Below, one piece after another: positions 1-43,119 of a DNA stretch of 43,119 bases. The first letter of the stretch is position 1. Each line of letters starts with the position of its first letter. Location: contig JAGCVY010000051.1 of NCBI GenBank assembly GCA_017962105.1, forward strand, positions 1-43,119, read 5' to 3'. This DNA comes from Lachnospiraceae bacterium (GTDB taxonomy: Bacteria > Bacillota > Clostridia > Lachnospirales > Lachnospiraceae). The translations under genes were made by a program, and so were the position numbers. The notes under the pieces were generated by a model. It searched no databases, was not told where the DNA came from, and saw only the letters and a list, made by a program, of their open reading frames with translations.

Positions 1-1
1 C

Positions 2-352
2 CTCCGTGGTGTTCAGAGAACCGAGATCGAGCGTGGCCAGGTTTTGGCTAAGCCCGGCAGTGTAAAGTGCCACAAGAAGTTCACCGCTCAGGTGTACGTT
101 CTTACTAAGGACGAGGGTGGCCGTCACACTCCTTTCTTCAACAACTATCGTCCGCAGTTCTACTTCCGTACCACGGACGTTACCGGTGTTTGCGAGCTCC
201 CGGCTGGTACCGAGATGTGCATGCCCGGTGATAACGTTGAGATGACCATCGAGCTTATTCACCCGATCGCTATGGAGCAGGGTCTTACCTTCGCTATCCG
301 TGAGGGTGGCCGTACCGTTGGTTCGGGCCGTGTTGCTACGATCATCGAGTGA
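2..352 (+). CDS. tuf: Elongation factor Tu, C-terminal part (partial)
   Basis: EF-Tu is the GTPase that carries aminoacyl-tRNA to the ribosome. Reading from base 2, the frame gives the end of domain II ([17 protein letters not shown]) and all of domain III, with hallmark stretches [21 protein letters not shown] and MPGDNVEM and the C-terminal [12 protein letters not shown]. The 5' part, including the GTP-binding domain, lies outside the window. The match to the family is residue by residue and not in doubt. A strong terminator follows within 25 bases, so tuf ends its transcription unit here. Confidence 0.98.
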
Positions 353-374
353 GTTTAACTCAATTGAACCATTC

Positions 375-408
375 AATCTCCCGGCGGATTTCCGCCGGGA
401 GATTTTTT
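375..408 (+). terminator. Intrinsic terminator of tuf
   Basis: A perfect 14-bp stem (375-388 with 391-404) with a minimal loop is followed by a T-run. It lies just after the tuf stop codon. Confidence 0.95.
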
Positions 409-424
409 GTCTTGCACAAAACCG

Positions 425-453
425 TTGCAACGATACGGGAATGAGAGTATAAT
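425..453 (+). promoter_or_regulatory. Sigma-A promoter of pncB
   Basis: TTGCAA at 425-430 and TATAAT at 448-453 are separated by 17 bases. The promoter lies between the tuf terminator and pncB. Confidence 0.85.
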
Positions 454-514
454 AATTGTGTATCGGCTTTCGGAAGGAAGCGATGATAAAGGCGTAGATA
501 AAGGAGGCGAGACT

Positions 515-1720
515 ATGGAACGGATCGTGAACAGTTTGCTGGAAACGGATGCCTACAAGTTCTCTATGGGACAGGGGATTTATCACCAGTTCAGTGACTA
601 CAAGACGACCTGGTCATTCAAGTGCCGCAACAAGGACGTGTTCTTCACACCGGAGATGGTGGAGGAGATCAAGCGGCAGGTACAACTGTACTGCGACCTT
701 CGCTTCAGCGAAGAAGAGCTGGCGTATCTTGAGAATATCCGCTGGATCAAAGGTTCCTATGTCGATTTCCTTCGGTTGTGGAAACCGCGCTATGCGGATT
801 TTGAGTTCGGCACGGACGACCCCTGCGGTCTGACCATCGAGACCAAGGGAACGTGGCTTAACACCTCGATGTATGAGATCCCCCTTTTGGCGATCGTCAA
901 CGAAGTGTATTTCCAGATGCAGTATGATCATGACGAGCTGATGGCCAGCTACGTGCAGCGGCTCGATGACAAGATTGCCAAGCTGAAGAGCGGCGAGTAC
1001 GAACTCAACGTATTTTCCGAATTCGGATTGAGAAGAAGACTCTGCGCCGAGGCAGAGGCTCTGGCAATTGAAAAGCTTTCCCAGGAGAACATTCCCGGAT
1101 CGAAGTTCGTCGGTACTTCCAACGTGTATCTCGCGAAGAAGTACGGCGTGACGCCGGTGGGTACCATGGCACACGAGTGGATCATGTGTGTCGGCCAGGG
1201 CAACCACAAGCACAACCCGGCCTACTCCAACTGGTTCGCCTTGGATGCGTGGGTGAAGGAGTACGGCGTGCTCAACGGAACGGCCCTCACGGACACAATC
1301 ACCACCGACTGCTTCCTGCAGGACTTCCAGCTGACCTATTCGACGCTGTTCAGCGGCGTTCGCCACGACAGCGGTTCGCCGTACGAGTGGGGCGACAAGA
1401 TGCTTGCCCACTACGAAAAGCTCGGGATCGACGCGACGCAGAAAACGCTTCTGTTCAGTGACAGCCTCGATTTTGCCAAGGCGACGGAGATTTACCGTTA
1501 CTTCAAGGGCAAGGCGAAGGTTGCGTTCGGTATCGGTACCTACATTTCCAACGACACATTTGCCGAGCCGCTCAACATCGTTATGAAGACGACGGCTTGC
1601 AACGGTATGGATGTCGCCAAGATGTCCGACGTGAAGGGCAAGGGAATCTGCAAGAACCCGGATTACCTGCATTACCTGGAGCGCTGCATCGACTGGCGCA
1701 TGACGCACGAAGCAAAGTAA
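515..1720 (+). CDS. pncB: Nicotinate phosphoribosyltransferase
   Basis: This enzyme converts nicotinate and PRPP to nicotinate mononucleotide, the entry step of NAD salvage (Preiss-Handler pathway), in the cytoplasm. The protein has 401 residues, matching the E. coli PncB length. Recognisable stretches include the N-terminal LLETDAYKFSMGQ, GTSNVYLAKKYGVTPVGTMAHE (containing the phosphorylated-histidine region), the GVRHDSGSP loop and FGIGTYISND. The ATG at 515 is chosen because AAGGAGG stands at 501-507; a longer open frame upstream reads through the promoter and is not the true start. It appears monocistronic, with its own promoter. Confidence is high. Confidence 0.96.
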   Translation: MERIVNSLLETDAYKFSMGQGIYHQFSDYKTTWSFKCRNKDVFFTPEMVEEIKRQVQLYCDLRFSEEELAYLENIRWIKGSYVDFLRLWKPRYADFEFGTDDPCGLTIETKGTWLNTSMYEIPLLAIVNEVYFQMQYDHDELMASYVQRLDDKIAKLKSGEYELNVFSEFGLRRRLCAEAEALAIEKLSQENIPGSKFVGTSNVYLAKKYGVTPVGTMAHEWIMCVGQGNHKHNPAYSNWFALDAWVKEYGVLNGTALTDTITTDCFLQDFQLTYSTLFSGVRHDSGSPYEWGDKMLAHYEKLGIDATQKTLLFSDSLDFAKATEIYRYFKGKAKVAFGIGTYISNDTFAEPLNIVMKTTACNGMDVAKMSDVKGKGICKNPDYLHYLERCIDWRMTHEAK

Positions 1721-1831
1721 TCGGATATCGATTTTGTACGGAAATAAACCGCCGGACGGCGGAACAGCAGGACTGCGGCTCACACCGCAAGATTTCACCG
1801 CGGCAGAGATACAGCGGAGAAAGAAGGAATT

Positions 1832-4165
1832 ATGGACGAGAACAATCAACATGGCAGACGGAAAAATGTCACCGGTTCAACTGACGGCGCACACCGCAGA
1901 GGTCAGGGACTGAACACCGGTCACGTAGGTTCACAGGACGGATATTCCGGAAGACGGAAGGGTTCCGTATCCCTCGGCGGCGGAAGCGATGAGAGCTATT
2001 CCGGCGGCGGACACGGCATCACAAGGGCCAGCGGGATCAGTCTGATCGCCATCATCGGCGTTATTCTGTATATGATCATCGGCGGCAAATTCGGCGGCAC
2101 CGACACCGGTACGGATCAGACCCCGCAGGACGGCGATCATACCGCTGTCGGTGAAACGGGCGTTAACACGGAAGTTGCCAAGGGTTCCCGCGCAAAATAC
2201 ACGACGATCAAGGGCAACAATCAGGATACGGTTACCATTCTTGTGTACATGTGCGGTACCGACCTTGAGTCCAAGCACGGTATGGCTTCGAACGACCTTC
2301 AGGAGATGGCCAACGCCAATCTCGGAAGCAATGTGAACATCATTGTGTTCACCGGCGGATGCTCGAAGTGGAAGACCTCCGGTATCAGCAATTCCGTGAA
2401 CCAGATCTATCAGATCAAGGGCGGCGGATTGACCCGCCTGAAGGATGATGCCGGCAGCGGATCCATGGTTACACCGTCGACCCTTTCCGGATTCATCAAG
2501 TACGGCGTACAGAATTTTCCGGCGAACCGTTATGAGCTGATCCTCTGGGATCACGGCGGCGGATCCGTCAGCGGTTACGGCTATGATGAGAAAAATAAAA
2601 ACAGCGGTTCCATGAACCTTGCGGGCATCAACCAGGCTCTCAAGGATGGCGGCGTGAAGTTCGATTTCATCGGCTTCGATGCGTGCCTGATGGCTACCGC
2701 AGAGACGGCTTTGATGCTTGACTCCTACGCGGACTATCTGATCGCGTCCGAGGAGACGGAGCCCGGTATCGGCTGGTATTATACAAACTGGCTCAACAAG
2801 TTTGCGGCCAACACCTCGATGTCGACGGTCGATGTCGGTAAGATCATTGTCGATGACTTCGTGTCGGAGTGCAAGAGACGCTGCAACGGACAGAAGACCA
2901 CGCTCTCGGTTATCGACCTTGCGGAGTTCGCGAACACGATTCCCGACAATCTGAACAAGTTTGCGAAGTCCATCAGCACGAAGCTGGAGAAGAAGGAGTA
3001 CGAGGAAGTATCCAATGCCCGTAAGCTGACGAGAGAGTTTGCGACCAGCAACCGCATTGACCAGGTTGACCTTTGCGACCTTGCCAATAAGGTCGGTACC
3101 GACGAGGCAAAGGCACTTGCCAGTGCAATCCAGAAGGCGGTCAAGTACAACCGTACTTCCACCAATATGAGCAACTGCTACGGCGTTTCAATCTATTTCC
3201 CGTATAATTCCACGGGCAAGGTTGACAGCGCATGCAACACCTACAACCAGATCGGCATGGACAGCGAGTACTCGAAGTGCATCCGTCAGTTTGCAAGTCT
3301 TGAAACCGGCGGTCAGGTTGCTTCCGGCGGTTCGACCACCGCAACGTCCCTGATCGGTACGCTTCTCGGTGGCGGCGGAACAAGCGGTTCCTCGGGAAGC
3401 TCCGAGCTGATCGGATCCCTTCTGTCGAGCTTCCTCGGCGGCGGACGCAGCATCACGGGTCTTGACGATTCCAATACCGGATTCATGAAGGACCTTAACG
3501 TCAACGATGCGGCGGATTACTATGCGAGTCATTATCTCGATGCTTCCAAGCTCGTTTGGACGCTTCAGAACGGCCAGTACACCATGAACATCGGCAAGGA
3601 TCAGTGGGCGATGGTTCGCAGCATTGACAAGAACATGTTCCTTGACGACGGCTACGGCTACATCGATCTCGGTTGGGATGCACTGTATGAATATGAGAAC
3701 GGTGTGATCACCGCGGATATGGAGAAGACATGGCTCGGCATCAACGGCCAGCTGGTTGCCTACTATCGCACGGATTCCCTTTATGATGTGGAGACCAAAG
3801 AGAATCTGTACTATGGCTACATCCCGGCGCTCCTCAACGGTGAGCAGGTGAAGCTGCAGGTTGTCTTCGGCGCGGACGGCAAGGGTACCGTGATCGGTGC
3901 TACTGCCGCTTACGTGGATAACGAGACCGAGACGGTTGCAAAGAGCGTGACCGAGCTTGTTCAGGGCGATAAGATCGATTTCATCTGTGACTACTACCGC
4001 TATGACGGAACGTACGATAATTCCTACAAGATCGGTGAGCAGATCACTTATGTGAACACCCTCACCGTGACGGATCTTCTTATCACCGGACAGCAGGCGA
4101 AGATTTCGTACCGCTTCACCGATATGTACAACAAGGAATACTGGACAGATCCGGTTATCAAGTAA
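1832..4165 (+). CDS. Membrane-anchored clostripain-family (C11) cysteine protease
   Basis: The 777-residue protein has a cytoplasmic head of about 65 residues rich in Gly, Arg and Ser, one transmembrane segment (about 67-84), and an outer peptidase C11 domain from about 132. The catalytic dyad is visible: His241 in LILWDHGGG and Cys285 in GFDACLMAT. C11 enzymes usually cut after Arg or Lys and often self-process; I infer but cannot show this here. A Gly/Ser-rich linker (about 495-550) separates the protease from a C-terminal beta-rich domain of unknown role. The start at 1832 has an AGAAGGA ribosome site. It probably acts on surface or secreted proteins. The substrate is unknown. Confidence 0.9.
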   Translation: MDENNQHGRRKNVTGSTDGAHRRGQGLNTGHVGSQDGYSGRRKGSVSLGGGSDESYSGGGHGITRASGISLIAIIGVILYMIIGGKFGGTDTGTDQTPQDGDHTAVGETGVNTEVAKGSRAKYTTIKGNNQDTVTILVYMCGTDLESKHGMASNDLQEMANANLGSNVNIIVFTGGCSKWKTSGISNSVNQIYQIKGGGLTRLKDDAGSGSMVTPSTLSGFIKYGVQNFPANRYELILWDHGGGSVSGYGYDEKNKNSGSMNLAGINQALKDGGVKFDFIGFDACLMATAETALMLDSYADYLIASEETEPGIGWYYTNWLNKFAANTSMSTVDVGKIIVDDFVSECKRRCNGQKTTLSVIDLAEFANTIPDNLNKFAKSISTKLEKKEYEEVSNARKLTREFATSNRIDQVDLCDLANKVGTDEAKALASAIQKAVKYNRTSTNMSNCYGVSIYFPYNSTGKVDSACNTYNQIGMDSEYSKCIRQFASLETGGQVASGGSTTATSLIGTLLGGGGTSGSSGSSELIGSLLSSFLGGGRSITGLDDSNTGFMKDLNVNDAADYYASHYLDASKLVWTLQNGQYTMNIGKDQWAMVRSIDKNMFLDDGYGYIDLGWDALYEYENGVITADMEKTWLGINGQLVAYYRTDSLYDVETKENLYYGYIPALLNGEQVKLQVVFGADGKGTVIGATAAYVDNETETVAKSVTELVQGDKIDFICDYYRYDGTYDNSYKIGEQITYVNTLTVTDLLITGQQAKISYRFTDMYNKEYWTDPVIK

Positions 4166-4200
4166 TCTCGGGGAGAAAATAACCGAACGATGAGATACGG

Positions 4201-4228
4201 AAATCCCGCCCAAAAGCGGGATTTTCCG
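4201..4228 (+). terminator. Hairpin after the C11 protease, weak intrinsic terminator
   Basis: A 9-bp perfect stem (4201-4209 with 4216-4224) ends in a short T-run. The tail of the hairpin contains one copy of the ATTTTCCG octamer (4221-4228). The short T-run makes termination only partly convincing. Confidence 0.6.
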
Positions 4229-4262
4229 ACGAAATCGGGCGGAATGACAAGGAAAGTGTGAT

Positions 4263-6008
4263 ATGAGTTCAGACAGTATGGAAAACAAGAAGAAACATAA
4301 GAAGAAAAGACACGGCCATTGGGCCCAGTTCATTATTTTTCTTCTGCTGTTCGTTTTGATCGTGGCCATGATCATCCGGTTCGTTGCAGGACGGAGGATC
4401 ACCATGACACTAAACGGCGAGAGCGAGGTCACAGTGGAAATCGGCTCGCACTACATTGAGAAGGGTGCGACCGCCGTGTATGACCACAAGGGCTTCTCCT
4501 TCCTTCGGAATCAGCCTCTGGCGGTTGGTATCTCGGGAACTGTGGACACCTCCACCCTCGGCGACTATGAGGTTACCTACACCACCTCCTACGGCGGAAT
4601 GGAACAGAAGCTGGTGCGAAAGGTTCACGTGGCGGATACGCAGGCACCGGTGATCACGTTGAAGACGGCGCCGGATTATTATACGCCGATCGGCCAGGAG
4701 TATGTGGAAGAGGGCTTTGAAGCCATCGACGCCTACGACGGGGATGTCACGGAAAATGTGCTCCGCGAGGAGCCCGGTGACGGAACGATCCGCTACACCG
4801 TGAGCGACCGTGCGGGCAATAAGGCAGTGGTGACACGGCAGATCCCGTACGATGACCGTACGCTTCCGGAGATTACCCTTGAGGGTGACACGGAGGTGGT
4901 TGTCGATTACGACAGCACATATGCCGAGCCCGGTTATACGGCAACCGACGACGTCGACGGCGATATCACCGCAAAGGTGGTTGTGACGACGGCTCCCGGA
5001 GAAAAGAAGAACCACACGATCTACACATATTCTGTCGCGGATGAACACGGGAATACCGCAACGGTAACCCGTCTGGTAGTCCACATGGATCCCGATGTTC
5101 CGACTCTTGTGCTGGCGGGCGACGAGGAGATTACCCTGGTCGGCGGCGTCTGGTATAAGGAGCCCGGTTTCAAGGCGACGGACCGCAAGGACGGCGACCT
5201 CACGGATTCCGTGAAGGTGGACGGGGAAGTGACTTACTGGCATGTAGGCACCTACACCCTTACCTACTCGGTGAAGGATTCCGACGGAAACGAAGTGAAA
5301 GCCCAGAGAGTGATCACTGTCAAGGCGCGCGAGCTGCCTGAGCCTGTCACGCCGGACCCGAAGACGATCTATCTGACATTTGACGACGGCCCGAGTGACT
5401 ACACGCAGGAACTGTTGGATGTGCTTGCGAAATACGATGTCAAGGCGACATTTTTCGTAACCCACAACAACAAGCTGGCCAACGAGATGATCGTGAAGGA
5501 GCATGAGGCCGGCCATACCGTGGCAGTTCACACCTATACCCACGATTACAGCAAGGTATACAAGAGCGAGAAAGATTACTTCGATGACATGAACCGCATG
5601 AACGATGTCATCGAACAGTTGACCGGCGAGCGGGCGGCTATCATCCGTTTCCCGGGCGGCAGCTCCAACCAGGTCAGCCGCAACTACAGCACCGGCGTTA
5701 TGACCAGACTGGTTGCGGACATGGATGAGATGGGTATCCTGTTCTACGACTGGAACGTCTTAAGCGGCGACGCCGACAAGACCGGCGCCATTCCCACCGA
5801 GAAGGTCTACGAGAACGTCATCAACGGCGTTGCATACAACGCAAAGCGGGAACGTTTCTCGGTTGTTCTCCAGCACGACGTGAAGCACTTCTCCGTCCGT
5901 GCGGTTGAGGACATCATCAAGTGGGGCCTTGAGAACGGCTACACCTTCAAGCCCTTGGATCTCACCACACCGACCACCGGTGGTATCCACCAGACGGTTG
6001 CAAACTAA
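4263..6008 (+). CDS. Membrane-anchored polysaccharide deacetylase with Ig-like repeats
   Basis: The 581-residue protein has a basic cytoplasmic N-terminus, one transmembrane helix (about 22-42), about four repeated Ig-like modules of the DUF5011 type (about 48-355, with recurring EPGY/EPGF and DGD[IL]T signatures), and a C-terminal NodB domain (about 367-575). NodB metal and catalytic motifs are present: TFDDGP (Asp374, Asp375), the H-x3-H pair His423/His427, RFPGGSS at 462-468 and His538 in LQHD. The family removes acetyl groups from GlcNAc polymers; a peptidoglycan deacetylase role outside the membrane is the likeliest inference. An AAGGAAAG ribosome site precedes the ATG. It may instead act on another envelope glycan. 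Confidence 0.92.
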   Translation: MSSDSMENKKKHKKKRHGHWAQFIIFLLLFVLIVAMIIRFVAGRRITMTLNGESEVTVEIGSHYIEKGATAVYDHKGFSFLRNQPLAVGISGTVDTSTLGDYEVTYTTSYGGMEQKLVRKVHVADTQAPVITLKTAPDYYTPIGQEYVEEGFEAIDAYDGDVTENVLREEPGDGTIRYTVSDRAGNKAVVTRQIPYDDRTLPEITLEGDTEVVVDYDSTYAEPGYTATDDVDGDITAKVVVTTAPGEKKNHTIYTYSVADEHGNTATVTRLVVHMDPDVPTLVLAGDEEITLVGGVWYKEPGFKATDRKDGDLTDSVKVDGEVTYWHVGTYTLTYSVKDSDGNEVKAQRVITVKARELPEPVTPDPKTIYLTFDDGPSDYTQELLDVLAKYDVKATFFVTHNNKLANEMIVKEHEAGHTVAVHTYTHDYSKVYKSEKDYFDDMNRMNDVIEQLTGERAAIIRFPGGSSNQVSRNYSTGVMTRLVADMDEMGILFYDWNVLSGDADKTGAIPTEKVYENVINGVAYNAKRERFSVVLQHDVKHFSVRAVEDIIKWGLENGYTFKPLDLTTPTTGGIHQTVAN

Positions 6009-6013
6009 AACCC

Positions 6014-6042
6014 AAAAAGAGCCTCTGCGGAGGCTCTTTTTT
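6014..6042 (+). terminator. Intrinsic terminator of the deacetylase gene
   Basis: A 12-bp perfect stem (6014-6025 with 6030-6041) has a TGCG loop and ends in a T-run immediately after the stop codon. Confidence 0.93.
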
Positions 6043-6054
6043 CATGGCAAATGC

Positions 6055-6087
6055 AAAAGAGGCTGCCGCACTGAGTGCGACAGCCTC
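6055..6087 (-). terminator. Intrinsic terminator of pilT
   Basis: Read on the - strand, a stem with one mismatch (GAGGCTG arms at 6059-6065 and 6080-6086 and inner TGCG/CGCA pairing) is followed by TTTT. It lies just past the pilT stop codon and next to the deacetylase terminator. Confidence 0.85.
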
Positions 6088-6112
6088 GTATTAGTTTGCA
6101 GTGAATCTGGAA

Positions 6113-7171
6113 TTAGAAGTTTCCGTGGATAGCCTTTACCAAAGACTGTGCATCCGGAGATACCTTCTTCGCCTCGATGATGGAGACGAGGTCGCGGCGG
6201 ACGAGATCGGCGAGAGCGTCGTTCATGGTGCTCATGCCCTGTGCACGGCTCTGCTGCAACATGCTCGGGATCTGGATGGTCTTGCTCTCACGAATGAGGT
6301 TCGTGATGGCAGGCGTTGCAAGCATAACCTCGGATGCAAGGATACGGCCGTTGCCATCCTTGAGAGGAAGCAGCTGCTGCGTGAACACGCCGCGGATAAC
6401 GTTGGCGAACTGTGCACGGATCTGCTCCTGTGCTTCCAGAGGGCTGGCGTCGATGATACGCTCGACCGTCTGTGCTGCGGAGGTCGTGTGCAGAGTCGAA
6501 AGGACGAGGTGACCGGTCTCGGCTGCGGTGATTGCAGCGGAGATGGTCTCGTAGTCACGCATCTCACCTACAAGGATAACGTCCGGGTCCTCGCGGAGTG
6601 CGGAGCGGAGAGCAAGCGAGAAGGACTCGACGTCTCTTCCGACCTCGCGCTGATGGATCATTGCCTTGTTGTGAGGATATACGTACTCGATCGGGTCCTC
6701 AATCGTCATGATGTGACGAGCGGAGTTCATGTTGATATAGTTGACGACGGAAGCCAGCGTCGTGGACTTGCCGCTGCCGGTAGGTCCGGTTACGAGAACG
6801 AGTCCGCGGGGCGTCTCGGCCATCTGGCGGATTGCCGTGGGAAGACCGAGCTTTTCAAACGTAGGGATGGTCTGCTGCAGAATACGGATGCTGGCTGCCA
6901 GATTGTTACGCTGATGGTACACATTGGCACGGATACGAAGGCCGTCGGGAAGCATGACACCGACATCCAGGTCCTTACCGGAGTTGACATAGTTGATCTG
7001 ATCCTCGCTCAGGATGGAATAGATCATCTGCTTCGATTCCTCCGCGGTAGGCGTGGGATCCAAAATGGTCAGAACACCGTACCGTCTTACGGCCAGAGCA
7101 GTACCGACAGTAATATGAATATCGGAGCACTGCTGCTTTCTGGCATAGTTCATAATTTCTTCAAACGTCAT
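6113..7171 (-). CDS. pilT: Type IV pilus retraction ATPase PilT
   Basis: PilT is the hexameric cytoplasmic ATPase that drives type IV pilus retraction, used in twitching and in DNA uptake. The 352-residue protein is full length and carries Walker A GPTGSGKST (129-137), the Asp box around TIEDPIEY, Walker B around EDPDVILVGEMRD, and the His box HLVLSTLHTT. The ATG at 7171 is preceded on the - strand by AAAGGGGG. No pilin, PilB, PilC or PilM-Q gene is in the window, so it stands alone between two terminated units. Related GspE/PilB ATPases are longer and usually have extra N-terminal domains, so PilT is the better name. Confidence 0.94.
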   Translation of the reverse strand: MTFEEIMNYARKQQCSDIHITVGTALAVRRYGVLTILDPTPTAEESKQMIYSILSEDQINYVNSGKDLDVGVMLPDGLRIRANVYHQRNNLAASIRILQQTIPTFEKLGLPTAIRQMAETPRGLVLVTGPTGSGKSTTLASVVNYINMNSARHIMTIEDPIEYVYPHNKAMIHQREVGRDVESFSLALRSALREDPDVILVGEMRDYETISAAITAAETGHLVLSTLHTTSAAQTVERIIDASPLEAQEQIRAQFANVIRGVFTQQLLPLKDGNGRILASEVMLATPAITNLIRESKTIQIPSMLQQSRAQGMSTMNDALADLVRRDLVSIIEAKKVSPDAQSLVKAIHGNF

Positions 7172-7267
7172 GAAAGGAGCCCCCTTTGTATAGTTTTGCG
7201 CATATCTGAAAGCCCCAACGGCTCAAAGCCGAATACCCTCTCTCAAGGCTCCCAACATACATATGTC

Positions 7268-7273
7268 AGTATA
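7268..7273 (-). promoter_or_regulatory. Possible extended -10 of the pilT promoter
   Basis: On the - strand the sequence TGA-TATACT forms an extended -10, about 95 bases before the pilT start. No convincing -35 was found, so this is tentative. Confidence 0.4.
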
Positions 7274-7353
7274 TCACATTTGCTGCTGTCTGTGTGTCGT
7301 TTTCAAAAAAGCAAGTATAACAATTTCTAATACGGAAAATAAGCAATGCTAAT

Positions 7354-7365
7354 TTAATTAGTTAA
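7354..7365. promoter_or_regulatory. Operator-like site, TTAA-N4-TTAA, copy 1
   Basis: TTAATTAGTTAA matches the spacing of the two sites at 7402 and 7417. It lies upstream of the -35 box of the marR promoter and overlaps a 13-base palindrome at 7349-7361. Confidence 0.55.
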
Positions 7366-7373
7366 TTTTCCTG

Positions 7374-7402
7374 TTGACAAACGCCTTTCCCGGGAGTATC
7401 AT
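7374..7402 (+). promoter_or_regulatory. Sigma-A promoter of the marR-ABC operon
   Basis: TTGACA at 7374-7379 and TATCAT at 7397-7402 are spaced by 17 bases. The -10 box touches the first base of the operator palindrome at 7401-7414. The 316-base gap between pilT and marR (7172-7487) holds this promoter, three operator-like sites, one CGGAAAAT octamer (7333) and the tentative pilT promoter. Confidence 0.85.
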
Positions 7403-7429
7403 TAACGCGTTAATTGTTAATGTGTTAAC
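7401..7429. promoter_or_regulatory. Tandem operator-like sites at the marR promoter
   Basis: ATTAACGCGTTAAT (7401-7414) is a perfect palindrome, and GTTAATGTGTTAAC (7416-7429) is an inverted repeat with a TGTG centre. Both fit TTAA-N4-TTAA and their centres are 15 bases apart. They overlap the -10 box and the likely transcription start, so a bound dimer would block initiation. Self-control by the adjacent MarR-type protein is inferred. Confidence 0.75.
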
Positions 7430-7487
7430 ATAGCAACGGGGCAGAGGGTTGTCCGGTTGCCTTTATGCCGGAAAAAGGAGGTATATC

Positions 7488-7958
7488 GTGGACATCAAAA
7501 ATTCCGAAATCGATCGTTTCAACATCGTAATGTCGTTTTTGCGAACCGACCGGTTTCACCGCTGTGCTGCCGAGTCCCAGGTGAAAAAACTGGGGATTCA
7601 CCGAAGCCAGCATATGATGCTGATGCATCTCGCCCGCTGTACGGAGCCGCCGACTCAGGCGGAGCTTGCGAAGGTGTTTGAGATCAGTCCTGCCGCAGTC
7701 ACTGTGACACTCCAAAAACTGGAGAAAGCGGGGTTTGTATCCCGGACCGAAGCGGACGGCAACAACCGCGCCAAATTCATCGCCATCACACCGAAGGGAA
7801 TGGACATCGTGCGCCGTTCCTGGGAGCTGTACAAGACGCTGGATGAGGCGATGCTCTCGGGACTTACGGAGGAGGATCTGACGCAGTTTGCGAGAATCCT
7901 TGCCCGCATGCAGGAAAACCTGCGAAGCTTCAGCCCGGAGGTTGCGGGACTGGAGTAA
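7488..7958 (+). CDS. MarR-family transcriptional regulator
   Basis: The 156-residue protein has the MarR winged-helix layout: N-terminal dimer helices, a recognition region around PTQAELAKVFEISPAAVTVT, a wing with SRTEADGNNRAKFIAITPKG, and a C-terminal helix. The GTG at 7488 is preferred because AAAAAGGAGG sits just upstream; the frame stays open a further 13 codons without a ribosome site. It leads an operon with the two ABC exporter genes (72 bases to the next start). This arrangement usually means it represses the exporter until a ligand, often a toxic small molecule, releases it. The ligand is unknown. Confidence 0.92.
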   Translation: MDIKNSEIDRFNIVMSFLRTDRFHRCAAESQVKKLGIHRSQHMMLMHLARCTEPPTQAELAKVFEISPAAVTVTLQKLEKAGFVSRTEADGNNRAKFIAITPKGMDIVRRSWELYKTLDEAMLSGLTEEDLTQFARILARMQENLRSFSPEVAGLE

Positions 7959-8029
7959 TTCCTTTCGGGGACAAATGACATGAACCCGAAAAATGCCGAA
8001 AAACTAATGTTGAAAGGAATAACACATAC

Positions 8030-9805
8030 ATGGAGCCAATGAAATGGAGCAAGTACGTAAAACCGTATCTTGCGTTCTTCATTCTCGGACCGTTGTGCAT
8101 GATCGTGGAAGTTATCGGTGAAGTTGTGATGCCGAAGCTTCTCTCGGTCGTGATCAACAACGCGAATGACGGAACTCTCACAACAGGCACAAGCCTCGGG
8201 ATCATGGGATTGATGATCCTGACCGCGCTTGTGATGATGGCCGGCGGCATCGGAGGCGCTTATTTTGCGTCGAAGGCCTCGGTCAGTTTCGCCGCTGATC
8301 TACGTGCGGACGGTTACCGCAGGATCCAGCAGTATTCGTTTGCAAACATCGACAAATTCTCCACCGGTTCCCTTGTGACGAGACTTACGAACGACGTCAC
8401 GCAGGTGCAGAACTTCGTCGCGATGGCACTCCGGATGGCGCTGCGTGCGCCCGACATGATGATCGCCGCGCTTGTCATGGCGATCCTGCTCAACCCGCCG
8501 TTGTCGGTTGTGTTCGCCGTCTCGGTGCCCGCGATGCTTCTCGCGGTCGGCGGGATCATCCGTACCGGTTTCCCCCGGTTCGGCCGTGTGCAGAAGAAGG
8601 TGGATGAGCTGAACTCCACGGTTCAGGAAAATGTCACCAACGTGCGCGTCGTAAAGAGCTTCGTCCGTGAGGACTTTGAGATCGACAAATTCCACGATGC
8701 GAACAGAAACCTGAAAAATGCGGGTATTTCCGCTTCGAAGGTTATGATCTTCATGTCCCCGGTCATGACACTGTTCATGAACGGAACGGTCATCGCGGTC
8801 ATTTTGATCGGCGGTCCCATGGTTTTGGAAAACGGGATGAAGATCGGCGATCTCTCCGCATTCTTAACCTATGTTACGCAGATCCTGTCGTCCCTTGTCA
8901 TGGTGACCTTCCTTCTGATGTTCTCCTCGAGAGCGCTGGCGTCCGCCAAGCGTATCCGCGAGGTTATGGACGAGCCGCTTGACCTGACGGATGAAAATGC
9001 ACAGCATCTGGAGCTTCAGGTGGAGCGCGGCGACATCACCTTCAAAAATGTCTCCTTCCGCTACTATAAAAACAGCGAGGAGAAGGTTTTGAACAATATC
9101 AACTTAGAGATTTCGGCCGGTTCGACGGTCGGCATCATCGGATCCACGGGCTGCGGCAAGACAACCCTGGTATCCATGATCCCGAGACTGTACGACTGCG
9201 ACGAGGGCGAGGTCCTTGTGGACGGCGTGAACGTCCGCGATTACTCCCTCTACAATCTTCGCGAGGGCGTCTCCATGGTATTGCAGAAGAACACCCTGTT
9301 CTCCGGCACGGTTACCGAGAACCTGCAGTGGGGCGATGAGAACGCCTCCGACGAGGAGATCCGCCGCATGGCGGAGTACGCTCAGGCCGACAAGTTCGTG
9401 TCCTCCTTCAAGGACGGCTATAACACGATGATCGAGCAGGGCGGCGCCAATGTATCCGGCGGCCAGAAGCAGCGTCTGTGTATCGCCAGAGCGCTTCTGA
9501 AGAAACCGAAGATCCTGATCCTCGACGATTCGACCAGCGCCGTGGATACGGCGACGGAAGCTCAGATCCGCAAGGCATTTTCCGAGAAAGCCGTTGCCGG
9601 CGAGCAGACCGATCCGTATACGGAAAATCTCCGCAAGGCCACGAAGCTGATCATCGCGCAGCGCATCAGCTCCGTGCAGGACGCCGACACCATTATCGTT
9701 ATGGATGAGGGCGTCATCACGGGTATGGGTACCCACGATGAGCTTCTTGCGAACAACACCGAGTACCGTGAAATTTACGAGTCTCAGACGGGAAAGGGGT
9801 CGTGA
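8030..9805 (+). CDS. ABC exporter half-transporter, degenerate-site subunit
   Basis: The 591-residue protein is a type IV ABC exporter half: an N-terminal six-helix membrane domain (about 10-310) and a C-terminal nucleotide-binding domain. Walker A is GSTGCGKTT (about 371-379) and the signature is VSGGQKQ (about 474-480). The Walker B region reads ILILDDSTSAVD, so the catalytic Glu is replaced by Asp, and the H-loop reads IIAQRISS with Gln in place of His. These changes define the inactive-site partner of heterodimeric exporters such as BmrCD, LmrCD and TM287/288. The next gene starts three bases after this stop and supplies the partner. The likely role is drug or lipid export. Confidence 0.93.
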   Translation: MEPMKWSKYVKPYLAFFILGPLCMIVEVIGEVVMPKLLSVVINNANDGTLTTGTSLGIMGLMILTALVMMAGGIGGAYFASKASVSFAADLRADGYRRIQQYSFANIDKFSTGSLVTRLTNDVTQVQNFVAMALRMALRAPDMMIAALVMAILLNPPLSVVFAVSVPAMLLAVGGIIRTGFPRFGRVQKKVDELNSTVQENVTNVRVVKSFVREDFEIDKFHDANRNLKNAGISASKVMIFMSPVMTLFMNGTVIAVILIGGPMVLENGMKIGDLSAFLTYVTQILSSLVMVTFLLMFSSRALASAKRIREVMDEPLDLTDENAQHLELQVERGDITFKNVSFRYYKNSEEKVLNNINLEISAGSTVGIIGSTGCGKTTLVSMIPRLYDCDEGEVLVDGVNVRDYSLYNLREGVSMVLQKNTLFSGTVTENLQWGDENASDEEIRRMAEYAQADKFVSSFKDGYNTMIEQGGANVSGGQKQRLCIARALLKKPKILILDDSTSAVDTATEAQIRKAFSEKAVAGEQTDPYTENLRKATKLIIAQRISSVQDADTIIVMDEGVITGMGTHDELLANNTEYREIYESQTGKGS

Positions 9806-9808
9806 CAC

Positions 9809-11755
9809 ATGGCAAGATCATTGGAACAACTGCAGCAGCAGTACAACAGCATCGCTAAGAAAAACGCGTTTAAGCAACGCCCGCAGGGAGGTCCGAGAGG
9901 CCGCGGCATGATGGGCGGAAAGCCGAAGAGCGCGAAGAAGACGATCGCAAGACTTTTGACTTATATGAACGGGTTCCGGTTCCGGTTTGGACTCGTGTTG
10001 GCTTGTATGCTTCTCACCACCGTGACCAGCCTTGTGGGCAGCTACCTTCTTGCCCCGATCATCAACAAGCTGACCAAGGCAGTGCTTCCGGACAAGGTGA
10101 TCAAGGTTTCGCCCTTTGAGCGGATCGCCGACAACGCGATCACAAAACTGGCGGGCCGTTTCTTCCCCGGTGACGGGAAGGTTATGACTTACGTGCTGAT
10201 GGCCCTGATCATGCTCGGTGCGATCTACTGCATCGGCGTTATCACCACCTACACGCAGGCGAGACTGATGCTCTCCATCTCCCAGGGAATGATCGAGCGC
10301 ATCCGGAACGACCTGTTCTCGAAGCTTCAGCGGCTTCCGGTAAGATATTTTGACTCGAAGCAGACCGGTGAGATCATGTCCCGGTTTACCAACGATATCG
10401 ATAACATCGATGTCATGATCAACAACTCGTTTACGCAGATCGTATCCGGCGGCGTCACGCTGGTCGGAACGTTCGTCTTCATGATCACAACGAGCTGGAT
10501 CCTTACGTTGATTACCGTGGCCTTCATTCCGGTTCTTTTGTTCGGCGGTTTCACCATCGGCAAACTGAGCCGCAAATACTACGCCGCACAGCAGAGCGCC
10601 CTCGGCGCCGTGAACGGCTACATTGAGGAGACCGTCACCGGACAGAAGGTTGTCAAGGTGTTCAACCACGAGGAGTGCTGTGTGGAAGAATTTTCCGCAC
10701 TCAACGACGACATGCGCGACAAGCAGTTCAAGGCGCAGTTCTGGGGCGGCGTGACTGGTCCGATCATGGGCAACACCTCCCAGATCTCCTACGCTGCGAC
10801 AGTGGGTATCGGCGGCGTGCTTATGATCTTCGGCAAGATTACGGCCGGTGGTCTCACGGTTTTCGCAACCTACTCGCGTCAGTTCGCAATGCCGATCAAC
10901 ATGCTCTCCCAGCAGATGGCAACGTTCTTCTCCGCACTGGCGGGCGCAGAGCGTGTCTTCGAGGTGATGGATGAAGTTCCGGAGGCTCCGGACGCAGAGG
11001 ATGCAAATCCGTTGATCGGTATGAAGGGGCATGTGGTGCTGGATCACGTCACCTTCGGTTACAACCCGGATAAGATCGTTCTGCATGACATCAGCCTGTA
11101 TGCTAAGCCCGGTCAGAAGATTGCCTTCGTCGGTTCCACCGGCGCCGGCAAGACCACGATCACGAACCTTCTGAACCGCTTCTACGATGTCGACGAGGGT
11201 ACGATCACCATCGACGGTGTGAATGTCAAGAATATCAAGCGCAAGAACCTTCGTGAGAACATCGCCATGGTATTGCAGGATACGCATCTCTTCTCCGGCA
11301 CGGTGATGGAAAATATCCGTTACGGCCGGCTGGATGCCACGGATGAAGAGGTTATCGCCGCGGCCAAGACCGCGTCCGCACACAGTTTCATCATGCGTCT
11401 GTCGGACGGTTACAACACGAAGCTGGAGGGCGACGGCGCGAACCTTTCTCAGGGACAGCGGCAGCTTCTCAACATCGCGAGAGCAGCGCTCTCCAAGGCT
11501 CCGATCCTTGTCCTCGACGAGGCGACAAGTTCGGTCGATACCCGTACCGAGCGTCACATTGAGCACGGTATGGACCGCCTGATGAAGGACCGCACGACAT
11601 TTGTCATCGCGCACCGCCTTTCGACGGTACGAAACGCCAACGCCATCATGGTTTTGGAACACGGTGAGATCATCGAGCGGGGCAATCACGACGACCTGCT
11701 TGCACAGAAGGGCCGGTACTATGAGCTGTACACCGGCGTGAGGGAACTGGATTAA
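9809..11755 (+). CDS. ABC exporter half-transporter, catalytically competent subunit
   Basis: The 648-residue protein has a cytoplasmic N-terminal extension of about 45 residues rich in Gln, Gly, Arg and Lys, then a six-helix membrane domain and a nucleotide-binding domain. Walker A is GSTGAGKTT (about 444-452), Walker B with catalytic Glu is LVLDEATSSVD (about 566), and the H-loop His is present in VIAHRLST. Its signature is LSQGQ instead of LSGGQ. It would therefore form the weak half of the inactive site with the previous protein, while its own Walker motifs pair with the partner's intact signature to form the working site. The two genes are translationally close and almost certainly make one heterodimer. 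Confidence 0.93.
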   Translation: MARSLEQLQQQYNSIAKKNAFKQRPQGGPRGRGMMGGKPKSAKKTIARLLTYMNGFRFRFGLVLACMLLTTVTSLVGSYLLAPIINKLTKAVLPDKVIKVSPFERIADNAITKLAGRFFPGDGKVMTYVLMALIMLGAIYCIGVITTYTQARLMLSISQGMIERIRNDLFSKLQRLPVRYFDSKQTGEIMSRFTNDIDNIDVMINNSFTQIVSGGVTLVGTFVFMITTSWILTLITVAFIPVLLFGGFTIGKLSRKYYAAQQSALGAVNGYIEETVTGQKVVKVFNHEECCVEEFSALNDDMRDKQFKAQFWGGVTGPIMGNTSQISYAATVGIGGVLMIFGKITAGGLTVFATYSRQFAMPINMLSQQMATFFSALAGAERVFEVMDEVPEAPDAEDANPLIGMKGHVVLDHVTFGYNPDKIVLHDISLYAKPGQKIAFVGSTGAGKTTITNLLNRFYDVDEGTITIDGVNVKNIKRKNLRENIAMVLQDTHLFSGTVMENIRYGRLDATDEEVIAAAKTASAHSFIMRLSDGYNTKLEGDGANLSQGQRQLLNIARAALSKAPILVLDEATSSVDTRTERHIEHGMDRLMKDRTTFVIAHRLSTVRNANAIMVLEHGEIIERGNHDDLLAQKGRYYELYTGVRELD

Positions 11756-11775
11756 TCTGATAGTGCGAAGTGATA

Positions 11776-11811
11776 CAACGGCGTTTCCGCAATATTGCGG
11801 AGACGCCGTTG
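11776..11811. repeat. 36-bp near-perfect palindrome overlapping the pspC-type gene promoter
   Basis: The two 18-base arms (11776-11793 and 11794-11811) pair fully except for one G-T. The end of the palindrome supplies the TTG of the TTGACA -35 box. There is no T-run on either side, so a standard intrinsic terminator is not supported, although the hairpin lies 20 bases after the ABC operon and may help end or stabilise that transcript. Confidence 0.8.
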
Positions 11812-11837
11812 ACATATGTTCCGTTCTGTGGTATGAT
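11809..11837 (+). promoter_or_regulatory. Sigma-A promoter of the PspC-domain gene
   Basis: TTGACA at 11809-11814 and TATGAT at 11832-11837 are 17 bases apart. The -35 box overlaps the end of the 36-bp palindrome. Confidence 0.85.
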
Positions 11838-11883
11838 TTCGATAATGTAAACACAATTTACCGTAGCGGTAAAGGAGGGGGAA

Positions 11884-12711
11884 ATGGAGAAAAAACTGTA
11901 TCGCAGTCAAACTGACAAAGTATTTTCCGGACTGTGCGGCGGCCTTGCAAGGTACGCAAACCTGAGTCCGGGTCTTGTTCGGCTTCTGACGTTCCTTTCC
12001 ATCTGTTTCGGAAGCCTCGGCTTTTGGGTGTATATCGTTTTGGCGATCGTAATCCCGAAGGAGCCGCAGCCGGGATATATGGACAGCTGTGGGCTTTACG
12101 GAAACGATGCCATGATGAATCCGAACATGCCGGGTGCCGGAGCCTATGGTGCGACTAGGATGGGGATGTACCAAAACGGAATGGGCGGCTATCCTCAACA
12201 GGGGATGTATCAGAACGGAATGGGAGTTTATCCCAATGCCGGTATGAACGGTTATCAAAACGGTATGAACGGCTACCCGAACGGGATGAACGGATATCCG
12301 AACGGAATGGGTGGCTATCCTCAGCAGGGGATGTACGGATATCCGAACGGGATGGCCGGTTACCCGAATGACGGGATGAACGGCTACCCGAATGCAGCAA
12401 TGAACCCGGGTTATGGCGATCCGACGTACGGCACGGCAGGCGCAGTCGTCGGCTACGGAGACCCCTACGGGATCCCTCCGATGGCACCGATGCCCGCAAT
12501 GACACCGATGCCCGCGTCGGAGCCCGCAATGATGCCCGGGGCGGAGGCCATGACGATGCCTCCGACAGAACCTTTGACAATGCCTCCGGCAGAGGCGGTG
12601 ACGGTTCCCCCGATGCAGTCGGAACCGGAAGACCTGCTGCCCGCGGAGGAGGTGCCGGAGATCACGCCGGAGGAGCGTCCGATCCCCGAACCTACGCAAT
12701 ACTATCTGTAA
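11884..12711 (+). CDS. PspC-domain membrane protein with repetitive Met/Pro/Gly/Tyr tail
   Basis: Residues 1-60 form a PspC domain (KLYRSQTDKVFSGLCGGLARY followed by one hydrophobic segment, about 33-57), as in phage-shock-type membrane stress proteins. Residues about 95-173 are imperfect repeats of the form GMNGYPN / GMGGYPQQ, and about 196-245 is Met-Pro rich (MAPMP, MTMPP). The tail ends in an acidic Pro/Glu segment. The start has AAAGGAGGGG just upstream. The PspC part suggests envelope stress sensing or membrane association. The tail resembles low-complexity linkers and has no assignable function. It appears monocistronic. Confidence 0.88.
   Translation: MEKKLYRSQTDKVFSGLCGGLARYANLSPGLVRLLTFLSICFGSLGFWVYIVLAIVIPKEPQPGYMDSCGLYGNDAMMNPNMPGAGAYGATRMGMYQNGMGGYPQQGMYQNGMGVYPNAGMNGYQNGMNGYPNGMNGYPNGMGGYPQQGMYGYPNGMAGYPNDGMNGYPNAAMNPGYGDPTYGTAGAVVGYGDPYGIPPMAPMPAMTPMPASEPAMMPGAEAMTMPPTEPLTMPPAEAVTVPPMQSEPEDLLPAEEVPEITPEERPIPEPTQYYL
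12166..12402 (+). repeat. In-frame degenerate repeat encoding GMNGYPN-type units
   Basis: The DNA repeats units of about 21-24 bases encoding GMNGYPN, GMGGYPQQ and variants within the PspC-domain gene. Copy number could vary between strains by slippage. Confidence 0.75.
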
Positions 12712-12734
12712 GCAAATTTATGAGGAACATTTTT

Positions 12735-12773
12735 CAAGCGGCGGTCCATTTCGACCGTCGCTTGTGGTATAAT
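12735..12773 (+). promoter_or_regulatory. Hairpin directly upstream of an extended -10 promoter of the TPR operon
   Basis: A 12-bp stem (12735-12746 with 12753-12764, one G-T pair) is followed at once by TGG-TATAAT, an extended -10 with TATAAT at 12768-12773. No good -35 is present; the hairpin occupies that place. It follows the PspC gene stop, but no T-run follows the stem. Confidence 0.65.
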
Positions 12774-12835
12774 AAACAAAATCGGGTTTTGTGAGGGAAA
12801 CGGCGCTGGCCGTGTCCCGGTAAGGAGAGTGAAAA

Positions 12836-13600
12836 ATGGGTGTGATTCCGATGGACCGGGTTTTGGACCGGCTGGACCGGCTGACGGCGGCAAACGATGC
12901 AGCGGGAGCGAGAAGGCATCTCCTCTACTGGCTTGAGGAGGCGCGGATCGGACAGGATGAGCGCGCCCAGCTGACCATATGCAACGAGCTGATGGGTCAG
13001 CGGCGGATGGCCGGTGACGCCGCAGAGGCGGTGCAGTATGCGGAGGAGGCGCTGGCGCTTCTAAAGCGCCTGAAATTGGAGGACACCGTGACCGCGGCCA
13101 CCGTTTATGTCAACTGCGGTACGGTCTACACGGCGTTTGGGAGGACTGCGGATGCAATCCCTCTGTACGAGCGCGCGCAGGATATTTACACCCGGAGACT
13201 TGAGGATGCGGACACCCGGGTCGGAAGTCTCTACAACAACATGGCGACGTGCCTTACCAAGGCAAAGCAGTACGACAGAGCGGAGAGGACATACAACAAG
13301 GCCTGTGAGACCATGAAGCAGATCCCGGGGTCCGAGCCGGAGATTGCCATCACGATGCTCAATCTCGCGGATATGCACCGGGAGGCTCACGGCATCGCGG
13401 ACGCCTACGAGCAGATTGACGACTGCGTGCAGAAAGCCCACGATCTGCTGGAAACCGAGGGACTGACGCGGGACGCAAACTATGCACAGGTCTGCGGAAA
13501 ATGCGCCCCGATCTTCGAGTATTACGGCTGGTTTGCCTATGCGAAGGAGCTCCGGAAGAGAGCGGAAACATTTTACGAGACAAACGGGAGAAGCGAATGA
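12836..13600 (+). CDS. Tetratricopeptide-repeat protein
   Basis: The 254-residue protein is all-helical with TPR-type units, seen as recurring A-x-Y-x-N and Y-x-[RK]-A patterns (for example VYVNCGTVYTAFGR, SLYNNMATCLTKAKQYDRAE, TMLNLADMHRE). It has no signal peptide or membrane helix. TPR proteins act as scaffolds for protein contacts; no partner can be named. An AAGGAGAG ribosome site precedes the ATG. Its stop codon overlaps the next start (ATGA), so it is translationally coupled to the DUF4037 protein and opens a tight operon. A regulatory or adaptor role for the next proteins is inference. Confidence 0.85.
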   Translation: MGVIPMDRVLDRLDRLTAANDAAGARRHLLYWLEEARIGQDERAQLTICNELMGQRRMAGDAAEAVQYAEEALALLKRLKLEDTVTAATVYVNCGTVYTAFGRTADAIPLYERAQDIYTRRLEDADTRVGSLYNNMATCLTKAKQYDRAERTYNKACETMKQIPGSEPEIAITMLNLADMHREAHGIADAYEQIDDCVQKAHDLLETEGLTRDANYAQVCGKCAPIFEYYGWFAYAKELRKRAETFYETNGRSE

Positions 13601-14523
13601 AGGGGCTTGAGATATCGAGAGCGTTTTGGGAGGAGCACGGGAAGCCGATGATGGAAGAGCGGTTCCCGGAGCTTTTGGACCTTACGGCAGTCGGACTGGT
13701 AGGACCCGGCTCGGAGTGCTTCGGCTACGATGATGAGATTTCCAGGGACCATGACTTTGAGCACGGCTTCTGCATCTATCTGCCGGACGAGGAGCGGGTG
13801 AGCCGGCGGCAGGAATTTCTGTTGGGGCGGGCGTATGAGTCGCTTCCGAAGGAATTCATGGGGCTTCGGAGAAGTCTGTTCAACCCGGCCGGCGTCAACC
13901 GCCGCGGCGTGTTCCGCACGGCGGACATCTACCGGCAGCTCACCGGATTTTCGGGGCCGCCCGGGGATTGGCGGGCGTACCTCTCCGTACCGGACAGCGC
14001 GATGGCGGAGGTGACGAACGGGGAGGTATTTTTCGACGGGCTCGGAGAGTTCAGCGCCATCCGTGAGGCGTGGAGAAATCCGCCGGAGGACGTGCAGCGC
14101 AAGAAGCTGTGCGGATACCTGATCCGCATGAGCCAGACCGGCGAATACAACCATCCCCGCTGTCTGGAGCGCGGGGATGAAGCCTCGGCGTTTCTGACAG
14201 CCGCGGAGTTTGTCAAGGCAGCGGCGGCAGTCTTCGGATGGGTGTACAACCGGCCGTCGCCGTATTACAAGTGGTGCCTCCGATTTGTGCAGGACCTGCC
14301 GAAAGGGGAGATGTATGCGGGTTACCTAAAGAACGCGCTCCGCCCGGACGGGTCAACCTGCATCACGGAAGCCCGCATCCTCTTAACGACGGTATTGCAG
14401 GAGCAGGGGCTGGTTCCCGAGGGCACGGAGGATCTGCAGAAGGCGGCGTTTATCATCAACGACGGAATCCGTGACGGCGTGCTGCGGAGCTTGAGCCCGC
14501 TTGCGGCGGTGCGCCTGGAGTGA
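13597..14523 (+). CDS. DUF4037 nucleotidyltransferase-like protein
   Basis: The 308-residue protein matches the DUF4037 family. Near the N-terminus, GPGSECFGYDDEISRDHDFE contains the Gly-Ser (38-39) and the Asp pair (51 and 53) expected of a pol-beta-type nucleotidyltransferase active site. The rest is helical and similar in plan to antibiotic or protein nucleotidyltransferases. The substrate is unknown. The ATG overlaps the TPR stop (ATGA), which decides the start and implies coupled translation. DUF4037 genes next to helical-repeat genes are a recurring arrangement in clostridia as far as I recall, but the pathway is not established. Confidence 0.85.
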   Translation: MKGLEISRAFWEEHGKPMMEERFPELLDLTAVGLVGPGSECFGYDDEISRDHDFEHGFCIYLPDEERVSRRQEFLLGRAYESLPKEFMGLRRSLFNPAGVNRRGVFRTADIYRQLTGFSGPPGDWRAYLSVPDSAMAEVTNGEVFFDGLGEFSAIREAWRNPPEDVQRKKLCGYLIRMSQTGEYNHPRCLERGDEASAFLTAAEFVKAAAAVFGWVYNRPSPYYKWCLRFVQDLPKGEMYAGYLKNALRPDGSTCITEARILLTTVLQEQGLVPEGTEDLQKAAFIINDGIRDGVLRSLSPLAAVRLE

Positions 14524-14532
14524 GGTTTGCGA

Positions 14533-15690
14533 ATGAACGGATATGAGTTTGAAACGGTATGCGCGGAGTACCTGCGGGCCCACGGGTTTCGGAAGGTGCA
14601 GGTGACGAAGGCGAGCCGTGACCAGGGGGCGGATATTATCGCCCGGCGGAAGAAGGAGAAATACGCCTTCCAGTGCAAATACTATGCGACTCCTGTGGGC
14701 AACAAGGCCGTGCAGGAGGTTTATGCGGCGGCGACATTTTACGGCTGCGACCGCGCCGTGGTGATGACGAACTCCACCTTCACAAGCGGTGCGAAGGAGC
14801 TTGCGGAATCCCTCGGCGTGGAGCTGATGCCGGGGATCGAGCCCTTGCGGCGCAGGTTCGGTGCGCTTGACGGATTGATGATCCTGCCGGTGCTCTTTTT
14901 GGCTGCGCTCCTTGCCCTTGCGGTGTTCCAGCCGGAGATCCCGAAGCTTCCGGGATTTCTTCGGGGAGACAGGCTTGCGGGGTACGGAGGTGCATTTTTC
15001 GCCGCGATCGCCCTTGTACTTGCCGGCGGGTTATTGTTTTTCTTCCGATTGTCCTTCTGGGGGCTGCTGCTGTGCACGGCCGGAGCGTGTACCGCCCGGC
15101 TGGCGGACATTCCCGAGAAATGGCAGATCGGCCTGATCGCGATGGGCGTGTTCTGCGCATTTCTCAACTTAATCCGCACGATTGCGGGGATACCCGCAAA
15201 GCTTCGGACGAGACGGGCTCGAAGGGACGAGGCGGAGCTTTCCGAGGAAGCCCGTGATGCGGAGGTTTGTGACGCAGAGTCGGAAGAGCCTGGACAGGAT
15301 GTGACGGAACCGGGTGAGGCCGTTGATGGAGACATGACAACCGGTGAAACTGATGATGCCCCGGCCGGTGAATCCGATGCTGAGGACGAAACCGGGGATG
15401 AGAATGTCGAGGAAACCGGCGAGGCTGAGGATGTCGGTGAGAATGTTGAGGACCAAGGTAAGAATGAAGCCGGTGGGACGGAACCTTCCGGAGACGGGAT
15501 CACGGCAGAGGTCTCGGAAACATTTTCCGAGGGTACGGACAAAATCCATCGGCGGGCAGTGATCTACGAGCTGATCGGCATCGCCGAGAAAAGCCTGTTG
15601 AACACCGACAAACCCGACGAGCAGGAGCGGATCCTTGCAGTGCTTGACGACGCATACAAACTGATCCAGGAGGAGTACCGGAGACGATGA
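14533..15690 (+). CDS. Membrane protein with Mrr-type (PD-(D/E)XK) nuclease-like domain
   Basis: Residues 1-110 form a restriction-endonuclease-like Mrr_cat domain: GYEFETVCAEYL, Asp34 in DQGADII, and Gln47-x-Lys49 in FQCKYY, the usual D-...-QxK active-site set. Then come about four membrane helices (about 115-215), a strongly acidic disordered stretch (about 235-335) and a short helical C-terminus. The 385-residue protein is therefore a membrane-anchored nuclease-like protein. The first ATG (14533) follows GTGAGG; a TTG two codons upstream is possible. It ends in an ATGA overlap with the NUDIX-GrpB gene. Role unknown; defence or DNA uptake or repair are guesses. Confidence 0.85.
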   Translation: MNGYEFETVCAEYLRAHGFRKVQVTKASRDQGADIIARRKKEKYAFQCKYYATPVGNKAVQEVYAAATFYGCDRAVVMTNSTFTSGAKELAESLGVELMPGIEPLRRRFGALDGLMILPVLFLAALLALAVFQPEIPKLPGFLRGDRLAGYGGAFFAAIALVLAGGLLFFFRLSFWGLLLCTAGACTARLADIPEKWQIGLIAMGVFCAFLNLIRTIAGIPAKLRTRRARRDEAELSEEARDAEVCDAESEEPGQDVTEPGEAVDGDMTTGETDDAPAGESDAEDETGDENVEETGEAEDVGENVEDQGKNEAGGTEPSGDGITAEVSETFSEGTDKIHRRAVIYELIGIAEKSLLNTDKPDEQERILAVLDDAYKLIQEEYRRR

Positions 15691-16631
15691 AACAGTATTA
15701 CGGGGCGGGGGAACTGAGCGATATCGGATTTGTCGTGATCTTTGCGCGGTACGAAGACCGATGGGTGTATTGCCTGCACAGGCGAAGGAAGACGTTTGAA
15801 CATCCGGGCGGTCACGTGGAGCCGGGCGAGACGGCGCTGCAGGCGGCGTTTCGGGAACTCTACGAGGAGAGCGGGATCACCGACTGCGACATGATCCCCC
15901 TGTGGGACTACGAGCAGATCTGGGATGACGGCGTCGGCCGGAACAACGGACGGGCGTATGTCGCTGTCGTCCACTCCCTCGGGGAGCTGCCGGAGAGCGA
16001 GATGGAGCGGGTTGCCCTCTTTGACACCGTTCCGGACGATTACACCTATGACAGGGATGAGGAGCTTGCGGATCTTCGAAAAATAGAGACAATCCTGAAT
16101 TGTGTGCCGGAGGGGCGAAAGCACGTGGTGGTGCGGCCGTACGATGCCTCCTGGGCGCAGGATTTCCTCGATATCCGGCGGGAGTTGGAGGAGGCGCTCG
16201 GCAGCCTTGCGCTTCGCATTGAGCACGTCGGGAGCACTTCCGTGCCGGGACTTTCCGCGAAGCCGATCATCGATATCGACGTGGTGATCCGGGATGGATC
16301 GGTGCTTCCGGCCGTCATTGAAGCCATGGAATCCATAGGGTACCATCATGAGGGAAATCTGGGGATCCCCGGACGGGAAGCCTTTAAGTATGACGGTAAG
16401 GAACACCTGCGGAAGCATCATCTGTACGTGTGTACGCAGGACTCGCCGGAACTGCGGAGGCACATCATTTTCCGGGATTTCCTGCGGGAAAATCCGGACG
16501 CGGTGCTTCGGTACAGCACGGTGAAGGAGGAAGGCGCCGCCAGATATCCCTATGACATTGATAAGTACATTGAGTACAAATCGCCGCTCATTGAGGAGAT
16601 TTACCGGAAGCTGCATTTGACGGAGGGGTGA
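15687..16631 (+). CDS. NUDIX hydrolase fused to a GrpB-type domain
   Basis: The 314-residue protein has two domains. The first (about 10-140) carries a complete NUDIX box, GHVEPGETALQAAFRELYEE followed by SGI, typical of enzymes that hydrolyse nucleoside diphosphates linked to other groups. The second (about 145-314) is a GrpB/UPF0157 nucleotidyltransferase-fold domain, with RIEHVGSTSVPGLSAKPIID as its hallmark. The fusion suggests that one nucleotide-linked substrate is handled by both parts, but no substrate is known. The ATG overlaps the previous stop (ATGA). A frame fusion by sequencing error is unlikely because the frame is continuous and the linker is natural in length. Confidence 0.9.
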   Translation: MKQYYGAGELSDIGFVVIFARYEDRWVYCLHRRRKTFEHPGGHVEPGETALQAAFRELYEESGITDCDMIPLWDYEQIWDDGVGRNNGRAYVAVVHSLGELPESEMERVALFDTVPDDYTYDRDEELADLRKIETILNCVPEGRKHVVVRPYDASWAQDFLDIRRELEEALGSLALRIEHVGSTSVPGLSAKPIIDIDVVIRDGSVLPAVIEAMESIGYHHEGNLGIPGREAFKYDGKEHLRKHHLYVCTQDSPELRRHIIFRDFLRENPDAVLRYSTVKEEGAARYPYDIDKYIEYKSPLIEEIYRKLHLTEG

Positions 16632-16703
16632 GACCCGGGTGGAGCAAACGACAATAATCGCGCTGTGATAGAACAAGAGAAAATACGGTTACGGAGGTGT
16701 TGT

Positions 16704-17873
16704 ATGAAGGACTTTACGAGGATGAACAGGTTGTTGGAGAGCTTCGTGGAGCAGGGGACGAACCCCGGCTGCGCGGTGGCGGTAATGCAGGGGGATGAGC
16801 TGATCTACCACGGCGAGGCCGGGTACGCGGACATCGAGTCGGGGAAGAAGGTGGACATCCACAGCATGTTCAGCCAGGCGTCCACGACGAAGCTGTTCAC
16901 GTACGCGATTCTCGGGATGATCTACGAGGAAGGAAAATTCCTCTTCAGCGACCCGCTGTATTACTATCTGCCGGAGTGGAAAAATACGCGCAAGTATGTT
17001 GCGCTCCCCAACGGGGAGATCACCACGGCGCCTTTGGAGAAGCCCATCACCATCCGCGACGCGGTGGCGATGATGTGCGGCCTGCCGTACTGCATGGTTC
17101 CCGCTGTGGACCCGTCCACGCCGACGCTTGCAGCCATGAGCCGGCAAATGGCGGAGCTCCTTAAGAACGGGCCCACCACCATCCAGCAGGAGGTGCGCGC
17201 CATGGCGGAGGTCCCCGTGATGTTCGAGCCGGGCTCCCATTGGCTGTACGGCTTCGGCTCCGAGATCACCGGCGTTCTGGTGGAAACCTTTGAGGGGAAG
17301 CCTTTGCGGGAGGTATTCAAGGACCGGCTGATCGATCCGTTGGAACTCGAGGACACGGACACCCTTGCTCGGCCGTGGAACATCGGCCGTATCGTGACCA
17401 ATTATGTAAAGAAGGGACCGGGACAGTTCGAGGCGACGGCGAATTTTTCGTCCCTTGATCCCGACAGCGTGCCGGCGGGAGCGCGTCCGAACCTTCTGAC
17501 AAGCGCTCACGATTTCGCGGTGTTCATGCAGATGCTCGCCAACGGCGGGACGTACAAGGGAAGAAAATTCTTGGGCAGCGGCACGGTTGCGATGCTTCAT
17601 GAAAACCAGCTCGGACCGGTGCAGCTTGCCGATTTCGAGAACGACTATCTTGCCGGCTACGGGTACGGCCTCGGCTTCCGCACGCTGCTCACGCAGAAGT
17701 ACGGACACAACGGGCACCTCGGCGATTTCGGGTGGACCGGCGGTACCGGCATCTGGGTGGAGGCGGATCCGGTCGAGAAGTTCTCCGTGGCGTACATGCA
17801 CAACATGCGACCGAATGACGAGCTGTACCACCATCACAGAGTCCGTGCGGTGGTGAACGGGATCATGCTGTAA
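16704..17873 (+). CDS. Beta-lactamase-fold serine hydrolase
   Basis: The 389-residue protein belongs to the broad class-C beta-lactamase/EstB/D-peptidase family. The nucleophile motif S-x-x-K is Ser60-Thr-Thr-Lys63 in SQASTTKLF, a Tyr motif is in WLYGFGSE, and a third motif is HNGHLGDFGWTGGTG. There is no signal peptide, so a cytoplasmic esterase or amidase is more likely than a secreted beta-lactamase. The ATG at 16704 follows GGAGGT; an earlier GTG/ATG extension of 13 codons lacks a ribosome site. It may be the last gene of the TPR operon (72 bases after the NUDIX-GrpB gene). Confidence 0.88.
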   Translation: MKDFTRMNRLLESFVEQGTNPGCAVAVMQGDELIYHGEAGYADIESGKKVDIHSMFSQASTTKLFTYAILGMIYEEGKFLFSDPLYYYLPEWKNTRKYVALPNGEITTAPLEKPITIRDAVAMMCGLPYCMVPAVDPSTPTLAAMSRQMAELLKNGPTTIQQEVRAMAEVPVMFEPGSHWLYGFGSEITGVLVETFEGKPLREVFKDRLIDPLELEDTDTLARPWNIGRIVTNYVKKGPGQFEATANFSSLDPDSVPAGARPNLLTSAHDFAVFMQMLANGGTYKGRKFLGSGTVAMLHENQLGPVQLADFENDYLAGYGYGLGFRTLLTQKYGHNGHLGDFGWTGGTGIWVEADPVEKFSVAYMHNMRPNDELYHHHRVRAVVNGIML

Positions 17874-17895
17874 CTTCAGATGAAAGAAGAGAAAC

Positions 17896-17934
17896 AAAAA
17901 AAAGAGAGGGACGGGGGGTAAGCCCGTCCCTCTC
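17896..17934 (-). terminator. Intrinsic terminator of hsp20
   Basis: Read on the - strand, a perfect 12-bp stem (17904-17915 with 17923-17934, 7-base loop) is followed by eight T. On the + strand there is no T-run, so it serves hsp20. Confidence 0.93.
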
Positions 17935-17953
17935 CGCATAAGGGGGTTGGAAA

Positions 17954-18397
17954 TCATCCTTCAATGGAGATATATTTCTTCTCTTCAACCTTCGGCTGCT
18001 CTTCCTTCTTCGGACTGGTCACGATCAGGATACCATTCTCGAATTTCGCCTTGATGTCCTCCTCGGTAACCTGCTTGCCCACATAGAAGCTTCTGCTGCA
18101 GGAACCGTAGAAACGCTCGCGGCGAAGGTACTTGCCGTTCTTGTCCTTCTCGTCGTCCTCGGACTTCTTGGTAGCGTTGATCGTCAGGTAACCGTTCTTC
18201 AGCTCCGCTGTGATATCTTCCTTGCCGTAACCCGGCATCTCAATGTCCAGCTGGAATCCGGTATCGGTTTCCTTCACATCGGTCTTCATCAGTCCGTTGA
18301 AAGGATGTGCACCCGCGAAACCGGGTTTTGCAGGAACCATAAAGTCATTGAAAAAGTCATCAAAAAGGTTTTCACCGAAAATACTAGGCATCAACAT
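17954..18397 (-). CDS. hsp20: Small heat-shock protein, Hsp20/alpha-crystallin family
   Basis: The 147-residue protein is a typical small heat-shock chaperone that holds unfolding proteins in the cytoplasm. It has a short N-terminal arm (MLMPSIFGENLFDDFF), an alpha-crystallin domain (about 38-130, with DIEMPGYGKEDI and FENGILIVTSPKK) and the C-terminal I-x-I motif (Ile-Ser-Ile) that docks neighbouring subunits. The start has AAAGGAGGG on the - strand. It is transcribed alone between its own terminator and a perfect CIRCE element, so repression by HrcA is the expected control. HrcA, DnaK and GroEL are not in the window. Confidence 0.95.
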   Translation of the reverse strand: MLMPSIFGENLFDDFFNDFMVPAKPGFAGAHPFNGLMKTDVKETDTGFQLDIEMPGYGKEDITAELKNGYLTINATKKSEDDEKDKNGKYLRRERFYGSCSRSFYVGKQVTEEDIKAKFENGILIVTSPKKEEQPKVEEKKYISIEG

Positions 18398-18514
18398 ATG
18401 TCATCCCTCCTTTGCGTGAAATAACTCACGATCTTGCTTGAAGTAACTCGGGGATCGTGTTCCCTTCGGTGGTCTATGGACGCTCCGTAAGGTCTTTCCC
18501 TTCGTTCTGACTGC

Positions 18515-18543
18515 ATTGTATCACAACTGTTAGCACTCGTCAA
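18515..18543 (-). promoter_or_regulatory. Sigma-A promoter of hsp20
   Basis: On the - strand TTGACG (18543-18538) and TACAAT (18520-18515) are 17 bases apart. The -35 box sits in the spacer of the CIRCE element. The 318-base gap 18398-18715 holds the hsp20 leader, promoter and CIRCE, one ATTTTCCG octamer (18663), and no clear promoter for the esterase. Confidence 0.85.
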
Positions 18544-18556
18544 GAGTGAGTGCTAA
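18530..18556. promoter_or_regulatory. CIRCE element (HrcA operator)
   Basis: A perfect match to TTAGCACTC-N9-GAGTGCTAA at 18530-18538 and 18548-18556. This is the established HrcA binding site of heat-shock genes. Confidence 0.97.
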
Positions 18557-18715
18557 CAAAATTTGTGAATTATTTGTGTCTCCATCGTTTTTAAACTTAG
18601 AAGGAGGGGATCGCACTATGAATTTTGTCTGTCTTGTGGTAAGATAGGACAGTGCGGGACACATTTTCCGATGCGCGTTGATCCCGCATTATAAAGACAA
18701 TCACGGAGGTTTACC

Positions 18716-19537
18716 ATGGCTCATTTTCTGGGAACATTCTTTTCCAAGACCCTCAGCAGGCCGGTTCATTTTACGGCGGTCCTGAGCAACGACATCGCGT
18801 ACGGCGCGGAGAACAATCCGCATTATCAGAGACCCGCGAAAAATGTATATCTGCTGCACGGCTACAGCGGCTGCGACACCGACTGGTTCACAAACGCGCC
18901 CCTCGGGGAGATCGCGAACCGGTTCAACGTGAACTTCTTCCTGCCGAACGGTGATAATAACTTCTATCTGGATCAGCCGCAGACAGGCTGCAAATACGCA
19001 AGCTACGTGGGAAAGGAATTTGTCGAATACACCCGCAAGACCTTCGGTCTCTCAGATAAGAGGGAGGACACCTTCATCGGCGGTCTCTCCATGGGCGGCT
19101 TCGGCTCGCTGCATACGGCCTTCATGTTCCCGGAGACCTTCGGCAAGGTGATGGCGCTCTCGTCGGCGCTCATCCAGAACGGACTGTCGTTCTTCAAGCC
19201 GGATATGGAAAACGGCATGGCAAACTACGAATACTATACATGGATCTTCGGCGATCTGCAGAACGCCGCGAAGACGGACATCAACCCTGAGGTCCTGGTG
19301 CGCAACCTGAAGGAGAGCGGGGCGCAGATCCCCGACGTGTTCATGGCATGCGGCACGGAGGACTTCCTGTACCGCCCGAACTGCGATTTCAAGGCGTTCC
19401 TCGATTCCATCGACGTTCCGGCAACCTACGTAACCGCTCCGGGCGTACACGATTTCGAGTTCTGGCGCAAGCATCTGGTGACCGGCCTCACATGGGCTCT
19501 GGAGCCGGAGAAGTTCGCGGAGGAGTTCGGAAAATAA
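18716..19537 (+). CDS. Esterase of the EstA / S-formylglutathione hydrolase (esterase D) family
   Basis: The 273-residue alpha/beta hydrolase has the catalytic triad Ser125 (GGLSMGGFG), Asp216 (ACGTEDFL) and His245 (GVHDFEFW), and the oxyanion-side HGYSG motif at 48-52. No signal peptide is present. The nearest characterised group acts on short acyl esters and acetylated sugars, such as tributyrin esterases and acetyl-xylan esterases; given the xylan genes 10 kb away a carbohydrate acetylesterase role is possible but unproven. The ATG follows ACGGAGGT. The gene stands alone and ends at a terminator shared with the small convergent gene. Confidence 0.9.
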   Translation: MAHFLGTFFSKTLSRPVHFTAVLSNDIAYGAENNPHYQRPAKNVYLLHGYSGCDTDWFTNAPLGEIANRFNVNFFLPNGDNNFYLDQPQTGCKYASYVGKEFVEYTRKTFGLSDKREDTFIGGLSMGGFGSLHTAFMFPETFGKVMALSSALIQNGLSFFKPDMENGMANYEYYTWIFGDLQNAAKTDINPEVLVRNLKESGAQIPDVFMACGTEDFLYRPNCDFKAFLDSIDVPATYVTAPGVHDFEFWRKHLVTGLTWALEPEKFAEEFGK

Positions 19538-19557
19538 TAGTAGAAGAGTGAGAAATA

Positions 19558-19596
19558 GCGGGTGCCCTCGTTATGGGGAGCACCCGCTTGGTTTTT
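19558..19596 (+). terminator. Intrinsic terminator of the esterase gene
   Basis: An 8-bp GC-rich outer stem (19558-19565 with 19580-19587) with further inner pairing is followed by TTGGTTTTT. It lies between two convergent genes and may act in both directions. Confidence 0.8.
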
Positions 19597-19616
19597 GAAG
19601 AGATTGTTTTGATGAA

Positions 19617-20045
19617 TCAGAACTTGCCGACGGTCGTGCCGACCACGGGCAGAGCCGTGACGTCGAGGATGATCCATGCCGTCATGCCTGCTTCGATGGT
19701 GTGCTTGTGCATGTTGGCCGCAAGCTCATCTTTGAAATCCATGGCGTCGCACTTCATGACGTCGAGGATCGGTACCAGCATCGGGCTGCCGTTAATGAAG
19801 AGAACAACGGCGTCGTTCTGCGAGAAGGAACCTGCGGTAACCGGGCCGCGGACTACGCAGCGGTCCTTGTACAGCTTGGCACGCTTGATGCCGACTTCCG
19901 TCGACTTGGGAGCGATCTGGAAAGCCTCGTCGATCCTGAACATGTTGGCATATACGCCGTTGGCCGGAAGGGACTCCGCGGGGAACGGCTGAGCAGCCGG
20001 CGCGGGAGCTTCCTTAGGCCCGAAAAGCTTACTGAAAAACCCCAT
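19617..20045 (-). CDS. Small protein with EF-Tu domain II-like beta-barrel
   Basis: The 142-residue protein starts MGFFSKLFG and has a Pro/Ala-rich linker to about residue 30. The remainder, from about 45, reads like the domain II barrel of translation GTPases: a G-x-V-x-x-G-x-[FI] turn (RGPVTAGSFSQND), a VPILDV strand, and an AGM-x-x-x-[IV]-x-LD-type strand (EAGMTAWIILD). There is no GTPase domain. This likeness is my own reading and needs a profile search. The ATG at 20045 has AAGGAGG upstream; a longer frame begins inside the promoter. It is transcribed alone. Confidence 0.8.
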   Translation of the reverse strand: MGFFSKLFGPKEAPAPAAQPFPAESLPANGVYANMFRIDEAFQIAPKSTEVGIKRAKLYKDRCVVRGPVTAGSFSQNDAVVLFINGSPMLVPILDVMKCDAMDFKDELAANMHKHTIEAGMTAWIILDVTALPVVGTTVGKF

Positions 20046-20119
20046 AATACTTTCCTCCTTATTCGGCGGTTTGTTTCCGTTGCGTTTACCCGCAGGAAAC
20101 CCGCTTTTTTGTAACTTAC

Positions 20120-20148
20120 AGTATACCACAGCCGGTTTTCGTATGCAA
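20120..20148 (-). promoter_or_regulatory. Sigma-A promoter of the small EF-Tu-like gene
   Basis: On the - strand TTGCAT (20148-20143) and TATACT (20125-20120, with extended TGG) are 17 bases apart, about 75 bases before the start codon. Confidence 0.8.
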
Positions 20149-20212
20149 TGAAGAATGGCCCCGGAAAGCGAGGATTTAACGGAAATGTAACAAGCGGATT
20201 CTCTTCTTAGTC

Positions 20213-20240
20213 TTGCGTTTTCCGCGTTCGTGAGTATAAT
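20213..20240 (+). promoter_or_regulatory. Promoter of the PAP2-GT2 operon
   Basis: TTGCGT (20213-20218) and TATAAT (20235-20240) are 16 bases apart, about 90 bases before the PAP2 start. Confidence 0.7.
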
Positions 20241-20328
20241 ATACTTGGTTCATTGTGTGGGTACGAAATAAAGCCGTTTTTTCTGACCGTGCGCGCAGCG
20301 GTCAAATACAGGATAAAGAGGTTACAGT

Positions 20329-20970
20329 ATGCCGTTTTTGACGATGGATGCGGATATCCTTCTGTACATTCAGGATCATATCCGAAGCAGCTTTCTGGAT
20401 AAGATTTTTCCGAACATAACATTCTTAGGGGACGCCGGGATCTTCTGGATCCTGCTGACCGTCGTGTTCCTCTGCTTTAGGAAGACGAGGCGCGCGGCCG
20501 TCTGCTCGGCCATCGCTCTGGTCGGTTCACTGCTTCTGAACAACTGTATTCTCAAGCCTCTTGTGAACCGCACGAGACCGTACGAGCTGATCGAGGGCCT
20601 GGTGCTGATCGGTGAGAAGGCGAAGGACGGATCGTTCCCGTCGGGACACACGGCGGCGAGCATCGCATCGGCAGTGGCAATGTGCCGGTACCTTAAGAAG
20701 CGCTGGTACCTGCCGTTGATCGGTCTCGCGCTGATGATCAGCTTTTCACGGCTGTACATCGGGATCCATTACCCGACAGACGTGCTTGTCGGATTGCTGG
20801 ACGGTATTCTGCTGGCAGTGATCGCGTGGGTGATCGAGAGCAAGCTGTACCGCGGAGTGCCGAAGTATGCGGCATTTGCCGGGACGGATACGGCGATCGC
20901 CGGAAAGAGCCCGGATGACAAGAGCAGTGATGACCATAAGGAAAATGATGATACTACAACTGTAGTATAG
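20329..20970 (+). CDS. PAP2-family membrane phosphatase
   Basis: The 213-residue protein has about five or six membrane helices and all three PAP2 motifs: K76-x6-R83P84 (KPLVNRTRP), P104-S-G-H107, and S140R141-x5-H147-x3-D151 (SRLYIGIHYPTD). These form the active site of lipid phosphatases that act on undecaprenyl pyrophosphate or phosphatidate. The C-terminal 35 residues are polar and acidic. AAAGAGG precedes the ATG. The next gene, a GT2-GtrA fusion, follows within 40 bases, so recycling of a lipid carrier used in envelope glycan synthesis is a reasonable inference. Confidence 0.92.
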   Translation: MPFLTMDADILLYIQDHIRSSFLDKIFPNITFLGDAGIFWILLTVVFLCFRKTRRAAVCSAIALVGSLLLNNCILKPLVNRTRPYELIEGLVLIGEKAKDGSFPSGHTAASIASAVAMCRYLKKRWYLPLIGLALMISFSRLYIGIHYPTDVLVGLLDGILLAVIAWVIESKLYRGVPKYAAFAGTDTAIAGKSPDDKSSDDHKENDDTTTVV

Positions 20971-20995
20971 CACAGGTTTGTGTATAGCACAGGTT
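20951..20995. repeat. Inverted and tandem repeats at the PAP2/GT2 junction
   Basis: A perfect 8-bp inverted repeat (20951-20958 with 20961-20968) is followed by a 14-base direct repeat GTATAGCACAGGTT at 20965-20978 and 20982-20995. They cover the PAP2 stop codon. This may be a slippage product; no function is evident. Confidence 0.8.
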
Positions 20996-21010
20996 GCAGG
21001 GAGGTACGGT

Positions 21011-22135
21011 TTGAACGTAACGATCGTTCTTCCGTCGCTGAACCCCGATGAGAAAATGATCCATACCGTGGAGGGTATCCTCGCGGAAGGGTTCACGGAC
21101 ATCGTGGTTGTGGATGACGGCAGCGCAGCGGAATATAAGAAGCCCTTTGAAACGGTGGCGGCGATGAACGGCGTGACCGTCCTTACGCACGAGGTGAACA
21201 AGGGCAAGGGCCGCGCGATGAAGACGGCGTTTGAATATATCCTGGAAAACCGGCCGGAGTCCGAGGGAGTGGTGACGGTCGACGGCGACGGGCAGCATTT
21301 GCCGAAGGATATCCGCGCCTGCGCGGAGGCGATGCTCGAGCAGGGCGACAAGGTTGTTCTCGGCGTGCGCGATTTCAGCAAGCCGGACGTTCCGTTCAAG
21401 AGCCGCAACGGCAACAACATCACTAAGGCGGTGTTCCGCATCTTCTGCGGCATCCGCATCAGCGACACGCAGACGGGGCTCCGTGCGATCCCGCGGCAGC
21501 ATCTGCCGCTCATGTGTGAGATCGGGGGCGAGCGCTATGAGTACGAGACCAACCAGCTGCTGATCTTCAAGGACAAGGGAGTCGGGCTGCACGAGGTCGT
21601 GATCGACACGGTGTACATCGACGACAATGCCTCCTCGCATTTTCATCCGTTCCGCGATTCGTGGCGGATTTACAAGATCATATTCAAGCACATCGGGTCC
21701 TCCGTGTTCGCAAAATTCTTAGGAGCGTCGCTTGTGTGCTTCCTTGTCGACACGCTGCTGTTCTTCCTCCTGAACGTCGGGCTGGAAGGCGCGGGCATGC
21801 GCAAGGCGGACAGCCAGCTGCGCATCGCGCTTGCAACGGTGGGCGCGCGCGTGGTCAGCACCATCGTGAACTTCTGCCTGAACCGCAGGCTTGTGTTCAA
21901 GAGCGAGAACTCGGTGGGCGGAACGCTGGTGCGATATTACATATTGGCGATCTGTCAGATGACAGCGTCGTTCCTTCTCGTCGATCTCGTTGCGGAGCGT
22001 GTGTTCGGCATGAGTGCGGGCATCGGGGAGTCGTTCGTCAAGTTTGTCGTGGACATGTGTCTGTTCGCGGTCAGTTTCTATGTGCAGAAGCATTGGGTAT
22101 TTGCCAATCGAAATAAGAATGGGGAGAATAGTTGA
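21011..22135 (+). CDS. GT2 glycosyltransferase fused to a GtrA-like membrane domain
   Basis: The 374-residue protein has an N-terminal GT-A domain of the DPM1/GtrB type (about 1-215): VVVDDGS, the metal-binding VDGDGQH, and DTQTGLRA. It then has a GtrA-like domain of about four membrane helices (about 235-370). Such proteins move sugars onto or across on a polyprenyl-phosphate carrier. The TTG at 21011 is chosen because GGGAGG stands just upstream at 20999-21004; upstream codons in frame lack a ribosome site and run into the junction repeats. Its stop overlaps the next start (TGATG), so the glycosidase is co-translated. Confidence 0.92.
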   Translation: MNVTIVLPSLNPDEKMIHTVEGILAEGFTDIVVVDDGSAAEYKKPFETVAAMNGVTVLTHEVNKGKGRAMKTAFEYILENRPESEGVVTVDGDGQHLPKDIRACAEAMLEQGDKVVLGVRDFSKPDVPFKSRNGNNITKAVFRIFCGIRISDTQTGLRAIPRQHLPLMCEIGGERYEYETNQLLIFKDKGVGLHEVVIDTVYIDDNASSHFHPFRDSWRIYKIIFKHIGSSVFAKFLGASLVCFLVDTLLFFLLNVGLEGAGMRKADSQLRIALATVGARVVSTIVNFCLNRRLVFKSENSVGGTLVRYYILAICQMTASFLLVDLVAERVFGMSAGIGESFVKFVVDMCLFAVSFYVQKHWVFANRNKNGENS

Positions 22136-23229
22136 TGGGAAAGAGGATTTTACGGTATTTTCTGCGGTTTCTGCTGTTGTTGCTCGTGACGCTTCTCGTC
22201 CTTGCGGGTGCGCTGTACGGCGTCATCTACAAGTGCTGCAACGGCCCGTCGGAGGCGGCAAAGGCAACGTTCATCACGACGATCCTGGAGACAGGTCAGT
22301 TAAAGTTCCTCGCGTCGTGGGTATGCTCTGCGGATGAGATTCAGGCGGTTGTCGATCAGAACAAGATGAAGCCGATGGAGACCGAGAGCGACCGAAGCCT
22401 GATCAAGATCAACCGTGGCCAGGGCCCGGACATTGAAGATCCGGTCACGCCCGAGGGACGGAAGATCGTGTACGATGAGAACGGCGTGTATATCGAGGAA
22501 GTCGCCGGAAGAACATTTTTCGGGAAAATGATGGTCATCAAGGACCCGGCACAGGTGATCGTGGGAACGACTTACCCGTGGGGTGAGTACGGCAAGGATC
22601 TTGACAAGATCGTCAAGGAGTGCGGCGGTGTCGGCGGCGTGAACGGCGGCCTGTACCAGTCAGACCAGAACAAGGGCGGCAAGCCGTACGGCGTTGTCGT
22701 GTCGAAGGGTCAGATCCAGTACAATTCCCCGTCGCAGCGAGGTCTGTATCTGATCGGTCTGGATGAATCGGACATCCTGGTAGTCAAGGACATTCAGGGT
22801 ATGAAGGCGGCGGATGTGGAGAAGTACGTCAAGGAAGCAAAGATCCGCGATGCCGTTACGTTCCAGGAGGAAGCCTCCGATGTGAACAACCACTTCGTTC
22901 CGCTTGTCATAGACGGCAAGGGGCGTGAGCTGAGCGGACAGGGCAGCGGCAGCAACCCGCGTACGGCCATCGGTCAGCGCGCGGACGGCGCGATCCTTCT
23001 GTTCGTCACGGACGGACGAGGCGCGGGCGGACATCTCGGCGCAACCGCGTCCGATCTGATCAGCGTCATGCTGGACTTCGGTGCGGTGACGGCTGCAAAC
23101 CTCGACGGCGGCAGCTCCTCGACGATGTACTACAAGGACCAGTATGAGATGACGAGTGTCACCTTCTATTATCAGAACTCTTCATGGCGTCTGCCGGATG
23201 CCATGGTTGTCATGCCGCCGGCAAAATGA
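22135..23229 (+). CDS. Phosphodiester glycosidase (NAGPA-like) membrane protein
   Basis: The 364-residue protein has one N-terminal membrane helix (about 8-32) and an outer phosphodiester glycosidase domain (pfam09992, related to the mammalian uncovering enzyme). Signature stretches are GGVGGVNGGLYQ, NPRTAIGQRADGAILLFVTDGR and ANLDGGSSSTM. Family members cut sugar-phosphodiester linkages, and in Gram-positives are linked to teichoic acid or exopolysaccharide turnover. The ATG overlaps the previous stop (TGATG). With the PAP2 and GT2-GtrA genes this suggests an envelope glycan pathway; the exact polymer is unknown. Confidence 0.92.
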   Translation: MGKRILRYFLRFLLLLLVTLLVLAGALYGVIYKCCNGPSEAAKATFITTILETGQLKFLASWVCSADEIQAVVDQNKMKPMETESDRSLIKINRGQGPDIEDPVTPEGRKIVYDENGVYIEEVAGRTFFGKMMVIKDPAQVIVGTTYPWGEYGKDLDKIVKECGGVGGVNGGLYQSDQNKGGKPYGVVVSKGQIQYNSPSQRGLYLIGLDESDILVVKDIQGMKAADVEKYVKEAKIRDAVTFQEEASDVNNHFVPLVIDGKGRELSGQGSGSNPRTAIGQRADGAILLFVTDGRGAGGHLGATASDLISVMLDFGAVTAANLDGGSSSTMYYKDQYEMTSVTFYYQNSSWRLPDAMVVMPPAK

Positions 23230-23306
23230 CCGGACGGGGGACTGTTGAGGAAACGAAGGAAGATTTGAACAACGGAAGTACGAAAGAGTAGGGGGATTAT
23301 TTCTCT

Positions 23307-24929
23307 GTGGCAGTAGATGAGAATAACAAGAAACAAAGCCGGGGCGAGCGGTACCGCAATCTGTACAACGCCTACCGCGACGAGGCGGATGCCAGTGAGG
23401 ATGACTTCTGGGACTCGCTCGGAACTGCAAAGCAGGACGAGGATGACGAGGAAGTGCAGGAGCTGATCCGGAGCATCGTTTACGGCGATCAGGATAAGAA
23501 TAATACAGATGATGACGATGACCTTGCGGAGGTGGATCCCGAATACATCCGCAGGAAGTCAGAGGCGTTCGGCGTGAGTTCCTCGGGATCGGAGAGACAG
23601 TCATCAGCACCGGCAACCCGGTCGGCAGGAGCTGCGAAGAAGGCAGGCACGAGGAAAAATGCACAGACAAAGGCGGCGAAGGAGAAGAAGCGCAAGATCA
23701 AGCGCGGACGCAGAATGTTCCTTGTGTTCCTTGCGTTGTGGGTTATCGCGCTGATCATCCTCGGAGGGTGGCTGTGGCGCTACACGGACCGCTGTCTGGT
23801 CGACTACGAGAATTCGCAGCCGGAGAACAATGTGGAGCGGCTGCTTGAGGAGTTTAAGGCCAAGGTAAAGGACGGCTCCATCGAAAAGGAGATCACGATC
23901 AAGGCGGAAGGCAGTGAGTTCGAGACCGACGAGGAGATCACTGCATTCGTGAAGAACCGTTATCTGACGGAGCTTAAGAATGTTCAGCAGTACACCTGTG
24001 TGAAAAATAAAAACAGCTACAGCACGACCAACCCGGTTTACGACATCTTAGGCGACGGCAAGGTTGTCGCGCAGATGCGCATGACCTCGTACAATCCCAA
24101 GAAGATCCTCGCGATCCTCGAGGTGTGCGAGTGGAAGATCGATTCGATCAAGCCGGTTGTGAATACGGATGATCTTACGACGACGGGATACCTCTATACG
24201 GTTCCGACGGGATACAAGGTCACGGTCAACGGCAAGGAACTGACGAAGGAGCATATTGTGAGCATCAGCGAGGTGCCGAAGGAGCTTGAGTATGTGAGCA
24301 AGTACGTTACGATCCCGACCAATGTAACGTACGCCGTAAACCATATTCTTCTCGAGCCTACGGTCGTCATCACCGACGAAAACGGCGAGATCGTCGATGC
24401 CGAGAAGGATGAGAAGGGATACATCAACATCTCATACGCGCCTAAGACCGGTATGGAAATGCCTCAGGACCGGTATGACGTTGCCCTGGATATCGCGACC
24501 AAGTGGGGCGATTTTACGACGAATGACATGCCCGGTGAGAAACGCGGTCTGTACTCGATCCGCAAGTACATCGTGACCGATTCCGATTTCTTCTACGCAG
24601 CGGAGAGCTACGCGAAGAGTATCGATATCACGTTCGTCAGTTCGCACACGACCGACAAGCCGGCTCTCACGAACCTGTCGGTTACCGAGTACACGGAGTA
24701 CACGGAGAACTGCTTCTCCTGCCACATCGATTACATCAAGAACATGCATCTCACGAAGAACAACAAGCATGTGACGCAGCATATCGATGAGTACTTCTAT
24801 TACATTTACATCGACGACAGCGACGACGGTGTTGACAATCCCCGCTGGGCGCTGGTCGATATGCTTTCCGCCACCAAGCAGAGGACGGAGACGACCGACG
24901 ATCAGACAACGGACGGTCAGACAGACTGA
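23307..24929 (+). CDS. Single-pass membrane protein of unknown function
   Basis: I do not recognise a family. The 540-residue protein has a cytoplasmic N-terminal half of about 135 residues that is acidic, then Ser/Ala/Lys-rich with a basic patch (KEKKRKIKRGRR), one membrane helix (about 137-157), and an outer region of about 380 residues rich in beta-type sequence, with VTVNGKEL and EPTVVITDENGEIV. The tail is Thr/Asp rich. The GTG start follows AGGGGGA. It lies 77 bases after the glycosidase, probably in the same operon, and ends at a strong terminator. A role in envelope assembly or sensing is only suggested by its neighbours. Confidence 0.82.
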   Translation: MAVDENNKKQSRGERYRNLYNAYRDEADASEDDFWDSLGTAKQDEDDEEVQELIRSIVYGDQDKNNTDDDDDLAEVDPEYIRRKSEAFGVSSSGSERQSSAPATRSAGAAKKAGTRKNAQTKAAKEKKRKIKRGRRMFLVFLALWVIALIILGGWLWRYTDRCLVDYENSQPENNVERLLEEFKAKVKDGSIEKEITIKAEGSEFETDEEITAFVKNRYLTELKNVQQYTCVKNKNSYSTTNPVYDILGDGKVVAQMRMTSYNPKKILAILEVCEWKIDSIKPVVNTDDLTTTGYLYTVPTGYKVTVNGKELTKEHIVSISEVPKELEYVSKYVTIPTNVTYAVNHILLEPTVVITDENGEIVDAEKDEKGYINISYAPKTGMEMPQDRYDVALDIATKWGDFTTNDMPGEKRGLYSIRKYIVTDSDFFYAAESYAKSIDITFVSSHTTDKPALTNLSVTEYTEYTENCFSCHIDYIKNMHLTKNNKHVTQHIDEYFYYIYIDDSDDGVDNPRWALVDMLSATKQRTETTDDQTTDGQTD

Positions 24930-24966
24930 TCCTGCGGGCGATTGACCAACTTCACGGAAACAACGG

Positions 24967-24993
24967 GAAGGATCCTTCGGGGTCCTTCTTTTT
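24967..24993 (+). terminator. Intrinsic terminator of the envelope operon
   Basis: A 9-bp stem (24967-24975 with 24980-24988, one G-T pair) with a TTCG tetraloop is followed by five T. Confidence 0.92.
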
Positions 24994-25010
24994 GTCTATG
25001 CCGGAGTGAT

Positions 25011-25028
25011 TCATTTTCCGGAAAATGA
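25011..25028. repeat. 18-bp perfect palindrome made of two overlapping octamer copies
   Basis: The sequence combines ATTTTCCG (25013-25020) and CGGAAAAT (25019-25026) in one palindrome, 18 bases after the terminator. It is the only head-to-head pair of the dispersed octamer seen in the window. Confidence 0.9.
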
Positions 25029-25084
25029 CGACGGGATAATGAATGTTCGCCGGCAAATAGAAAGGATACTACAAGCCTTTTGCA

Positions 25085-25113
25085 TTGTGTGCGGCGGTGT
25101 TATGTGGTAGAAT
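25085..25113 (+). promoter_or_regulatory. Promoter of the RNHCP gene
   Basis: TTGTGT (25085-25090) and TAGAAT (25108-25113, preceded by TGTGG) are 17 bases apart. Confidence 0.6.
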
Positions 25114-25191
25114 AAGCGATAGGATTGCCGCGGGGCCGAGCTCACGAAAAGGAAGCTGCGGAGGCGGCGAAGAAACGGAGGAGAACGAACC

Positions 25192-25617
25192 ATGAACCGA
25201 GAGAACAAGAGAAGATCCTATGAGAAGGGATACTATAAAACGCATCCGTGCGACGAGACGTTCGTGTGCAAGGAATGCGGCCGTACGGTTGTGCCGGACG
25301 GAGCCGGCAGCGACCACAGAAATCACTGTCCGAACTGTCTGACGAGCCTGCATGTGGACATTGAGCCCGGTGACCGCGAGAGCGACTGCGGCGGCCACAT
25401 GGACGCGATCGCAGTGTGGGTGAGAAAGAACGGAGAGTGGGCGATCATCCATCGCTGCCGCGTGTGCGGCGCGATGAGTTCGAACCGCGTGGCAGCGGAC
25501 GACAATCCGATGAAACTGATGTCGATCGCGCTTCGCCCGCTCACGAACCCGCCGTTCCCGATCGAGCGCATCGAGGAGATGACGCGGCTGATGGGCGGCG
25601 AAGGAAGAATTCAGTAG
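25192..25617 (+). CDS. RNHCP-domain zinc-binding protein
   Basis: The 141-residue protein contains the domain-naming motif in HRNHCPNCL and three Cys pairs: C-x2-C at CKEC, CPNC and CRVC, with a His-rich CGGHM. It is a small cytoplasmic protein expected to bind zinc; the RNHCP family has no established function, but resembles RNA-binding zinc ribbons. The start follows GGAGGAGAAC. It leads a likely operon with the HAD phosphatase (37 bases later). Confidence 0.9.
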   Translation: MNRENKRRSYEKGYYKTHPCDETFVCKECGRTVVPDGAGSDHRNHCPNCLTSLHVDIEPGDRESDCGGHMDAIAVWVRKNGEWAIIHRCRVCGAMSSNRVAADDNPMKLMSIALRPLTNPPFPIERIEEMTRLMGGEGRIQ

Positions 25618-25654
25618 GACGGCGCCGGGAAGGCGTTCGGACAAGGGGACAAGT

Positions 25655-26320
25655 ATGGTTACAGCGATAGTGTTTGATATGGACGGCGTACTGTTCGACA
25701 CGGAGCGGCTGTGCAGAGACTGCTGGTACGCGCTTGCCGAGGAGGACGACATACCCAACATGCCGGAGGTGTATGCGCTGTGCATCGGTGTCAACGCGCA
25801 GACGACGGAGCGGATCGTGTACGAGAACTACGGGAAGGATTTTCCGTACGAGGAGTACTGCCGGCGCACGAGCGCGATGTACAACAGTTACGTCGAGGAG
25901 CACGGCGTGCCCGTGAAGGACGGTGTCCGTGAGACGCTTGCGGCGCTCGCGGCAGCGGGACTGAAGATCGCGGTGGCGTCGTCGACGCGGCGTGAGAAGG
26001 TGCTGCGGCATCTTGCCAATGCGGGGATCGAGCAGTATTTTGCGGCGGTGGTTGGCGGCGATACGGTGACACACTCGAAGCCGCACCCGGAGATCTTCCT
26101 CAAGGCCTGTGAGGCACTCGGGGTTGCTCCGGAGGAGGCGATCGCGGTGGAGGACTCGCACAACGGGATCCGCGCGGCGCATGCGGCCGGGATGAAGCCC
26201 GTGATGGTACCGGATCTGCTGCCGGTGACGGAGGAGATGCGGGAGCTGTCCTCCTATATCGCGAAGGATATGAACGATGCGTGCGGGTGGATGCTCGCGG
26301 CGGCGAAGAAAGATGAATGA
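25655..26320 (+). CDS. HAD-family phosphatase, beta-phosphoglucomutase-like
   Basis: The 221-residue protein carries the four HAD motifs: nucleophile DMDGVLFDTE (Asp8, Asp10), the Ser/Thr in VASSTRREK, the Lys in SKPHPEIF, and the acidic pair in VEDSHNG. It has the cap type of beta-phosphoglucomutases and small sugar-phosphate phosphatases. The substrate cannot be told from sequence. The ATG follows AAGGGGAC. Its end overlaps a possible ATGA start of the next gene. Confidence 0.9.
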   Translation: MVTAIVFDMDGVLFDTERLCRDCWYALAEEDDIPNMPEVYALCIGVNAQTTERIVYENYGKDFPYEEYCRRTSAMYNSYVEEHGVPVKDGVRETLAALAAAGLKIAVASSTRREKVLRHLANAGIEQYFAAVVGGDTVTHSKPHPEIFLKACEALGVAPEEAIAVEDSHNGIRAAHAAGMKPVMVPDLLPVTEEMRELSSYIAKDMNDACGWMLAAAKKDE

Positions 26321-26340
26321 CAGGGGGAGTTGTGACGACA

Positions 26341-28056
26341 ATGGACTCGAACAACAAGGCAGAACAGGCAGTGAACAGTGAGATTGCGGCGCAGGATAAC
26401 GCAGGACGCGAGGCCGCGGGCGACGGGACGGCGATCCGTTCGTTGGCGGAGAGACGGCCGATCCTCAGGAAGAGAATTTTCCTCTACATGACCGAATTCT
26501 TCGCGGGCATGTCCGTGATGGCGGTGGAGCTCGGCGCAAGCCGCCTGCTGGCGCCGTATTTCAGTTCCTCGCAGATCGTGTGGACGATCATTATCGGAAC
26601 CATCATGATCGCGATGGCACTCGGAAATATCTACGGAGGCCGCAGCGCGGATAAAAAGCCGGATCCCGACAGGCTCTATGCCCGTGTGATCATCGCCGCG
26701 ATCTGGATCGCGCTGATCCCGCTGGTGGGCAAATACATCATCCTCGGAATTTCTGCGATCCTGATCTTCTCGGTGAGCAGCAACTTCCTTGTGATCGCGG
26801 GCTTTGCCGCGTGTATGGTGATTTTCGTGTTCCCGCTGTTTCTGCTTGGAACCGTTACGCCGTCTCTCGTGAAGTTCGCGACGGACAACCTTGAGGACAA
26901 CGGCCGCCTTGTGGGCAACCTGAACGCGGCCAACACGATCGGAAGCATCATCGGCACGTTCGTGCCGACGTTCATCAGTATTCCGGCAGTGGGAACGGCG
27001 ATCACATTCCTGATCTTCGCGGGCATCCTGCTGGCGCTTGCGGCGGTGTACTTCATCACCTCGGGTGTTGCGGCCCGGAAGGTGAAAAAGCTGCCGGCGG
27101 GCGTGATCATTTTCCTTGTGTGCTGCATCTTCGGACACAGCAGCAGCTTTGCGTTCTGGCAGAAGGACCTGACCTACGAGGGCGAGTCCATATACAACTA
27201 TCTGCAGGTGTATGAGGATGAGCGGCAGGTGGTGCTCTCCACCAACGTTCTCTTCGGCGTGCAGTCCGTGTACCGCAAGGACGGCGGTCTCACGGGAATG
27301 TACTACGATTACGCGATGATGGCGCCCTATATGGCGGGCGTGAAGGAGCGGGATTCGCTGTCAATCCTCGTGCTCGGAAACGGGTCGGGAACCTACGCCA
27401 CGCAGTGCGAGCGGTATTTTCCGAACGTGACCGTGGAGGGCGTGGAAATCGACGGGAAGATCACGGAGCTTGCGAAGAAATACTTTGAGCTCCCGGCGGA
27501 TGTGAAGGTGACGACGTACGACGGGCGTGCGTTTCTGAACGCGGTCGACACGAAGTACGACGTGATCATGGTGGATGCGTATCAGGATATCACGATCCCG
27601 TTCCAGATGTCGTCGGTAGAGTTCTTTACGCTTGTCAAGGATCACCTGACGGACGGCGGCGTGATGGTGGTCAACATGAACATGAAGGCGGACCGGGAGG
27701 ACGGTATCAACCGTTACCTGGCCGACACCATTGCGAAGGTGTTCCCTGCGGTGTACACGGTGGACGTGTCGGGTTCGACCAACATGGAGCTGTTCGCCTC
27801 CTGCAATCGGGAGATGATCGCAAAACTCGGCGAGCAGATAACGTTGGAGGAAAATGAGGCGCTTTCCGCGATGATAAAGAACGTTTCGGGAAACCTTACA
27901 GCCTATGAGGCGGGCAACCGCATTCTCACCGACGACTGTGCGCCGGTGGAGCTTCTCGGAATGCGGATGATCGACGATCTGATCCGCGAGGAAGTGGAGT
28001 ACTATCGTGAAATATACAAGAAGGGCGGACTGAAGGCCCTTTTGGATGAGCTGTAG
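26341..28056 (+). CDS. Spermidine-synthase-like protein fused to a membrane domain
   Basis: The 571-residue protein has an N-terminal membrane part with about seven or eight helices (about 40-260), then a spermidine synthase-type Rossmann domain (about 285-545). The SAM or decarboxylated-SAM loop reads LVLGNGSGTYATQ, ending with the acidic VEGVEID; the usual GGG/GGDG turn is changed to GNGSG. DAYQD and the following segment match the putrescine-side motif region only weakly. Such fusions are common in bacteria and are not proven polyamine synthases. The ATG at 26341 follows AGGGGGAG; an ATG at 26317 overlapping the HAD stop and a GTG at 26332 are alternatives. Confidence 0.88.
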   Translation: MDSNNKAEQAVNSEIAAQDNAGREAAGDGTAIRSLAERRPILRKRIFLYMTEFFAGMSVMAVELGASRLLAPYFSSSQIVWTIIIGTIMIAMALGNIYGGRSADKKPDPDRLYARVIIAAIWIALIPLVGKYIILGISAILIFSVSSNFLVIAGFAACMVIFVFPLFLLGTVTPSLVKFATDNLEDNGRLVGNLNAANTIGSIIGTFVPTFISIPAVGTAITFLIFAGILLALAAVYFITSGVAARKVKKLPAGVIIFLVCCIFGHSSSFAFWQKDLTYEGESIYNYLQVYEDERQVVLSTNVLFGVQSVYRKDGGLTGMYYDYAMMAPYMAGVKERDSLSILVLGNGSGTYATQCERYFPNVTVEGVEIDGKITELAKKYFELPADVKVTTYDGRAFLNAVDTKYDVIMVDAYQDITIPFQMSSVEFFTLVKDHLTDGGVMVVNMNMKADREDGINRYLADTIAKVFPAVYTVDVSGSTNMELFASCNREMIAKLGEQITLEENEALSAMIKNVSGNLTAYEAGNRILTDDCAPVELLGMRMIDDLIREEVEYYREIYKKGGLKALLDEL

Positions 28057-28083
28057 GCTCCTTCGAAAAATGGGGGAAATTAC

Positions 28084-28758
28084 ATGAAGACTTTTCGGAA
28101 GCGGGCCGGGATCGTGCTCCTGTCTCTGCTCTTTTTTGCCGGCATCGGCGCGGTATCGGTGTATTTCCAGTACCAGCATACATCCGTAAAACGCCTGCCG
28201 GACCGGTACCGCGGAAGCGTTGAGAAGATCCAATGCAAGACGGACCTCGACGGGGACGGCGTGGACGACCAGAGCGATATTCTGGACGGCGCGTGGGCGT
28301 ATCTGAACAGCAAACACCCGAAATACAAGAGCGTGTATTATGCGGAGACCGGCTGGTCCGACGATGAGTACGGCGTGTGCACGGATGTGGTCGCCAATGC
28401 GCTCCTGGCTGCAGGATACAATCTGCAGGAGCTGGTGGACGCGGACATCAAGACGCACCCGGAGGACTACGATATCGAGGAGCCGGATCCGATGATCGAT
28501 TTTCGGCGGGTAAGGAATCTGATCGTGTACTTCCGCCACACGGCGATCTCCCTGACCACTGACACTTCGAAGATTGCGGAGTGGCAGGGCGGCGACATCG
28601 TCGTTTACAAGAGTCATATCGGGCTTGTCTCGGATCGGCGGAACGCGGATGGCGTTCCGTATCTGATCCACCACAGCGGCGTGTGGCAGAGCCGCTACGA
28701 GGAGGATATGCTTGCGAGCTGGGGCGAGCCGGTGGGCCATTTCCGGATTTCGCAGTAG
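28084..28758 (+). CDS. DUF1287-family secreted or membrane-anchored protein
   Basis: The 224-residue protein has an N-terminal hydrophobic segment (about 9-28) that is a signal anchor, then a DUF1287 domain. The domain has a cysteine in GVCTDVVANAL and a histidine in KSHIGLVSDR followed by a second in IHHSG, the layout of an NlpC/P60-like cysteine hydrolase. Its likely place is the cell surface, and cutting of peptidoglycan or a related amide is inferred. An EF-hand-like DLDGDGVDD stretch (about 58-66) could bind calcium. It lies 27 bases after the previous gene. Confidence 0.87.
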   Translation: MKTFRKRAGIVLLSLLFFAGIGAVSVYFQYQHTSVKRLPDRYRGSVEKIQCKTDLDGDGVDDQSDILDGAWAYLNSKHPKYKSVYYAETGWSDDEYGVCTDVVANALLAAGYNLQELVDADIKTHPEDYDIEEPDPMIDFRRVRNLIVYFRHTAISLTTDTSKIAEWQGGDIVVYKSHIGLVSDRRNADGVPYLIHHSGVWQSRYEEDMLASWGEPVGHFRISQ

Positions 28759-28785
28759 ACAGCGCAACAGGAGGAAAGTACGTAC

Positions 28786-30465
28786 ATGGAAAATGTTAAC
28801 CCGCTCACATGCATGGATTATCCGGACCCGGATGTCATCCGCGTGGATGACACCTACTACATGATCAGCACTACGATGTACTTTATGCCGGGTGGCGTGA
28901 TCCTGCGCTCCTACGACCTGGCCAACTGGGAGATTGCGGCGTACATCTTCGACGAGTTGGACGGGACGCCGGCGGAGCGGCTGCAGGACGGGCAGAACAG
29001 CTACGGCAAGGGCATGTGGGCAGGGAGCCTTCGTTACCACAACGGTCGGTTCTATGCGACATTCGTGAGCCATGGACAGGAAAATACGCATCTCTTTACG
29101 GCGGAAACCGTTGAAGGGCCGTGGGAGCACCGGATGATCCGGGGATACTACCACGACTGTTCGTTGTTTTTTGCCGAGGACGGACGGGTATTCCTCACCC
29201 ATGGAAACCGGGAGATCCGCCTGACGGAGCTTTCCGAGGACCTCAGCGGGCCGAAGGAGGGCGGCGTCGATACGGTGCTTGTGTGCGATGACCGCGAGAA
29301 GGTTTTCCTCGGATATGAGGGGTCACACCTGTATAAGATTCACGGACGGTATTACTTGACGCTCATTCACTGGCCGAAGGACAAAGCACGGCGGACGGAG
29401 GCGGTATTTTCCGCTGACACCATCGAGGGGCCGTACGAGGGCGGCGATGTGTTCTGGGACGACGGAGGATACTGCAACATGGGCATCGCTCAGGGCGGAC
29501 TTGTGGATACGCCGGACGGAAGGTGGTTTGCGGTGCTGTTCCGGGACTCGGGCGCCATCGGGAGAATCCCGGTGCTCGTGCCGGTGACCTGGGACGGGGA
29601 TACGCCGGTCTTCGGTGATAACGGCAAACTTCCGCAGGAAATTGAGATCGTCGGTACGCGCCCGGACTATGAGTATCAGCCGTTGTTTGTCAGCGACTGG
29701 TGCAGGAAGGAAAATGGGACGATCACCTGCAGCGACATGGACGCACAGGACGGCATCGGCAGCTATGCCGGACTGAGCAAGACGCGCCGGTTAATCGCAC
29801 CGCAATGGCAGTGGAACCATGTGCCGGACGATTCGATGTGGGGGCTTCTTCCGGACGGAACGTTGGGTATCCGCACAGGCGCTGTGTGCGTAAACCCGAC
29901 GCAGGCCCGCAATACCCTGACACAGCGCATGTACTACCCGTACTGCGAGGCGGAGGTCAACGTGCTTGCCGCAGGACTTCAGGACGGTGACCACGCAGGC
30001 CTCATTGCGCTTCAGGGCTGCTACGCCATGATCGGCATCACAAAACTGGACGGCAAATACTTCCTCGAGATCATCGAGAGGAAGGAGCCTACGAAGGGCT
30101 TCGGCATCGGCGGCAATGACACGGAGCCGGGAGAGGTGACCTACCGGGAGCCGCTCATCGGACCGAACGGAACCGCCGCAACAGAAGCTGACGCCTGCGC
30201 AACCGTGGGAATTGCGGCGGACTTCACGAACATGAAGGATACGGTGACATTTTTCGTGCGGGAAAACGGCGTGAAGAGGGTTGTCGGCGGTGAACACAAG
30301 ATGTATTTCCGTCTCGATCATTTTACGGGGGCACGGTTCGGCCTCTGCATGTGGTCCGAGAAAAAGGCTGGCGCGAATGTGTTGTTTACGCAGTTCCAAT
30401 ATCGCCTCCACGGGAATTACGGAGTTGCATCCCTCGTCGGAAAGAACAGAATTCTACGACAGTAG
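28786..30465 (+). CDS. Glycoside hydrolase family 43 beta-xylosidase/arabinofuranosidase
   Basis: The 559-residue protein has an N-terminal five-bladed GH43 catalytic domain (about 5-300) and a C-terminal beta-sandwich (about 310-555) as in subfamily 12-type enzymes. Putative catalytic residues are the base Asp in DYPDPDVIR (Asp14 or Asp16), the pKa-modulating Asp124 in YHDCSLFF, and the acid Glu178 in YEGSHLYK. No signal peptide, so it works in the cytoplasm on imported xylo- or arabino-oligosaccharides. AGGAGGAAAG precedes the ATG. It precedes a cytoplasmic GH10 and an MFS carrier, forming a compact xylan-oligosaccharide set. Confidence 0.93.
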   Translation: MENVNPLTCMDYPDPDVIRVDDTYYMISTTMYFMPGGVILRSYDLANWEIAAYIFDELDGTPAERLQDGQNSYGKGMWAGSLRYHNGRFYATFVSHGQENTHLFTAETVEGPWEHRMIRGYYHDCSLFFAEDGRVFLTHGNREIRLTELSEDLSGPKEGGVDTVLVCDDREKVFLGYEGSHLYKIHGRYYLTLIHWPKDKARRTEAVFSADTIEGPYEGGDVFWDDGGYCNMGIAQGGLVDTPDGRWFAVLFRDSGAIGRIPVLVPVTWDGDTPVFGDNGKLPQEIEIVGTRPDYEYQPLFVSDWCRKENGTITCSDMDAQDGIGSYAGLSKTRRLIAPQWQWNHVPDDSMWGLLPDGTLGIRTGAVCVNPTQARNTLTQRMYYPYCEAEVNVLAAGLQDGDHAGLIALQGCYAMIGITKLDGKYFLEIIERKEPTKGFGIGGNDTEPGEVTYREPLIGPNGTAATEADACATVGIAADFTNMKDTVTFFVRENGVKRVVGGEHKMYFRLDHFTGARFGLCMWSEKKAGANVLFTQFQYRLHGNYGVASLVGKNRILRQ

Positions 30466-30535
30466 AACAACATAGCACAAGACTTTGATAGGAATATGTT
30501 GACAGGGCGGGACCGCCCGGAAAGGTTGAGGAAAA

Positions 30536-31786
30536 ATGAGTTTAGAGCACAGAAAAGCAACAAGAAAAGTGAAGGTGACCGACAAAGCCGGACAGGCGAT
30601 GGCCAACACGAAGCTCACGCTTCGGCAGACGAACCACAAGTTTCTGTTCGGATGCGGCGCATTTGACTTTGTGATGTATGCGCTCAGTCAGGATAAGAAG
30701 GCGTTCGAGATGATCCCGGCGCAGTTCCGGCCGGACACCGGTCTTCTTCAGAAGAAGATTGATCAGTGGCTTGCGGTATACAACTACGGCACACTTCCGT
30801 TCTACTGGGGACGGTTCGAGCATGAGGAAGGCAAGCCCAACACCGAGGGACTGTTGAATACGGCGAAATTTATGCAGGGGAAGGGCGTCACCGTGAAGGG
30901 GCACCCCCTGTGTTGGCACACCGCGTGCGTGGACTGGCTGATGAACTATGACAACGAGACCATCATGCGCAAACAGCTTGATCGTATCACCAGAGAGGTC
31001 ACGAACTTCAAGGGCGTGATTGATTTCTGGGATGTCATCAACGAAGTCGTCATCATGCCCATTTTTGACAAATACGACAACGCCATCACACGCATCTGCA
31101 ACGAGTACGGCCGTGTGGGCCTGATCCGCAAGGTGTTCGCCCAGGCCCGTGAGGCGAACCCGGATGCGACCCTTCTTCTCAACGACTTCAACACCTCAAT
31201 CTCCTACGAGATCCTGGTGGATGGCTGCCTCAACGCAGGTGTTACCATCGATGCCATCGGTATTCAGTCCCATCAGCACCAGGGTTACTGGGGAGCTGCG
31301 AAGGTGGAGGAGGTTCTCAAGCGGTTCGAGCACTTCGGGAAGCCGATCCACTTTACGGAAAATACCCTGATCTCCGGCGATCTGATGCCGGCGCACATTG
31401 TGGACCTCAACGACTGGCAGGTGCCGGAGTGGCCGACGACGCCCGAGGGTGAGGAACGGCAGCGCCGCGAGATGGAGGAGATGTATCGCATCCTCTTCGA
31501 GCATCCGCTGGTGGAGGCCATCACGGGATGGGATTTCACGGACGGCGCATGGCTCGGCGCACCCAGCGGCGTGCTCCGGAAGGACGGCTCGCCGAAGCCT
31601 GCGTATGAGATGCTCAAGGACCTGATCCGCAGCGAGTGGTGGACGGTAGAGGATGTGACCACCGACGAGGAAGGTTATGTGACGCTCACGGGCTTCAAGG
31701 GCGACTATGAGCTTACGGACGGAACGGACACGATTGCACTGTCGCTTCGCGAAAACAGCGACGTGATGGAGACGATCGTTCTGTAA
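30536..31786 (+). CDS. Glycoside hydrolase family 10 endo-1,4-beta-xylanase (cytoplasmic)
   Basis: The 416-residue protein has a GH10 barrel (about 35-370): GHPLCWHT, acid/base Glu170 in FWDVINEV and nucleophile Glu275 in IHFTENTL, plus the W-rich C-terminal loop GITGWDFTDGAW-like segment (in GWDFTDGAWLGAPSG). Short beta-rich pieces flank the barrel: residues 8-38 and about 375-416. There is no signal peptide or binding module, so it probably trims imported xylo-oligosaccharides. AAGGTTGAGGAA precedes the ATG. The gap of 70 bases after GH43 contains a short GC hairpin and no clear promoter, so co-transcription is likely. Confidence 0.94.
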   Translation: MSLEHRKATRKVKVTDKAGQAMANTKLTLRQTNHKFLFGCGAFDFVMYALSQDKKAFEMIPAQFRPDTGLLQKKIDQWLAVYNYGTLPFYWGRFEHEEGKPNTEGLLNTAKFMQGKGVTVKGHPLCWHTACVDWLMNYDNETIMRKQLDRITREVTNFKGVIDFWDVINEVVIMPIFDKYDNAITRICNEYGRVGLIRKVFAQAREANPDATLLLNDFNTSISYEILVDGCLNAGVTIDAIGIQSHQHQGYWGAAKVEEVLKRFEHFGKPIHFTENTLISGDLMPAHIVDLNDWQVPEWPTTPEGEERQRREMEEMYRILFEHPLVEAITGWDFTDGAWLGAPSGVLRKDGSPKPAYEMLKDLIRSEWWTVEDVTTDEEGYVTLTGFKGDYELTDGTDTIALSLRENSDVMETIVL

Positions 31787-31819
31787 TTCCGAAGAAAGAT
31801 TGAATACAGGTAACCGGAC

Positions 31820-32995
31820 ATGGTTCATTTGCTGTTAGCTATCATATATCTGGCATTCATCAGCCTCGGGCTGCCGGATTCGCTTCTCGGAGCCGGCTGG
31901 CCCGTGATGCACGGGTATTTCCGCGTGTCGGAACAGGCTATGGGAATCGCCACGATGATCATCTCGGGTTCCACCATCGTTTCCAGCCTTCTCTCGGAGA
32001 GGCTGACGAAACGGTTCGGAACCCGCTTTGTGACGCTTGTGAGCGTCGTGATGACAGCAACTGCCATGTTCGGTTTTTCCTTTTCCGGATCCTTTTGGGT
32101 GCTCTGTCTGTGGGGGCTGCCATACGGGTTCGGGGCCGGGTGCATCGATGCCGCGCTCAACAACTACGTAGCGCAGCACTATTCGTCCCGGCATATGAGC
32201 TGGCTCCACTGCTTCTGGGGCGTCGGGACCATCGTGAGCCCGTATGTCATGAGCTATGCGCTTATCCACGCGCGCTGGCAGACCGGCTACCGGATCATCG
32301 GAACCGTACAGTTCGGGATTGCAGCGGTGCTTCTTCTGACCCTTTCCCTGTGGAAGGTTCATGCGGATTCGGAAAATGAGACCATGAACAGCAAGGTGAT
32401 CGGCGTAACCGGTGCCCTTCGCACCCGCGGTGTTTTTCCGCTGCTGATCGGGTTTATGTGCTACTGTGCGGCCGAGACGACCTGTATGTTCTGGACGGCG
32501 TCGTTTTTGCTCGGAACACGGGACATCACCGAGGAGAAGGCAGCGGCCTATGCGGCGCTGTTTTTCATCGGGATCACCGTCGGAAGATTTCTGTCCGGCC
32601 TGATTTCCAACCGATTCGGAGACCTCGGCATGATCCGCTTGGGAACCTGCATTGCCGCTGTGGGAGTTGTGATGATCGCGGTACCTGCTCTTCCAACGTC
32701 CGCAGCCCTCGCGGGATGCATTGTCATCGGGCTTGGCTGTGCGCCGGTGTATCCCAGCGTGATCCACGCCACGCCGGCCAATTTCGGAAGCGATAAGTCG
32801 CAGGCCATCATCAGCGTGCAGATGGCAAGCGCCTATGTCGGTTCCACGTTTATGCCGCCGTTGTTCGGCGTGCTGGCATCGCTCACGGGAATGTGGCTGA
32901 TGCCTTACTATATCGGAGTCTTTTTCGCAGTTATGATCCTTCTGATGGAACGGACCTTCCGACTGACAAAAAATGGGGAGAAAAAACATGAATAA
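31820..32995 (+). CDS. MFS transporter, sugar type
   Basis: The 391-residue protein has 12 predicted membrane helices and begins directly with the first helix (MVHLLLAIIYLAFISLGLPDSLLG). The loop between helices 2 and 3 has SERLTKRFGTR, the MFS motif A equivalent. It resembles FucP/YbjJ-like major facilitators. Its place 33 bases after GH10 suggests uptake of xylo- or arabino-oligosaccharides, or export of a product; this rests on context. The ribosome site is weak (CAGGT). The end overlaps the next start by 8 bases. Confidence 0.88.
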   Translation: MVHLLLAIIYLAFISLGLPDSLLGAGWPVMHGYFRVSEQAMGIATMIISGSTIVSSLLSERLTKRFGTRFVTLVSVVMTATAMFGFSFSGSFWVLCLWGLPYGFGAGCIDAALNNYVAQHYSSRHMSWLHCFWGVGTIVSPYVMSYALIHARWQTGYRIIGTVQFGIAAVLLLTLSLWKVHADSENETMNSKVIGVTGALRTRGVFPLLIGFMCYCAAETTCMFWTASFLLGTRDITEEKAAAYAALFFIGITVGRFLSGLISNRFGDLGMIRLGTCIAAVGVVMIAVPALPTSAALAGCIVIGLGCAPVYPSVIHATPANFGSDKSQAIISVQMASAYVGSTFMPPLFGVLASLTGMWLMPYYIGVFFAVMILLMERTFRLTKNGEKKHE

Positions 32996-33980
32996 CGAGG
33001 AACAAACACTGATCCGTCTGTTTACTTCCGACACGGTAAAGGAGTTTCGGACGGTTGATACCGGCCACGGGGATGACGATTTCCGGGAGGCAATTTTCGT
33101 GGAGACGGAGAGCTTCGGAAAGCTTGTCATAAAAGCTGCAGGCAACGCGTTCACAACGCCGGACAGCGTCAGAATGTGGCAGCGCTGTGCGGAGGAATAC
33201 CGGAAACTGGGGTATTACAGCCCGCAGATTTTCGCATCTCTGTCCGGGGAGTTCCCTGTGGTGGACTATAAGGGGCACAGGTGCGTTGCCTATGCGGAGG
33301 AATACTCGAAGTACGGTTCCGCGGAACATGTGAAGGATGCGAGGTATCTCAACGACGACCTCTATATCATGACGGCCAGGATTGCGGCAAAGCGGTTTGA
33401 TTACACGGATATTCCTTCGGGATATACGCTGTTTGACCTGTATCCCGGGGATGAGATGGATGAAGTGACCTGCAATGCATTGGATTTTCGGGAGTACTGC
33501 AAAACCCTGCCAGAGCGCTTCCGGGAGCAGACCGACCGGATGTTTCAGCGGTGGGAGGAGAACCGCCGTGAGCTTGAGAAGATTTATTTCAAACTCCCTT
33601 TCTCCGTGTTCCAGGCGGACTTCAATCCGACCAACGTTTTGATCGACGAGGACGGGAGGTTCGTCGGGATCTATGATTTCAATCTTGCCGGCAGGGATCA
33701 GTTCCTCAACTATCTCTTCCGGGAGATTCTCGGAAGCACCATGGAGAAGGAGCTTGCCGAGATACTGCGGGCTCTGAGGATTGTAAGGGAATACTACACA
33801 TTTTCCGAGGAAGAAATTGCGGCGGCACCCCTGATCTACCGCTGTGTGAAACCATTATGGTTCTGTCCGGTGGACGATCTGAAAAACGCCGGGACCGACC
33901 CGGAAGCCATACAGAAGCAGCTGGATGAAATGGAATATGCACAGGTGCGGGAGATCGATTTTGCAAGTGCCATGAAGTGA
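32988..33980 (+). CDS. Aminoglycoside phosphotransferase (APH)-fold kinase
   Basis: The 330-residue protein has an APH/choline-kinase fold. The catalytic loop is FQADFNPTN with Asp211 and Asn216, in which Gln stands where His is usual, and the metal-binding Asp230 in IYDFNLAG. The N-lobe Lys is likely in KLVIKAAGN. APH-fold enzymes phosphorylate antibiotics, choline, homoserine or sugars; nothing here picks one. The ATG at 32988 follows GGGGAG, and overlaps the MFS stop by 8 bases, so it may be part of the same transcript. No promoter was seen upstream. Confidence 0.87.
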   Translation: MNNEEQTLIRLFTSDTVKEFRTVDTGHGDDDFREAIFVETESFGKLVIKAAGNAFTTPDSVRMWQRCAEEYRKLGYYSPQIFASLSGEFPVVDYKGHRCVAYAEEYSKYGSAEHVKDARYLNDDLYIMTARIAAKRFDYTDIPSGYTLFDLYPGDEMDEVTCNALDFREYCKTLPERFREQTDRMFQRWEENRRELEKIYFKLPFSVFQADFNPTNVLIDEDGRFVGIYDFNLAGRDQFLNYLFREILGSTMEKELAEILRALRIVREYYTFSEEEIAAAPLIYRCVKPLWFCPVDDLKNAGTDPEAIQKQLDEMEYAQVREIDFASAMK

Positions 33981-34049
33981 GAGGAACAGACTAAATTTGG
34001 GATACTCTATGTAAAGGGTGAACATCGGGATTTGAAAGGAGGACAATGT

Positions 34050-34217
34050 ATGGCATTCTTTAAACCGATATGGGAGAAAAAACAAGATGTAATACTCAGC
34101 TTCATATATCGCGCAGACATAAGGATACCAAAGGATCTCAGAAAATTATCCGAAATTGTTCTGTATTGCTCATCAGAGGAGTTGCAAATATGCCTTGATG
34201 AAGTACACAATGATTGA
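34050..34217 (+). CDS. Small hypothetical protein (55 residues)
   Basis: The frame has a very good ribosome site (AAAGGAGG, 34035-34042) and a start at 34050. The product is MAFFKPIWEKKQDVILSF-type at its N-terminus, with helix-forming segments and no membrane helix. Its base content is clearly more AT-rich than the genes around it, and no relatives are recognised. It could be a real small protein or the remnant of a longer gene. The rest of 33981-34311 is AT-rich and holds no other feature I can support. Confidence 0.5.
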   Translation: MAFFKPIWEKKQDVILSFIYRADIRIPKDLRKLSEIVLYCSSEELQICLDEVHND

Positions 34218-34311
34218 TATTTACTATATTTCTGAAAAATTTTTCAAAACCACCTAATAATTTCCTTCCGTTATGTGTCTATAGGGTAGATGCGGATAAG
34301 GAGGCAAAGAA

Positions 34312-35898
34312 ATGACGCCCTCAGAATGCGAGAAAATCTACAACGAAGCGTATCGTGCGGTGTACTGGACGGCCATGTCCCTTCTCGGGAACGAGGCTGA
34401 CGCAGAAGATGTTGTGCAGGATACTTTCGTGACTTTGCTCGAATCCTATGACACATTACAGGACAAGACCAAGGTTGTTCCGTGGTTGAAGAAAATCTGT
34501 GCCAACAAGTGTCTGAATCTCCTTAAGAGAACAAAGACAGACAGCGTGGAGCAGGAGTTCTTTGACAACATCGAGTATGTTCCGGAGGATTTTCTGCCGG
34601 AATCTATCGTGGAATCGGAAGAGAGACGAAAGATCATCATGGACATCATCAAGAAAGCGCTGTCGGAAGATGTCCAAAGGACCATCATCCTGTTTTACTT
34701 CGATGAGATGAGCACGAAAGAGATCGCAGAGGCAATGGGTATTACTCAGGGAAACGTTCTGTGGCGTCTTAATTTTGCCAGAAACAAAATTAAGAAGGAG
34801 GTCGAAAAATATGAGAAAGAAACCAACACGAAGCTGTATGCCGTGGCTTTGCCGTTCTTAGCATTGCTGTTTATGAAAGAAGCAGAGCAGGTGCCGTTGC
34901 GGCCCATGCCCGCTTCGCTTGCCGAACTGTCCGCATCTGCAGCGGCTTCCATGGGGGGAGCCGAATCCGCTGTCGCCGCAGAGGCGATAAAGAAAGGGAC
35001 AGGGCTTATCATGAAAAAGTTAATAATCTGGTTGATTGCATTAATTCTCGGATGTGGTGTTGCTATCGGTATCTATTTTACTGTGAGAGGAGATAAGGAC
35101 AGTTCAAAAGGAAACAATAAGAAACCGGGTAAAAAGATGGAGGCCGATTTGACCGGAGGTGCCGCGAAATCCGGCGAAGATGACGGAAACGGCGAAGGAA
35201 AGAAAGACGAAAAAGCCGGCACGGTCGGCGGGGATTCCGGGGAAGAGGAATATGAGTTCGGAACGGAGGAATACTGGCTCAGCAAGATGTACCTGATCGA
35301 TGTAAACGATGAGGCGGCGCTCCGCAGGATTGCGGATACGCTTTTCTCCTGCGACCCGAAGCTCGGGGAAGACAAGCATATCCTTTATGACAAGGTTGTG
35401 GCTTCCATCGGCAAGGATCCGTTGAGCACAAGCATGGGAAGCAATCATAATACCTATGACTTCGAGTTTTCCTTTAAAGCCGGTTACCACGGGTACGACC
35501 GCCTGTGGGATTTCGGATACTGGAATTATGATACGGAACCGAATTCGGACATCCGTGATCCGGGCAAAGTTATCGCCTATGAAAACAATGTTCTGAATCC
35601 CACAAGAAAAGGTGCAGGTCATTTTATCCTGCATATTTACGATGGGGAACGCGCGCAGAAGGCATATGACTTCTACTGCGATTATATTACCCGATACTAT
35701 GCCGAGTACAATCCGCCGGCGGAGAACAATTTCATCGGGTATTGTCTTCTGTGCGGTGACGGCGGCATGGAGTACTATGCTTATGTGCGTATGCTTCACA
35801 AGGATGGCAGCGATTTTTGGGAGCTCATGGTAGAGAATTATTTCGCTGATCCGGAACTGATGGCGGCATACGATGAACTCCATAAAGAGACCGAATGA
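34312..35898 (+). CDS. ECF sigma factor fused to a transmembrane and extracellular domain
   Basis: The 528-residue protein starts with a complete ECF sigma factor: region 2 (about 10-75, with GNEADAEDVVQDTFVTLLE and VPWLKKICANKCLN) and region 4 (about 115-165, with KEIAEAMGITQGNVLWRLNFAR). A second part follows: a hydrophobic stretch (about 175-188), an Ala/Glu linker, a membrane helix (about 236-257), a Lys/Gly/Asp-rich linker, and an outer domain of about 210 residues (about 316-528) with no family I recognise. Sensor, membrane part and sigma factor are thus on one chain, with no separate anti-sigma gene nearby. The start follows AAGGAGG. Release by proteolysis is a hypothesis. Confidence 0.9.
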   Translation: MTPSECEKIYNEAYRAVYWTAMSLLGNEADAEDVVQDTFVTLLESYDTLQDKTKVVPWLKKICANKCLNLLKRTKTDSVEQEFFDNIEYVPEDFLPESIVESEERRKIIMDIIKKALSEDVQRTIILFYFDEMSTKEIAEAMGITQGNVLWRLNFARNKIKKEVEKYEKETNTKLYAVALPFLALLFMKEAEQVPLRPMPASLAELSASAAASMGGAESAVAAEAIKKGTGLIMKKLIIWLIALILGCGVAIGIYFTVRGDKDSSKGNNKKPGKKMEADLTGGAAKSGEDDGNGEGKKDEKAGTVGGDSGEEEYEFGTEEYWLSKMYLIDVNDEAALRRIADTLFSCDPKLGEDKHILYDKVVASIGKDPLSTSMGSNHNTYDFEFSFKAGYHGYDRLWDFGYWNYDTEPNSDIRDPGKVIAYENNVLNPTRKGAGHFILHIYDGERAQKAYDFYCDYITRYYAEYNPPAENNFIGYCLLCGDGGMEYYAYVRMLHKDGSDFWELMVENYFADPELMAAYDELHKETE

Positions 35899-35931
35899 GG
35901 CCGTCAGCAGAATCCATTGCATAAAACAGTA

Positions 35932-35960
35932 TTGACATTTTCCGAAAGAACCTTTATAAT
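35932..35960 (+). promoter_or_regulatory. Consensus sigma-A promoter of the ABC-F leader
   Basis: TTGACA (35932-35937) and TATAAT (35955-35960) are both perfect and 17 bases apart. The 331-base gap 35899-36229 is an untranslated leader with a small ORF, hairpins at 35968-35983 and 35992-36003, and a terminator. Confidence 0.92.
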
Positions 35961-36020
35961 CGGCAAGTGTCAGAGTGCTGACAAAGAAATACGCTTATAA
36001 GCGGGAAAGGGAGGTTCACA

Positions 36021-36092
36021 ATGATTATTCGTTTCAAATTCACAAAGCTGCATTTAACTGCGGAGAATGCCTCCCGGAGACGCGCCGAATAG
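36021..36092 (+). CDS. Leader peptide of the ABC-F gene (23 residues)
   Basis: A short ORF with AAAGGGAGG just upstream encodes MIIRFKFTKLHLTAENASRRRAE. It lies between a perfect promoter and an intrinsic terminator in front of an ABC-F gene, the standard place for a leader peptide that lets ribosome-targeting drugs switch on downstream expression. The peptide is basic at the end (Arg-Arg-Arg). Its translation is inferred from the ribosome site. Confidence 0.75.
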   Translation: MIIRFKFTKLHLTAENASRRRAE

Positions 36093-36150
36093 TACAGTAC
36101 GATATCTGTGCCTGATTATTTGCGGGTACGATTGCGAATACTGCTCACAG

Positions 36151-36182
36151 GCCCCGACATCGGAAGGTGTCGGGGCTCTTTC
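36151..36182 (+). terminator. Attenuator-type terminator before the ABC-F gene
   Basis: A perfect 9-bp GC-rich stem (36151-36159 with 36168-36176, 8-base loop) is followed by TCTTTCG. It sits after the leader ORF and before the ABC-F start, so it would end transcription unless ribosome stalling changes folding. The competing antiterminator was not resolved by eye. Confidence 0.8.
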
Positions 36183-36229
36183 GCGTTTATGGGAAGCAGC
36201 CGCCTTAAGAAACGAAGGAGGTGAGCTTC

Positions 36230-37786
36230 ATGTTCCAGATAAGACATGTTACCTTAACACACAAAAAAGACCTGCATACGATAGTCTCGGATTTATCCCT
36301 CGCATTGAATGACGACGACCGCGCCGTTCTGATCGGGGAGGAAGGCAACGGAAAGTCCACGCTGATGAAGTGGATCTATGATCCGGAGCTGGTGGAAGAC
36401 TATATCGAGTATGAAGGCGAAAAGATTGTAAGCGGAGAGAAGTTGGCATATCTCCCGCAGGAACTGCCGGAGGAGACGAAGGCGAAGAGCGTCTACGAGT
36501 ATTTTACGGATTGCGAGGGGTTTGCGGAGGCGTCGCCGAGAGAACTCTCGAAGATGGCCGCGGACTTCCGGGTGGAGCCGGAGTTTTACTACCGCGATCA
36601 GCCCATGGGAACGCTTTCCGGCGGCGAGCGGGTGAAGGCACAGATGATGCGGATTCTCTGCGAGAAGCCGACGATCCTTCTTTTGGATGAGCCCTCGAAC
36701 GACATCGATATCGAGACGCTTGAGTGGATGGAAAAATTCATCAACAGCTGGCCCCATGCGGTGTTGTTTATCTCCCACGATGAGACATTGATCGAGCGGA
36801 CCGCCAACCGTGTAATCCACTTCGAACAGCTCCGGAGAAAGACCATGTGCCGACATACGGTGGCCAATGTGCCGTATCGGCAGTATGTCTCGGAGCGTCT
36901 GAACGCGTTTGAAAAGCAGGAGCAGATCGCGGAGTGTGAGCGCCGCGAGAAGCGCATCCGCGACGAGAAGATCCGCAAACAGGAGCAGGCGGTAAACGCA
37001 CAGCTCAGCAACGCGCATTACTCGTTTCACGATTCCCTCGGCCGGATCCTCAAGAAAAAGATGAAGAACGTCAAGTCGTTGGAGCACCGCTTCCAGCGGG
37101 AGGACGAGAATATGACGGAATTCCCCGAGCAGGAGGAAGCAATCTACTTCAAGCTCGGCGACGCAAACAGCGCAGTTCCGTCCGGAAAATGGGTCGTGCA
37201 ATGCGAGCTTCCGGCTCTCAACACGGCGGACGGCGCCAGGGTTTTAGCGGAAAATGTGGAGCTTAGGGTCCGGGGTTCCGAGAAGATTGCCATCATCGGC
37301 AGCAACGGCAGCGGTAAGACCACATTCCTCTCGAAGCTGGCGGAGGATCTGCTGGCCAGGAAGGATCTTCGGGTGGAGTATATGCCGCAGAACTACGAGG
37401 AGCTGCTTCCGATGGATCAGACTCCGGTGGATTTTCTGGACAGGACCGGAGACAAGGAGGAGCGGACACGGATCCGCACCTATTTAGGATCCTTAAAGTA
37501 CACCTTTGATGAGATGGACCATCCGATCCGGGAACTTTCGGGCGGACAGAAGGCGAAGGTATTGCTTCTTAAGCTCAGCATGTCGGGAGCCAATGTGCTT
37601 CTTCTCGATGAGCCGACACGGAATTTTTCGCCGTTGTCGGGGCCGGTAATCCGGCGGATGCTTGCGGATTTTCCGGGGGCGATCATCAGCGTCTCCCACG
37701 ACCGCAAATATCTCTCCGAGGTTTGCGACACGATTTACCGGCTGACGCCGGATGGGCTTTCCAAAATCGAGGAAGGCATTCAATAA
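36230..37786 (+). CDS. ABC-F ATPase, ribosomal-protection type
   Basis: The 518-residue cytoplasmic protein has two ATPase domains without a membrane part. Domain 1 has Walker A GEEGNGKST (about 37-45), signature LSGGER and Walker B LLLDEPSNDID. A helical linker (about 215-290, rich in Glu, Arg and Lys) forms the interdomain arm, the part that reaches the ribosome. Domain 2 has GSNGSGKTT, LSGGQK and LLLDEPTRNFSPLS. The last motif is the form I recall from the Lsa/CplR/Vga-like antibiotic resistance group. Such proteins remove lincosamide, streptogramin A or pleuromutilin from the ribosome. The ATG at 36230 follows AAGGAGG. Substrate class is inferred. Confidence 0.9.
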   Translation: MFQIRHVTLTHKKDLHTIVSDLSLALNDDDRAVLIGEEGNGKSTLMKWIYDPELVEDYIEYEGEKIVSGEKLAYLPQELPEETKAKSVYEYFTDCEGFAEASPRELSKMAADFRVEPEFYYRDQPMGTLSGGERVKAQMMRILCEKPTILLLDEPSNDIDIETLEWMEKFINSWPHAVLFISHDETLIERTANRVIHFEQLRRKTMCRHTVANVPYRQYVSERLNAFEKQEQIAECERREKRIRDEKIRKQEQAVNAQLSNAHYSFHDSLGRILKKKMKNVKSLEHRFQREDENMTEFPEQEEAIYFKLGDANSAVPSGKWVVQCELPALNTADGARVLAENVELRVRGSEKIAIIGSNGSGKTTFLSKLAEDLLARKDLRVEYMPQNYEELLPMDQTPVDFLDRTGDKEERTRIRTYLGSLKYTFDEMDHPIRELSGGQKAKVLLLKLSMSGANVLLLDEPTRNFSPLSGPVIRRMLADFPGAIISVSHDRKYLSEVCDTIYRLTPDGLSKIEEGIQ

Positions 37787-37808
37787 CAACGACAGGAGAC
37801 TGTTAGGC

Positions 37809-38927
37809 ATGGACACGATCGGGACAAGGACAATCGAGACGGAGAGACTCATTTTACGAAGATACCGGGTAGAGGACGCCGAGGATATGTTCAACAACTG
37901 GACGTCTGATCCGGAGGTTACGAAGTTTCTCTCATGGCCGACGCACACAAGCATCGACTTTACGAGAAGCCTTCTGACGAAATGGGTTTCGTACTACGAG
38001 GATGGGAAGACCTACAACTGGGGGATTACCCAAAAGGGCGATGACCGTGTCATCGGCAACATCGCGGTTGTGGAGCGCGACGAGCGGACCTGTTCCTACG
38101 AGCTCGGCTATTGTCTGGGCAAAGCCTTCTGGGGGCAGGGAATTATGCCGGAGGCTCTCCGGGCCGTGATCGACTACCTCTTCGAGGGCGAGAGCGACCT
38201 GCAGCGGGTATACGCGACCCACGACCTGCGCAACCCGAAGTCCGGGCGTGTCATGCAGAAGGCCGGCATGCATTTTGACGGCATTTTACGCGGATCCAAG
38301 AAGAATATTCACGGGATCCACGATACGGCATACTACTCGGTGCTTCGGAGCGACCGCCTGACACAGGAACAGTACGAGGCGTTGTTTGAGGAGATGTATC
38401 CGAACTTTTTCGAGAACGAATACGTCAGAAACATCCCCGAGGATGAGACCGTGTCGGAGCAGATCCTGCGGCTGCAGGAGTTTGACCCGGGCTGTTATGA
38501 GAAGTATTTCCGGGAAAATGTGACCTTCGGGTACTTCGACGGCGACCTTGAGGAGCTTCGTAAGGATGTGGCGGCGGTGGTCGGCCACTGGCCGCAGTTC
38601 TTCAACGAGAACAGCCGCATCTACTGCGGATACATCGACGGCAGGGTCGCGAGCTTCTGCCTGATCGAGGACTTCGGCGAGCATGTCGTGAACGGCGTTC
38701 ATTGCAAGATCGGCGGTCCGGGGTGCGTGGGTACTCTTGCGGAGTATCGCAACCGCGGGATCGGTCTTTCGATGATCCGCAATGTCACGCAGATCCTGAG
38801 GGATGAGTTTTACGATTACAGCTATATTCACTACACCTATGAGCCTCAGTGGTACGGGCTTCTCGGATACAAAACGGTGCTTCGGTGGAACGGGCGAGGC
38901 TATATCAGGGACGAAGGGAAACAGTGA
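37809..38927 (+). CDS. Double GNAT-domain acetyltransferase
   Basis: The 372-residue protein joins two GNAT folds. The N-terminal one (about 1-190) is of the RimJ/RimL type, with ETERLILRRYRVEDAEDMF and the acetyl-CoA stretch ELGYCLGKAFWGQGIMPEAL. The C-terminal one (about 205-372) has its own acetyl-CoA site CVGTLAEYRNRGIGLSMI and ends YGLLGYK. The targets are unknown; RimL relatives acetylate proteins and others modify antibiotics. CAGGAGAC stands upstream of the ATG at 37809. The gene follows ABC-F within 22 bases, so the two are probably co-transcribed. Its stop overlaps the next start (TGATG). Confidence 0.88.
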   Translation: MDTIGTRTIETERLILRRYRVEDAEDMFNNWTSDPEVTKFLSWPTHTSIDFTRSLLTKWVSYYEDGKTYNWGITQKGDDRVIGNIAVVERDERTCSYELGYCLGKAFWGQGIMPEALRAVIDYLFEGESDLQRVYATHDLRNPKSGRVMQKAGMHFDGILRGSKKNIHGIHDTAYYSVLRSDRLTQEQYEALFEEMYPNFFENEYVRNIPEDETVSEQILRLQEFDPGCYEKYFRENVTFGYFDGDLEELRKDVAAVVGHWPQFFNENSRIYCGYIDGRVASFCLIEDFGEHVVNGVHCKIGGPGCVGTLAEYRNRGIGLSMIRNVTQILRDEFYDYSYIHYTYEPQWYGLLGYKTVLRWNGRGYIRDEGKQ

Positions 38928-39202
38928 TGAAGATTACGGATGTTGATATTGCAAGAGGGCATCTCTTGCTCGGCCTTTCCGACGGGCGATGGGCGTATGT
39001 CCAGGGCGAGATGGTTTTCGGAATGAAATTTTATGCGGACTACCGCGGAAAATGGTACTGGATCCGGAAGCCGGAGGGCACAATCTACCTTCTTTCGGAT
39101 TCTGATGTCGTTGCGCCGATGGGCGATGCGGATAAGGACGCTTTGTCCGCGGCGATCAAAGAGTATTTCAGCAACACGAAATATAAAGTTATCGTGGATT
39201 GA
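38927..39202 (+). CDS. Small protein of unknown function (91 residues)
   Basis: No family is recognised. The protein has beta-type strands with a W-x-Y pattern (GRWAYVQGEMVFG, GKWYWIRKPEG) and an Asp-rich loop followed by a C-terminal helix. There is no signal or membrane segment. Its ATG overlaps the GNAT stop (TGATG), which implies it is translated with the acetyltransferase. It could be a regulator or an immunity-type protein, but there is no direct evidence. Confidence 0.75.
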   Translation: MKITDVDIARGHLLLGLSDGRWAYVQGEMVFGMKFYADYRGKWYWIRKPEGTIYLLSDSDVVAPMGDADKDALSAAIKEYFSNTKYKVIVD

Positions 39203-39215
39203 TGAGGAGGATACA

Positions 39216-39248
39216 ATGGTAATGTTTTTAAGACTTCGGAATATCTGA
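39216..39248 (+). CDS. Possible 10-codon leader peptide before the P-loop/GNAT gene
   Basis: GAGGAGG is followed by an ORF encoding MVMFLRLRNI, then a stop. Two mutually exclusive hairpins follow it (39251-39260 with 39271-39280; 39272-39278 with 39293-39299). This looks like a translational attenuator. Translation of the peptide is not proven. Confidence 0.5.
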   Translation: MVMFLRLRNI

Positions 39249-39250
39249 TT

Positions 39251-39299
39251 GCATGAGACCGTTGATGAATGGTTTCATGCCCTGAGTGACTAATGAAAC
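39251..39299 (+). promoter_or_regulatory. Competing hairpins before the P-loop/GNAT gene
   Basis: Segment 1 (39251-39260) pairs with segment 2 (39271-39280) over 10 bp with one G-T pair. Part of segment 2 (39272-39278) can instead pair with segment 3 (39293-39299) over 7 bp. The two folds exclude each other. The ribosome site of the next gene starts at about 39310. Confidence 0.55.
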
Positions 39300-39323
39300 T
39301 ATGAAATCAAAAGGAGAAAAACA

Positions 39324-40415
39324 ATGATATTCCAGGACAATATTATCAAACAGTATTTGAAAAATGTGTACTTTATCGCGGGCACGCCCTGCGGCGGCAA
39401 GACCACCGTATCCCGGGCACTCGCAAAGAAATACGGGATTCCGGTTTATGACATCGACGAGCGTTTCCCGGAGCATCAGGCAATGTCGGATGCGGTTTCG
39501 CAGCCGGCGATGAACAAGAATTTCCGCGACGCCGACGAGTTCTTCGGGCGGAGCGTCGAGGAGTACAAGGCGTGGCTTCTTCAGAACATGAGGGAGCAGC
39601 TGGATTTCGTTCTTCTTGACCTGATGCGTCTCTCAAAGGATCAGATCGTGCTTTGCGACTGCCATCTTACACTGGAGCAGGCAGCGCAGTTTACGAATCC
39701 CGCGCACGTGGCATTCATGTTGAAGAAGCCGGAAAATCTTGTGGACGAGTATTGCAACCGCCCGGATCATCAGGGCTTCAGCGATTTCATCCACAGCGCG
39801 ACGGACTTTGAGGCGGCGAAGGCCACCTGCAACGAAACGCTTCTCTCGCTCAATGCGAAATATTATGAGGACGTGAAGGCGAGCGGATACTTCTATGTCG
39901 ATCGGGCGGACGGCTTGAGCGTCGACGAGACCGTGGCGCTCACGGCGAAGCATTTCGGGTTTGACCGGTTAATGCAGATTGTCAAAGTCGAGAAGGACAC
40001 ACCCTTCGCGGCGGAGTTTCTCCGGTTCGTGGAGAACTGCTCGTGGACGGAGGTTCGCGATCACATCGCGGGTCTAGTCAGAGATTGGCAATTCACGGAC
40101 TGGGAGACGATGTTCGCGGCGGTGAAGGACGGTAAGATCGCCGGTATGGCATCGCTTCTGAAGACGGACTATTATCCCCTGCCGCAAATCTATCCGTGGG
40201 TGTCGTGCGTGTTCGTTGAGAAGGAGTACCGCGGCGACCGGATCAGCGGAGCGCTGATCGACGCGGCTAATCGGTACGCGAAGGAGCAGGGCTTTACGAA
40301 AACCTACATTCCGACGGAGTATACGGGGCTGTATGAGCGGTACGGTTACACCTACGTAAAGGACATCGTCAATTACGGCGGTGGCACGGACAGACTGTAC
40401 GAAAAAGAGTTGTAA
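39324..40415 (+). CDS. P-loop kinase-like domain fused to a GNAT acetyltransferase
   Basis: The 363-residue protein starts with a P-loop NTPase domain (about 10-210) whose Walker A is GTPCGGKTT (20-28), as in shikimate or adenylate kinase-like proteins, with DIDERFPEH and a possible lid region near 135-165. A GNAT domain follows (about 215-363), with WVSCVFVEKEYRGDRISGALI as the acetyl-CoA site and GLYERYGYTYV at the end. A two-activity enzyme is suggested, which recalls the two-domain AAC-APH resistance enzymes in concept only. AAAAGGAGA precedes the ATG. Substrates unknown. Confidence 0.88.
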   Translation: MIFQDNIIKQYLKNVYFIAGTPCGGKTTVSRALAKKYGIPVYDIDERFPEHQAMSDAVSQPAMNKNFRDADEFFGRSVEEYKAWLLQNMREQLDFVLLDLMRLSKDQIVLCDCHLTLEQAAQFTNPAHVAFMLKKPENLVDEYCNRPDHQGFSDFIHSATDFEAAKATCNETLLSLNAKYYEDVKASGYFYVDRADGLSVDETVALTAKHFGFDRLMQIVKVEKDTPFAAEFLRFVENCSWTEVRDHIAGLVRDWQFTDWETMFAAVKDGKIAGMASLLKTDYYPLPQIYPWVSCVFVEKEYRGDRISGALIDAANRYAKEQGFTKTYIPTEYTGLYERYGYTYVKDIVNYGGGTDRLYEKEL

Positions 40416-40504
40416 AGCGCTTAAGACAATGACTCTACAAGCGTAGAATAGAAATGCCCGCGAAGTGGGCAAAACCCTCGTTGTGTGAAGTGAGGTGGTC
40501 AGAC

Positions 40505-41290
40505 GTGAATTATTTCGTGGAAGGCATACAGGGCGCCGGCAAGAGCACACTGGTGAGCCGTCTGGCGAAACATTTTCCGAGGTATCGGGTGTTTCGAGAG
40601 GGAGACTATAATCCGGTGGAGCTTGCGTGGTGCGCATACCTGACGGAAACGCAGTACGAGGAAGTGCTGGCGCGGTACGAGAGCCTCCGGGGGGAAATCG
40701 TTGCCAATACGCACACGGAGGGCGACCGAAAGATTGTCACCTACACGAGGATCATCACGGACGTTCCGGGGTTTCACAAGGACCTGGAGCAGTACGAGAT
40801 TTACAATGACCGTCTGGGGCGTGCGGAGTTTGAGGAGATCATCCTCGGGCGCTACGCGCGGTGGGACGGCGACAATTCCATTTTTGAGTGTTCTATTTTC
40901 CAAAACATTGTGGAGAATCAGATACTATTTTACGAGATGAATGACGAAGAGATCGTGGATTTTTTCCTGCGGCTTAAGGCCGTTCTCGCGGGGCGGGACT
41001 TCCGGATCCTGTATCTGGAGGCAGATGACATTGCCGGGTCTCTTCAGATCATCCGTAAAGAGCGCGTCGACCAAAGCGGCGCTGAAATGTGGTTTCCGCT
41101 AATGGCCGGATTCTTGGAGGGGAGTCCCCATGGCGTGCGCCACGGACTGAAGGGATTTGAAGGACTTGTAAAACATTTGGAACATCGCAAAGTTTTGGAG
41201 AAGCGGATCTTAAGGGAAGTTTTTCCGGAGCAGGCGGTAATCCTTAAGTCAAAACAATATGATTTGAATGCGGCCTTGGACAGCCTTTGA
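40505..41290 (+). CDS. P-loop kinase-like protein
   Basis: The 261-residue protein begins MNYFVEGIQGAGKST, with the Walker A at 7-15 (GIQGAGKST), followed by REGDYNP and a helical body. It resembles nucleoside or thymidylate kinase-like P-loop proteins found near antibiotic-type enzymes, but I cannot name the substrate. The GTG at 40505 follows TGAGGTGG and decides the start; the frame continues upstream without a ribosome site. It is 89 bases after the P-loop/GNAT gene and is followed within 3 bases by the APH-fold gene. Confidence 0.82.
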   Translation: MNYFVEGIQGAGKSTLVSRLAKHFPRYRVFREGDYNPVELAWCAYLTETQYEEVLARYESLRGEIVANTHTEGDRKIVTYTRIITDVPGFHKDLEQYEIYNDRLGRAEFEEIILGRYARWDGDNSIFECSIFQNIVENQILFYEMNDEEIVDFFLRLKAVLAGRDFRILYLEADDIAGSLQIIRKERVDQSGAEMWFPLMAGFLEGSPHGVRHGLKGFEGLVKHLEHRKVLEKRILREVFPEQAVILKSKQYDLNAALDSL

Positions 41291-41293
41291 GCT

Positions 41294-42328
41294 GTGCCGC
41301 AGGATTCGGAGGACAAAAAGACGAACAATTTTTTTGAAAAGGCAAGAGAACTTTATCAACTGAACGGTTATGAATTACAGGCGGTTGCCGGACATGAGGG
41401 CGGCCGCAATGACATTTACATTTGCTCCTTGAACGGAGAGAAAAAGTATGTGCTTCGCATCTCGGCGACGGGCGACCGCAGAGAGGAGAATTACCTCGCG
41501 GAGACCGAGTTCGTGCATTATCTGGCAGTCGGCGGGGCGCTTGTTGCGGACGTGATCCCGTCGAAGAACGGGCGACTTGTGGAGCACATCGCTTCGGAAA
41601 ATGACACTGACAAAGCGGTTGTCTTTGCAAGCCTTTTCGAGTTTGCAAAGGGGATGCTTCTGTGTGATAACGGCTATCGTTACCGCGAAGGAGCGCCGCT
41701 TACGGAGTACTTTTATAACACTGGAAAGACGCTCGGTGCGATCCACCGGCTGGCGAAGTCTTTTACGCCGAAACACCGCCGTGCAGACTATTTCGATAAG
41801 TTCAACATGGACTACATCGGGAAGCTGATCCCGGACGAATATGCGGAGTTAAAGGCGGCAATTGCCGATCGTATCCGGCAGTTTAAGGAATTTCCGAGGA
41901 CACCGGATAACTATGGATTGGTGCATTTTGATTTTTGCGATGGCAACTATCATGTGGATCTGAATACCGGCGATGTCACAGCGTTTGATTTTGACAATTG
42001 CTGCTATTGCTGGTACATGTTCGATCTGGCGCATCTGTGGACGCACGGCATCGGTTGGTTTATGCAGGAGCGCGATGCGGCGAAACGCAGGGAAGGCATG
42101 GAGTGGTACTTTAACCACATCCTGAGCGGTTACCGCAGTGAAACGGACGTGTCCGAAGAGGAACTGTCGAGGCTTCCGCTGTACATCGATATGACGATCA
42201 TCGAGTCCGTCGTTGACGAGTTCGAATGCGCAGCGCGCGAGGGTGAGGACGTGGATCCCGAGGACATCGAGGATGAGGCGGAATGCCTAATCGGCGGGAT
42301 TCCTTACGCGGGGTACTTCGAGGAGTAA
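41294..42328 (+). CDS. APH-fold phosphotransferase
   Basis: The 344-residue protein has a complete APH fold: N-lobe Lys in KYVLRIS, catalytic loop LVHFDFCDGN with Asp213 and Asn218, and the metal site FDFDN with Asp232. Unlike the first APH-like gene at 32988, the loop His is present. It starts with GTG three bases after the previous stop, with no strong ribosome site, so coupled translation is likely. Family members phosphorylate antibiotics, sugars or amino acids such as homoserine; the context of acetyltransferases, ABC-F and a nucleotidyltransferase suggests a drug or toxin, but this is inference. Confidence 0.9.
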   Translation: MPQDSEDKKTNNFFEKARELYQLNGYELQAVAGHEGGRNDIYICSLNGEKKYVLRISATGDRREENYLAETEFVHYLAVGGALVADVIPSKNGRLVEHIASENDTDKAVVFASLFEFAKGMLLCDNGYRYREGAPLTEYFYNTGKTLGAIHRLAKSFTPKHRRADYFDKFNMDYIGKLIPDEYAELKAAIADRIRQFKEFPRTPDNYGLVHFDFCDGNYHVDLNTGDVTAFDFDNCCYCWYMFDLAHLWTHGIGWFMQERDAAKRREGMEWYFNHILSGYRSETDVSEEELSRLPLYIDMTIIESVVDEFECAAREGEDVDPEDIEDEAECLIGGIPYAGYFEE

Positions 42329-42357
42329 CCGGCATCGAAACAAAGGAGGGAAGGCAA

Positions 42358-43119
42358 ATGATCTCACTGACGAGAGCACAGATGAAAGCTTCGTTTGCTT
42401 CATTTTGCGAAGAGATATTTCGCCTTCCCGAAATTGAAAGCATCATCAGGGTGAGGAGCGTGACCGTCCGGCGCGAGGATTTGCGAGAGACGGCGAAGGA
42501 GGCTGTTGCAGTTGGCTATCACGACTGTTACAGCGACACGGACATGTCTCTTACCGTGTGCCTTCCCGCAGACGGCTCCGTCACGCCCGATGAGTACATG
42601 AGACGGATCGACCGGTTCGGTGTGAATGAGGAGACCGCGCTCGGGTGGATGTTTGTGTCGGAAGGGTCGATGTACCGCATCATTTTCCGAAACGGTATGA
42701 GGTACGATTTCGGCTTTTCTTTTGTGTATACGGAAAATGTGACTCTTGATCTCGGTGAGGCTCCGCAGACTATAGAAAATCCGGACTGGCCGCTTGCGAA
42801 CATCCGGCGGTTCTGGTTTGTGCAGATTCAGGCGCTCGCAAAGCTGTACCGGAAGGACTATCTGATCGGAGCGCATCTTGCACACATGAACTGCAACGAG
42901 ACCCTGGTGATGCAGATGGTGCTTCGGGATCTTAAGTACGGGACTAACCATCATCGTTACGGCTACGCGGAAGAAGCGGAGTACGTGAAGGAATTGGGGC
43001 GGATGCCTTACAAAAACGACGATGCGGAGTTTCTTCGGATTGCGGATCAGCTGTACGCGGCGGCGCTTGCTTATGATCGTCTGGCGGCAGAGTTTTACCC
43101 TGCATATAAGGCCCAAAGC
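42358..43119 (+). CDS. Nucleotidyltransferase-like protein, 3' end cut by window
   Basis: The frame is open from the ATG at 42358 (AAAGGAGGGAA upstream) to the last base, 254 codons, with no stop. The N-terminal domain has AVGYHDCYSDTDMSLTV with Asp60 and Asp62, which fits a nucleotidyltransferase active site as in the ANT(6) streptomycin adenylyltransferases, though the usual Gly-Ser is replaced by Gly-Tyr. The rest is helical with NCNETLVMQMVLRDLKYG. The assignment is tentative. It lies 30 bases after the APH-fold gene and is likely in the same operon. Confidence 0.8.
   Translation, partial: MISLTRAQMKASFASFCEEIFRLPEIESIIRVRSVTVRREDLRETAKEAVAVGYHDCYSDTDMSLTVCLPADGSVTPDEYMRRIDRFGVNEETALGWMFVSEGSMYRIIFRNGMRYDFGFSFVYTENVTLDLGEAPQTIENPDWPLANIRRFWFVQIQALAKLYRKDYLIGAHLAHMNCNETLVMQMVLRDLKYGTNHHRYGYAEEAEYVKELGRMPYKNDDAEFLRIADQLYAAALAYDRLAAEFYPAYKAQS

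Follow-up and report, generated by a model that had tools for sequence, protein, structure and literature searches.

An overrepresented octamer in the window and genome-wide

What role could a short, dispersed DNA word have that recurs in both orientations along a Lachnospiraceae contig, within genes and between them? The commonest 8-mer of the window, by which we mean the whole stretch of 43,119 nt that was analyzed, is CGGAAAAT, which differs from its own reverse complement and is therefore non-palindromic. It occurs 32 times, 14 times as CGGAAAAT and 18 times as ATTTTCCG (Table 1), so that every copy counted by eye in the original prediction was recovered, and our recount again found a G directly after the octamer in 18 of the 32 copies. 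Dinucleotide shuffles of the window (n = 100) contained 2.02 copies on average and 7 at most; the strong excess originally claimed was thus reproduced, whereas its size, put at about 30-fold, came down to about 16-fold.

In the 2.59-Mb assembly, the 9-mer CGGAAAATG was present in 1,060 copies (strands 537/523), compared with 8 copies (5/3 per strand) of its reversed control. The word was also the top enriched 9-mer of a 338-kb genome sample (129 vs 9.3 expected), and 898 kb pooled from nine species contained it 298 times, against 16.4 expected when the motif was masked from the background. Its consensus is TTCGGAAAATGC, in which the central AAAT is strict and is preceded by a G and by tolerant positions. 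The exact word was found at 18 times its expectation and its one-mismatch neighbors at positions 5-8 at 0.35-1.93 times. The spacing of the copies was a little more even than random (CV 0.87).

The observed/expected ratio rose with G+C, mostly because the expectation falls; within genomes, copies per kb were nearly independent of G+C (pooled rho 0.14, p 0.01; 350 windows, nine genomes), and the trend was significant by itself only in G021 among the ten genomes tested. An avoidance of AT-rich, perhaps foreign, DNA, hinted at by pooled genomes of differing G+C, was not borne out within genomes.

Table 1. Copies of the octamer and two genes in the window (9-mer, octamer followed by G)
Feature	Position	Strand	Remark
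CGGAAAAT copy	1012..1019	-	intact in 10/10 sister alignments covering the site
CGGAAAAT copy	2514..2521	-	intact in 0/10 sister alignments
CGGAAAAT copy, intergenic	4221..4228	-	
CGGAAAAT copy, 9-mer	4750..4757	+	
CGGAAAAT copy, intergenic	7333..7340	+	
CGGAAAAT copy, 9-mer	9577..9584	-	intact in 11/11 sister alignments
CGGAAAAT copy	9621..9628	+	
CGGAAAAT copy	10690..10697	-	
CGGAAAAT copy	11922..11929	-	
CGGAAAAT copy, 9-mer	13495..13502	+	
CGGAAAAT copy, 9-mer	15522..15529	-	
CGGAAAAT copy, 9-mer	16467..16474	-	
CGGAAAAT copy, intergenic, 9-mer	18663..18670	-	
CGGAAAAT copy	19528..19535	+	
CGGAAAAT copy, intergenic, 9-mer	25013..25020	-	left half of overlapping inverted pair
CGGAAAAT copy, intergenic, 9-mer	25019..25026	+	right half of the same inverted pair (25013..25026)
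CGGAAAAT copy	25839..25846	-	
CGGAAAAT copy	27416..27423	-	
CGGAAAAT copy	29406..29413	-	
CGGAAAAT copy	31356..31363	+	
CGGAAAAT copy, 9-mer	32370..32377	+	
CGGAAAAT copy, 9-mer	33800..33807	-	
CGGAAAAT copy, intergenic, 9-mer	35937..35944	-	
CGGAAAAT copy, 9-mer	37183..37190	+	
CGGAAAAT copy, 9-mer	37248..37255	+	
CGGAAAAT copy	37668..37675	-	
CGGAAAAT copy, 9-mer	39046..39053	+	intergenic by simple gene calls
CGGAAAAT copy	39730..39737	+	
CGGAAAAT copy, 9-mer	40572..40579	-	
CGGAAAAT copy, 9-mer	41595..41602	+	
CGGAAAAT copy, 9-mer	42682..42689	-	
CGGAAAAT copy, 9-mer	42731..42738	+	inverted relative to the 42682..42689 copy, 49 bp off
PilT2, solo second PilT-family pilus ATPase, 352 aa	6113..7171	-	TIGR01420, 436.7 bits (cut-off 319.1)
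Mrr-type restriction endonuclease gene	14527-15690		

Genic context, orientation and pairing of the copies

Genes were called with a simple script rather than a standard gene finder. By these calls, the word was about 2-fold denser in intergenic DNA (1.23 copies per kb) than in coding DNA (0.66 copies per kb), and the six window copies that had been placed between genes were indeed intergenic, as was the copy at 39046. The 195 coding copies of the 338-kb sample comprised 96 in sense and 99 in antisense. Their frames bore out part of the codon usage originally described, since GAA-AAT and TTT-TCC were the commonest readings (61/96 sense and 49/99 antisense copies), but all six frames occurred. 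Synonymous-codon shuffles within genes (n = 100) gave 21 copies on average (sd 4.3, max 32) compared with the 195 observed; codon context, which had been offered as an alternative cause, was rejected on this ground. Neither outcome that the original prediction had named as refuting it was therefore seen, since shuffling did not reproduce the count and the enrichment extended to intergenic DNA and to the rest of the genome.

No replication polarity of the word was detected by GC skew (40:38 and 49:55). Because neither this analysis nor the 96:99 division with respect to genes revealed polarity, the orientation bias with replication of a Chi site and the strong origin-to-terminus polarity of KOPS or another FtsK-orienting sequence were both absent, and these two classes are disfavored, as had been argued from the window.

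Close neighbors were mostly inverted relative to each other. Of the octamer pairs at most 30 bp apart, 12/13 were inverted, as were 8/9 of those 31-60 bp apart; with position-3 variants counted, the inverted pairs amounted to 24/27 and 25/32, respectively. Control words (n = 275), by comparison, formed 159 direct and 104 inverted pairs. For GGAAAATG alone, 7/10 and 4/6 short-range pairs were inverted, which was not significant.

Dialects of the word and its near-absence from one clade

The named relatives are Lachnospiraceae MAGs from the gut, mostly the rumen; L083 and L087, which were all N, were left out before counting. Comparison with sister species, as the original prediction had proposed, revealed lineage-specific dialects of a single frame, CATT-N-N-CC, which vary among related species around a fixed core and are graded rather than all-or-none. 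The L048 octamer and the L053 word were dropped, with 24/24 and 5/10 of their copies, respectively, lying in local 53-bp tandem arrays, and the L031 and L013 words had too few copies to judge.

Three species (G004, G013, and G019) had little or no word. They form one clade in an rpoB tree of 18 of the 22 genus genomes together with G240 and G094, constructed without G001 and G017 (no rpoB match in either) and without G008 and G016. A weak signal in G004 (33 vs 13.6 for four CATTT-N-CC words; 337 copies of GGCAAATG, control 150) is compatible with either decay or a weak dialect.

At the 5-7 window sites that could be aligned per sister, the octamer was intact in 40-71% of cases, whereas other 8-mers matched for G+C were intact in 17-26%. 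These 11 alignment rows represent about eight species because three row pairs (L001 and G010, L003 and G002, L005 and G018) share a contig, as judged by its length and the coordinates.

Uptake genes and the distribution of PilT2

Among the 22 genus genomes, ComEA was found in 22, ComEC proper in 20, and PilB in 19. Family profiles confirmed the pilus proteins of the window's own genome, and pilin-like genes were also noted. The ComEC of G016 and G017 was matched only in its C-terminal part (model positions about 440-663), the G011 match was interrupted, and PilB was a fragment in G009 and split in G014. No PilB match was obtained in G001, G016, and G017, all of which carry the word; their completeness is 79-82%. 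A CpaF-like ATPase was not found in G000 or G020, and at most as a fragment in G003. The host has the genes of an uptake machine consisting of a pilus, ComEA, and ComEC, and the low-word clade retains a pilus operon, ComEC, and ComEA as well.

PilT2, which is encoded in the window (Table 1), was present in 19 of the 22 genomes and missing from exactly the three low-word species. This co-absence makes PilT2 a candidate partner of the word, although it counts as one event because the three genomes form a single rpoB clade. Outside the genus, tying the word strictly to type IV pili or PilT2 is not supported: G229 (98% complete), which belongs to a different genus, contains the exact word 340 times, yet of the pilus ATPases a CpaF-like one was detected and neither PilB nor PilT, and G141 encodes a PilT2 that is 73% identical, yet had neither word nor dialect in the 24 kb examined. 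Both cases count against a role of the word in uptake, as do the machinery retained by the low-word clade, the undetected PilB of word-bearing G001, G016, and G017, and the ComEC gaps of G011, G016, and G017.

Possible function of the word

The comparison with the uptake sequences of Haemophilus and Neisseria that the original prediction drew is strengthened by strand symmetry, intergenic excess, inverted pairs, and dialects, and by a genus that encodes ComEA, ComEC, and in most genomes a type IV pilus; the word in G229, where no pilus was detected, does not fit it. We consider the chances about even that the word serves in self-recognition in the manner of a DNA uptake sequence. In such a system, a DNA receptor on the cell surface, in all likelihood a type IV pilin or another protein associated with the pilus, would prefer double-stranded DNA bearing the word, and PilT-type ATPases, possibly including PilT2, would retract the pilus and the DNA would be handed on to ComEA and ComEC. 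Homologous recombination would then replace resident alleles with word-bearing ones, and we infer that repeated rounds could build up copies genome-wide and on both strands, mostly where the sequence is free to change. Should the receptor's preference drift, the genome would drift to a new dialect; should specificity be lost, the copies would decay.

Instead of being read during uptake, the word could be a chromosome-wide site for a cytoplasmic protein (a nucleoid organizer, a condensin loader, or a segregation or repair factor), with the sites or their density under direct selection. Its strict core with graded tolerance outside resembles protein recognition, and the intactness of alignable window sites, the slightly even spacing, the near-independence of copies per kb from G+C, and the occurrence of the word in G229, where neither PilB nor PilT was detected, all agree with such a site. 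However, a change of dialect within one genus and near-absence from one clade would be unexpected if the site were essential for chromosome organization, and inverted close neighbors are not predicted, so we regard this explanation as rather unlikely. It seems improbable to us that the word labels host DNA as self for a defense system, be it restriction, methylation, or some other, with foreign DNA lacking the word being attacked: the word is lineage-specific, and an Mrr-type restriction endonuclease gene lies in the window with no evidence of a connection, but the sites of known restriction systems are depleted, not enriched, and a mark has no need of inverted pairing.

A recombination signal of the Chi type, read by AddAB, would likewise be an overrepresented short word that varies between species, and AddA- and AddB-like genes, labeled by eye only, occur in the examined stretches. 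The lack of strand polarity with respect to both genes and GC skew, the intergenic excess, and the preference for inverted neighbors nevertheless make it quite improbable. We judge it highly improbable that the word lacks a dedicated reader and is a by-product of mutation or codon context (slippage, repair bias, or preferred codon pairs). Its A-tract content and its two preferred coding frames would suit such an origin, whereas the loss of copies on synonymous shuffling, the occurrence on both strands and in all frames with higher density between genes, the far lower enrichment of one-mismatch neighbors, and a sister clade with little or no word all speak against it.

Comparison with known words

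HIP1 of cyanobacteria (GCGATCGC) is also a very frequent dispersed octamer, but it is palindromic and CGGAAAAT is not; Chi resembles the word in being short, overrepresented, and different between species, and differs in that the word lacks polarity. The consensus TTCGGAAAATGC is unlike the neisserial DUS, and the word matches none of the canonical DUS or USS words or their dialects. Cognate sequence-specific receptors in these systems are ComP and, as proposed, ComN. USS species are diderm, and to our knowledge sequence-specific uptake is not known in monoderm bacteria.

In the excerpts of PMC3630211 consulted, the Neisseriaceae DUS is described as non-palindromic, about 10-12 bases long, and repeated about a thousand times or more in 2-3 Mb, with intergenic preference, inverted pairs, lineage dialects on a fixed core, and two dialects in one genome, all of which resemble the word described here. 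The sequence and the phylum are unrelated, however, and our word has fewer copies, with 1,060 exact 9-mers compared with about 1,900 10-mers reported for the DUS of Neisseria meningitidis (PMC3630211, excerpts). The same excerpts give AAGTGCGGT and ACAAGCGGT as the Pasteurellaceae USS forms, which TTCGGAAAATGC does not resemble. A 9-base core in two versions is nevertheless shared with the USS, whereas the sequence is unrelated and the host is a member of the Lachnospiraceae. A minor pilin has been proposed as the USS receptor (PMC12616744, in part), and a Tad/Flp pilus serves DNA uptake in Micrococcus luteus (PMC6370729, in part). No report of such a word in Firmicutes was found in searches of an open-licence library; in the consulted part of PMC3388099, Lachnospiraceae come up solely in connection with a restriction-enzyme homologue.

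If the word steers uptake, sequence-specific natural transformation would operate in a monoderm gut lineage, the dialects within one genus would be a natural experiment on the origin, change, and loss of self-recognition in DNA uptake, and recombination barriers would be predicted in the gut microbiome. The fuller proposal, to which we give somewhat less than an even chance, is that uptake sequences exist beyond the Neisseriaceae and Pasteurellaceae, in a Lachnospiraceae genus of the Firmicutes. There, a receptor linked to the pilus would impose on each species a DNA dialect of its own and thereby shape recombination partners in the gut, with the pilus operon almost free of the word. If the word is a nucleoid or repair site instead, it would still be a chromosomal binding motif, dense and fast-evolving, for which we found no counterpart described in this group.

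Word density in the pilus and competence genes

The pilus operon is poor in the word, which is not predicted by the uptake model. A general shielding of competence genes from the word was unsupported, as the ComEA-ComEC region carries it at ordinary density in G000, G008, G009, and G014.

The word in the window and in the genome

The 32 copies of the octamer CGGAAAAT counted in the original prediction were found in place, 14 on the plus and 18 on the minus strand, and no 8-mer in the window is commoner. The excess is real; measured against dinucleotide shuffles of the window, which contain 2.02 copies on average (maximum, 7; 100 shuffles), it is about 16-fold rather than the roughly 30-fold initially claimed. 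Throughout the assembly, the 9-mer CGGAAAATG, which extends the octamer by G, has 537 forward and 523 reverse copies, vs 5 and 3 for the same word reversed without complementing (the control). This 9-mer was the most enriched (129 vs 9.3 expected; order-3 Markov) in an own-genome sample of 338 kb, consisting of the window and 20 stretches, two of these all N; the enrichment reached the longer form CATTTTCCGAA (28 vs 0.46). When the motif was masked from the background, the exact word stood at 298 copies vs 16.4 expected over 898 kb drawn from nine species rich in it. One-base variants at word positions 1, 3, and 9 were 3.7- to 10-fold enriched there and C at position 4 was 4.3-fold enriched; at positions 5-8, seven of the twelve such variants fell below expectation (0.35-0.83) and five lay at 1.06-1.93. 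Flanks favored T in both positions before the octamer (-2 and -1) and G followed by C on its 3' side, giving the consensus TTCGGAAAATGC.

Among the octamers of the own-genome sample (240 copies), 96 lay in sense and 99 in antisense orientation within called genes, occupying all six frames, and 45 were intergenic. The enrichment extended to intergenic DNA (1.23 copies per kb vs 0.66 per kb in coding DNA) as well as to the rest of the genome. Codon bias, raised in the original prediction as a possible source, leaves the excess standing: synonymous-codon shuffles of the 255 called genes gave 21 copies (sd, 4.3; maximum, 32; n = 100) vs 195 observed. Octamer spacing was slightly evener than random (CV 0.87, 221 gaps), and orientation was independent of GC skew in the 51 windows of 5 kb where the skew was clear (40:38 and 49:55). 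The longest stretches of this sample poor in the motif contained genes that, by eye, resembled housekeeping genes.

Other features were seen alongside the word. A second word, CTATGAG, is enriched in the own genome, G000 (59 vs 13.9, with CCTCATAG at 24 vs 4.2; L081-L100 and the window), and the similar TCCTATGAAA repeats in G013 (L101-L105); a GC-rich repeat family in G012 (L133-L136) centers on CCCCGTCCCC. Dispersed octamers in L048 (13425-14047) and L053 (1711-2036) were rejected as mimicry by local 53-bp tandem arrays. The window also encodes a protein whose restriction endonuclease domain is of the Mrr type (PF04471; 14527-15690, plus strand).

Orientation of neighboring copies

Among neighboring octamers in ten motif-rich genomes, 12/13 pairs at most 30 bp apart and 8/9 at 31-60 bp were inverted; with A or T permitted at position 3, the counts were 24/27 and 25/32. 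The inverted bias in these genomes was weak or absent at 61-120 bp (7/12) and beyond 2 kb (68/132); at short range, it was not significant for GGAAAATG alone (7/10 and 4/6). For control words of similar composition (275 words), pairs within 60 bp were direct in 159 cases and inverted in 104. The total of close pairs matched expectation (11 vs 9.1 within 30 bp; nine genomes); the bias concerns the orientation of close pairs, not their number. At 251-500 bp, orientation alternated above expectation (47/66; ten motif-rich genomes).

Dialects among related genomes

Across the 22 genus genomes (G000-G021, own included), CGGAAAATG occurs 63 to 1,060 times with near-equal strands. Among 250 family genomes (248 of other genera), it typically numbers some tens to about two hundred, and the genomes that stood out most from the reversed control were G229 (340/5), G094 (401/15), and G110 (337/20). 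Related words were present in samples of all 22 genus genomes, G094, and G110. Scoring 16 CATT-N-N-CC variants against order-2 expectation revealed CATTTTCC at about 10- to 24-fold and CATTTGCC at about 2.5- to 5-fold in G000, G021, G010, G002, G008, G016, G006, G009, and G014, and at about 3- to 6.6-fold and 4.5- to 8-fold, respectively, in G015, G005, G011, G020, G001, G012, and G007. Enriched words were CATTTTCC (5.7-fold) and, in a separate sample analysis, CATTTTGC in G018; CATTTTCC, CATTTGCC, and CATTTACC in G003; CATTTTCC and CATTTGCC in G017; and CATTG-N-CC, whatever N, plus CATTTTCC in G094. CATTTTCC reached just 1.6- to 2.2-fold in the motif-poor G004, G013, and G019. The sum of the 16 variants separates genomes poorly (G004, 1.5; G018, 1.4; G012, 1.6; G013 and G019, 1.2).

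Over whole genomes, GGCAAATG numbered 512-622 in G001, G005, G011, G015, and G020; 416-438 in G003, G007, G009, and G012; 320-345 in G004, G014, G017, and G021; 191-288 in G000, G002, G006, G008, G010, G016, and G018; and 84 in G013 and 106 in G019, both under their controls. Given these graded enrichments and counts, the dialects are shifts of preference with no clean replacement. A tree built from the rpoB of 18 genus members plus two further genomes placed G004, G013, and G019 in one clade (support 88/84 for protein, 94/95 for DNA). Alignable window sites were intact in 40-71% of cases vs 17-26% for control 8-mers with the same G+C, in a small sample (5-7 sites per sister row; 11 rows, about eight species) whose control was matched for G+C, not codon position.

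Pilus operons and uptake genes

In the 1.02 Mb sampled from ten genomes rich in the motif, the longest interval free of it, 10.4 kb, is the G018 pilus operon. The four operons tabulated are orthologous and non-independent, and their depletion was noticed through a search for the largest gap.

Pilus operons nearly free of the word, and the second PilT (PilT2). Observed and expected values are for the word plus near variants; "as low" gives other, overlapping windows as low as the operon.
Feature	Location	Strand	Observed vs expected	As low	As low, octamer alone	Match
Type IV pilus operon	G018 L232:9149-20000		1 vs 7.9	0/185	0/185	
Type IV pilus operon	G021 L222:9757-20000		1 vs 10.0	0/200	0/200	
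Type IV pilus operon	G000 L215:15006-20000		0 vs 5.5 (first 5 kb)	0/965	6/965	
Type IV pilus operon	G015 L220:1-8785		0 vs 4.4	3/180	49/180	
PilT2, solo second PilT	window 6113-7171	-				TIGR01420, 436.7 bits (cut-off 319.1)

The following 10.9 kb in G000 (L216) hold six word positions, and the ComEA-ComEC region showed no depletion of the word. Operon G+C (0.50-0.53) differs from the genome-sample values (0.516-0.555) by about four points at most. Word enrichment climbs with G+C when nine genomes are pooled; within single genomes, copies per kb are nearly independent of G+C, and the pooled trend therefore does not demonstrate foreign-DNA avoidance. In the four genomes tabulated, the gap immediately upstream of pilB carries between two and four copies, counting near variants.

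ComEA was found in 22/22 genus genomes (above the curated cut-off in 21) and ComEC proper, meaning more than its C-terminal domain, in 20/22 (above cut-off in 14; the match in G011 is interrupted), the exceptions being G016 and G017, with C-terminal matches only. PilB was found in 19/22 (a fragment in G009, split in G014) and not in G001, G016, or G017, whose assemblies are 79-82% complete. PilB, PilT, PilC, a pilin, and PilM are encoded close together in the own genome, and the motif-poor G013, G019, and G004 carry the same set, as labeled from short sequence signatures (PilC by eye in G019 and G004); PilD was not seen in the G004 stretch examined.

PilT2 was found in 19/22 genus genomes, the missing ones being the motif-poor clade, where PilT2 matches the PilT of the pilus operon best (50% identity). 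Since PilT2 identities (94-100% in 11 genomes, own included; 74-75% in seven; 60% in G003) track the species tree, the co-absence of PilT2 and motif is a single event, not many. Outside the genus, G141 has PilT2 at 73% identity without the word (24 kb read; GGCAAATG 132 vs control 185 genome-wide). PilT2-like matches reported with in-frame stop codons lie at G094:C57:73942-74988 and G137:C9:108663-109706.

G229 carries the word: of 2,404 sites that differ from it by no more than one base, 340 are exact, about 4.4-fold the average one-mismatch neighbor (elsewhere 1.2 in G013, 1.3 in G019, 3.4 in G110, and 5.8 in G094), and a 26.5-kb sample holds 4 vs 0.77 expected (L262 among its loci). The only pilus ATPase found in it is apparently CpaF-like. 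Either the assembly lacks its pilus locus, or a Tad-type pilus takes that part, or the word needs no pilus.

Possible function and host

Taken together, strand symmetry, intergenic excess, inverted pairing, dialects with a fixed core, near-absence from one clade, and the presence of uptake machinery make the word resemble the uptake sequences (DUS) of Neisseriaceae; dialects, inverted pairs, and intergenic preference are described for the latter in PMC3630211. We give about an even chance that the word plays a role related to uptake. The rival account, in which it is the site of a cytoplasmic chromosome-binding protein, seems to us rather unlikely. At the sequence level, the word has the features of the class of uptake sequences, which is itself defined by preferential uptake. 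A search of the open-licence literature found no uptake sequence for Lachnospiraceae or other Firmicutes, and we know of none in that phylum. If confirmed, the function would represent a new variant, in Firmicutes, of a known kind of system.

We infer that the host is itself a gut Lachnospiraceae, because the window's nicotinate phosphoribosyltransferase has its relatives mostly in MAGs bearing the name Lachnospiraceae, many of them rumen-derived; among the best 80 of 527 loci, nine had 86-93% identity and the next 80%. Its assembly spans 2.59 Mb in 105 contigs (95.9% complete), the window being contig 6.
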